From Hoeflea sp. BRH_c9 (GTDB lineage: Bacteria > Pseudomonadota > Alphaproteobacteria > Rhizobiales > Rhizobiaceae), in contig LADQ01000070.1 of assembly GCA_000961635.1 (NCBI GenBank), positions 1-36,129 of the forward strand: a stretch of 36,129 nucleotides of DNA, read 5' to 3'. Position numbers and translations under genes: made by a program. Each line of letters opens with the position of its first letter. The first letter of the stretch is position 1. This document shows positions 1 through 36,129 of this stretch, piece after piece. The notes under the pieces are model-generated. The model was given only the letters and a program-made list of their open reading frames with translations. It was not told where the DNA came from and searched no databases.

Positions 1-477
1 CAGAATGCCGCGGCCGCCGGTGGCTTTCTGCAGCGAGGTGGCGCCGGCCTGGATCGCCAGACGGCCGGCGACTTCCGACATCGGCGCCAAGAGCGGCAGG
101 CCACCGCGATCGTCGGTCACGGTCTCGTAGGCAATCGCCGTGCAGCCCGAGGCCAGCAGGCCCTTGGTCTGTTCGGGATCCGGAGCCAGGTGCAGATAGG
201 TGTAGAGCAACTGTCCCTCGCGCAGCTGCGCCCATTCGGACGGCTGCGGTTCCTTGACCTTGACCACCATGTCGCAGCGCTCGAAGATTTCCCTGGCGCT
301 GCCCACAATCTTCGCACCGGCGGCCTGATAGACCGCGTCATCCGCGCCTATGCCCATGCCTGCCGTGGTCTCAATGATAACCTCATGGCCATGCGCCACA
401 TATTCGCGCACCGCGTCCGGCGTCAGTCCGACGCGGTACTCATGATTCTTGATTTCACTGGGGCAGCCGACGCGCAT
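1..477 (-). CDS. ald: Alanine dehydrogenase (5' part; cut by window edge)
   Basis: Catalyses NAD-dependent reversible deamination of L-alanine to pyruvate and ammonium in the cytoplasm. Only the first 159 codons are present; the reading frame is open to base 1. The N-terminus reads MRVGCPSEIKNHEYRVGLTP, the classic Ald/PntA-type start, followed by the substrate-pocket stretch VVKVKEPQPSEW and the AYETV segment of the N-terminal domain. The start is fixed by a GGAGGAG Shine-Dalgarno 6-8 bases upstream. It is transcribed divergently from an Lrp/AsnC gene, the usual aldR-ald arrangement in rhizobia, so alanine-responsive activation by that regulator is likely (inference). The NAD-binding domain lies outside the window. 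Confidence 0.95.
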   Translation of the reverse strand, partial: MRVGCPSEIKNHEYRVGLTPDAVREYVAHGHEVIIETTAGMGIGADDAVYQAAGAKIVGSAREIFERCDMVVKVKEPQPSEWAQLREGQLLYTYLHLAPDPEQTKGLLASGCTAIAYETVTDDRGGLPLLAPMSEVAGRLAIQAGATSLQKATGGRGIL

Positions 478-596
478 TGATATCTCCTCCGAGCGGTGCT
501 TGGCGCGGGACGCGCCATTTCCGGTTTCAATGCAGCCAATTCAATCATCTCGGCTGTGAAATGTCCTTGCGTAGTCATCTTGTCCAGATCTCGAAA

Positions 597-614
597 TTCG
601 AATATTATTGCGAA
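597..614. promoter_or_regulatory. Candidate Lrp/AldR operator in ald-aldR intergenic region
   Basis: An inverted repeat TTCG-N10-CGAA lies in an AT-rich patch of the 166-base divergent region, about 30 bases before the regulator ATG and 120 bases before ald. Lrp-family regulators often bind loosely palindromic AT-rich sites between themselves and a divergent target. The assignment rests only on position and weak symmetry. Confidence 0.3.
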
Positions 615-643
615 AACTACCGCGATATTCGGACATTCCACAC

Positions 644-1108
644 ATGCATCACCTTGATCCACTCGATATCGCGATTCTGAAGGCGCTTCAGAATGAAGGC
701 CGGATTTCCAACGCGGCGCTGGCCGAGCGTGTCGGCCTGTCGGCATCCGCCTGTTCGCGGCGGCTCGATATTCTGGAAAAATCCGGGGTCATCAAGGGCT
801 ATCACGCGCGGCTGTCGCAAAAGGCGCTCGACTACCGGATGATCGCCATTGTCCACATCTCGCTGTCGGGACAATTCGCCAAGACCCTGACCGAATTCGA
901 AGCCGCGGTTAAGCTTTGTCCCAACATCCTGGTCTGCTACCTGATGAGCGGTGAGTATGATTACATCCTGAGGGTCGCGGCGCGTGATCTCGAGGATTAT
1001 GAACGCATTCACCGCGACTGGCTCTCCGCCCTGCCCCATGTCGTCAAAATCAATTCAAGCTTCGCATTGCGCGAAATCATCGACCGGCCAAATGTCGGCC
1101 TCGATTGA
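644..1108 (+). CDS. aldR: Lrp/AsnC family transcriptional regulator, probable AldR
   Basis: A 154-residue Lrp/AsnC regulator: N-terminal winged HTH (LDIAILKALQNEGRISNAAL, recognition helix around ASACSRRLDILEKSGVI) and a C-terminal RAM/AsnC ligand-binding domain (about residues 65-145, with the GEYDYILRV motif). The ATG at 644 (MHHLDPLD) matches the usual family start. An upstream in-frame TTG at 608 would add an atypical 12-residue extension. No good Shine-Dalgarno precedes 644. It is divergent from ald, so it probably activates alanine catabolism in response to alanine (inference from the rhizobial AldR-AldA precedent). Confidence 0.9.
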   Translation: MHHLDPLDIAILKALQNEGRISNAALAERVGLSASACSRRLDILEKSGVIKGYHARLSQKALDYRMIAIVHISLSGQFAKTLTEFEAAVKLCPNILVCYLMSGEYDYILRVAARDLEDYERIHRDWLSALPHVVKINSSFALREIIDRPNVGLD

Positions 1109-1113
1109 ATAGC

Positions 1114-1128
1114 TGAGTAATTTTGTCA
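1114..1128 (+). promoter_or_regulatory. Candidate iron-responsive operator (RirA-type, TGA-N9-TCA)
   Basis: TGA-GTAATTTTG-TCA lies 60 bases before the start of the siderophore-interacting protein. TGA-N9-TCA is the published core of the RirA iron-responsive operator of rhizobia. It fits a gene that should be repressed in iron-replete cells. The core is short (six fixed bases), so context carries much of the weight. Confidence 0.5.
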
Positions 1129-1187
1129 TGTTTATTTCGCGGATGATCTGATAGGTACGCTCCCAAACTTGAAAACAGGAGTGAGAC

Positions 1188-1931
1188 ATGACGCGTCCCG
1201 AACCCCGCCAGCTCGACGTCCTCGCCAAGACATATGTGACGCCCAACATGCTACGGATCACCCTTGGCGGGCCCGGGCTTGCCGGCTTTCCGACGGAGCA
1301 GACCAGCGCCTATATCAAGTTACGGCTGCCGGATCCGCTGGGCGGCCGCGATGCGATCCGCACCTACACGGTGCGCAGCCAGCGCGAAGGTGAAATCGAT
1401 GTGGATTTCGCCCTGCATGAAATCTGCGGCCCGGCGACGTTCTGGGCGCTGAGCACGGAGGTCGGCTACAGCATCATGGTGGGAGGACCGGGGCCGCGCA
1501 AACTGGTTCATGCCGATGCGGATTGGTTCCTGCTGGTCGGCGACATGACCGCACTGCCGGCGATATCCGGCAATATCGAGCTGCTTCCCAAATCAGCCAA
1601 GGGCATGGCGGTGATCGAGGTGATGACCGAAGCGGATATCCAGGAGATTGAAAAACCTGCGGATTTCACCATTGACTGGGTGATCAACCCGCATCCCGGT
1701 GAAGCCAGCCATCTGTTGCTGGAGCGGGTCCGGCGCCTTGACTGGCCCGCGGGAAAACCATCGGTCTGGGCGGCTTGCGAATTCTCCAGCATGCGTGCCT
1801 TGCGGGACTATTTCCGCGCCGAACGCGGGCTGGACGCAATCAATCTCTATGTCTCCAGCTACTGGAAAGCCGGCAGCGACGAGGATTCGCACAAGATCGC
1901 CAAGCGCGAGGATGCAATCACGTTGGCATGA
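1188..1931 (+). CDS. Siderophore-interacting FAD-binding protein (ferric-siderophore reductase)
   Basis: A 247-residue SIP-family flavoprotein (ViuB/YqjH type) that releases iron from imported ferric siderophores by reduction in the cytoplasm. It has the FAD-binding RTYTVR motif near residue 60, a VGDMTALPAI segment near 117, and the diagnostic C-terminal YWKAGSDEDSHKIAK near 226. Length matches the family. The start is set by an AGGAG seven bases before the ATG. A TGA-N9-TCA element upstream suggests iron control by RirA. It stands alone, with no siderophore transporter in the window. The gene ends at a strong hairpin facing the convergent PRC-barrel gene. Confidence 0.92.
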   Translation: MTRPEPRQLDVLAKTYVTPNMLRITLGGPGLAGFPTEQTSAYIKLRLPDPLGGRDAIRTYTVRSQREGEIDVDFALHEICGPATFWALSTEVGYSIMVGGPGPRKLVHADADWFLLVGDMTALPAISGNIELLPKSAKGMAVIEVMTEADIQEIEKPADFTIDWVINPHPGEASHLLLERVRRLDWPAGKPSVWAACEFSSMRALRDYFRAERGLDAINLYVSSYWKAGSDEDSHKIAKREDAITLA

Positions 1932-1945
1932 GGCGGCACAGACAG

Positions 1946-1974
1946 ACCGGCCGCCGAACGAGCCGGCGGCCGGT
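1946..1974. terminator. Bidirectional hairpin between convergent genes
   Basis: A perfect 11-bp stem (ACCGGCCGCCG with CGGCGGCCGGT) with a 7-base loop sits between the SIP gene and the convergent PRC-barrel gene. There is no T-tract, so it may act as a transcript-end stabiliser or weak terminator. Confidence 0.55.
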
Positions 1975-2045
1975 GGTCTCGTCAGGCTGCGATGCGGCGC
2001 GCTCATGCATCGATCTGAGCGCGCGGGACATCGTCGCCCGCGGGC

Positions 2046-2411
2046 TTAACGCCAGTACGGCGGCTGGCCGTAATGGGCGTACAATTGCGCCTCGGTGGAG
2101 GGCTTCCAGTCGTAGTCGGACCCGGCGCGGTATTTCGGCGCGCCTTCCACCTGCTCCTTGGTGATGTCGGCGCGGTAGCCGCCCAGTTCCTCGTCATACT
2201 TCAGCTTTTCCCAGGGCAGCGGATAGTGATCGTCGCCGATGCCGAAGAAGCCCCCGAAGCTCAGCACGGCATAGCTGACCTTGCCGCCAACCTTTTCGAT
2301 CATGACTTTTTCGATCGAGCCGATGTGCTTGCCGGAGCGATCATAGACCTCGGTGCCGGCAACCTTGTCGCTGCCGATCACGGCGGAATTTTCCTTGGTG
2401 AGTGTGGACAT
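2046..2411 (-). CDS. PRC-barrel domain protein (stress-type)
   Basis: A 121-residue soluble protein with a single PRC-barrel domain. The core runs about residues 15-75 (DRSGKHIGSIEKVMIEK, then SYAVLSFGGFFGIGDDHYPL), followed by a tail rich in Tyr and Trp. PRC-barrels mediate protein-protein contacts in photosynthetic reaction-centre H subunit and RimM; the role of stand-alone rhizobial copies is unknown. The ATG at 2411 was chosen over a longer frame because AAGGAG precedes it at good spacing and family members start MSTLTKE-like. A perfect EcfG promoter lies 107 bases upstream, so induction by general stress is predicted. Confidence 0.9.
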   Translation of the reverse strand: MSTLTKENSAVIGSDKVAGTEVYDRSGKHIGSIEKVMIEKVGGKVSYAVLSFGGFFGIGDDHYPLPWEKLKYDEELGGYRADITKEQVEGAPKYRAGSDYDWKPSTEAQLYAHYGQPPYWR

Positions 2412-2517
2412 GAGTTTCTCCTTTTTGAGTGGCGAAAACCATCGCGTTTTCCGTGTTGGCCGGCATGTCCACGGCAAACCGGCTAGGGTTTGCCGATGTC
2501 GCCGGCCATGTTGCAAC

Positions 2518-2542
2518 AACGCTGGAAGAGCATCCTCGTTCC
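2518..2542 (-). promoter_or_regulatory. EcfG-type promoter upstream of PRC-barrel gene
   Basis: On the minus strand: GGAAC (2542-2538), 16-base spacer, CGTT (2521-2518). A perfect match to the alphaproteobacterial general-stress consensus. It implies an untranslated leader of roughly 100 bases before the gene starting at 2411. Confidence 0.75.
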
Positions 2543-2652
2543 GAAATAGATTTGGATGTTTTCAAGGCGGCAGCGCCCATTTGGAGCCGCATTTCGGCCG
2601 ATCCCATGGCAGGCCGCGCGCAGGCCACGACGGGCGTACTTGCCATAAAATA

Positions 2653-3486
2653 TCAACTTGAAACCGGTTCGCCGCCATTCGGGTGCAGCACCTGGCCCGA
2701 CATGTAGCTCGAATCCTCGCAGGCCAGGAACAGAAAGCTGGGCGCCACTTCATTGGGCTGGCCGGGCCGGCCCAGCGGCGTGTCGCGTCCGAAACTTTCC
2801 ACTTTCTCCGGCGGGAAGGTGGCGGGGATCAGCGGCGTCCATATCGGACCCGGCGCAACCCCGTTGACGCGAATGCCTTCGGGCGCAAGCTTGTGCGCGA
2901 GCCCACGAACCAGCGAGACAATTGCGCCTTTTGTCGAGGCATAGTCGATCAGCAGATCCTGGCCGCGATAGGCGGTCACAGAGGTGGTGCAGATGATCGT
3001 TGACCCGGCATCAAGATGCGGCAGCGCCGCCTGGATGACGAAGAACTGGCCAAACACATTGGTCTCGAAGGTTTCGCGCAATTGCGTCTCCGAAATGTCC
3101 TCGGGCCGCTCCTGCGGGTGCTGCTCGGCGGCATTGACGATGACGATGTCGAGCTGGCCGAAACATTCGACCACCTTGCCGATCGACTTGTCGCAAAACT
3201 CCCGGTCACCGACATCGCCCTGGATCGCAATGGCCTTGGAACCCTCGCCCTGAACCAGCCTGACTGTATCCTGCGCATCCTCCATCTCATCCTTGAAAAG
3301 AATGGCAAGTTGCGCGCCCTCGCGCGCGAACAGCCGCGCCGTCGCCCGGCCAATGCCGGAATCGCCGCCGGTGATCAGCGCCACCTTGCCGTCGAGCCGC
3401 CCGGATCCGGGATAGCGGGGTTCGTGGATGGGCTTGTCCTGCATCCTGGATTCGTGGCCGGGTTGATCGTGCTGGACCATGGTCAT
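2653..3486 (-). CDS. SDR family NAD(P)-dependent oxidoreductase (stress-type)
   Basis: A 277-residue short-chain dehydrogenase of the YghA/general-stress-protein-39 type, with a His-rich N-terminal extension of about 45 residues before the Rossmann fold. Visible motifs: cofactor loop TGGDSGIGRATA near residue 40, NAAEQH, catalytic Ser in TTSVTAY, and catalytic Tyr/Lys in the YASTKG motif. The substrate is unknown. The ATG at 3486 follows AGGAG by 6 bases; another in-frame ATG is two codons later. A one-mismatch EcfG promoter lies upstream, back-to-back with the EcfG promoter of the DUF3008 gene. Related SDRs are stress-induced in many bacteria, which agrees. Confidence 0.9.
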   Translation of the reverse strand: MTMVQHDQPGHESRMQDKPIHEPRYPGSGRLDGKVALITGGDSGIGRATARLFAREGAQLAILFKDEMEDAQDTVRLVQGEGSKAIAIQGDVGDREFCDKSIGKVVECFGQLDIVIVNAAEQHPQERPEDISETQLRETFETNVFGQFFVIQAALPHLDAGSTIICTTSVTAYRGQDLLIDYASTKGAIVSLVRGLAHKLAPEGIRVNGVAPGPIWTPLIPATFPPEKVESFGRDTPLGRPGQPNEVAPSFLFLACEDSSYMSGQVLHPNGGEPVSS

Positions 3487-3515
3487 GATCTTCTCCTGTT
3501 CGATTACGCAAACCA

Positions 3516-3540
3516 AACTCGCAGCGGCTTGGAAAGTTCC
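3516..3540 (-). promoter_or_regulatory. EcfG-like promoter (one mismatch) for SDR gene
   Basis: Minus strand: GGAAC (3540-3536), 16-base spacer, AGTT (3519-3516), against consensus CGTT. It lies 30 bases before the SDR start codon and is divergent from the perfect EcfG promoter at 3616-3640. Confidence 0.45.
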
Positions 3541-3615
3541 GGCCCATTAACGGGTCACCGGATCCGCCGCGGCGGCGCTTTGCACCAGCAACCAACTGCG
3601 GAAGGTGCGCATGTG

Positions 3616-3640
3616 GGAACCAGATTTCAGGTTCGCCGTT
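3616..3640 (+). promoter_or_regulatory. EcfG-type promoter for DUF3008 gene
   Basis: GGAAC (3616-3620), 16-base spacer, CGTT (3637-3640): a perfect general-stress promoter 36 bases before the start codon of the DUF3008 gene. Confidence 0.8.
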
Positions 3641-3676
3641 TCTCTCAAACGGACATCAAAACCAAAGGAGTTGACC

Positions 3677-3865
3677 ATGCCCGCAAAATCGAAAGCCCAG
3701 CAGAAAGCCGCCGGCGCGGCCTTGTCGGCCAAGCGCGGCGAGACCAAGGTCGCCGATCTCAAGGGGGCGTCGCGCGAGATGTATGACAGCATGAGCGAGA
3801 AGGAGCTCGACGAACTGGCCTCGACCGAACGGCAGGAACTGCCCGAACATGTGTCCAAGGATTAG
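3677..3865 (+). CDS. DUF3008 family small protein
   Basis: A 62-residue, highly charged cytoplasmic protein beginning MPAKSKAQQKAAGAAL and ending QELPEHVSKD. This is the DUF3008 signature: a Lys/Ala-rich N-terminus followed by an acidic helical part with SMSEKELDELAST. Function is unknown; the composition suggests a disordered or nucleic-acid-associated stress protein (inference). The start is set by AAAGGAG. The perfect EcfG promoter directly upstream places it in the general stress regulon. Confidence 0.88.
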   Translation: MPAKSKAQQKAAGAALSAKRGETKVADLKGASREMYDSMSEKELDELASTERQELPEHVSKD

Positions 3866-4154
3866 AGTCTTGCCACTTGGGTGGGTCGCTCGAACACCAC
3901 CTCGCCATGCCAGCAATCGCGGCGGCCTTGCGCCTGTCCGGCAATAGCGCTTGCCCGGCGCATGCAAGGCGGCTGAGACGGAGGCGCGCGCTGCTCATAT
4001 TCGGCAGACCACCGCTTGACAGTGCGTATCGCTGTTTGCAGATATGCGCCCCAGCTTCCTGATCTTCGCATCATTAAATTGCATGGGCAGAAGGCCCGCC
4101 GCTCTTGCTACAGATATGCCGCAGCGACGAATGACAACCTCCATGGGGAACCCT

Positions 4155-4523
4155 ATGAAACTTATCAGTTTGAGCGCCGCCCTGATTTTCGCTTCATTCG
4201 TATCGGCAACCGGAGCCCTGGCTCAGACCGGATCCGAATGCGTGTTCACAATTCACAACGACACCGAAGAGAACACTTTGACCGGCTTCTACACAAGCGA
4301 CGATGATGGCGCGAGCTGGAGCGCCAACTGGCTTGGCCGGAACATGAAACCGGGTCAATCAGCGGTCGCGGAATTTACCGCCGATACCTGTGCCTGCGAT
4401 CAGGTATTCCAGGCTGGGTGGCTCGACGTCAACGGCGGCGAAACCCTGGACGAAGAGCACACGATCGACATCTGCGAAGCCAGCAATGTCTATCTCGGCG
4501 ACAACGAAGTCAGCTTCGACTGA
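4155..4523 (+). CDS. Secreted/periplasmic protein of unknown function
   Basis: A 122-residue protein with a clear Sec signal peptide (MKLISLSAALIFASFVSATG, cleavage after GALA-Q near residue 23). The mature part starts with TGSECVFTIHNDTEE and has four Cys (one in CVF, two in CAC, one in DIC), so disulfide bonding is likely. It is acidic and ends QVSFD-like (EVSFD). Possibly a small beta-sandwich; I do not recognise a family with certainty. The start was chosen for the signal peptide; longer in-frame starts would bury it. No stress promoter was seen in the 289 bases upstream. A strong hairpin follows. Confidence 0.75.
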   Translation: MKLISLSAALIFASFVSATGALAQTGSECVFTIHNDTEENTLTGFYTSDDDGASWSANWLGRNMKPGQSAVAEFTADTCACDQVFQAGWLDVNGGETLDEEHTIDICEASNVYLGDNEVSFD

Positions 4524-4558
4524 CAGCGTCCCTGTTTGAAAATTCAGGGAGAGAACAG

Positions 4559-4585
4559 CGGCGCGGAACCATCGGTCCCGCGCCG
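4559..4585. terminator. Strong hairpin between secreted protein and hlyU genes
   Basis: An 8-bp GC stem (CGGCGCGG with CCGCGCCG) is extended by further pairs after one mismatch, with a tiny loop and a short T-run soon after. It lies between convergent genes (ends at 4523 and 4645) and probably terminates the plus-strand transcript. Confidence 0.6.
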
Positions 4586-4644
4586 TCGACTTTTGACAAA
4601 AGTGATCGCCGCACGGATCCACCGGCAATCATGGGCGCATCGCA

Positions 4645-4941
4645 CTACCGGAACAGCGCAGCCCCCTGCTCATCGATGATCTGGCGCGCCTTGCGCAGCG
4701 TCGCCGCCTCGACCTCGTCGCGGTTTGAAAAAATGTCGGCGCGGATGAACTTGTGCTCCCTGGCGTCCTCGCCTTGAGCCTGGACAATGCGACCGGCGAG
4801 CCGCCATTGCCCGCCCTCTGCGATGGGTTCGGCATAGATCAGGCAATCCTTGTAGGAATCGGGCTCATTGGCCGCCTGCGGCGGGTTTGCCGACGCGCCG
4901 CCGCCAAAGAGATTGCGGATACTGTCCAGAATTCCGGCCAT
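4645..4941 (-). CDS. HlyU family protein
   Basis: A 98-residue protein of the HlyU family: an N-terminal short amphipathic segment (MAGILDSIRNLFGGG), a linker, then the conserved core with GGQWRLAGRI, REHKFIRADIF, TLRKARQIIDEQG. Vibrio HlyU activates haemolysin genes, but the widespread alphaproteobacterial homologues are uncharacterised, so a regulatory role is only by name. The start at 4941 follows GAGGAG; a longer frame to 5010 has a low-complexity Asp run and no ribosome site. Divergent from cpdB across 217 bases. Confidence 0.85.
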   Translation of the reverse strand: MAGILDSIRNLFGGGASANPPQAANEPDSYKDCLIYAEPIAEGGQWRLAGRIVQAQGEDAREHKFIRADIFSNRDEVEAATLRKARQIIDEQGAALFR

Positions 4942-5158
4942 GCCATGCTCCTCACTGTCATCGTCGTCATCTGATGCCGCGGAAGGTGGACCCCACTCGC
5001 CGGTCACCAATTCAGTTGCGAAAGCGTCATCTCGGGATCACACTCGGCGCCTATGCCTCGCCGGCGAAGCCAGCGAGCAGGCAACCAGGCCAGAGTCGCG
5101 CCCATGCGCCGGACGGTCCGCAAGGCATTCTTTTAGATCAATCGTGAGGAGAAAGTCC

Positions 5159-7150
5159 ATGAAAGACCAAAGCGTTCACACCATGCTGCATCCGATATCG
5201 CGCCGGGCCCTGCTTTCCGGCATCGCGGCAACGGGAACCCTTGCCTTCGTCCACCCTTTTACCGCGCGCGCCAACGCCAATCAGGCGCATCTGCGCATCA
5301 TGGAAACCACCGACCTGCATGTGCATGTCTTTCCTTATGATTATTACGGCGACAAGCCCAACGACAGCATGGGACTGGCCCGCACCGCCTCGATCATCGA
5401 CCAGATCCGCGCCGAGGCCCGCAACTCGATCCTCGTCGACAATGGCGATTTCCTGCAGGGAAATCCGATGGGTGACTACATCGCCTATGAGCGCGGCATG
5501 AAGGAAGGCGACATGCACCCGGTGATTTCCGCCATGAATGTGCTGGGTTATGACGGCGGCACGCTCGGCAATCACGAGTTCAACTATGGCCTCGACTTCA
5601 TGTTCAAGGTCATCGCCGGCGCCAACTTCCCAATGGTCTGCGCCAATCTGACCAAGGGCGCGCTCGCCGCCAATCCGCGCGACGATGATCTGTTCCTCAA
5701 GCCTTATATCATCATTGACCGCACCATCACCGATGGCGCCGGCGCCGGGCATAAGATCAGGATCGGCCTGATCGGCTTTGTCCCGCCGCAGATCATGACC
5801 TGGGATTCCCGTCACCTGACCGGCAACGCCGCCACCCGCGACATCGTCAAGACGGCCGAAGCCTGGGTTCCGCAAATGCGCGAGGACGGCGCCGACATCG
5901 TCATCGCCCTGTCCCATTCGGGCATCGGCCAGCAGGACTGGGCCGAAAACCTTGAAAATGCGTCCGTTCCGCTCGCCGCCGTTCCGGGCATCGACGCCAT
6001 CGTCACCGGTCACAGCCATCTCGATTTTCCGGGACCGAAATTTGACGGCGTGGCCGGCGTCGACAACGCCAAGGGCACGATCGCCGGCAAGCCCGGCGTC
6101 ATGGGCGGATTCTGGGGCTCCCATCTCGGCCTCATCGACCTGATGCTGGAACGCGACGGCGGTTCCTGGAAAATCGTCGGGCACACATCCGAAGCCCGGC
6201 CGATTTTCGAGCGTGTCGACAGAAAGGTTGTAGCCCTCGTCGACGACAAGCCCGAAGTGCTCGCCGCCGCCCAGGCCGAGCATGACGCGACGCTCGCCTA
6301 TGTGCGCACCGCCGTGGGCGAGACATCGGCGCCGTTGCACTCCTATTTCGCCCTTGTCGCCGATGATCCCTCGGTGCAGATCGTCAGCCAGGCGCAGACC
6401 TGGTACATCACCGACATGCTCAAGCAGACCGAATGGAAGGACCTACCGGTGCTGTCGGCCGCGGCCCCATTCAAGGCCGGCGGCCGCGGCGGCGCGGACT
6501 ACTACACCGACGTCCCCGCCGGCCCGATCGCCATCAAGAACGTCGCCGATCTCTACCTCTATCCCAACACGGTTCAGGCCGTGGTCATCACCGGCGCGCA
6601 GGTCAAGGACTGGCTGGAAATGTCGGCAGGCATCTTCAATCAGGTCGAACCCGGCGCCAGCGACGTGGAACTGATCAACGGCGATTTCCCGTCCTACAAT
6701 TTCGACGTCATTGACGGCGTCACCTATCAGGTCGACCTCGCCCAGCCGGCCAGATACACGCCCAAGGGTGAACTCCAGACCCCCGAATCCAATCGGATTC
6801 AAAATCTCAGCTTCAACGGACAGCCGGTTGATCCGGAACAGAAATTCGTTGTCGCGACCAACAACTACCGGGGCGGCGGCGGCGGCAATTTCCCGGAAAT
6901 CGGCGCCGACAAGGTGGTCTTCGAGGCGCCCGACACCAACCGCGATGTCATCGTGCGCTACATTGTCGAGCAGGGAACGATCAACCCTTCCGCCGACGCC
7001 AACTGGAGCTTCGCGCCGGTGGAAGGCGCAACCGCGCTGTTCTCAACCGGTCCGAAGGCCAAGGATTTCGTCTCATCGGTCAAGGGCGTTTCAATCGAAT
7101 CCGCGGGCGACGGCGCCGATGGTTTTGCCCTGTTCCGCATCACGCTCTGA
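5159..7150 (+). CDS. cpdB: Bifunctional 2',3'-cyclic-nucleotide phosphodiesterase/3'-nucleotidase, Tat-exported
   Basis: A 663-residue periplasmic nucleotidase that hydrolyses 2',3'-cyclic nucleotides and 3'-nucleotides to scavenge nucleosides and phosphate. A calcineurin-type metallophosphatase domain spans about 44-330, with metal motifs TDLHVHV (51-57), DNGDFLQG, GNHEFNYG, ALSHSG and GHSHLDF. A 5'-nucleotidase C-terminal domain spans about 380-600. The N-terminus carries a twin-arginine motif ISRRALLSG (residues 13-21) with a short hydrophobic stretch and an ANA cleavage site, so Tat export of the folded metal-loaded enzyme is likely. The start at 5159 has GTGAGGAG upstream. The length agrees with CpdB. 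A long perfect hairpin follows. Confidence 0.92.
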   Translation: MKDQSVHTMLHPISRRALLSGIAATGTLAFVHPFTARANANQAHLRIMETTDLHVHVFPYDYYGDKPNDSMGLARTASIIDQIRAEARNSILVDNGDFLQGNPMGDYIAYERGMKEGDMHPVISAMNVLGYDGGTLGNHEFNYGLDFMFKVIAGANFPMVCANLTKGALAANPRDDDLFLKPYIIIDRTITDGAGAGHKIRIGLIGFVPPQIMTWDSRHLTGNAATRDIVKTAEAWVPQMREDGADIVIALSHSGIGQQDWAENLENASVPLAAVPGIDAIVTGHSHLDFPGPKFDGVAGVDNAKGTIAGKPGVMGGFWGSHLGLIDLMLERDGGSWKIVGHTSEARPIFERVDRKVVALVDDKPEVLAAAQAEHDATLAYVRTAVGETSAPLHSYFALVADDPSVQIVSQAQTWYITDMLKQTEWKDLPVLSAAAPFKAGGRGGADYYTDVPAGPIAIKNVADLYLYPNTVQAVVITGAQVKDWLEMSAGIFNQVEPGASDVELINGDFPSYNFDVIDGVTYQVDLAQPARYTPKGELQTPESNRIQNLSFNGQPVDPEQKFVVATNNYRGGGGGNFPEIGADKVVFEAPDTNRDVIVRYIVEQGTINPSADANWSFAPVEGATALFSTGPKAKDFVSSVKGVSIESAGDGADGFALFRITL

Positions 7151-7168
7151 GCGCATCGGCAAAGATTT

Positions 7169-7196
7169 GGTTCCCGGCACGCCTGCGCCGGGAACC
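7169..7196 (+). terminator. Hairpin after cpdB
   Basis: A perfect 10-bp stem (GGTTCCCGGC with GCCGGGAACC) with an 8-base loop starts 18 bases after the stop codon. There is no T-tract behind it, so it may be a weak intrinsic terminator or an RNA 3'-end stabiliser. Confidence 0.6.
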
Positions 7197-7328
7197 GGAC
7201 GCCACACTCCAGCGTGTTTGGCGAGATTCACCCGGCCTTAACCGGTTTCGCTGTTCACGCGTGATTTTAGCAGTTTTGTTACCGCGCGCTGCAACACTTG
7301 ATGTTTTGTAGCCAGGGAAGAGAACAAG

Positions 7329-7646
7329 ATGAAGGGATTGAGAGTACGCGCGATCAAGCGTGACAAGACGCGGCTGTCGGCCCTAATCGACTGCATGGGT
7401 CAGAAGAGCCAGGGCGCGGTGCTGGATCTCTCCCAGCACGGCATCTGTCTGTATCTCAATGACGTCATTCCGGTTGCTGCGGGAGACAAAATCACCGTGG
7501 AGACGGAGGAAATGGGGCTTCTGGTCGGAACCGTCCGCTGGATCAGGCGGCCCCGCATCGGCGCCGAACTGGTGCTCACCTCAAACAACCGGGCCAAGGT
7601 GGAAAGCTATTACCGGCTGTTCAAGGATGATCGCCTGCCCGCCTGA
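7329..7646 (+). CDS. PilZ domain protein (c-di-GMP receptor)
   Basis: A 105-residue stand-alone PilZ domain. Both ligand motifs are intact: RDKTR (RxxxR, residues 11-15) and DLSQHG (D/NxSxxG, residues 33-38), so cyclic-di-GMP binding is expected. It continues through GTVRWIRRPRIGAELV, the usual PilZ beta-barrel end. Likely cytoplasmic adaptor that alters motility or envelope functions on c-di-GMP binding; the target is unknown. Start at ATG 7329 after GGGAAGAGAAC. It stands alone between cpdB and an alpha/beta hydrolase. Confidence 0.9.
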   Translation: MKGLRVRAIKRDKTRLSALIDCMGQKSQGAVLDLSQHGICLYLNDVIPVAAGDKITVETEEMGLLVGTVRWIRRPRIGAELVLTSNNRAKVESYYRLFKDDRLPA

Positions 7647-7753
7647 CGTCCGAGAGAGAACGTGGTGATCATTGCGCCCGGACGTTACCTCACCTAAGCT
7701 CGCGTCAATTCACGCATCGGCCAACGATGGTGACCTGATGGGAGCAATAGGGC

Positions 7754-8740
7754 ATGGCAAAACAGCCGTCGAGGACACGCAGGGTGCTGTATTTCATAGG
7801 TTTTCTGATTGTCGCTGGCGCAATCGCCTTTGCCCTGGGGCCGCGTCCGGTCGCCGACGCCAGCATCGATTTCGATGAAGCCAGCCTCCCCGAAGACCTT
7901 GATGCCTATGTGCAGCAGTCCGAAGCGCGATTTTCCGATCTGCGCCCGGATAGCGCCAGGCGGATCATCTGGGCCTATCCGGCGTCCAAGGCCCGCACGC
8001 CCTTGGCGATTGTCTATATTCACGGCTTCTCGGCCGGCCCGGGCGAAACGCGGCCATTGTCCGATCTGATAGCCGGCCGATTGGGCGCAAACCTCTATTA
8101 TGCCCGCCTCGAGGGCCACGGCCGCGGCGCCGACGCCATGATCGAAGGGTCTGTCCATGGCTGGGTCAATGATTTCGCCGAAGCGGTCGCCATCGGGCGC
8201 AGGTTGGGAGAGCGCGTCGTCATCGTGGCGACATCGACCGGGGCCTCGCTTGCCGCCTGGGGCGCCGCCCAGCCGGAGCTGATGCGCGATGTGGCGGGGT
8301 TGGTGCAGATTTCACCGAACTACGGTCTCCAGGCCGCCGGATCGAGCCTGCTAACCATGCCGTGGGCCGAAAAACTGGTGCCGTTGATAGCCGGCAAGTG
8401 CCGGTCGTTTGAGCCCAGGAACGAGATGCACGCGAAGCTTTGGACCACCGAATATCCGAGCCTTGCCCTGTTGCCGATGGCCATGCTGGTGGATATGGCC
8501 AATGCGGTTGACGTCGGCAAAATCTCCATCCCGTCGCTGTTTGTCTATTCGCCCCAGGACACGGTCATCCGACCGGAGCTGGCCAAGGCGAAAGCAGCAG
8601 ACTGGGGCGGGCCAGTTGAGATCATCGAGGTTACCGACAGCGATGACCCGGGCAACCATGTCATTGCCGGAGACGCGCTGTCGCCCTCCACCACCCAGCG
8701 TCTGGCTGAGCAAGCGGCGGACTGGATCGCCAGGCTGTAG
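7754..8740 (+). CDS. Membrane-anchored alpha/beta hydrolase
   Basis: A 328-residue serine hydrolase with one N-terminal membrane helix (about residues 11-28, VLYFIGFLIVAGAIAFAL), so the domain is probably periplasmic. Fold landmarks: oxyanion-hole YIHGFSAGP (89-96), a RLEGHGRG loop, the nucleophile elbow ATSTGAS with Ser161 (the first Gly of GxSxG replaced by Ala), acid Asp269 in SPQDT, and His302 in GNHVIAG. Probably an esterase/lipase-like enzyme; the substrate cannot be told. The start follows GGAG at about 8 bases. Convergent with ilvA, 21 bases apart. Confidence 0.85.
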   Translation: MAKQPSRTRRVLYFIGFLIVAGAIAFALGPRPVADASIDFDEASLPEDLDAYVQQSEARFSDLRPDSARRIIWAYPASKARTPLAIVYIHGFSAGPGETRPLSDLIAGRLGANLYYARLEGHGRGADAMIEGSVHGWVNDFAEAVAIGRRLGERVVIVATSTGASLAAWGAAQPELMRDVAGLVQISPNYGLQAAGSSLLTMPWAEKLVPLIAGKCRSFEPRNEMHAKLWTTEYPSLALLPMAMLVDMANAVDVGKISIPSLFVYSPQDTVIRPELAKAKAADWGGPVEIIEVTDSDDPGNHVIAGDALSPSTTQRLAEQAADWIARL

Positions 8741-8761
8741 CGGACAAGTATCGCTGCCCGG

Positions 8762-10036
8762 TCAGATGATCAGATTGGAGATGATCTCGTTGTCGGTGAT
8801 GTCCTGATAGCTCAGCCCCGCCGCATCGAAAGCCGCCAACAGCCGGGCGAAATTTTCCGGCGCCCGGGTCTCGATGCCGATCAGGATCGAGCCGAAATTG
8901 CGCGCCGATTTTTTCAGATATTCGAAACGGGCGATATCGTCTTCCGGACCGAGCAGGGACAAGAAGTCCCGCAATGCGCCAGGCCGCTGCGCCAGGCGGA
9001 GAACGAAATATTTCTTCGTCCCGGCATAGCGCATGGCCCGTTCCTTGACGTCGGGCAGCCGTTCAAAATCGAAATTGCCGCCGGACACCACCGCGACCAC
9101 GGTCTTGCCGGCCAGTTTCTCCGGCCCGAGCGCTTCCAGCGCCGACAATGACAGCGCGCCGGCTGGTTCAAGCACGATCCCTTCGGTGTTCAGGATCGTG
9201 GTCATGGTCAGACAGATGGCGTTTTCCGCCACGATCAGCACCTGATCGGAGCGGAACCGCTTCAAGATCTCGAAATTGCGCTCGCCGATTTCCGCCACAG
9301 CCGCGCCATCGACAAAATTGTCGATCTTGGCGAGCTTCACCCTGTGCCCCGCGTCAAGACTTTGCTTCAGGCTCGGCGCGCCGGCTGGTTCGCTCAGCAG
9401 GAACCGGTCATTGTCCACCAGCCCCTCAAAGTAGCGCGCCACCCCGGCCGAAAGTCCGCCGCCGCCCACCGGCAACACGATGAGATCCGGGATCTCGCCT
9501 TCGGGCAATTGCGCGGCGATCTCGGCGGCAACCGTCGCCTGCCCCTCAATGATGTCATCATGGTCAAAAGGCGGCGCCATCAGCGCGCCTTCCGAAAGCG
9601 CGAATTCGCGCGCGGCGGCGTAGCAAATATCGAAAAAGTCTCCGGTCAGACGGATTTCGATGAATTCGCCGCCAAATACCCGGGTCTTGTCGATCTTCTG
9701 CTGCGGCGTCGTCACCGGCATGAAAATCACGCCCTTGCGTCCGAAATGCCGGCAGACATAGGCAAAACCCTGGGCATGATTGCCCGCCGACGCACACACG
9801 AACAATGACTGGTCCGGATTGTTGTCCAAGGCCTTGCGGATGAAATTGAAGGCGCCGCGGATCTTGTAGGACCTCACCGGCGACAAATCCTCCCGCTTGA
9901 GCCAGATGCGGGCGCCGAATTTCGCCGACAGATGATCGTTAAGCTGCAGCGGCGTGGGTGCAAACAGCACACGCATCTGGGCCAGCGCCTCGTCGGCACA
10001 CGCACGGAACGCATCAGGTGATTGTTTTTCGTTCAT
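8762..10036 (-). CDS. ilvA: Threonine ammonia-lyase (threonine dehydratase)
   Basis: A 424-residue PLP enzyme converting L-threonine to 2-oxobutanoate and ammonia, the committed step of isoleucine synthesis. PLP lysine is Lys58 in RSYKIRGAF; SAGNHAQG and the phosphate-binding PVGGGGLSAG loop are present. The C-terminal ~85 residues (KKYFVLRLAQRPGAL onward) form one ACT-like regulatory domain, the shorter Bacillus-like architecture, so isoleucine feedback is possible. ATG 10036 (MNEKQSPDAF) is chosen because an upstream extension is non-family sequence; the ribosome site is weak. Divergent from trkH. Confidence 0.93.
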   Translation of the reverse strand: MNEKQSPDAFRACADEALAQMRVLFAPTPLQLNDHLSAKFGARIWLKREDLSPVRSYKIRGAFNFIRKALDNNPDQSLFVCASAGNHAQGFAYVCRHFGRKGVIFMPVTTPQQKIDKTRVFGGEFIEIRLTGDFFDICYAAAREFALSEGALMAPPFDHDDIIEGQATVAAEIAAQLPEGEIPDLIVLPVGGGGLSAGVARYFEGLVDNDRFLLSEPAGAPSLKQSLDAGHRVKLAKIDNFVDGAAVAEIGERNFEILKRFRSDQVLIVAENAICLTMTTILNTEGIVLEPAGALSLSALEALGPEKLAGKTVVAVVSGGNFDFERLPDVKERAMRYAGTKKYFVLRLAQRPGALRDFLSLLGPEDDIARFEYLKKSARNFGSILIGIETRAPENFARLLAAFDAAGLSYQDITDNEIISNLII

Positions 10037-10111
10037 CGCCGGTCTATGCCACGTCAACCCGCCGATTGCCAACCAGAAGCGGTACTGTCGGGTTATTAAG
10101 GGGGACACCGC

Positions 10112-11566
10112 GTGCACGGCCATACCATTCGATCCGCGGTGTTTGTCGCATCCATGGTGGGACTGTACCTCTCGGCAGCCATGCTGGTGCCTGCCGCGGT
10201 GGATTTCTATTATGGCAATCCCGACTGGCAAGTGTTTGCGGTTTCATCTTTTTCGGTCGGCGCGATATGTCTTGCGTCGGCCACGGCGACCCGTGGCGCC
10301 AATGCGCCCTTCTCCCGGCGTCTGGGCTTCCTGCTCGTCAATCTGCTGTGGATCACCCTTTCGCTGACCGGCGCCGTCCCGCTTTATCTTTCCACCCTTG
10401 GGCTCGATATGGCGGATGCGCTGTTTGAGTCGGTTTCCGCCGTCACGACGACAGGTTCGACCGTCATTGCCGGGCTCGATTCGGCGCCGCCAGGACTGCT
10501 CTTGTGGCGCTCGATGCTGCAATGGTTCGGCGGCATCGGCATTGTCGCCATGGGGCTTCTGGTGTTGCCATACCTCAAGGTCGGCGGCTTCACCGTGTTC
10601 AAGATCGAATCGTCGGACACATCCGAGAAGCCCTTCGCCCGTTTTGCCGTTTTCGTGCGCGCCTTTTTCGCCATCTATATCGGACTGACGGCTGTATGCG
10701 CCATTCTCTACAGCGTGCTGGGAATGAGCAATTTCGACGCGGTCAACCATGCCATGACCACGATCGCGACCGGCGGCTTTTCCACACACGACGCATCATT
10801 CGGCGCGTTCCAGTCGCCAGCGCTGATCTGGACGGCGACCACATTCATGGCAATCGCCGGCCTGCCCTTCTCGGTGTTGATCCTGTTTGCCGTGCGCGGC
10901 CGGCTCGACGCCCTGCGCGATCCGCAGATCCGGGCCTATGCCGGCCTGCTCGTTGTCCTCTCCCTCGTTGTCGCGCTCAGCCTGCGCCTGAACCAGGGCG
11001 AGAGCTTCGGTTCCGCGCTCACCCATGCCGCCTTCAACATTGTCTCAATTGTCACCACGACCGGCTACGCCAGCAGCGATTACACGCTCTGGGGGCCGTT
11101 CATTATTGTCATTTTCTTTATCGCCACCTTCCTGGGCGGATGCTCCGGCTCGACCTCCGGCGGCATCAAGGCCTACCGGCTGGTGATCATCTTTGGTTCG
11201 ATCCGCGCGGGTCTGATGCGGCTGATCTATCCCAACAGCGTCCGCCCGGTTCGCTATGGCGCTGTTGCGGTCGAGCCGGAAATGCAGCGCACCGTGTTTC
11301 TGTTCGTCTGCGCCTATATCGGCATCTGGGCGCTCGGGTCGATCGCACTGGCCGCCACCGGCCTTGATGTTGAAACCGCGGTTTCCGGCTCGATCACGGC
11401 GCTCGCCAATGTCGGCCCGGGTATCGGACCGGTTATTGGCCCGGCCGGCAACTTCGCAACCATCGGCGATCCGGCCAAACTGATCCTGGTTTTTCTGATG
11501 TTGCTTGGCCGGCTGGAAATACTTGCCGTTCTGGTGCTGTTGCTGCCCGCGTTCTGGCGCGAATAA
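10112..11566 (+). CDS. trkH: TrkH/KtrB family potassium uptake protein
   Basis: A 484-residue polytopic inner-membrane K+ channel subunit. It has four pore-loop repeats with filter-like signatures: TTTGSTVIAG, TIATGGFSTHD, TTTGYASSD and NVGPGIGP, each followed by a helix, plus the family segment GGCSGSTSGGIKAYR. Potassium uptake would rely on a TrkA/KtrA regulatory subunit encoded elsewhere. A GTG start at 10112 follows AAGGGGG at suitable spacing; an ATG at 10154 is an alternative. It could matter in osmotic stress, but no EcfG promoter was seen in the 75-base divergent region with ilvA. Confidence 0.9.
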   Translation: MHGHTIRSAVFVASMVGLYLSAAMLVPAAVDFYYGNPDWQVFAVSSFSVGAICLASATATRGANAPFSRRLGFLLVNLLWITLSLTGAVPLYLSTLGLDMADALFESVSAVTTTGSTVIAGLDSAPPGLLLWRSMLQWFGGIGIVAMGLLVLPYLKVGGFTVFKIESSDTSEKPFARFAVFVRAFFAIYIGLTAVCAILYSVLGMSNFDAVNHAMTTIATGGFSTHDASFGAFQSPALIWTATTFMAIAGLPFSVLILFAVRGRLDALRDPQIRAYAGLLVVLSLVVALSLRLNQGESFGSALTHAAFNIVSIVTTTGYASSDYTLWGPFIIVIFFIATFLGGCSGSTSGGIKAYRLVIIFGSIRAGLMRLIYPNSVRPVRYGAVAVEPEMQRTVFLFVCAYIGIWALGSIALAATGLDVETAVSGSITALANVGPGIGPVIGPAGNFATIGDPAKLILVFLMLLGRLEILAVLVLLLPAFWRE

Positions 11567-11652
11567 GGCCCGCCGCTATCAATTCTTACCCGGAATTATC
11601 AACCGGTTAACCAAGATATGCTTTTCTTCGTTGACGTGGAGGAGTGTATCGA

Positions 11653-13155
11653 ATGCGCGCATTGCAGGTTTCTTATCAAGATAACGATTTTGATGTCCCC
11701 GAATCCGGAATAACCAGAACCCATGATCCGGCTGAGCCCGCCCAGGATCAGGCGGGTCTCGAACGGGCCATGAACATGATCGGATCGCAGATCGGCGAAT
11801 TGTCGGTCAACATCGCCGACACCAGCGGCATGATCGCCGATGTGTCGGGGTCACTGTCCCTGCAAGCCGGCGAACTCCACTCGCTCACCCGCGACATTTC
11901 GATGATCGCCCAGTCAAACCAGACCGTGGCTGAAGCATCGCGCGGCGCCATTGGATCGGCCAAATCAACCCAAAAAGGGCTTGAGACCACCACGCACAGC
12001 GTCAACGGCATTCTCGTCAATGCTGTCTCCGACATCAAGTCGATGGCGACAAACGCCACCGAAACGACCAGCGTGCTCAATTCGGTCTCAAACCAGATCA
12101 GGGAAATCCATTCATTCTCCGAGGCCATTCAGGGGATCGCCACCCAGACCCAGATTCTCGCGGTCAATGCCGGCATCATGGCGGCCCATGCCGGTGACGC
12201 GGGTCGCGGTTTTGCCGTTATCGCGGACGCGGTCAAGCAACTGGCCGACAAGACCGGAACCGTGTCGCGCGACATGGTGGCCCGGCTTCAGGGCCTGCGC
12301 GCGATTGTCGACCAGTTGCAGAATCAGAACACCGACAATGAAACCGCCGCCACCGCCGCGTTTCAACGTTCAACCGAGATCGAAGCCGAGCTGCGGAAAT
12401 TTTCCGGCTTCAGCCAGAGCGTCGCCGGAATGATCAGCGAAATCGAACGGATCAGCACCCCCGTCGAGGCAACCACGCAGGCCTGCTCGGCGGTTCTCGC
12501 CAAGGTCTCCGACCTCGACCAGCAGGTTCACAGCAGCGCGGAAATGCTGACCACGGCCAGCACCAAGATTGATCGACTGGTGTCGTTTTCTGAAAATGTG
12601 ATCGGCGAAGTCGCGCAAAGCGGCGTTGAAACCGAGGATACGCCACTCATCCGCCAATGCATGGCCAAGGCCGGCGAAGTTGCATTGATGTTTGAGCAGG
12701 CGGTCGATTCAGGGCTTCTGTCGATGGCGGACCTGTTCGACGAAGACTACCGGCCGCTGCCGGGCACCAACCCGCAACAGCACATGACCCGGTTCACCCG
12801 CCATACCGACCGGCTGATGCCGCCAATCCAGGAAGCCATGCTGGATTTCGATCCGCGCGTCACATTCTGCGCCGCCGTCGATCGCAACGGCTATCTGCCA
12901 ACCCACAACCACATCTTCTCGCGGCCGCAAGGTACGGACCCGGTCTGGAACACCGCCAATTGCCGCAACCGGCGGATGTTCAACGACCGCACCGGGCTGG
13001 CGGCGGGACGCAACAGGAAACCTTTCCTGCTGCAAACCTATCGCCGCGACATGGGCGGCGGGACTTTCAGCCTGATGAAGGACCTCTCGGCCCCGATCAT
13101 GGTCAATGGCAAGCATTGGGGCGGTTTGCGGATCGGCTTCAGGATCAGCATCTGA
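11653..13155 (+). CDS. Soluble methyl-accepting chemotaxis-like protein with C-terminal sensor domain
   Basis: A 500-residue protein without membrane segments. A long coiled-coil MCP signalling domain spans about residues 40-330, with hairpin tip QILAVNAGIMAAHAGDAGRGFAVIA folded over residues 167-191. A C-terminal PAS/Cache-like domain of about 150 residues follows, with CAAVDRNGYLPTHN, NRRMFNDRTG, PFLLQTYRRDMGGG and HWGGLRIGF. This inverted order (signalling first, sensor last) occurs in a known cytoplasmic MCP group. The tip deviates from the canonical NAAIEAARAGE motif (Glu to Met, Arg to His, Glu to Asp). The start at 11653 follows GGAGG; GTG 11644 is also in frame. A perfect terminator follows. 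Confidence 0.88.
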   Translation: MRALQVSYQDNDFDVPESGITRTHDPAEPAQDQAGLERAMNMIGSQIGELSVNIADTSGMIADVSGSLSLQAGELHSLTRDISMIAQSNQTVAEASRGAIGSAKSTQKGLETTTHSVNGILVNAVSDIKSMATNATETTSVLNSVSNQIREIHSFSEAIQGIATQTQILAVNAGIMAAHAGDAGRGFAVIADAVKQLADKTGTVSRDMVARLQGLRAIVDQLQNQNTDNETAATAAFQRSTEIEAELRKFSGFSQSVAGMISEIERISTPVEATTQACSAVLAKVSDLDQQVHSSAEMLTTASTKIDRLVSFSENVIGEVAQSGVETEDTPLIRQCMAKAGEVALMFEQAVDSGLLSMADLFDEDYRPLPGTNPQQHMTRFTRHTDRLMPPIQEAMLDFDPRVTFCAAVDRNGYLPTHNHIFSRPQGTDPVWNTANCRNRRMFNDRTGLAAGRNRKPFLLQTYRRDMGGGTFSLMKDLSAPIMVNGKHWGGLRIGFRISI

Positions 13156-13189
13156 GCACCGGGCGGCCCTGCCCTGCACCTCTCCAACA

Positions 13190-13223
13190 CCAAAACGCCG
13201 CGCAAAAATGCGCGGCGTTTTGG
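13190..13223. terminator. Intrinsic terminator after MCP gene
   Basis: A perfect 15-bp stem (CCAAAACGCCGCGCA with TGCGCGGCGTTTTGG) with an AAAA loop; the arm ends give a T-run on the plus strand. It is symmetric enough to act on both the MCP transcript and the convergent small-protein operon ending at 13293. Confidence 0.85.
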
Positions 13224-13292
13224 TCTATGCGTATCTCGGACTCCCGATGCATGCCGTTGCCGCGAATGCGCGGCAAGGTTTTGCGGCTTACA

Positions 13293-13535
13293 TCAACCCT
13301 GCGGGCGGACCGCTGCTGCGTCGCCGGAAATGACCCGCGCTTGACCGGGAAAGGTTTGTGTCTGAGCAGGCAACCAGGTTGTCTCCTCGACGTCGTTGAA
13401 CGCACCCCAGAGCACCCAGCCAGCCAGCAGCGCCAGCGCCAGGCTGACCGCCAGAATCACCAGAACCGGCTTGCCCTGCCGAGCCTGCCGAGCCTTGATC
13501 GGATCCATGGGTTCTTCCTTGAGGGGCTCTTTCAT
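13293..13535 (-). CDS. Small single-span membrane protein
   Basis: An 80-residue protein: basic N-terminus (MDPIKARQARQGKP), one transmembrane helix (VLVILAVSLALALLAGWVLW), then a short polar tail. It resembles small 'KARQGRxGxPVL' rhizobial membrane proteins of unknown function. Either ATG 13535 or ATG 13508 could be used; 13508 has AAGGAAG five bases upstream. Third gene of an operon behind the DUF883 and holin-like genes, 33 bases after the previous stop, so it is probably transcribed from the EcfG promoter at 14351-14375. Confidence 0.7.
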   Translation of the reverse strand: MKEPLKEEPMDPIKARQARQGKPVLVILAVSLALALLAGWVLWGAFNDVEETTWLPAQTQTFPGQARVISGDAAAVRPQG

Positions 13536-13568
13536 TTTTCCAAAGTCCTTTCATACCATCGCTGACGC

Positions 13569-13982
13569 TCAGTTTTTGTTGGAGCGCGCCAGGACGCCTG
13601 CCGCGAAACCGATGGCGAGTCCGGCGATGATGGCTGTTGTCTTGTTCCTGGCGACCATGGTCGCCACGGTCGATATGGCAAAGGCGCTTGCGGTGCTCGT
13701 GGCCGCGATCCGCTGCCTGCGAAGGGCTCGCCTGCGCAGCACTGACCGAATTGCCACGGCCAGCCCACACAGGAGAAGCGCCAAACCGGCGGCCGACAGC
13801 AGGCCGATCACGCCTCCATGGGTTTCGGCGATAAACACCGCGAACGCGCCCAACAGGGCCGCGCACGCCAGCATGGCCATCACCCCGACAAAGCAGAGCA
13901 ACATGACGTCACGCTTTATCTGCCGCGCCTTGGCCCCGGCATAAGCCGAGACAAGGCTGGCAATCGGAAGTGTCGAAGTCAT
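13569..13982 (-). CDS. Phage-holin-superfamily-like membrane protein (YqjE-like)
   Basis: A 137-residue membrane protein with two adjacent N-terminal helices (about 26-53 and 57-80, AMLACAALLGAFAVFI and GLLSAAGLALLLCGLAVAI), a basic stretch RSVLRRRALRRQR, and a weaker third hydrophobic segment near the end (IIAGLAIGFAAGVLA). The layout and its position 8 bases after a DUF883 gene match the yqjD-yqjE pair of enterobacteria, where YqjE is a holin-superfamily protein. No phage genes surround it, so a cell-envelope stress role is likelier than lysis (inference). Confidence 0.75.
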   Translation of the reverse strand: MTSTLPIASLVSAYAGAKARQIKRDVMLLCFVGVMAMLACAALLGAFAVFIAETHGGVIGLLSAAGLALLLCGLAVAIRSVLRRRALRRQRIAATSTASAFAISTVATMVARNKTTAIIAGLAIGFAAGVLARSNKN

Positions 13983-13990
13983 GGTCTGCT

Positions 13991-14317
13991 CTACCTGCGC
14001 ATCAGCAGGGCGGCGAGGAAACCGGCGGCGACAGCAATGCCGAGGGACTGCAACGGATGGTCACGCACGTTGGCGACAACCTTCTTTTCGGCGTTCGAGA
14101 ACTGGCCCGACATTTCGGATACAAGTCTCTCACCGCTGCGCAACACTTCCTCGACGCGTTTTTCGGCGGCGTCGCGGGCAACGCCTGCCTGCATCGCTCC
14201 AGCGCCCGCAAGTGCTTCTCCAAGCGCTGCCAGATCTTCCCGGATTCTGGCTGTGCGTTCCGCGATCTCATCAATCGGATTGGAATTGTCGCGTGTGGAT
14301 TTGCTTGTTGCAGCCAT
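13991..14317 (-). CDS. DUF883 (ElaB/YqjD) family ribosome/membrane-associated protein
   Basis: A 108-residue protein of the ElaB/YqjD family: a helical amphipathic body (IDEIAERTARIREDLAAL ... RVEEVLRSGERLVSEMSGQF) ending in the family C-terminus VRDHPLQSLGIAVAAGFLAALLMRR, a GxxxG-like tail-anchor helix. In E. coli the paralogues are stationary-phase tail-anchored proteins that associate with ribosomes. The ATG at 14317 follows GGAGAC; an upstream frame extension lacks family character. A perfect EcfG promoter lies 34 bases upstream and should drive this gene and the two following ones. Confidence 0.88.
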   Translation of the reverse strand: MAATSKSTRDNSNPIDEIAERTARIREDLAALGEALAGAGAMQAGVARDAAEKRVEEVLRSGERLVSEMSGQFSNAEKKVVANVRDHPLQSLGIAVAAGFLAALLMRR

Positions 14318-14350
14318 GAGTAAGTCTCCTTTGATTGAATTCACGCCATT

Positions 14351-14375
14351 AACGCACGGAAACGCGTTCCGTTCC
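14351..14375 (-). promoter_or_regulatory. EcfG-type promoter for DUF883 operon
   Basis: Minus strand: GGAAC (14375-14371), 16-base spacer, CGTT (14354-14351). Perfect consensus, 34 bases before the ATG at 14317; no other gene lies between. Confidence 0.82.
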
Positions 14376-14402
14376 ATTGGAGTTCTCGATTGTTTGCAAA
14401 AA

Positions 14403-14431
14403 AAGACCGCCAGATTGCTCCGGCGGCCTTT
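14403..14431. terminator. Terminator between PRC-barrel and DUF883 genes
   Basis: Stem CCGCC/GGCGG extended by outer A-T pairs across one mismatch, 10-base loop, with T-runs on both strands (seven T on the minus strand). It separates the minus-strand double-PRC gene (stop at 14455) from the next EcfG promoter downstream. Confidence 0.75.
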
Positions 14432-14454
14432 TTCATTTCAGCACTGGACTGGGA

Positions 14455-15441
14455 TTAGCCAGCCGGTGCCATCATGATCACAGAATTGCGGTCTGTGTCC
14501 CATGATTCCTTGGTGTATTCCGGCTGTGCTTCCAGCTGTTCCTTGGTGAACGGCGTGAAGACGATCAGATCGCCATCGGCATCGGCGCGGATGTCGAGGT
14601 TTTCAGGCGAAACAGCCACTTCCTTGACACCCATGCCCAGGAAACCGCCAACATCGAGGACAAAACCTTCGATCGTGTTGTCGGCGCTGATCAACACTTC
14701 GCCGACTTCGCCAATGTTTTCATCATTGGCGCCATAGACGGTACGGCCGGTCAGGTCATCGGCGGTAAAATCGCCGGCATTGACCTGCGTCATCGTCATG
14801 CGGTCAACGACCATGGTCTGCTCTTCGGCGGGAGCAACAGCGCTCTCACCATTTTCGACCCGTTCCGCAGTTGCCTGCTCGGTTGTCTGATCGGTGCCGG
14901 TCGCAACATTGGTGTCGGTGCCGGTTGCAACATTGGTGTCGGTGCCGGTTGCCGTCATTGCTTCCGGTTCAGACTGGGCTTCGGTGTAGATCGTTGTGCG
15001 ATCAAAGGCCGGAGCGGCTTCGAGCTGTTCGCGGGTCATGTTCGCAACCAGCCAGCGCTGGCCGTCGCGATCGGCCCATTCAATGGTGCCGTACTCGATT
15101 TCGACATCCTTTTCACCGATGCCCAGGAAACCGCCGACGCCGATGATGACGGAGGCAACTTCGCCTTCAGGGCTGACGACGAGATCGTTGATCTTGCCAA
15201 TCGACGAGGCGTCCTCAGCAGAGGATTCATAGACGGCGGAGCCGACGAGATCACTTGAAAGGACGGCACCGTGCATGGCGCCAGTGGCATCAGTCGTCGC
15301 AGTTGCATTCGTGTCAGCGGGTGCAGTTGTTTCGGTGGTTGCCGCTGTATTTGTGTCAGTCGTTGCCGTGGTGCTTTGGGCAAAAGCAGACGTGGTCACA
15401 AGAGCGGTCAGGGCCGTGCTGGCCAAAAGCATCTTAAACAT
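14455..15441 (-). CDS. Exported protein with two PRC-barrel domains
   Basis: A 328-residue protein: Sec signal peptide (MFKMLLASTALTALVTTSAFA), a Thr/Ala/Asp-rich low-complexity linker, PRC-barrel 1 (about 60-150, VYESSAEDASSIGKINDLVV and VGGFLGIGEKDVEI), a second linker with an 8-residue tandem repeat, and PRC-barrel 2 (about 225-315, VYGANDENIGEVGEVLI and VGGFLGMGVKEVAV). Likely periplasmic; such proteins are common in rhizobia with unknown function. RBS GAGGAAATTACC before the ATG. A perfect EcfG promoter (17-base spacer) lies upstream and a terminator follows, so it is a single-gene stress unit. Confidence 0.88.
   Translation of the reverse strand: MFKMLLASTALTALVTTSAFAQSTTATTDTNTAATTETTAPADTNATATTDATGAMHGAVLSSDLVGSAVYESSAEDASSIGKINDLVVSPEGEVASVIIGVGGFLGIGEKDVEIEYGTIEWADRDGQRWLVANMTREQLEAAPAFDRTTIYTEAQSEPEAMTATGTDTNVATGTDTNVATGTDQTTEQATAERVENGESAVAPAEEQTMVVDRMTMTQVNAGDFTADDLTGRTVYGANDENIGEVGEVLISADNTIEGFVLDVGGFLGMGVKEVAVSPENLDIRADADGDLIVFTPFTKEQLEAQPEYTKESWDTDRNSVIMMAPAG
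14893..14953. repeat. 24-bp in-frame tandem repeat (about 2.5 copies)
   Basis: Unit starts GGTGCCGGTCGCAACATT; copies at 14893-14916 and 14917-14940 differ at one base, followed by a partial copy to 14953. It encodes the repeated GTDTNVAT linker between the two PRC-barrel domains, and slippage would change linker length by 8 residues without frameshift. Confidence 0.85.
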
Positions 15442-15530
15442 GGTAATTTCCTCTTTGCATCGAAAGGTGTGCGCCGGGCTGGTCCGTGTGTGAGAGCGCG
15501 GGGCCGGCTCGGCGGCGGTTACAGCTTAGG

Positions 15531-15556
15531 AACGCTGTCCACCCGCTCCCGGTTCC
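15531..15556 (-). promoter_or_regulatory. EcfG-type promoter (17-base spacer) for double PRC-barrel gene
   Basis: Minus strand: GGAAC (15556-15552), 17-base spacer, CGTT (15534-15531). It lies 90 bases before the ATG at 15441 and just after the stop of the perM-like gene (15565). Confidence 0.72.
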
Positions 15557-15564
15557 GGCCAACC

Positions 15565-16680
15565 TCAATTTTTTTTGTTTGCCTGCTGGTTCCGGCCCGA
15601 AGCCTGGACGGCAAGCGGGACGGCGTTGCGCATGACGGCAAAGCCAATGAGCAGGAACGGAACCGCCAGAAGACCTCCGACGGGGCCCCACAGCCAGAGC
15701 CAGAACGCCAATGACAGGAATACGAAGAACGGATTGAGCGTGACCGACCGCCCGATCACCTGCGGCGTGACGAATTGCGCTTCAATCAGATTGATGATCA
15801 GAAAAACGGCCATGGGAAAGAAAATCGCCGGAGGCGAGTCCCAGGTTGCCAGCCCGACGCCGAGCAGGACGCCGGCCATCACCGCGGGACCTATATAGAC
15901 GACATAGTTCAAGATGAACGCCAGCATCCCCCACAGATAGGGTTGCGGCACGCCAATCATCCACATTGCCGCGGCGGTCGCCAGTCCGAGGCCTGCATTG
16001 ATCACCGAAATGGACAGCAAGTATCGTGAAACGAACCATTCGGCATCGCGGAACACGCGGGCCGTTCTCAGTCTGGAACGGCGGGTGAAGCACAAGGACA
16101 ACACACTGGCGCGGATCGTATGACGGGTGGCCAGGAAAAAATACAGGCTCGCCAGAAACAGAATGATCTGGCCCACCAGGGCCGGAGCCAGGGTGGCGAT
16201 CTCTTCCATCGCCGAAGTTTCGGCTATGTCAACGGTCATCGCGGCCTTGCCGCCTGCAATGGTGCGGATCTGCTCCTGCACCCCGCCAAGTGTGTCGAAC
16301 ACAGTGCGCCAATCAATCAAATGGCGCTGCAGCTCGCGCCAGATTTGCGGCAACTTGTCGGTCCAGATCGAAAGCGGCAACGTGAACAAGGCGACCGCCA
16401 AGGCAATCATGCCCAAAAACAGCACAACAACGATGGCCGCAGACAAGGCGGCGGGGATATAGCGTTCCAGCGCCGTGGCGACGGGAGACGCCATCAAGCC
16501 GGTGACAATGGCCATGCTGATGGGAGACAGCAGAGACTGGCTGTAGTTCAGCGCCGCCAGGACCGTGATCACGCCGATAATGATGACCGCAATGTGCGCA
16601 AGCGATTGCAGGCTCGCATCCATGCTGGATCTTGCAGCGACGCGCACCATCGGTGGATCGGCACTGTACAATCGTTTCAT
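15565..16680 (-). CDS. AI-2E/PerM family membrane protein
   Basis: A 371-residue polytopic inner-membrane protein of the AI-2E transporter (PerM/TqsA, UPF0118) family. An N-terminal helix pair follows residue 25 (AHIAVIIIGVITVLAALNYS), then a family segment around PVATALERYIP, a central soluble part, and C-terminal helices with YLWGMLAFILNYVVYIGP and NPFFVFLSLAFWLWLWGP. Members export signals or act as Na+/H+ antiporters; the substrate cannot be told here. The ATG at 16680 follows GGGGAAAA; extending upstream gives non-family sequence. A perfect EcfG promoter precedes it. Confidence 0.88.
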   Translation of the reverse strand: MKRLYSADPPMVRVAARSSMDASLQSLAHIAVIIIGVITVLAALNYSQSLLSPISMAIVTGLMASPVATALERYIPAALSAAIVVVLFLGMIALAVALFTLPLSIWTDKLPQIWRELQRHLIDWRTVFDTLGGVQEQIRTIAGGKAAMTVDIAETSAMEEIATLAPALVGQIILFLASLYFFLATRHTIRASVLSLCFTRRSRLRTARVFRDAEWFVSRYLLSISVINAGLGLATAAAMWMIGVPQPYLWGMLAFILNYVVYIGPAVMAGVLLGVGLATWDSPPAIFFPMAVFLIINLIEAQFVTPQVIGRSVTLNPFFVFLSLAFWLWLWGPVGGLLAVPFLLIGFAVMRNAVPLAVQASGRNQQANKKN

Positions 16681-16706
16681 GCGGATTTTCCCCGTAAAGG
16701 CGAAAC

Positions 16707-16731
16707 AACGCGGCACATGGGCAATTGTTCC
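16707..16731 (-). promoter_or_regulatory. EcfG-type promoter for AI-2E/PerM gene
   Basis: Minus strand: GGAAC (16731-16727), 16-base spacer, CGTT (16710-16707), perfect, 27 bases before the ATG at 16680 and inside the 98-base gap behind the CHASE-HWE kinase. Confidence 0.8.
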
Positions 16732-16778
16732 GCCACGGGAGCGAATATCGCGGAGCCGCCCCGCCCGAGGTCGCAGCT

Positions 16779-18587
16779 TCAGGCTGGCCGTGTCGCGTTG
16801 GGTTTTGACGTCACATTGGCGTAAGGCACCGCTATGGTGACATCTATGCCATGCGGGTGTGGCAGACTGGCGATGGATCCGCCAAGTTCGATCCGCATTG
16901 TTGCATCGAGCAGCCGTGTTCCAAACCCGCCCTTTGGACCATCGGCATCGGGATCTTGCGGCTCCGGCGGCATTTCGCTGCGCTCGGACCAGGTCAACAC
17001 AAGCGCGCGCTGCTTCCCGGCCGTATTTTTCAGCGCCCAGGACACATCGAGCGTTCCGGAACTGCACCGGGCCGAGCCATATTTGAGCGAATTGGTAGCC
17101 AGCTCGTGAAAGGCCAGGCCAAACGCCTGGGTCGCGGTTTCATTAAGTTCGACCGCCGGGCCATTCAGATTGTCTTCATCGAGATCGTCGCCAAAAATCT
17201 GCCTGAGTTCCTGACAGAGCAGCGTTTTGAGATCGGCGCCACGCCAGGCGGTGCGCGCCAGCAAATCCTGCGACGCAGCCATCGCCTGCAATCGCGCGGA
17301 GAAGGAATCCGTGAAATCCGCCAATGATTCGGATGTCCGCGCGGTTTGGCGGGATATGGCCAGCACGCGCGCAATCATGTTTTTGATGCGATGCTTCATT
17401 TCCTGCAGCAGAAATTCGCGCTCGGTCAGCGCCCGTTCGGTTTCGCGGCGAAGGGTTCCACCAACCTCAATAGCCCTTTGCTGGGCATGCGATGACGTGG
17501 CCAGGGCGGCGGCGAGCAAGATCGCGGCGACAGCCAGCATGTAGGATCGGGTCTGGTCGACCGGCGAGCGATAAACTTCGGAGGGCCGGATCTCGAGCGT
17601 CCATGTCTGCCCCGCCACATCGATCGTCGTCATCACCGAGTGGGACGCGCCAATCCGCCGGCCGGGGTCTCCCAACGACTGATAGATCATGTTCGAAGCA
17701 GCCGGCTCTCCATCCCACGCGGTGACGTGAATGGGGAGGACCGGTATCCGCCGGAGTGCTGAATCAAAGAAATTGCCGACGCGAAACGGAGCATAGACCA
17801 GGCCGAGAGGCTGGCTGGACTTCCCGGCGAAAAAGGGCATGTAAATCAGGAAGCCGGTTTGCCCGCCATCGGGATCTGGAGTAACCAGCGTCAGCGAAGC
17901 CGAGGCGCGCATGCGCTGTTCTGTCATTGCGGCGATTATGGCCGTCCGGCGTGTCGGCTCCGAGAACATGTCATATCCGAGAGCCCCGGCGTTTTGTTCT
18001 GTCTGCGGTTCCAGAAGCACAATGGGAGTGCGGTCTTGTTCGCTTGTTTCGGGCCAGGGTGCCCGGGCAATGCCATAATTGCGGGCAAGCTCGGTGGCGA
18101 TTGCCACATCCGATTGCGATCCGGTGGGCACATGGCGGGCGAAACCGATGCCCTGGACACCGCTGAATTGTTCGGTTTGCTGCAGCCGCTCGACAAATAT
18201 CCGGAATTGCTCGGCGCTGGGGACGTCACCGACGCCGGCAAACAGGGCTTCCGTCGATTTGATCAGCAGGATGTGATTGTCGATGCGGTCGCGCAGCCGC
18301 TGCACGGCGCGATCGGCCATCGCCGCAAAACTCATCCGGTTCGCCTGATCGATCGTGTACCATGATGCCGCGGCCGTCAGCATGCCCACGAGCACAACGA
18401 CGACAAACACCAGTACTGGCTGGAACCGGTACAACACATTCACACTCTTTTTCACACAAAGGAACGCAACCTCGCTAAGGCGTTCGCGCCCTGTTGGCAA
18501 GGCCGGAGATACCGCGTGGGTCAAGGTGAACCTCCAGGCGCGTTCCGATGTCGACAAAAAGAAATTGAATAATGGCCGGATGAACAT
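16779..18587 (-). CDS. CHASE-domain HWE-family sensor histidine kinase (candidate PhyR kinase)
   Basis: About 602 residues: a membrane helix near 57-78 (VLVFVVVVLVGMLTAAASW), a periplasmic CHASE domain (about 115-320, with GVQGIGFARHVP and VLLEPQTEQNAGALGYDM), a second helix near 350-367, and a HWE/HisKA_2 kinase core. The phospho-acceptor His is about residue 399 in EMKHRIKNMIARVL. The WRGAD motif, N-box HELATNSLKYGSA and GGFGTRLL box are intact. HWE kinases such as PhyK/PakF feed PhyR, and phyR is 5 kb away. The start is uncertain: ATG 18587, or a GTG near 18455 that would begin VKKSVNVLYRF just before helix 1. No EcfG promoter with full consensus was seen. Confidence 0.87.
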   Translation of the reverse strand: MFIRPLFNFFLSTSERAWRFTLTHAVSPALPTGRERLSEVAFLCVKKSVNVLYRFQPVLVFVVVVLVGMLTAAASWYTIDQANRMSFAAMADRAVQRLRDRIDNHILLIKSTEALFAGVGDVPSAEQFRIFVERLQQTEQFSGVQGIGFARHVPTGSQSDVAIATELARNYGIARAPWPETSEQDRTPIVLLEPQTEQNAGALGYDMFSEPTRRTAIIAAMTEQRMRASASLTLVTPDPDGGQTGFLIYMPFFAGKSSQPLGLVYAPFRVGNFFDSALRRIPVLPIHVTAWDGEPAASNMIYQSLGDPGRRIGASHSVMTTIDVAGQTWTLEIRPSEVYRSPVDQTRSYMLAVAAILLAAALATSSHAQQRAIEVGGTLRRETERALTEREFLLQEMKHRIKNMIARVLAISRQTARTSESLADFTDSFSARLQAMAASQDLLARTAWRGADLKTLLCQELRQIFGDDLDEDNLNGPAVELNETATQAFGLAFHELATNSLKYGSARCSSGTLDVSWALKNTAGKQRALVLTWSERSEMPPEPQDPDADGPKGGFGTRLLDATMRIELGGSIASLPHPHGIDVTIAVPYANVTSKPNATRPA

Positions 18588-18641
18588 GCCCAAAATTAGG
18601 CGCGGGCAAAAACTCCGTCTATTAACCAGGTTAATCCCGGA

Positions 18642-19445
18642 TCAGTTCCTGAGCCTTCGCCCTTTCAGGTTGGGCGTGCCGGTGCTGGCGGAAAAGTCCA
18701 TCAGAAAGCGCGCGTCGAAGTCGGCGAAACTGACCGCGCGGCTCACATCGGGGAATGTAACCCAGCCCTTTTCAATACGGGCCAGGTTTTCCTTGTTCAG
18801 TCGGCTGAGCGACCGGTTGACGTGAACCGTCGACAATCCCATGCAGTCGCCGATCTGCTCCTGGGTGAGTTCAATTTCGTAGCCTTCGGATGTCGCAAGC
18901 CCGACCTGCTCGAGGCGGATCCACAATTCAAGCAGGAAGTGCAGGATTCGTTGCGCCGCCGTGCGCGCGCCCAGCGAGACCTTGTGCTCGGCCAATATGT
19001 TGGAATGGCGCACGGTCATCCAGTCCAATCCCGACGCCAGAACGGGAAAGCGCCGATGGATGTCAAGAATGCGGACGGGCTCAATCAATGCAATCGACGC
19101 GTTGGTGAGCGCCGTGGCGGAAAATATCGACAAATAATTGAAATTGACATGCAAGCCGATGAAATCGCCGGGCAGCGAGACCCCGATGATCAGCCGGCGC
19201 CCTGCCGGCGTAATCTTGTAGCGGATCACCCAGCCATGCCGGACAAGAAACGTCACGCGCAATGGCTCGCCATCGAGGACAAACTCTTGCCCCTTGGCGA
19301 TCGTCGCCTGGTTGACCTGCATGGTTTCGAGGTAGTCGACCTCTTCCGTGGTCAGCAGAACAGCCCTGCCCAACCGCCGGACCAACGGACTTGCATCCTT
19401 GGGAATGGCACTCTGACTCTTACCAGGCATCTGGTTCTGTTTCAT
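18642..19445 (-). CDS. Crp/Fnr family transcriptional regulator
   Basis: A 267-residue regulator. A cyclic-nucleotide-binding-like beta-roll spans about 40-150 (FLVRHGWVIRYKITPAGRR, GVSLPGDFIGLH). A long dimer helix follows, then a winged HTH (LTQEQIGDCMGLSTVHVNRS, recognition helix near 215-225). No FNR-type Cys cluster and no canonical cAMP-pocket Arg-Ser pair were recognised, so the signal is unknown. Fnr-like GSR-linked regulators with this core are frequent in rhizobia. The start at 19445 (MKQNQ) is chosen over 19463, which lies within the upstream hairpin; its ribosome site appears to be the 3' arm of that hairpin. Confidence 0.88.
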   Translation of the reverse strand: MKQNQMPGKSQSAIPKDASPLVRRLGRAVLLTTEEVDYLETMQVNQATIAKGQEFVLDGEPLRVTFLVRHGWVIRYKITPAGRRLIIGVSLPGDFIGLHVNFNYLSIFSATALTNASIALIEPVRILDIHRRFPVLASGLDWMTVRHSNILAEHKVSLGARTAAQRILHFLLELWIRLEQVGLATSEGYEIELTQEQIGDCMGLSTVHVNRSLSRLNKENLARIEKGWVTFPDVSRAVSFADFDARFLMDFSASTGTPNLKGRRLRN

Positions 19446-19451
19446 ATCAAA

Positions 19452-19479
19452 GAACCCCGGCAAGCGTCTGCCGGGGTTC
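19452..19479 (-). terminator. Hairpin after csbD, directly before Crp/Fnr start
   Basis: A perfect 11-bp stem (GAACCCCGGCA with TGCCGGGGTTC) with a 6-base loop, 13 bases after the CsbD stop and 6 bases before the Crp/Fnr ATG. The T-run behind it is short (TTCTTT). The GGGG that could bind the ribosome is in the 3' arm, so the hairpin could also limit translation of the regulator. Confidence 0.7.
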
Positions 19480-19492
19480 GCAGAATGAGCGA

Positions 19493-19690
19493 TCAGCTCT
19501 TGTCGAGCCAGTGGTCGATTTCGCGCTCGGCTTCATCGCGGGTCTTGCCATAGCGGGCCTGAATCTTGCCGGCCAACTCGTCACGGCGGCCTTCAACGAC
19601 ATCAAGATCATCGTCGGTGAGTTCGCCCCACTGTGCCTTGGCCTTGCCCTTGAATTCCTTCCACTTGCCTTCAACGATATCCCAATTCAT
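19493..19690 (-). CDS. CsbD family stress protein
   Basis: A 65-residue hydrophilic protein with the full CsbD pattern: MNWDIVEGKWKEFKGKAKAQ, WGELTDDDLDVVEGRRDELAG and IQARYGKTRDEAEREIDHWL. CsbD-like proteins are abundant stationary/stress proteins of unknown biochemical role in many bacteria (sigma-B regulon in Bacillus). The start follows AAGGAG at 7 bases. A perfect EcfG promoter is 66 bases upstream, putting it in the general stress regulon. The overlapping upstream ORF ends in an ATGA junction with its start. Confidence 0.93.
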   Translation of the reverse strand: MNWDIVEGKWKEFKGKAKAQWGELTDDDLDVVEGRRDELAGKIQARYGKTRDEAEREIDHWLDKS

Positions 19691-19908
19691 CTCGAAACTC
19701 CTTGTAACGGTTGCTTTGAAAGCCATTGGCGATCTTCCTGCCGGCTCGCCTCACCAACGTGGCTTGCCCGGATTTGTTCCCTCAGTCGCGGCGCCAATTT
19801 AAAGCTCCGCCGGCGATTGGCCTTTCGGCTCTCCGGAGTGGTTTGAAGGATCGCGCCGACGCTGTTAGGTAGGGGTGCTATCGCCGGACCGTTGTAAATG
19901 CTGATCAT
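19687..19908 (-). CDS. Possible small basic protein overlapping csbD start
   Basis: A 73-codon frame starting MISIYNGPAIAPLP, preceded by GAGGGAAG four bases before its ATG. It is strongly basic in the middle (ESRKANRRRSFKLAPRLREQI). Its stop TGA overlaps the csbD ATG as ATGA, a layout typical of translational coupling. Against it: no recognised family, and the csbD EcfG promoter lies inside it, so a transcript from that promoter would lack its start. Codon use is not decisive. It may be a real rhizobial orphan or chance. Confidence 0.35.
   Translation of the reverse strand: MISIYNGPAIAPLPNSVGAILQTTPESRKANRRRSFKLAPRLREQIRASHVGEASRQEDRQWLSKQPLQGVSR
19756..19780 (-). promoter_or_regulatory. 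EcfG-type promoter for csbD
   Basis: Minus strand: GGAAC (19780-19776), 16-base spacer, CGTT (19759-19756), perfect, 66 bases before the csbD ATG. Confidence 0.82.
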
Positions 19909-19979
19909 AAAACTTCCCTCACTGGGCAAACCTTTCCATGCTCCGTGCGTTGACATCCGCAGATCTGAAGGATTGTTCC

Positions 19980-21230
19980 ATGAAATTGAAATCGCTAGTG
20001 ACGCTGAACGGCATGCTTGGCGTTCCGGGCGGAATTGCTATCGGGCTGTGGGCGCTGGCGATACCGCTGATATGGCTGGAGGCGCGATTCCCGGTCGCCG
20101 GCGATGCGCTGCCATTCTGGCTCGCCATATCGACAGACACCGCCAGATTGCTGCTGTCGACCATCGCGACCGCGGCAATCACCACGCTCGGCCTGGTCTA
20201 TTCCATCATGCTGGTGGTCTTCACCCTGGCTGCCGGCAACATCGCGCCCAGGCTTCTGCAACGGTTTTCACGTGATCGGGTCAACCAGATCACCGCCGGG
20301 CTTCTGGGCGGCACGTTCCTTTTTTCGCTGACGGTGCTGCGCGCCACCGGACCCGACTTCCGCCCGGAAATGTCGGTCGCCGTGGCTTTCCTGCTGGCGG
20401 CGATTTCGGTCCTGCAGGTCATTCATTTCGTTCATTCCGTCTCGCAAAGCGTGACCATCGACGCCGAGGTCGCGACAATCTCGGAACAGCTCGAACGCCA
20501 AATCAACCAGTTGCTCATTGATACCGGTGCGGAAACCAGTGATTTCGAGGACGACAAGCTGGAAACACCGGTCAAAGCCGAACAATCCGGATATGTCACG
20601 CTCATTGATGAGGAGGCTTTGCTCAAACTGGCGCGGCATCACGACACCTATATAGCGGTGCGGGTGGCGGCGGGGGATTTCGTGCTGTCGGGGCAGACCC
20701 TGGCCATGGCGGGGTTTTCAGCCGAGGACGGCAAAGCCGCAGGCGCGGTCTCCCGCGCCATCACTCTCGAGCCCTACCGCGGATCGGTTGACGATATAAG
20801 GTTCTCCGTCCGCATCCTTCTGGAAATCGCCTTGCGCGCGCTGTCGCCCGGGGTCAATGACAGCTTCACCGCGGTCGCCTGCCTCGACCGGATCGCCGCG
20901 GCATTGGTCAAACCCGTATCCGAAGGGATGCGTGGAGATGTGCGCTGCGACGACAATGGGGTGGCGCGCCTGAAAGTGCCCGGCCTGTCGCTTGAGGACC
21001 TGCTGAACATGTCGCTGCATCCGCTTCGCCAGGCCGCCGAGAGAAACATTCTGATGCTCGATCATCTCGGCGTGGTTCTCAATTCGCTGTACTCCGTCGC
21101 CGGTCCCGACGCCAGGAAGCTGATCAAGGTTCACGGCAAGGCGCTGCTGGAGACCGCGGCTTCAGGCAATCCGATCGGTTCCGATCTGGACTTCCTGCAG
21201 CGCCGGCTGGATTTCGCGATTGATGAGTGA
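19980..21230 (+). CDS. DUF2254 family membrane protein
   Basis: A 416-residue protein with four N-terminal transmembrane helices (about 10-30, 50-70, 95-120, 132-152, e.g. IGLWALAIPLIWLE and VAVAFLLAAISVLQVIHFVHS). A large cytoplasmic region follows with the DUF2254 landmarks SGYVTLIDEEALL, RVAAGDFVL and the ALSPGVNDSFTAVACLDRIA motif. Function unknown. The ATG at 19980 (MKLKSLVT) follows GAAGGA; an upstream ATG at 19938 lacks a ribosome site. Divergent from the csbD region; no EcfG promoter on this strand was seen. Confidence 0.88.
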   Translation: MKLKSLVTLNGMLGVPGGIAIGLWALAIPLIWLEARFPVAGDALPFWLAISTDTARLLLSTIATAAITTLGLVYSIMLVVFTLAAGNIAPRLLQRFSRDRVNQITAGLLGGTFLFSLTVLRATGPDFRPEMSVAVAFLLAAISVLQVIHFVHSVSQSVTIDAEVATISEQLERQINQLLIDTGAETSDFEDDKLETPVKAEQSGYVTLIDEEALLKLARHHDTYIAVRVAAGDFVLSGQTLAMAGFSAEDGKAAGAVSRAITLEPYRGSVDDIRFSVRILLEIALRALSPGVNDSFTAVACLDRIAAALVKPVSEGMRGDVRCDDNGVARLKVPGLSLEDLLNMSLHPLRQAAERNILMLDHLGVVLNSLYSVAGPDARKLIKVHGKALLETAASGNPIGSDLDFLQRRLDFAIDE

Positions 21231-21264
21231 TCAGATTGTCCCTGGCGCCGGGCCAGCCGTCCGG

Positions 21265-21600
21265 TCAGTTAAACCGGCTGGCTTGAATCGGGGCCTCTGA
21301 CCGGGCCACCAGATCGCTGGCGATTTCTGGGTTGATCAGTTCAATGTCAACCTCGAGCCCGCCCGCGGCGGTGACGTCCCAAACGATCTCGGCATCCTCA
21401 TAGAACAGCGCCGGATCAACCTCGACACACGTCCCGAAAGTTCTTTTGCTGTTGGACGCCATCGCGCTGATCGCCGGGGAAAGCTCAAGCTCGCACTGCT
21501 GGACTGTTTCATAGGCAAGGGCTGGAGCAGGTTGTTCCGTACAGACCTGAAGATCATCGCCGCATGCAATCAGCAACATGAAGGCTGCGATATGTTCCAT
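21265..21600 (-). CDS. Small exported protein of unknown function, GSR-controlled
   Basis: A 111-residue protein with a short hydrophobic N-terminus (MEHIAAFMLLIACGDDLQVC); LLIAC could be a lipobox-like cleavage site, making it a possible lipoprotein. The mature part is acidic, with a few Cys (QVCTEQP, VQQCELEL, GTCVEVD), and ends in IQASRFN. I recognise no functional family. Start at 21600, preceded by AGGAGACACGTC. A perfect EcfG promoter lies 23 bases upstream, so it is predicted to be strongly stress-induced. Convergent with DUF2254 (34 bases apart). Confidence 0.78.
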   Translation of the reverse strand: MEHIAAFMLLIACGDDLQVCTEQPAPALAYETVQQCELELSPAISAMASNSKRTFGTCVEVDPALFYEDAEIVWDVTAAGGLEVDIELINPEIASDLVARSEAPIQASRFN

Positions 21601-21622
21601 GACGTGTCTCCTTTGGAGAACC

Positions 21623-21647
21623 AACGCCGTTGCGTCATGAAAGTTCC
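21623..21647 (-). promoter_or_regulatory. EcfG-type promoter for small exported protein
   Basis: Minus strand: GGAAC (21647-21643), 16-base spacer, CGTT (21626-21623), perfect, 23 bases before the ATG at 21600 and within the gap after the HWE kinase stop (21679). Confidence 0.82.
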
Positions 21648-21678
21648 GTTTCGGTCACGCCGCGATGTCTCGGGCATG

Positions 21679-22692
21679 TCAGCGCCTCGAACCGACCTCA
21701 TACTGACTCTCGGGAATTGTCAGCTGGTAGATCATCTGTTCTTTTTTGGTTTCATGATGCACGCTCGCCAGCAGCGCCTGCGGGACAACCCGCCCAAGCA
21801 CCGACCCGGAAAAGCCCGGATGATGGTTCGAAGGCGATTCCAGCTCGGTCAGCGGTTTTGCGAATGTTTCGGTCCAGGTCACAATCAGCCGCGGCTCGTT
21901 TTGTTCGTTCGCGCGCTCTTCGCTGGCAAGTTCGACCATGCCGCCGGCCGGCCCCAGGGCGCCTCTGGCCAGCGAATCAATCGCCAGCTCATGCAGCGCC
22001 AGACCGAGGTGCAAGGCCGCGTTCGGAGTGAGATAACTGTCCTGGCCGACAAGTTTGAAAGCGGGCGGCAATTCGCCGAACAGCGGCTGCAGCTGCGATT
22101 TGGTCAGGGCGAACAGGCCCGCGCCGCGCCAATCCGACGCGGTCACCAGATCCTGCGACTGGGCCATGGACTGGATGCGGTTGCGGAAGGAATACAGGAA
22201 TTCGGGGAGGTCTTCGGACGACCGCGCGGTTTGCGAGGCGATCGACTGAATCATCGCCAGCAGGTTTTTTGATCGATGGCTGAGTTCGCGCAGCAGCGTC
22301 TTGAGCACCGCTTCCCGGTACTTCACGTCATCGATATCCAGGATGGTGGTAAATATCCCGACAGTGACGCCGCTTGCGTTGATATCCGGAGCCATCTTCA
22401 GCAGGAACCAGTGCGGATCCTGCTCCGCATCACGCAGAATTTCGAGCTTTTCCGGTGTGCCGCTTTCGATCACACGCTGCTTGGCGGCGGAAACCCTGGA
22501 TGCCTGGTCTCCGAACAGCGCCGCGTCAGTCTGCCCTTCGAGTTCGGCCTCACTCGGCCAGCCTTCGGGAAAATTGGCGACAAACCGTATGGCCAGGTCG
22601 ACATCCTGGTACATTGTGGAAACGCCGGCACTGCGCAAACCGGCCAGCTTGATTCTCAGTCTATCGGTCGCCGTTAGCGGTTTGCTGGTCAT
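21679..22692 (-). CDS. PAS-HWE sensor histidine kinase with degenerate ATP-binding boxes
   Basis: A 337-residue soluble protein: a PAS-like domain (about 20-122, ending VGIFTTILDIDDVK) followed by a HWE dimerisation/phosphoacceptor region with His139 in ELSHRSKNLLAMIQ and a conserved DWRGAGL at 187-193. The catalytic domain departs from the family. The N-box reads HELAIDSLARGAL (Asp239 where the Mg-binding Asn sits, Arg for Tyr), and the usual GFGS-type glycine box is GFSGSVLG. It may be weak, inactive or act as a phosphatase/scaffold. It sits between two EcfG-controlled genes beside phyR, so a role in the GSR is likely. Start ATG 22692; no clear Shine-Dalgarno. Confidence 0.88.
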   Translation of the reverse strand: MTSKPLTATDRLRIKLAGLRSAGVSTMYQDVDLAIRFVANFPEGWPSEAELEGQTDAALFGDQASRVSAAKQRVIESGTPEKLEILRDAEQDPHWFLLKMAPDINASGVTVGIFTTILDIDDVKYREAVLKTLLRELSHRSKNLLAMIQSIASQTARSSEDLPEFLYSFRNRIQSMAQSQDLVTASDWRGAGLFALTKSQLQPLFGELPPAFKLVGQDSYLTPNAALHLGLALHELAIDSLARGALGPAGGMVELASEERANEQNEPRLIVTWTETFAKPLTELESPSNHHPGFSGSVLGRVVPQALLASVHHETKKEQMIYQLTIPESQYEVGSRR

Positions 22693-22795
22693 TGGTTGAC
22701 CTTATATTTGTTAGGGGTGAATAAGTCTAAGGCAGCGGACGCTGGAAACAACCCAGAGCCCGCCGCAACCTTACGAAACTCCCCGCAGCGGACAG

Positions 22796-22960
22796 TCAGA
22801 CTTTCCGGATAAAACTCAGGATCAGGGAGATGGCCAGAAATGCCAGGAACAGGAAGAACAGGACTTGCGCGATACCGACTGAGGTACCGGCTACTCCACC
22901 GAAGCCCAGAACACCGGCGACAACGGCGACAACAAGAAACACGAGAGCGTAATACAGCAT
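22796..22960 (-). CDS. DUF1328 family small membrane protein
   Basis: A 54-residue protein read directly from the sequence: [20 protein letters not shown] then [12 protein letters not shown] and a second helix [17 protein letters not shown], ending IRKV. This is the DUF1328 (YtjA) two-helix pattern. Function unknown; homologues are commonly stress-induced. The start follows AAAGGAG at 7 bases. A perfect EcfG promoter lies 33 bases upstream, overlapping the end of phyR. Confidence 0.92.
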
Positions 22961-22992
22961 CGAAAATCTCCTTTGTCATTCGATGAAGCATC

Positions 22993-23017
22993 AACGCGCC
23001 GTTTTCTATTTGGTTCC
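22993..23017 (-). promoter_or_regulatory. EcfG-type promoter for DUF1328 gene, overlapping phyR 3' end
   Basis: Minus strand: GGAAC (23017-23013), 16-base spacer, CGTT (22996-22993), perfect. The -35 element lies inside the last codons of phyR (stop at 23006). Confidence 0.82.
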
Positions 23018-23818
23018 GGCCCTCGGCGCCGCTTCCGTGGCAGTGTTGAAAAACAACGCCTGGCTGATCAGCGCCTTGACCATGTCCGGATTGAACGGCT
23101 TGGTCACCAGGAACGCCGGTTCCGGCTTCTCGCCGGTCAACAAACGCTCCGGGAAAGCGGTAATGAAGATCACCGGAATCGTATCATTCTTGAGAATGTC
23201 ATTGACGGCGTCGATGCCGGAGCTGCCGTCGGCCAATTGAATGTCAGCCAACACCATTTTGGGTTTGGTCCGCCGGAAAATATCGAGCGCTTCGGTATGA
23301 GTCCGGGCAATGCCCGTCACCCGGTGGCCGAGCGCTTCCACCATATCCTCGATATCCATCGCGATCAGCGGTTCGTCTTCAATGATCATGATCTCGGTTG
23401 CGACCTGTTCGGATATTTCCTTTCCGGCCGTGTCAAGCAATCCGGAGACGCCAGCCTCGTCCATGCCGAGGATCTCGGCGGCTTCCGCGAGAGTGAAGCC
23501 TTCCACCGCGATCAGCAAAAACGCCTTGCGCGCCTGTGGCGTCACCGCTTCCAGATTTGCCGCGGCGCGTTTTTCCCACCCAAACGGCGTCGAATAATTG
23601 GGCAATGGAACCGACAGGCTGTCAAAGAGTTTGGAGTAGAGACGATACAGAGCGACCCGATCGTCGCCGGACTTGGGAAAAATGCTGAGATCCGAAATCA
23701 AGGCCTCAAGCATGGCCGCGACAAAGGCGTCTCCGGAGGTCTGAGAGCCGGTGACTGCGCGTGAGAAGCGGCGGAGATAAGGCAGATGCGGCGCAATGCG
23801 CATGGATAAAGTCGACAT
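23006..23818 (-). CDS. phyR: PhyR, anti-anti-sigma response regulator of the general stress response
   Basis: 270 residues: an N-terminal ECF-sigma-like domain (about 1-130, with the sigma-4-like RKAFLLIAVEGFTLAEAAEILG) and a C-terminal receiver (about 142-258). Phospho-acceptor is Asp192 in LADIQL; acidic pocket IIEDEP (145-150), Thr220 in FITAFPE and Lys240 in VTKPF are intact. When phosphorylated, PhyR binds NepR through its sigma-like domain and frees EcfG (established mechanism). Start at 23818 after AGAGGG. It is divergent from nepR-ecfG, the conserved alphaproteobacterial arrangement, with its own perfect EcfG promoter upstream. Confidence 0.97.
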   Translation of the reverse strand: MSTLSMRIAPHLPYLRRFSRAVTGSQTSGDAFVAAMLEALISDLSIFPKSGDDRVALYRLYSKLFDSLSVPLPNYSTPFGWEKRAAANLEAVTPQARKAFLLIAVEGFTLAEAAEILGMDEAGVSGLLDTAGKEISEQVATEIMIIEDEPLIAMDIEDMVEALGHRVTGIARTHTEALDIFRRTKPKMVLADIQLADGSSGIDAVNDILKNDTIPVIFITAFPERLLTGEKPEPAFLVTKPFNPDMVKALISQALFFNTATEAAPRAGTK

Positions 23819-23860
23819 TTTAACCCTCTTGGTTGTCCGTGGACGTGGCAACATAGCCAA

Positions 23861-23885
23861 AACGCGCGAGCGGAAAAAAAGTTCC
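23861..23885 (-). promoter_or_regulatory. EcfG-type promoter for phyR
   Basis: Minus strand: GGAAC (23885-23881), 16-base spacer, CGTT (23864-23861), perfect, 43 bases before the phyR ATG. It implies positive autoregulation of the switch. Confidence 0.85.
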
Positions 23886-23893
23886 GCAGGCTT

Positions 23894-23918
23894 GGAACTT
23901 TTTTTCATTTCGCGCATT
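23894..23918 (+). promoter_or_regulatory. EcfG-type promoter (one mismatch) for nepR-ecfG
   Basis: GGAAC (23894-23898), 16-base spacer, CATT (23915-23918) against consensus CGTT. Back-to-back with the phyR promoter, 8 bases between the two -35 boxes. The weaker -10 would give a milder feedback on the sigma/anti-sigma operon. Confidence 0.65.
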
Positions 23919-23955
23919 CTGCATGCATGTGTTCATCTTCAAAGAGCTGGCGGGT

Positions 23956-24141
23956 ATGATTGATAAATCCCACAAAGGCGGGGCAAGTCCCGCAGATTTC
24001 AATGCCACGGAAGCAATCGCGTCGCAATTGAAACGATATTACAAGTCGGTCGAGCAGGAGCCAATCCCCGACCAGCTTCTTGACCTGTTGGAAAAACTGG
24101 ATCAGGCGGAACGAGCGGGTGGCACTGATGGCGCGAATTGA
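23956..24141 (+). CDS. nepR: NepR anti-sigma factor
   Basis: A 61-residue NepR: a disordered N-terminus, then the conserved two-helix core NATEAIASQLKRYYKSVEQEPIPDQLLDLLEKLDQAE. The first helix carries the SQLKRYYKS sequence and the second LLDLLEKLD. It binds EcfG in unstressed cells and PhyR-P under stress. The ATG at 23956 is preferred to 23923, because 23923 lies at or before the predicted transcription start of the EcfG promoter and would add a non-family extension. The stop overlaps ecfG by 14 bases, indicating translational coupling. Confidence 0.95.
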   Translation: MIDKSHKGGASPADFNATEAIASQLKRYYKSVEQEPIPDQLLDLLEKLDQAERAGGTDGAN

Positions 24142-24727
24142 GACAGGCGTCTCCGATGCCCTGCCCGATGCCGCCAACGAACAGTTTTCGTTCCGGCGCG
24201 AGTTGCTGGCCACGCTTCCCAGCCTTCGTGCATTCGCCTTCTCGCTTGCCCGCCGTCACGACCGCGCCGATGATTTGATTCAGGAAACCGTGATGAAAGC
24301 CTGGGCCAAGCAGGAGAGCTTCCAGCCGGGCACCAATCTCAGGGCATGGCTGTTCACCATCTTGCGCAATGAATTCTACAGCCAGATGCGCCGCAAGGGG
24401 CGGGAATTGCCCGATCCGGACGGCGTCTTCGCCGCCAACCTCGCCACCCATCCCGAACAATATGGCAAGCTCGATCTGGCCGATTTCAAGCAGGCGCTCG
24501 ATCAGCTGCCTGATGATCAGCGTGAAGCGATCGTGCTGATCGGCGCTTCCGGGTTTTCCTATGAGGAAGCCGCCACGATCGCCGACGTGGCTGTCGGCAC
24601 CATCAAGAGCCGGGTCAACCGGGCGCGCGTCAGACTGCAGGAACTGCTCATCATCAGCGGCGAGAGCGATTACGGCCCCGACAACACTTCGGCCCCGCTG
24701 GTCAACAAGTCTTTCCCCGGCCGCTGA
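24128..24727 (+). CDS. ecfG: EcfG-type ECF sigma factor of the general stress response
   Basis: A 199-residue ECF15-type sigma factor. Region 2 spans about 25-92, with the DDLIQETVMKAW motif (49-60) for core and -10 binding. A linker with ELPDPDG follows, and region 4 spans about 118-175, with LPDDQREAIVLIGASGFSYEEAA and the HTH TIKSRVNRARVRLQ. The C-terminal tail is short. It directs RNA polymerase to GGAAC-N16/17-CGTT promoters, of which many exist in this window. The ATG at 24128 overlaps nepR; it is released when NepR is sequestered by PhyR-P. Confidence 0.96.
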   Translation: MARIETGVSDALPDAANEQFSFRRELLATLPSLRAFAFSLARRHDRADDLIQETVMKAWAKQESFQPGTNLRAWLFTILRNEFYSQMRRKGRELPDPDGVFAANLATHPEQYGKLDLADFKQALDQLPDDQREAIVLIGASGFSYEEAATIADVAVGTIKSRVNRARVRLQELLIISGESDYGPDNTSAPLVNKSFPGR

Positions 24728-24805
24728 CGCCTTTGTTGACGGCAGGCACCGAGTCCGGAACGCAAATTGAGCCAGGCGAGACGCAGGATCCAGATCAGAC
24801 AGGAG

Positions 24806-24892
24806 TGGTGCGGACGACGGGAATCGAACCCGTACAGCCTTGCGGCCGAGGGATTTTAAGTCCCTTGCGTCTACCAGTTTCGCCACGTCCGC
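24806..24892 (-). tRNA. tRNA-Leu (anticodon UAA)
   Basis: Reads as a complete class II tRNA on the minus strand. The 7-bp acceptor stem is GCGGACG with CGTCCGC, then discriminator A and an encoded CCA. The D-arm has GGTAGACG, the anticodon arm AGGGA-CTTAAAA-TCCCT gives anticodon TAA, a long variable arm follows (CGGCCGCAAGGCTGT), and the T-loop is TTCGATT. Total 87 bases including CCA. Confidence 0.95.
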
Positions 24893-24964
24893 ACGTCACC
24901 CAGTTCGGTAACTGACGATGGGCGGGCAAGCAAGGGCCTCGCGCTGATTGACCCGGAAATCAAG

Positions 24965-24997
24965 ACGCCCCGCTGTGAACAACAACGGGGCGTTTTT
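24965..24997 (+). terminator. Intrinsic terminator, plus strand
   Basis: An 8-bp stem ACGCCCCG with CGGGGCGT and a 13-base loop, followed by TTTTATT. The T-run is on the plus strand. It could end transcripts running from ecfG across the tRNA-Leu locus, and the stem also lies 37 bases beyond the wrbA stop. Confidence 0.65.
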
Positions 24998-25033
24998 ATT
25001 CAGTCTGTTCGCCTGCTTTCGCGGAAAGACCTG

Positions 25034-25633
25034 TCAGGCAACCAGCTTGGCGGTAATTTCCGCCACCCGCCTGCCCTGGAACTCGGCGCCTTCCAGTTCC
25101 TGCTCGGAAGGCATCCGCGATCCGTCGCCATCGCTGGTCGTGGTCATGCCGTAGGGCGAACCGCCGCGCACGACATCATTGCCCATCTGGCCCTGATAGG
25201 CATAGGACAGCGGAACGATGATCATGCCGTGATGCTGCAGCGCGGTCTGGGTGGATATGATCGCCATTTCCGCGCCGCCGTGCTGGGTCGCGGTCGAAAC
25301 CATCACCGAGCCGACCTTGTTGACGAGCTTGCCTTCCGCCCACAACGGACCGGTCTGGTCGAGGAAATTCTTCAGCTGCGCCGCCATCATGCCGTAGCGC
25401 GTCGAAACGCCGAAAATGATGGCGTCATACTGGTCCAGTTCAAGCGGCTCGGCAATCGCTGCGTCCTGGTCCAGCTTGTAGTGGGCCGACTTGGCGACAG
25501 ATTCAGGCACCAGTTCCGGCACTCGCTTGATCACGACATCCGCGCCGGCCGCCTTGGCGCCCTTTGCCGCGGCTTGCGCCATGGCTTCCATGTGACCCCA
25601 GCTCGAATAATAAAGTACCAGCACTTTCGCCAT
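25034..25633 (-). CDS. wrbA: NAD(P)H:quinone oxidoreductase, WrbA type
   Basis: A 199-residue flavodoxin-like FMN enzyme that reduces quinones by two electrons, protecting from oxidative stress. FMN loop [12 protein letters not shown] (9-20), [19 protein letters not shown] and the family block [13 protein letters not shown] are intact. Length matches type IV WrbA. The start follows AAGGAG. Stress-related in function, but no EcfG promoter was seen immediately upstream. Confidence 0.95.
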
Positions 25634-25818
25634 GTTCGTCTCCTTGGTTGTGCCGCAACGCGGCGGATGACAGACAGATAGGCGGTTTAATGTTCACTGA
25701 AACCCGGCAAATACTGCACGGATTGTTCACAAAAATGACGTCACCCCGATTCCCGCCATCGCTTGCGCCGGCACGGAAAAGCGGTCTATTCAAGGGACCA
25801 TCACCAAGGAGCATGACC

Positions 25819-26586
25819 ATGAGCGAAGCCCCTGCCCGAACCGTCACAGCGGCGGCGCTCGCCATCGGTGATGAATTGCTCTCGGGCCGCACCAGGGACA
25901 AGAACATCGGTCATCTGGCCGAATTGCTGACCGCCGCGGGGATTGATCTGGAGGAAGTCCGCATCGTCCCTGACGACCAGCAGCGGATCGTCGAAGCGCT
26001 CAATGCGCTGAGGTCCCGTTACGACTATGTCTTCACCTCGGGCGGCATCGGCCCGACCCATGACGACATCACCGCCGACGCGGTGGCGGCGGCCTTCGGG
26101 GTCGCCTGCAGCCATGACCCCAAGGCGCTCGATCTGCTGGGCGCCCACTATGCCGAGCGCGGCCTGGAATTCACCGAGGCGCGCCGCCGCATGGCGCGCA
26201 TGCCGGTGGGCAGCACCCATATCGACAATCCGGTCAGCCGCGCTCCCGGCTTCATCATTGGCAATGTCCATGTCATGGCCGGCGTTCCCTCGGTCTTCCA
26301 GGCCATGCTCGACAATGTCCTGCCGACATTAACTGGCGGCGCCAAGGTGCTGTCGGACAAGGTCGATTGCCCGTTTGGCGAGGGCGACATCGGCGATCCG
26401 CTGGCGGCGATCGCCAAGGCCCACCCCGATGTCAACATCGGCTCCTACCCGCGATTCTCCGGCGATCGATTCTCCACCGAGATCGTCATCCGCGGCCGCG
26501 ATCCGCAGGCGATTGCGGCGGCGCGTCTGGATGTCGAGGCAATGCTATCGAGCGTCAGGGCAAAACTCGGCCGGCCGGCCCCTTGA
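25819..26586 (+). CDS. Competence/damage-inducible protein A-like, molybdopterin-binding domain protein
   Basis: A 255-residue protein consisting only of the CinA N-terminal/MoaB-Mog-like domain: AAALAIGDELLSGRTRDKN at the start, the FTSGGIGPTHDD signature near residue 75, and MAGVPSVFQAML near 155. The C-terminal nicotinamide deamidase domain of full CinA is absent, as in many alphaproteobacteria. Possibly a pyrophosphatase on nucleotide sugars/ADP-ribose, but not shown by sequence. Start 25819 (MSEAP) has AAGGAG at 8 bases; the ATG at 25813 is too close to it. Confidence 0.88.
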   Translation: MSEAPARTVTAAALAIGDELLSGRTRDKNIGHLAELLTAAGIDLEEVRIVPDDQQRIVEALNALRSRYDYVFTSGGIGPTHDDITADAVAAAFGVACSHDPKALDLLGAHYAERGLEFTEARRRMARMPVGSTHIDNPVSRAPGFIIGNVHVMAGVPSVFQAMLDNVLPTLTGGAKVLSDKVDCPFGEGDIGDPLAAIAKAHPDVNIGSYPRFSGDRFSTEIVIRGRDPQAIAAARLDVEAMLSSVRAKLGRPAP

Positions 26587-26669
26587 TTGGGATCAATGCG
26601 CGCCCGTGACATCCACAGCATGATCATCCCGAAATTGCCTCGTCCAGGCGTCTTAAAGGAGTGCACATA

Positions 26670-27512
26670 ATGACCTTTCACACCATTCTCGCCGTCTACG
26701 CCACCGAGGCCGATGTCGAGCCGATCACCTCCGCGATTGCTGATTTCGCCGCTGGCAACGAGGTGCACTTGATCGGCTGCCACGGCGAGCCATCCCAGTT
26801 TGTCGTCCTCTCCGCGCCCATTGATGTGCCTGACGCCGCCACCATCGCCGCCCTGTATGAACAGGCCGACGCCCGCATGCGCGAAGTGGGCGATGCTTTC
26901 GACAGGGCCTGCGAGAAGGCCGGGCTGTCGCATGAGTGGCGTCCGGTCCGCTCGCCAGGCGGCGACAGCGCGATTTCAGCGCTGGCCAGCGCCCGCTCCG
27001 CCGATCTGGTGGTGGTGCGCCAACCCGACCGGGCCGCCAATGAAGACATGGCCACCAATGTCGAGGCCTTGTTGTTCGAGGGCGGCCGTCCGGTGCTGTT
27101 CCTGCCGTCGAGCGGCAAACTGACGACGCCGATCCGCCGCATTCTCATTGCCTGGGATGGATCGCGCGAAGCCGCCCGCGCCACCCACGACGCCCTGCCC
27201 CTGCTCAAGGCGGCGGAAGCCGTGGAAATCGTCGTGGTCGACCCCGACAAGCTGCCTGACATCGATGCGCCGCTTGCCGGAACAGATATCGCGGCGTGTC
27301 TGTCGCGTCACGGCATCCACGCCAATGTGACGACCGTGTCGAAGGGATCGGGATCGACGGCCGAGGCCATTTCGGCACAGGTCGCCGCCAGCAATGCCGA
27401 TCTTGTCGTCATGGGCGCCTACACCCATCAACGGCTCAGGGAATGGCTGTTTGGCGGCGTCACCCGCGCCTTCCTGGAACGCTCGCCTATTCCGGTGCTG
27501 ATGTCGCGCTAG
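26670..27512 (+). CDS. Universal stress protein (tandem UspA domains)
   Basis: A 280-residue cytoplasmic protein with two UspA-like domains. The N-terminal one (about 1-150) is divergent. The C-terminal one (about 150-280) carries RRILIAWDGSREAARA and the nucleotide-loop-like end MGAYTHQRLREWLFGGVTRAFLE. The pattern GAY-H-RLRE-FGG is typical of the rhizobial USP subgroup with tandem domains. The start at ATG 26670 has AAAGGAG at 8 bases. It lies 83 bases after the CinA-like gene; no EcfG promoter was seen, so its regulation is unclear. Confidence 0.9.
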   Translation: MTFHTILAVYATEADVEPITSAIADFAAGNEVHLIGCHGEPSQFVVLSAPIDVPDAATIAALYEQADARMREVGDAFDRACEKAGLSHEWRPVRSPGGDSAISALASARSADLVVVRQPDRAANEDMATNVEALLFEGGRPVLFLPSSGKLTTPIRRILIAWDGSREAARATHDALPLLKAAEAVEIVVVDPDKLPDIDAPLAGTDIAACLSRHGIHANVTTVSKGSGSTAEAISAQVAASNADLVVMGAYTHQRLREWLFGGVTRAFLERSPIPVLMSR

Positions 27513-27756
27513 GCCGGCCTGAACGGCGCGCGGCCCCTAAAGGCGTCGCGCGCCCTCGACAAGACGGCGCGGATTCGGCCAATCCGCGGCTGTCCCGCGC
27601 AAAGACAGAACTTGCCGCGATCTTGCCTGCGCCGCTGCTCCGCAAAAGCGCCCCCGCCGGCTCCCTTGCGTTTACCCCCCGATTCCGGCTAATTGCCGCC
27701 CTTGAGCACATAATCAGCCGCCATCGGGGCCGGCCGCAACATCGAGGAAGTCAGCC

Positions 27757-28254
27757 ATGTCTCTTCCAGACAAAGCCTTTCCGGTCTCATGGGATCAGTT
27801 TCATCGCGACGCCCGCGCGCTGGCCTGGCGGCTCAGCGGATCCGGACAGGTCTGGAGCGCGATGGTCTGCATCACCCGCGGCGGACTGGTTCCGGCGGCG
27901 ATCATTTCCAGGGAGCTCGACATTCGCCGCATCGACACGGTCTCGGTCGCCTCCTATCACGACTATGTCACGCAAGGCGACATGAAGGTGCTCAAGGAGA
28001 TCAACGCCGATCTCCTGGAAACCGAGGGCGAAGGCGTCCTCATCGTTGATGATCTGACCGACACCGGCAAGACCGCCGCTATCGTCAGGGCGATGCTGCC
28101 GAAGGCCCATTTCGCCACAGTCTACGCCAAGCCCAAGGGCCGGCCGCTGGTCGACACCTTCGTCACCGAAGTCAGCCAGGACACCTGGATCTATTTCCCC
28201 TGGGACATGGGCTTTGCCTATGTCGAACCGATCGCCAAGGATTCCCGCGGCTGA
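27757..28254 (+). CDS. gpt: Xanthine(-guanine) phosphoribosyltransferase
   Basis: A 165-residue type I phosphoribosyltransferase that salvages xanthine and guanine to XMP and GMP with [15 protein letters not shown] (39-49) holds the pyrophosphate-binding RGG loop; the PRPP motif is [13 protein letters not shown] (94-106); [10 protein letters not shown] near the end matches Gpt base-recognition Trp/Phe residues. The start follows CGAGGAAG. The MFS gene begins 14 bases downstream, so the two are probably cotranscribed. Confidence 0.93.
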
Positions 28255-28268
28255 GCCGGGACCGGCCC

Positions 28269-29546
28269 GTGCCGGCCCCGGACGCAGCGCCCCCTCAGCC
28301 GGACGACACGCCGGATGACACCCTGGGCGGCAAGCCGGGCGCATCGTCGCGTCCGCTCTTGTTCATCTTTCTGGTCGTCACCATCGACATGATGGGCGTG
28401 GGCCTCGCCTTTCCGCTCTTGCCCAAGCTGATCCAGAATGTCGGCGATTTTTCCATTTCCGAGGCGGCCTATTACAATGGCGGCATCGCCGTGCTCTACG
28501 CGCTGGCGCAGTTCGCGTTTTCGCCCTTTGTCGGCAATCTGTCGGACGCCTATGGCCGCCGGCCGGTTCTGCTGATTGCGCAGTCCGGTCTGGCGCTCGA
28601 TTATTTTCTGATGGCGCTGGCGCCGAACCTGTGGTGGATCGCCGCCGCGCGGCTGGTCTCGGGCATGTTCGGGGCCACCGTCTCCACCGCCAGCGCCTAT
28701 GTCGCCGATGTCTCGACCGCCGAGAACCGGGCCAAAAATTTCGGCTTCATCGGCATGGCCTTTGGTCTGGGGTTTGTGATCGGCCCCTTTCTCGGCGGCG
28801 TGCTGGGCGAGATCAACATCCATCTGCCGTTCTTCGTCTCCGGCGTGCTGGTGACGCTCAACGTGGTGTTCGGCTATCTGGTGCTGCCCGAATCGTTGCC
28901 GCGCGAACACCGCAGGCCGCTGGCCGGATGGCGGCAGAGCAATCCCTTCACCGCCTTTCGGCTGTTGACCCGGCTGCCGAAACTCACACCGTTTCTCATC
29001 TGCTTCTTCCTGGTCTTCATGGCGCAGCGCGGGCTGGAGAGCATCTGGGTGCTTTATGCGGATTTCCGTTTCGGCTGGGGCATCCGCGAGGCCGCTTTTT
29101 CGCTGGCCTTTGTCGGTCTGATGTACATCATCGTCCAAGGCTTTCTGGTCGGGCGCGTGGTCGGTCGCTTCGGTGAATCAGCCGTCATCAGCGCGGGATA
29201 TCTGCTGGCTTCGTCAAGCCTCTTCACCTTCGCGCTGGTGGACCGCGGCCTGATGGCGCTGCCGCTGGTCGGGTCGTTCATTCTGGGCGCAGCACTGGCC
29301 GAACCGGCGCTCAAATCGCTCGCCTCGCAGGTCGTGGCCAGCAACCAGCAGGGCCTGCTGCAAGGCGCCATCGCCTCGGTCAACAGCCTGGTGATCATCA
29401 TCGCCCCGGCATTGGCCAATCTGGTCCTGGCCAATGTCTCGGGCCCTGCGCCGCTGGCGCCGGTCCCGGGCGCCTGGTTCCTGCTTGGATCGGTTCTGTT
29501 CCTGATGGCCTTCTTCGTCTTCCGCCGCGCCCGCGCCAGCCTGTGA
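28269..29546 (+). CDS. MFS transporter, TetA/TCR-like
   Basis: A 425-residue major facilitator with 12 predicted helices. It has a Pro/Asp-rich 28-residue N-terminal tail, helix 1 LFIFLVVTIDMMGVGLAFPL, and motif A GNLSDAYGRRPVLL in loop 2-3. GFIGMAFGLGFVIGPFLGG in helix 5 matches the drug:H+ antiporter-2 group containing TetA. Substrate unknown; resistance cannot be claimed. The start is GTG at 28269 with a GGGA-type ribosome site, 14 bases after gpt; a later in-frame start is possible because the tail is low complexity. Confidence 0.87.
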   Translation: MPAPDAAPPQPDDTPDDTLGGKPGASSRPLLFIFLVVTIDMMGVGLAFPLLPKLIQNVGDFSISEAAYYNGGIAVLYALAQFAFSPFVGNLSDAYGRRPVLLIAQSGLALDYFLMALAPNLWWIAAARLVSGMFGATVSTASAYVADVSTAENRAKNFGFIGMAFGLGFVIGPFLGGVLGEINIHLPFFVSGVLVTLNVVFGYLVLPESLPREHRRPLAGWRQSNPFTAFRLLTRLPKLTPFLICFFLVFMAQRGLESIWVLYADFRFGWGIREAAFSLAFVGLMYIIVQGFLVGRVVGRFGESAVISAGYLLASSSLFTFALVDRGLMALPLVGSFILGAALAEPALKSLASQVVASNQQGLLQGAIASVNSLVIIIAPALANLVLANVSGPAPLAPVPGAWFLLGSVLFLMAFFVFRRARASL

Positions 29547-29593
29547 CGACCGGCTGGTTCTGAGCGCGCGGAGGTCATTTCCATGGGGCGAAT

Positions 29594-29619
29594 GGAACGC
29601 CACGCCGGTTCGAGGCGTT
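29594..29619 (+). promoter_or_regulatory. EcfG-type promoter (17-base spacer) upstream of Nudix gene
   Basis: GGAAC (29594-29598), 17-base spacer, CGTT (29616-29619). The next gene on this strand starts at 29747, implying a leader of about 120 bases. Confidence 0.6.
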
Positions 29620-29746
29620 GGGCTCTTAATGCCTATCCCGGTTGTTCCACGCCATGCGCGGCCCCGTGAGAGGCCGATGCTGCGGCGCTATGTCAAACCT
29701 GTCATAATGGCATGCACCCGTCACCGGAGGAGTTGATTCGCTGACC

Positions 29747-30247
29747 ATGACTGCTTTTGACCGGATCAAGCGCCTGCTTGATCTCTTCCGGCATCCAGAC
29801 AACGACGACATCCGCCTTGGCGGCAAGCCGAAGCGTCAGGCCGCGGCCGCGGTTTTCCGCGGGACCGGCGATTCGCGCGAGCTGATGCTGATCACCAGCC
29901 GCGACACCGGCCGCTGGATCGTGCCCAAGGGCTGGATCGAGGATGGCGAGGACGGCCCTGCCGCCGCCCTTCGCGAGGCCTGGGAAGAGTCCGGCGTGAC
30001 CGGCGAAGCCCTTCCCGGCGGCCCGGTCGGCCATTACCGCTACCTCAAGCAGAGGACGCGGCGCGGCGACGCCGTCTGCGATGTCGATGTCTATCTGGTC
30101 AAGCTGATCAACGAAGACGACCACTGGCCCGAAAAGGGCCAGCGCCGGCGCAAATGGTTTCCGGTCGCCACCGCGATCGGACTTGTCGGCGAGGACGGCC
30201 TCAAGGAGGTGATTCGCGACGCCTTCCTCTATCTCAAGGCCGCCTGA
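29747..30247 (+). CDS. Nudix hydrolase
   Basis: A 166-residue Nudix enzyme. The Nudix box spans residues 62-84: Gly62, Glu68, then REAWEESG (76-83), fitting Gx5Ex7REUxEExGU. Surrounding WIVPKGWIEDGE and the later KWFPVATA segment resemble the diphosphoinositol/diadenosine polyphosphate hydrolase group (DIPP/Ap4A type), so an (oligo)nucleotide polyphosphate substrate is likely. ATG 29747 is preceded by GGAGGAG at long distance (about 15 bases). An EcfG promoter lies upstream, suggesting stress induction. Confidence 0.9.
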   Translation: MTAFDRIKRLLDLFRHPDNDDIRLGGKPKRQAAAAVFRGTGDSRELMLITSRDTGRWIVPKGWIEDGEDGPAAALREAWEESGVTGEALPGGPVGHYRYLKQRTRRGDAVCDVDVYLVKLINEDDHWPEKGQRRRKWFPVATAIGLVGEDGLKEVIRDAFLYLKAA

Positions 30248-30438
30248 ATCCCGGGTCAAGCCGACGCCGGCAAAACATTTTTTTCTCACGGAATTTGCCG
30301 GAAATCCCTCTCGCCATGGAATTGCGGCTCCGCTCAAAGCGCCGGCATTGCCGCCAGGCCCGCATTTCCGGGCTTTCCCGATCGGCAATGGCCTGGCTCG
30401 CGAATAATGGGTTTTTCCTCGTTTTCCACAATCCACAA

Positions 30439-30454
30439 CCACAAGATATAGTGG
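30439..30454. promoter_or_regulatory. Candidate NrdR box 1
   Basis: CCACAAGATATAGTGG, an imperfect palindrome matching the NrdR consensus acaCwAtATaTwGwgt at 13 of 16 positions. It lies about 410 bases before nrdJ. Confidence 0.5.
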
Positions 30455-30685
30455 ACATGAATCCGTCACAGACAACCCCTTGACGCACCCACCCGAGTCG
30501 CTGCTTATAGGACGAACGTTGCGGCGGCGGCGCGGCTGGAATGTTTCGAGGCCAGTCTATTCCCGAGTATTTTTGGTTCAATTCGTCTGACACCGCGCGG
30601 ATTTGCGTGGCGCCGGAAGTGTGTTTTCAATCCCGGAAAATGTCATCGGGAACGGAAAAAAAGGGCTGGCAGTAAGAACCTGTTA

Positions 30686-30701
30686 ATACTATATTTAGTG
30701 T
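30686..30701. promoter_or_regulatory. Candidate NrdR box 2 in nrdJ promoter
   Basis: ATACTATATTTAGTGT matches the NrdR consensus at 14 of 16 positions and overlaps the most promoter-like AT-rich stretch upstream of nrdJ, as expected of a repressor operator for ribonucleotide reductase genes. Confidence 0.65.
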
Positions 30702-30709
30702 TTGCAGCC

Positions 30710-30834
30710 ATCCTGACCACAAGATACAGGATTCTCAACGGCGGGAATCACACGATGTGACCGAGTAGGACAACGGGCTGCGCAATGACTGCGCGACCTG
30801 CGGAAAAGATATTGTCGAGACGCAAGGACTGCGC
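30710..30834 (+). ncRNA. Structured 5' leader of nrdJ with duplicated hairpin
   Basis: Successive stem-loops: ATCCTG/CAGGAT (30710-30732), TCACA/TGTGA (30748-30760), GCGCA/TGCGC (30780-30794) and CGCA/TGCG (30821-30833). The last two share a 14-base near-identical sequence (CGCAATGACTGCGC and CGCAAGGACTGCGC) spaced exactly 40 bases. Could be a cis-regulatory RNA; the class is not identified. Confidence 0.4.
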
Positions 30835-30864
30835 CCGGCTGCGAATTCATAAAAGAGGACGACC

Positions 30865-33800
30865 ATGCGCATTGAACGTCGGTTCACCAAGGAAAACCAG
30901 TCAGCCTACGCGGAGATCGAATTCCGCAAGGCCACGAGTGAGATCAGGAACCCGGACGGATCGATCGTGTTCCGTCTCGCCGACATTGATGTGCCGGTCC
31001 AGTTCAGCCAGGTCGCGGCCGACATCCTCGCCCAGAAATATTTCCGCAAGGCCGGCGTTCCGGCGCGGCTGAAGAAGGTCGAGGAGAATTCGGTTCCCTC
31101 CTGGCTGTGGCGCTCCGTGGCCGACGAGGCAGCCCTTGCCGAGCTGCCGGAGAACGAGCGTTACGGCTCGGAAACCGACGCCCGCCAGGTTTTCGACCGG
31201 CTCGCCGGCACCTGGACCTATTGGGGCTGGAAGGGCGGCTATTTCACCTCGGAAGAAGACGCCCGCGCCTTCATGGACGAGCTCGCCTACATGCTCGCCA
31301 CCCAGCGCGTCGCGCCCAATTCGCCGCAATGGTTCAACACCGGCCTGCACTGGGCCTACGGCATCGACGGTCCCGGCCAGGGCCATTTCTATGTCGACCC
31401 GTTCACCGGCAAGCTGACCAAGTCGAAATCCTCCTATGAGCATCCGCAGCCGCATGCCTGCTTCATCCAGTCGGTCGAGGACGATCTCGTCAACGAGAAC
31501 GGCATCATGGATCTGTGGGTGCGCGAGGCGCGGCTGTTCAAATATGGCTCCGGCACCGGCTCCAACTTCTCGCATCTGCGCGGCGAAGGCGAAAAGCTCT
31601 CGGGCGGCGGCAAATCCTCGGGCCTGATGAGCTTCCTCAAGATCGGCGACCGCGCCGCCGGCGCCATCAAGTCGGGCGGCACCACACGGCGCGCCGCCAA
31701 GATGGTGGTGGTCGACATCGATCACCCCGACATCGAGGCCTATATCAACTGGAAGGTCAAGGAAGAGCAGAAGGTGGCGGCGCTCGTCACCGGCTCGAAG
31801 ATCGTGGCGCAGCACCTCAAGGCGATCATGAAGGCCTGCCTCAATTGCGAGGCCGACAATGACGCCTGTTTCGACCCCAAGCAGAACCCTGCGCTCAAGC
31901 GCGAGATCAAGGCCGCCAAGCGCGACCAGGTGCCGGAAAACTACGTCAAGCGGGTGATCCAGTTCGCCCGCCAGGGCTACACCGACATCGAATTCAAGAC
32001 CTATGACACTGACTGGGATTCGGAAGCCTATCTCACGGTGTCAGGCCAGAACTCCAACAACTCGGTCTCCGTCCGCGACGACTTCCTGCAGGCGGTCGAG
32101 GCCGACGGCGACTGGAACCTGACCGCCCGCAAGGACGGCCATGTGATGAAGACCCTGAAGGCGCGCGACCTGTGGGAGCAGATCGGCCACGCCGCCTGGG
32201 CCTCGGCCGATCCGGGCCTGCACTTCAACACCACCATGAACGACTGGCACACCTGCCCGGCGGCCGGACCGATCCGCGCGTCGAATCCGTGCTCGGAATA
32301 CATGTTCCTCGACGACACCGCCTGCAACCTGGCTTCCCTCAACCTGTTGCAGTTCAAGGATGCAGGCACCAAGCGCATCAACATCACCGATTACGAACAC
32401 GCCGTGAGGCTCTGGACCATCGTGCTCGAGGTCTCGGTGATGATGGCGCAGTTCCCCTCCCACCAGATCGCCGACCGCTCCTACAAGTACCGCACGCTGG
32501 GTCTCGGCTACGCCAATATCGGCGGGCTGTTGATGACCACCGGCATCCCCTATGACAGCAAGGAAGGCCGCGCCATCTGCGGCGCGCTGACCGCCATCAT
32601 GACCGGTGTGGCTTACGCAACGTCGGCCGAAATGGCCGGCGAGATCGGCACATTCCAGGGCTACAAGGACAACAAGAAGAACATGCTGCGGGTGATCCGC
32701 AACCACCGCCGCGCCGCCCATGGCGAGGCCGGCGGCTATGAGGAACTGTCGGTCAACCCGGTTCCGCTGATCCACGGCGACTGCCCGGACCCGGACCTGA
32801 TCGCCCACACCACGGCCGCCTGGGACAAGGCGCTGGAACTTGGCGAAAAGCACGGTTACCGCAATGCGCAGGCCACCGTCATTGCGCCGACCGGCACCAT
32901 CGGCCTGGTGATGGATTGCGACACCACCGGCATCGAGCCCGATTTCGCGCTGGTCAAGTTCAAGAAGCTCGCCGGCGGCGGCTACTTCAAGATCATCAAC
33001 AACGCCGTGCCGGAAGCCTTGCGCACGCTTGGCTATTCCGAGGCACAGCTGGCCGAGATCGAGGCCTATGCCGTCGGCCACGGCAACATCAACCAGGCGC
33101 CGGGCGTCAATCCCGGCTCGCTCCGCGCCAAGGGTTTCACCGACACCCAGATCGAGGCGATCAATGGCGGCGCCAAGGCCGCCTTCGACATCAAGTTCAT
33201 CTTCAACAAGTGGACGCTGGGCGAGGATTTCTGCAAATCCGTGCTCGGCCTCACCGACGAGCAGATGAATGATTTCTCCTTCGACATGCTCTCGGCCATC
33301 GGCTTTGCCAAAAAGGACATCGAGGCCGCCAACATCCATGTTTGCGGAGCGATGACGCTGGAAGGCGCGCCGCACCTCAAGACCGAGCACTATCCGGTGT
33401 TCGACTGCGCCAATCCCTGCGGCAAGGTCGGCAAGCGCTACCTCTCGGTCGACAGCCACATCCGCATGATGGCCGCCGCCCAGCCCTTCATCTCCGGCGC
33501 CATCTCCAAGACCATCAACATGGCCAACGACGCCACCGTCGATGATTGCAAGTCCGCCTACATGCTGTCCTGGAAGCTGGCGCTGAAAGCCAACGCGCTC
33601 TACCGCGACGGCTCCAAGCTCTCCCAGCCCTTGAATTCCTCGCTGATCGAGGATGACGAGGACGAGGATGACGCCATCGAGGCCTTGGCAGCCCTGCCGG
33701 CCGCCGCCCAGGCCGTCACCGTCACCGAAAAGATCGTCGAGCGCGTCGTCGATCGGCTCTACCGCGACCGCGAGAAACTGCCCAACCGCCGCAAGGGCTA

Positions 33801-34668
33801 CACCCAGAAAGCCGTCATCGGTGGCCACAAGGTTTACTTGCGCACCGGCGAATTCGACGACGGCCGCATCGGCGAGATCTTCATCGACATGCACAAGGAA
33901 GGCGCCGCCTTCCGGGCGATGATGAACAATTTCGCCATCGCCATCTCGCTCGGCCTGCAATATGGCGTGCCGCTGGAGGAATATGTCGAGGCCTTCACCT
34001 TCACCAAGTTCGAACCGGCCGGCGTGGTGCAGGGCAACGACGCCATCAAGAACGCCACCTCGATCCTCGACTATATCTTCCGCGAACTGGCGGTGTCCTA
34101 CCTGTCGCGCCATGATCTCGCCCATGTCGACACCTCCGACTTCGGCAACACCGCACTCGGTCGCGGCATTTCGGAAGGCAAGGCGCAGCCCTTCTCCAAG
34201 GGTCTGACCCGCGGCGCCTCGCTGAAAGTCGTCACCGGCGCAAGCGTCGGCGGCAACGTCGGCACCGCTGATCCCAAAGGCATGGCCGCTCCCGCCAAGG
34301 GCCCTTCGGGCGCCTCGGTGATCACCGCCTCGTTCGCGGCCAAGGGCTCGGGCAATCTGGCGGTCAAATCCGAGCCCGAGGCGATCGCTGGCGATGGCGC
34401 GGTGGCCTTCAAGCGCGATTACGAGGAACGCGCCGAGGTGCTCGCCGCCGAAATCGCGCTGGTCGAGGGCGACGCCCACGCCCTGTTCTCCGACATCGCC
34501 GACGCCGAGGCCCGCGAAGCCAAAGCCAAAGCCGCCGCCCGCCGCGCCAAATCGCTGGCCCAGGGCTACACCGGCAACATGTGCTCCGAATGCCAGAACT
34601 TTACCATGGTGCGGAATGGCACGTGTGAGAAGTGCGATACGTGCGGGGCGACGAGTGGGTGCTCGTAA
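30865..34668 (+). CDS. nrdJ: Adenosylcobalamin-dependent (class II) ribonucleoside-diphosphate reductase
   Basis: 1267 residues, the large rhizobial NrdJ. It makes deoxyribonucleotides using AdoCbl instead of oxygen and iron. Visible: the substrate-site entry [16 protein letters not shown] near 150, [13 protein letters not shown], the RNR barrel with [16 protein letters not shown] (about residues 474-489), and the phosphate/finger region [18 protein letters not shown]. The C-terminus carries a Cys-rich CSEC-CEKC-CGATSGC zinc-ribbon-like tail that probably re-reduces the active site. ATG 30865 follows AGAGGA. Likely controlled by NrdR via the upstream boxes. A long antisense open frame through it is a codon-bias shadow. 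Confidence 0.97.
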
Positions 34669-34677
34669 GTACAAGGA

Positions 34678-35379
34678 ATGAGCCTTTTTGACGAAAGCGA
34701 AGTGGAGGCGGGCCATAAAAGGCTCGCCTCTTCCATTTCAGTCCACATCGAAGCTTTGGCGGCGTCGGTGGATATAGTTGAAAAGGCCTTGATGGGGGAA
34801 AACAAAGTACGCGCCGATTCATCGGAAAATGCTGACTACAAGGCGATTTCAATTTTGGGCTATCGGGTCGTCAACGATGTAGCAGCTGCCACCAAGTTGC
34901 TCGATTGCGGTTACTTTGTTCAGGCTGCGGCGCTCGGCCGCGATATCGCGGAGGTGGGTATGTTGGCTCTCTATTTCGCAGAAAATCCCGAGATGATTTC
35001 TGAATGGCGTCTCGCAGAGGAAAAACGACGTAAACTGTTCGGTCGCCCGGCTTTAAAAGCGAGCATATTGAACATCAGGAAGTTCGAATTTTTGGATGAG
35101 TACTTCGGCCTATTTTCTGGTTTTGGAACCCACCCGTCAGCAGCTTCAATTGTCGCGCATCACGACGGAAATCAGCTTCAGCGATTTCCTTACGTCAACG
35201 AGAGACTCTATGTCGATATTCATTCTGATATCGCTTTTACGACTTGGCATGTAGTTGACGCATTCGGAGACGCCTATCGAGCGTACTTTCAAAAAGATCC
35301 ACGCGATCTCTTTCCGGCCGAAACTGCTCGCTTCCAAAGCTCATTTGGGGCAATTCGGCGCAGTCTCCCTTTAGAATAG
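34678..35379 (+). CDS. Orphan protein, DUF5677-like, probably acquired
   Basis: A 233-residue soluble, mostly helical protein with no signal or membrane segment. It contains ATKLLDCGYFVQAAALGRDIAEVG, reminiscent of DUF5677-like proteins of unknown function, and a His-containing SIVAHHDGNQ stretch. The base composition is visibly more AT-rich than the neighbours (about 46% GC in two 60-base lines I counted), with many AT-ending codons, so horizontal acquisition is likely. It begins 9 bases after the nrdJ stop; AAGGA abuts the ATG directly, an atypical ribosome site. It sits next to REP repeats and an IS110 element. Confidence 0.7.
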   Translation: MSLFDESEVEAGHKRLASSISVHIEALAASVDIVEKALMGENKVRADSSENADYKAISILGYRVVNDVAAATKLLDCGYFVQAAALGRDIAEVGMLALYFAENPEMISEWRLAEEKRRKLFGRPALKASILNIRKFEFLDEYFGLFSGFGTHPSAASIVAHHDGNQLQRFPYVNERLYVDIHSDIAFTTWHVVDAFGDAYRAYFQKDPRDLFPAETARFQSSFGAIRRSLPLE

Positions 35380-35441
35380 AGCCTGTCCCCCTCACCTGCA
35401 ATTCCTAGCCCTTAGCTGACGCTAATATGCTGAAATTGCTT

Positions 35442-35461
35442 CCTCTCCCTAAGGGGAGAGG
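35442..35461. repeat. REP-like palindrome 1
   Basis: CCTCTCCC-taag-GGGAGAGG, perfect 8-bp stem with a 4-base loop. Confidence 0.7.
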
Positions 35462-35484
35462 CAAAATCGCGGAGCCCGCGTCAC

Positions 35485-35510
35485 CCTCTCCTCGCCCCTC
35501 CGGGGAGAGG
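35485..35510. repeat. REP-like palindrome 2
   Basis: CCTCTCC ... GGAGAGG with a 12-base CG-rich loop; a variant of palindrome 1 about 40 bases away. Confidence 0.65.
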
Positions 35511-35520
35511 ATACAAAATC

Positions 35521-35544
35521 GCGATCTTAGCGCAGCTAAGTCGC
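35521..35544. repeat. REP-like palindrome 3
   Basis: GCGA-t-CTTAGC gca GCTAAG-TCGC: 10 paired bases with one bulge and a 3-base loop, in the same repeat block. Confidence 0.6.
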
Positions 35545-35593
35545 AGATTTTGTTGGTGAGGGGGTCGGGCGGAGCGCCGACTCTCCTCCCGTC

Positions 35594-35614
35594 ATCCCGG
35601 ACTTGATCCGGGAT
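35594..35614. repeat. REP-like palindrome 4 (CCCGGA...TCCGGG type)
   Basis: ATCCCGGA-cttga-TCCGGGAT, perfect 8-bp stem. Sequences of the form GTCATCCCGGACTTGATCC are very common intergenic repeats in rhizobial and other alphaproteobacterial genomes. It directly precedes the putative IS110 left end. Confidence 0.75.
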
Positions 35615-35644
35615 CCTGTGTATTGTGGCTGTGTTATAAGAGGT

Positions 35645-35712
35645 GCGGGCGGAAGGTCGTCCGGGGTCCTGGTCGTTTGAGACCGTTGGCTGGCACCTGA
35701 TCCTCCGCCCGC
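35645..35712 (+). ncRNA. Candidate bridge RNA region of IS110 element
   Basis: A perfect 9-bp stem (GCGGGCGGA with TCCGCCCGC) encloses a 50-base interior containing a small hairpin GGTC-gtttga-GACC (35671-35684). In IS110-group elements the non-coding left end encodes a bridge RNA with an internal loop that pairs with target DNA. Position and fold fit, but loop identities are unproven. Confidence 0.45.
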
Positions 35713-35784
35713 TGTAGCATTTTACAACCTGAACAGTTGACGGAGGCCGTTGCAGCGGACCTCGCAGCACAGGATGAGGTTCCT

Positions 35785-36129
35785 ATGATACACCCTGTTT
35801 TCATCGGATGCGATGTCTCAAAATCGCATCTGGATCTTTTTGACAGCGAAACCGGTCAGCATTGGCGGATCGACAACACGCAGGCAGCCATGGAAGCATG
35901 GCTTGGCACCCTCGAACGACGGGAGGTCACCGTCATTCTGGAAGCAACCGGTCGCTATGACAGGTGCTTATGCGCAGCTCTGGAGAGAGACGGCCGTCCC
36001 TATTGCCGCGTCAATCCCGCCAGAGCCCGCAATTTTGCCAGAGCGGCAGGTCTTCTGGCCAAGACCGATGCCATCGACGCCCGCATGCTGGCCCGCATGG
36101 GCGAAACGCTCTCTCCCTCGCTGAGCACG
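35785..36129 (+). CDS. IS110-family transposase (DEDD RuvC-like), 5' part
   Basis: The first 115 codons, open at the window end. The RuvC-like DEDD N-terminal domain is clear: Asp10 in IGCDVSKSHLDLFD, Glu53 in ILEATGRYD, and Asp95/Asp98 in AKTDAIDARMLARMGE. The C-terminal Transposase_20 domain with its catalytic Ser is beyond the edge, so activity cannot be judged. ATG 35785 (MIHPVFIG) follows GATGAGG at 5 bases; a hairpin ACCTC/GAGGT upstream could mask this ribosome site. The reading frame so far has no defects. Confidence 0.92.
   Translation, partial: MIHPVFIGCDVSKSHLDLFDSETGQHWRIDNTQAAMEAWLGTLERREVTVILEATGRYDRCLCAALERDGRPYCRVNPARARNFARAAGLLAKTDAIDARMLARMGETLSPSLST

Follow-up and report, generated by a model that had tools for sequence, protein, structure and literature searches.

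The general stress regulons governed by RpoS and by sigma-B are analogous in function to the one considered here, and similar small stress proteins recur among them; their regulators are unrelated to those of the PhyR-NepR-EcfG system. In Sinorhizobium meliloti, SMc01508 and SMc01509 are two genes that we take to adjoin rpoE2. Both are reported to be activated by RpoE2, which has 27 targets in common with RpoE6 (PMC6180224). In Rhizobium etli, transcriptomes of ecfG mutants yielded the consensus GGAAC-N16-CGTT (PMC3892343), and work of the same kind in Sphingopyxis gave this consensus too, with csbD as a direct target (PMC7083833). R. etli also produces ReC64, an EcfG-driven RNA of 88 nt encoded downstream of phyR-tcrY (PMC3892343). 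PhyR-NepR-EcfG loci (ECF15), as described for R. etli ecfG1 and S. meliloti rpoE2, have phyR divergent from nepR-ecfG, a kinase gene beside phyR, and GGAAC-N16-CGTT promoters (PMC3892343, PMC8103513), and the locus described here resembles them in each of these respects.

The window, that is, the whole stretch of 36,129 nt that was analysed, comes from a draft genome of a probable Hoeflea species. It very probably contains the chromosomal locus that controls the general stress response in Alphaproteobacteria, with a divergent phyR/nepR-ecfG arrangement, two HWE kinases, and small stress genes behind candidate EcfG promoters (Table 1). The nepR gene lies directly upstream of ecfG, whose product has sigma regions 2 and 4 and scored above the cutoffs of NCBIfam NF009169, NF009199 and the superfamily TIGR02937; NepR itself reached 21.4 bits against NCBIfam NF051865, under the cutoff of 100. 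PhyR combines sigma-like and receiver domains, EcfG-type promoters stand upstream of both phyR (perfect) and nepR (one mismatch), and two HWE_HK proteins are encoded nearby, in which the motifs HRIKN and HRSKN were read by eye. A tRNA-Leu gene adjoins ecfG, and a tRNA was the only match to Rfam in the window at gathering thresholds. By analogy with the known system, the kinases would phosphorylate PhyR under stress, PhyR would then draw NepR off EcfG, and EcfG-RNA polymerase would switch on phyR, the genes around it and the operon of ecfG itself at the same time; this partner switch, transcription by EcfG, and the choice of the kinase that feeds PhyR are all carried over from that system.

Table 1. 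Putative EcfG-type promoter sites and associated genes, in window coordinates ("genus" fractions refer to other genomes of the genus)
Feature	Position	Strand	Remarks
PRC-barrel protein, left sub-cluster	2046..2411	-	Pfam PRC; 88% identity in G046
EcfG promoter of left PRC-barrel gene, second sub-cluster	2518..2542	-	perfect
EcfG-type site upstream of SDR oxidoreductase (2653-3486)	3516..3540	-	one mismatch
EcfG-type site upstream of DUF3008 gene (3677-3865)	3616..3640	+	perfect
Two hydrophobic ORFs after DUF883 gene	13569-13982, 13293-13535		without significant family
Protein with DUF883 C-terminal region	13991..14317	-	weak ElaB resemblance, below cutoff
EcfG promoter of DUF883 gene	14351..14375	-	perfect; genus: perfect 6/7, one mismatch 1/7
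Double PRC-barrel protein, 328 aa	14455..15441	-	start corrected to 15441
EcfG promoter of double PRC-barrel gene	15531..15556	-	perfect; genus: perfect 7/7
AI-2E family transporter	15565..16623	-	Pfam PF01594
EcfG promoter of AI-2E transporter gene	16707..16731	-	perfect; genus: perfect 3/7, one mismatch (CATT) 4/7
CHASE-HWE histidine kinase	16779..18455	-	start uncertain; HRxxN read by eye
Crp/Fnr-type regulator	18642..19463	-	no own EcfG site seen in window
CsbD-like stress protein	19493..19690	-	Pfam CsbD
EcfG promoter of csbD	19756..19780	-	perfect; genus: perfect 7/7
ORF111, uncharacterised 111-aa protein	21265..21600	-	start corrected
EcfG promoter of ORF111	21623..21647	-	perfect; genus: perfect 6/7, one mismatch 1/7
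HWE-family histidine kinase	21679..22614	-	start uncertain (22614 or 22692); Pfam HWE_HK on longer form; HRxxN by eye
DUF1328 small protein	22796..22960	-	Pfam PF07043
EcfG promoter of DUF1328 gene, possibly serving next HWE kinase too	22993..23017	-	perfect; genus: perfect 8/8, 32 nt upstream of start
phyR, anti-anti-sigma response regulator	23006..23803	-	Pfam PhyR_sigma2, PhyR_sigma-like, Response_reg
EcfG promoter of phyR	23861..23885	-	perfect, N16; genus: perfect 7/8, one mismatch in L131
EcfG promoter of nepR-ecfG	23894..23918	+	one mismatch (CATT -10); genus: same CATT 8/8
nepR, anti-sigma factor, 61 aa	23956..24141	+	Pfam NepR 55.7 bits, cutoff 25.7
ecfG, ECF15-type general stress sigma factor	24128..24727	+	Pfam Sigma70_r2 and r4_2; overlaps nepR end
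Match upstream of NUDIX gene (29747-30247)	29594..29619	+	perfect

An earlier note on this DNA had listed ten perfect GGAAC-N16/17-CGTT sites and near matches at 3516 and 23894, and a scan of the window matched exactly these ten, together with both near matches, each with a single mismatch (-10 boxes AGTT and CATT, respectively). Its estimate of about 0.5 perfect copies by chance was right: 100 dinucleotide shuffles of the window gave a mean of 0.64 and a maximum of 3, and none reached 10. When spacers of 8 to 29 were scanned across the window, N16 accounted for eight sites and N17 for two, while any other spacing gave 0-2. All ten perfect and both near sites lie outside called genes, each oriented toward a start codon, in a window of which about 79% is coding by our own gene calls. 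The distance of no more than 130 bases from site to start codon, also claimed earlier, holds now that three gene starts have been put right, namely to 21600 for ORF111 (22 nt from its site), to 15441 for the double PRC-barrel gene (89 nt) and to about 14317 for the DUF883 gene (33 nt, by visual count on the sequence); the NUDIX gap is 127. Further one-mismatch sites occur in the window, several of them within genes.

The genome-wide motif scan that the note had proposed found 67 perfect sites in the draft genome, ten of them inside the window, which makes up 0.9% of the genome (Poisson tail about 3e-10), so that equal motif density elsewhere, which would have counted against the note, was not seen. 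With the wrong spacers N18/19 the whole genome held 56 copies, one of them in the window. A control in which the motif was read backward gave 108 copies (N16/17) and 136 copies (N18/19) in the same genome, both above the motif itself; it was set aside because backward reading alters the dinucleotides, and wrong spacing was used in its place. Outside the window there are 57 perfect sites and 55 wrong-spacer sites, and because these counts are so close, most sites elsewhere are probably due to chance. Nevertheless, 16 of the 57 are promoter-like, compared with 6.2% of random positions, and scattered candidate EcfG targets thus exist beyond the window too. The near-equality outside the window would also agree with the view that the GGAAC and CGTT halves are merely common in the window through base composition, and the site at 29594 fits it as well. 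As an account of the set of sites, however, this is exceedingly improbable and is refuted by the ten window sites against one with wrong spacing, the sharp preference for N16/N17, the intergenic position of every site, and conservation in other genomes of the genus. It stands for 29594, which is probably a chance match: upstream of the NUDIX orthologue in the sister genome (G046) there is no site of one mismatch or fewer within 350 nt, and of the ten perfect sites no more than nine are therefore credited. The reading of the window sites as EcfG-type promoters around a genuine phyR/nepR-ecfG locus is supported by these sequence comparisons.

Elsewhere in the genus, in up to eight genomes, the core promoters recur upstream of the same genes. 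For nine of the twelve downstream genes the promoter is conserved before the orthologue: phyR, nepR, DUF1328, ORF111, csbD, AI-2E, double PRC and DUF883 across the genus, and the left PRC-barrel gene in G046, the one genome checked, where the site is likewise perfect and again 106 nt from the gene. The NUDIX site is not conserved, and the SDR and DUF3008 genes have no orthologue at the sister locus, so that conservation supports none of the sites 29594, 3516 and 3616. The absence of SDR, DUF3008 and MFS genes from the sister locus, together with the tRNA-Leu beside ecfG, might suggest that the clustering reflects a stress island peculiar to this strain and recently taken up in one piece. This is very unlikely, since nearly all the rest of the window shows synteny with G046, its proteins being 66-98% identical (one gene by partial match), the promoters are common to other genomes of the genus, and the same cluster is found in other species of it. 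Moreover, GC content is 59.0% at 13.2-24.8 kb compared with 60.0-62.0% around it, and no integrase was noticed by eye among the translations, some of which were also searched for domains. The evidence of synteny and composition led us to reject recent acquisition of the whole island.

The earlier note had also held that clustering of a regulon around its own sigma gene is unusual, general stress regulons being normally scattered. This did not survive comparison with relatives: in 40 loci of the same family, 213 perfect sites lie within 10 kb of phyR compared with 15.5 for control spacers, about 14-fold. The sample drew on the 40 genomes whose PhyR is closest to that of the window, of which 38 were used (G028 and G029 were left out), plus the sister genome G046 and the window itself; it is not random, related genomes are not independent, and each genome contributed one locus, the better match alone where there were two phyR loci. 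With distance from phyR the density falls from 8.75 through 4.68, 2.86 and 1.18 to 0.44 sites per 10 kb, control spacers giving 0.17-0.41. The window has more EcfG-type sites than the median locus, with 8 perfect sites per ±10 kb of phyR against 5.5 among the 38 full-span loci, but it ranks joint fourth of 40, tied with five others, and its density is not exceptional among relatives in the way an unusual regulon island would require. Outside the family but within the class, clustering is weaker: among 20 loci examined, the 15 with full span have a median of 2. These 20 represent all but one of the 21 genomes in which a PhyR-like match covered both parts, G165 (partial) being omitted. What had given the impression of a strange island is, in the genomes sampled, a measured pattern in which candidate EcfG targets crowd their own locus with a gradient; judged by these sites, it is the normal layout in related genomes with lineage-specific genes added, and no peculiarity of the strain. 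The crowding also bears on a rival reading, in which these promoters are served not by EcfG but by a different ECF sigma factor whose motif overlaps with its own. Motif overlap between the ECF15 and ECF26 groups has been published, but the motif here is the exact reported EcfG consensus and most of the sampled genomes have their sites concentrated near phyR/ecfG, which makes such a reader highly improbable.

Among 39 family neighbourhoods the phyR site is perfect in 25 and within one mismatch in 31, and the nepR site is perfect in 13 of 33 and within one mismatch in 25 of 33. Perfect sites precede the best relatives of the left PRC-barrel gene in 2 of 16 neighbourhoods, of SDR in 0 of 5, and of the CHASE kinase in 0 of 31; elsewhere in the family, then, neighbour genes are by this measure not always EcfG-linked. 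In the window the CHASE-HWE kinase has no perfect site of its own (a one-mismatch site lies at 18624), and its orthologue lacks any site of one mismatch or fewer upstream in all seven other genus genomes. csbD is followed by a terminator-like stem (19479-19452), which speaks against a single operon of csbD, the Crp-type gene and the CHASE kinase, although the stem scan overall did not exceed shuffles (14 compared with 11.7, sd 3.3). The N-terminus of the double PRC-barrel protein resembles a signal peptide by eye.

The ORF111 promoter is like that of ReC64 in R. etli in lying just beyond the kinase that follows phyR (PMC3892343), but unlike it in heading a conserved protein gene, on the kinase strand. 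Site 21623 had been considered as the start of a long leader or a ReC64 homologue; the near-constant gap of 160 nt arose from the first start chosen (21462). Alignment across the genus revealed an upstream ATG with a ribosome-binding site, which makes this a longer protein gene rather than a leader or small RNA (the start of the double PRC-barrel gene was put right in like manner), and a ReC64-type non-coding RNA was rejected given that this conserved reading frame begins 22 nt past the -10 box. In three Rhizobium loci (L203, L169 and L176) the site has the opposite orientation, and the short stretch after it ends, by eye, in what looks like a terminator; no ORF111 match was found in these three.

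ORF111 had no match in Pfam or NCBIfam, a PDB profile search reached a best E of 0.24 with no solved-structure match, and Foldseek with its model (pLDDT 80) gave a best E of 0.34 and no match at E <= 0.001. A search over 139 loci gave 46 matches, of which four weaker than E 1e-3 were dropped; in the 42 relatives kept (L093 and L149 are the same genome region, and further overlap between loci is possible), cysteines C13, C20, C36 and C58 are invariant, and one relative had a marginal Pfam match (E 0.041). Its lipobox-like LIAC is modelled in a strand (block pLDDT 84-90), which makes a lipoprotein reading doubtful. The protein is present in 65 of 121 family genomes and in 2 of 190 class-wide. 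Upstream of its copies the EcfG motif is perfect in 45 of 64 places and within one mismatch in 59, the nine weakest rows (E 6.9e-7 to 2.9e-4) having been left out. Random windows gave 81 perfect and 184 at one mismatch or fewer of 1,920, a control inflated because those loci contain true sites; control-spacer density is the better yardstick. From its upstream sequences, the ORF111 family looks hard-wired to EcfG. Crowding of candidate targets at the sigma locus means that new stress genes can be sought cheaply in this neighbourhood, and ORF111, a family absent from Pfam and NCBIfam descriptions, is one new candidate already yielded. We tentatively suggest, at somewhat less than even confidence, a joint reading in which the family keeps a regional regulon with a gradient of 5-10 kb, the accumulation of EcfG promoters around phyR makes the sigma locus a landing zone for stress genes, which collect there and turn over, and ORF111 is an undescribed core part of the stress response. 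ORF111 would then be a four-cysteine protein that keeps its EcfG promoter even far from phyR, perhaps as a feedback partner that senses redox state or as an effector that buffers it. When 72,556 plasmid records were searched at the protein level, a single one, from Shinella, matched ORF111, at 37% identity and at a place where the record lists no gene.

An exact count confirms the ten perfect EcfG sites (GGAAC-N16/17-CGTT, the general stress sigma factor motif) that the earlier note had read in the window, whereas 100 shuffles average 0.64 and never exceed 3. When the spacer was scanned from 8 to 29, eight window sites were found at N16, two at N17 and 0–2 at any other length, indicating that spacing matters. 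These ten and both one-mismatch sites lie outside called genes, even though intergenic sequence makes up just 21% of the window by this analysis's own gene calls. A scan of the own genome, a draft (77% complete, 3.86 Mb, 279 contigs), found 67 perfect sites, ten of them in the window, and 56 with the same halves and a wrong spacer (N18/19), one of them in the window; the Poisson tail for the window count is about 3e-10 using either rate. Outside the window, right-spacer sites (57) are barely above wrong-spacer sites (55). Of those 57, 16 are promoter-like (intergenic, with a called start at most 250 nt downstream), compared with 6.2% of random positions, although a few are doubtful, such as one directly abutting its start; in the sister genome (G046), 15 of the first 29 listed sites are promoter-like, against 6.5% of random positions. 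This excess indicates that part of the regulon is scattered as well, perhaps about a dozen perfect-consensus units in the incomplete draft. A second small cluster occurs on another contig of the own genome (C123), and one of its sites precedes a gene that is kept together with its site in the sister genome (L077).

Features and their coordinates (window positions unless a contig or locus is named)
Feature	Position	Remark
Perfect EcfG sites	2518, 3616, 14351, 15531, 16707, 19756, 21623, 22993, 23861, 29594	
One-mismatch EcfG sites	3516, 23894	
SDR and DUF3008 genes	2653-3865	missing at syntenic place in G046
Leader	15442-15530	from EcfG site to double PRC-barrel gene
Terminator-like stem	19479-19452	12 pairs; 3' of csbD, before Crp-type regulator and CHASE-HWE kinase
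ORF111	21265..21600 (-)	111-aa product
nepR-ecfG site	23894-23918	CATT in place of CGTT
MFS transporter gene	28269-29546	missing at syntenic place in G046
Second cluster, G000 contig C123 (L026-L028)	1556-3759	three perfect EcfG-type sites within 2.2 kb
EcfG site, Rhizobium L203	12140-12164	past kinase, opposite strand
EcfG site, Rhizobium L169	12125-12149	past kinase, opposite strand
EcfG site, Rhizobium L176	12122-12146	past kinase, opposite strand

The clustering had been called unusual, a view that comparison with relatives does not bear out. Of the 40 genomes scoring best in a family search of 121, 38 (all but G028 and G029) supplied loci of up to 20 kb around phyR, to which the window and sister genome were added. 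These 40 loci, which are best PhyR matches rather than a random draw and share ancestry, have 213 perfect sites no farther than 10 kb from phyR; control spacers give 15.5 (mean over seven spacer pairs). Density drops with distance, from 8.75 sites per 10 kb at 0–1 kb to 4.68 (1–2.5 kb), 2.86 (2.5–5 kb), 1.18 (5–7.5 kb) and 0.44 (7.5–10 kb). The median of the 38 full-span loci is 5.5 (range 1 to 10); the window and sister genome, with eight each, are joint fourth, each eight including one doubtful site (29594 in the window; 1790494, at the end of nepR, in G046) and the other loci being unpruned. Elsewhere in the class, twenty loci of other families hold 52 perfect sites, against 4.7 for controls, 21 of the 52 within 1 kb of phyR (median 2 in the 15 full-span loci). 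The nearly complete sister genome has 92 perfect sites, 90 of them chromosomal, among which the largest 36-kb cluster is the phyR locus, with ten sites (two, 1790494 and 1809851, overlapping genes); the next has four. In the portions available of the papers examined (PMC3892343, PMC6599016, PMC8103513, PMC6180224, PMC7083833, PMC4814048), a measured density of EcfG promoters around phyR was not found, and the clustering is not claimed as unreported; the core locus with its autoregulation and a kinase close by is described in several of them, one of which (PMC3892343) terms the ecfG1-phyR region highly conserved.

Pfam matches identify PhyR (sigma-like and receiver domains), NepR, an ECF sigma factor, two HWE kinases, and CsbD, DUF1328, DUF3008, DUF883 (C-terminal region), PRC-barrel and AI-2E proteins. 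The sigma factor exceeds the NCBIfam cutoffs of NF009169, NF009199 and TIGR02937; NepR falls short of its own NCBIfam cutoff. The overlapping nepR and ecfG diverge from phyR, and the seven best named relatives of PhyR are Hoeflea genomes; on these grounds the source is probably a Hoeflea and its family probably Rhizobiaceae. By eye, both kinases carry HRxxN, a signature named for the general stress pathway in a review (PMC8103513). Gene content is partly common to family neighbourhoods (39, window excluded): DUF1328 is present in 27 (26 of these carrying a perfect upstream site), ORF111 in 17 (15), double PRC in 17 (14), DUF883 in 17 (12), AI-2E in 14 (9) and csbD in 13 (9). The left PRC-barrel gene has relatives in 16 of them, only two with a perfect site; NUDIX occurs in one and DUF3008 in none, and SDR (5/39) and the CHASE kinase (31/39) never have a perfect site. 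Before phyR, the site is perfect in 25 of the 39 and has no more than one mismatch in 31.

Within the genus, the same genes have promoters at similar distances in up to eight other genomes (the sister genome and seven named Hoeflea, with L134 limited to the phyR end). The promoter is perfect for DUF1328 (8/8), csbD (7/7) and double PRC (7/7), and for phyR (7/8), DUF883 (6/7) and ORF111 (6/7) with one mismatch in the remaining genome; AI-2E is perfect in 3/7 and has one mismatch in 4/7. In H. marina (L137) the majority of these genes sit on the opposite side of phyR, so that order is altered and promoters are kept. The CATT of the nepR-ecfG site recurs in all eight other genomes, making this near-perfect site a conserved variant. 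phyR retains CGTT in seven of eight, and across the wider family 13 of 33 nepR genes have a perfect site; a weaker promoter may be retained for the sigma operon. Nearly the whole window is syntenic in the sister genome, where the left PRC-barrel gene has its perfect site at unchanged distance. The NUDIX orthologue there has no EcfG site, and 29594 is therefore probably a chance match; 3516 and 3616, whose SDR and DUF3008 genes are missing there, are kept as candidate sites. Among the compared genus genomes, the double PRC-barrel leader is conserved strongly enough for its translations in one frame to look alike; this leader possibly represents a conserved 5' untranslated element.

In the established pathway, stress would cause the kinases to phosphorylate PhyR, which would then sequester NepR and free EcfG to transcribe its regulon, phyR and nepR-ecfG included. 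At the window locus, one such event is predicted to turn on transcription of about nine units together. A stem scan found no terminator-like site between DUF1328 and the following kinase on their strand, so transcription from the DUF1328 promoter may continue into this kinase. Given the stem after csbD, the Crp-type regulator and CHASE kinase are probably not read through from the csbD promoter; terminator-like stems show no excess overall (14 in the window, 11.7 in shuffles).

In the genus alignment, ORF111 begins 22 nt past the -10 box and its ribosome-binding site is conserved; this start superseded a 65-aa frame 160 nt after the same site (21623). Its product has no Pfam or NCBIfam match, and one of 42 aligned relatives has a single marginal Pfam match. 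M1, A5, A6, C13, C20, C36 and C58 are invariant in these 42, although some more distant copies, found later, deviate in the N-terminal part. A profile search detects ORF111 in 65 of 121 family genomes and in two of 190 across the class (the own genome and one weak match). An EcfG motif lies within 130 nt upstream in 45 of 64 places if perfect and 59 with up to one mismatch; one of the other five has unread bases upstream. ORF111 is within 5 kb of full-length phyR in 54 of the 64 (median about 2.3 kb), and eight of the remaining ten have a perfect site. Full-length phyR is present in all 63 genomes that match strongly (63/98 with it versus 0/23 without; Fisher 2.6e-9, related genomes not being independent); with weak matches the counts are 64/98 and 1/23. 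The structural model (mean pLDDT 80, residues 94–111 unreliable) has a small alpha/beta fold, for which a structure search gave no significant match. By inference, the likeliest role for ORF111 would be as a stress effector or redox-sensitive switch partner. Three Rhizobium loci share a short similar stretch after the EcfG site that lies beyond the kinase; the end of this stretch looks like a terminator, in agreement with the published ReC64 RNA.
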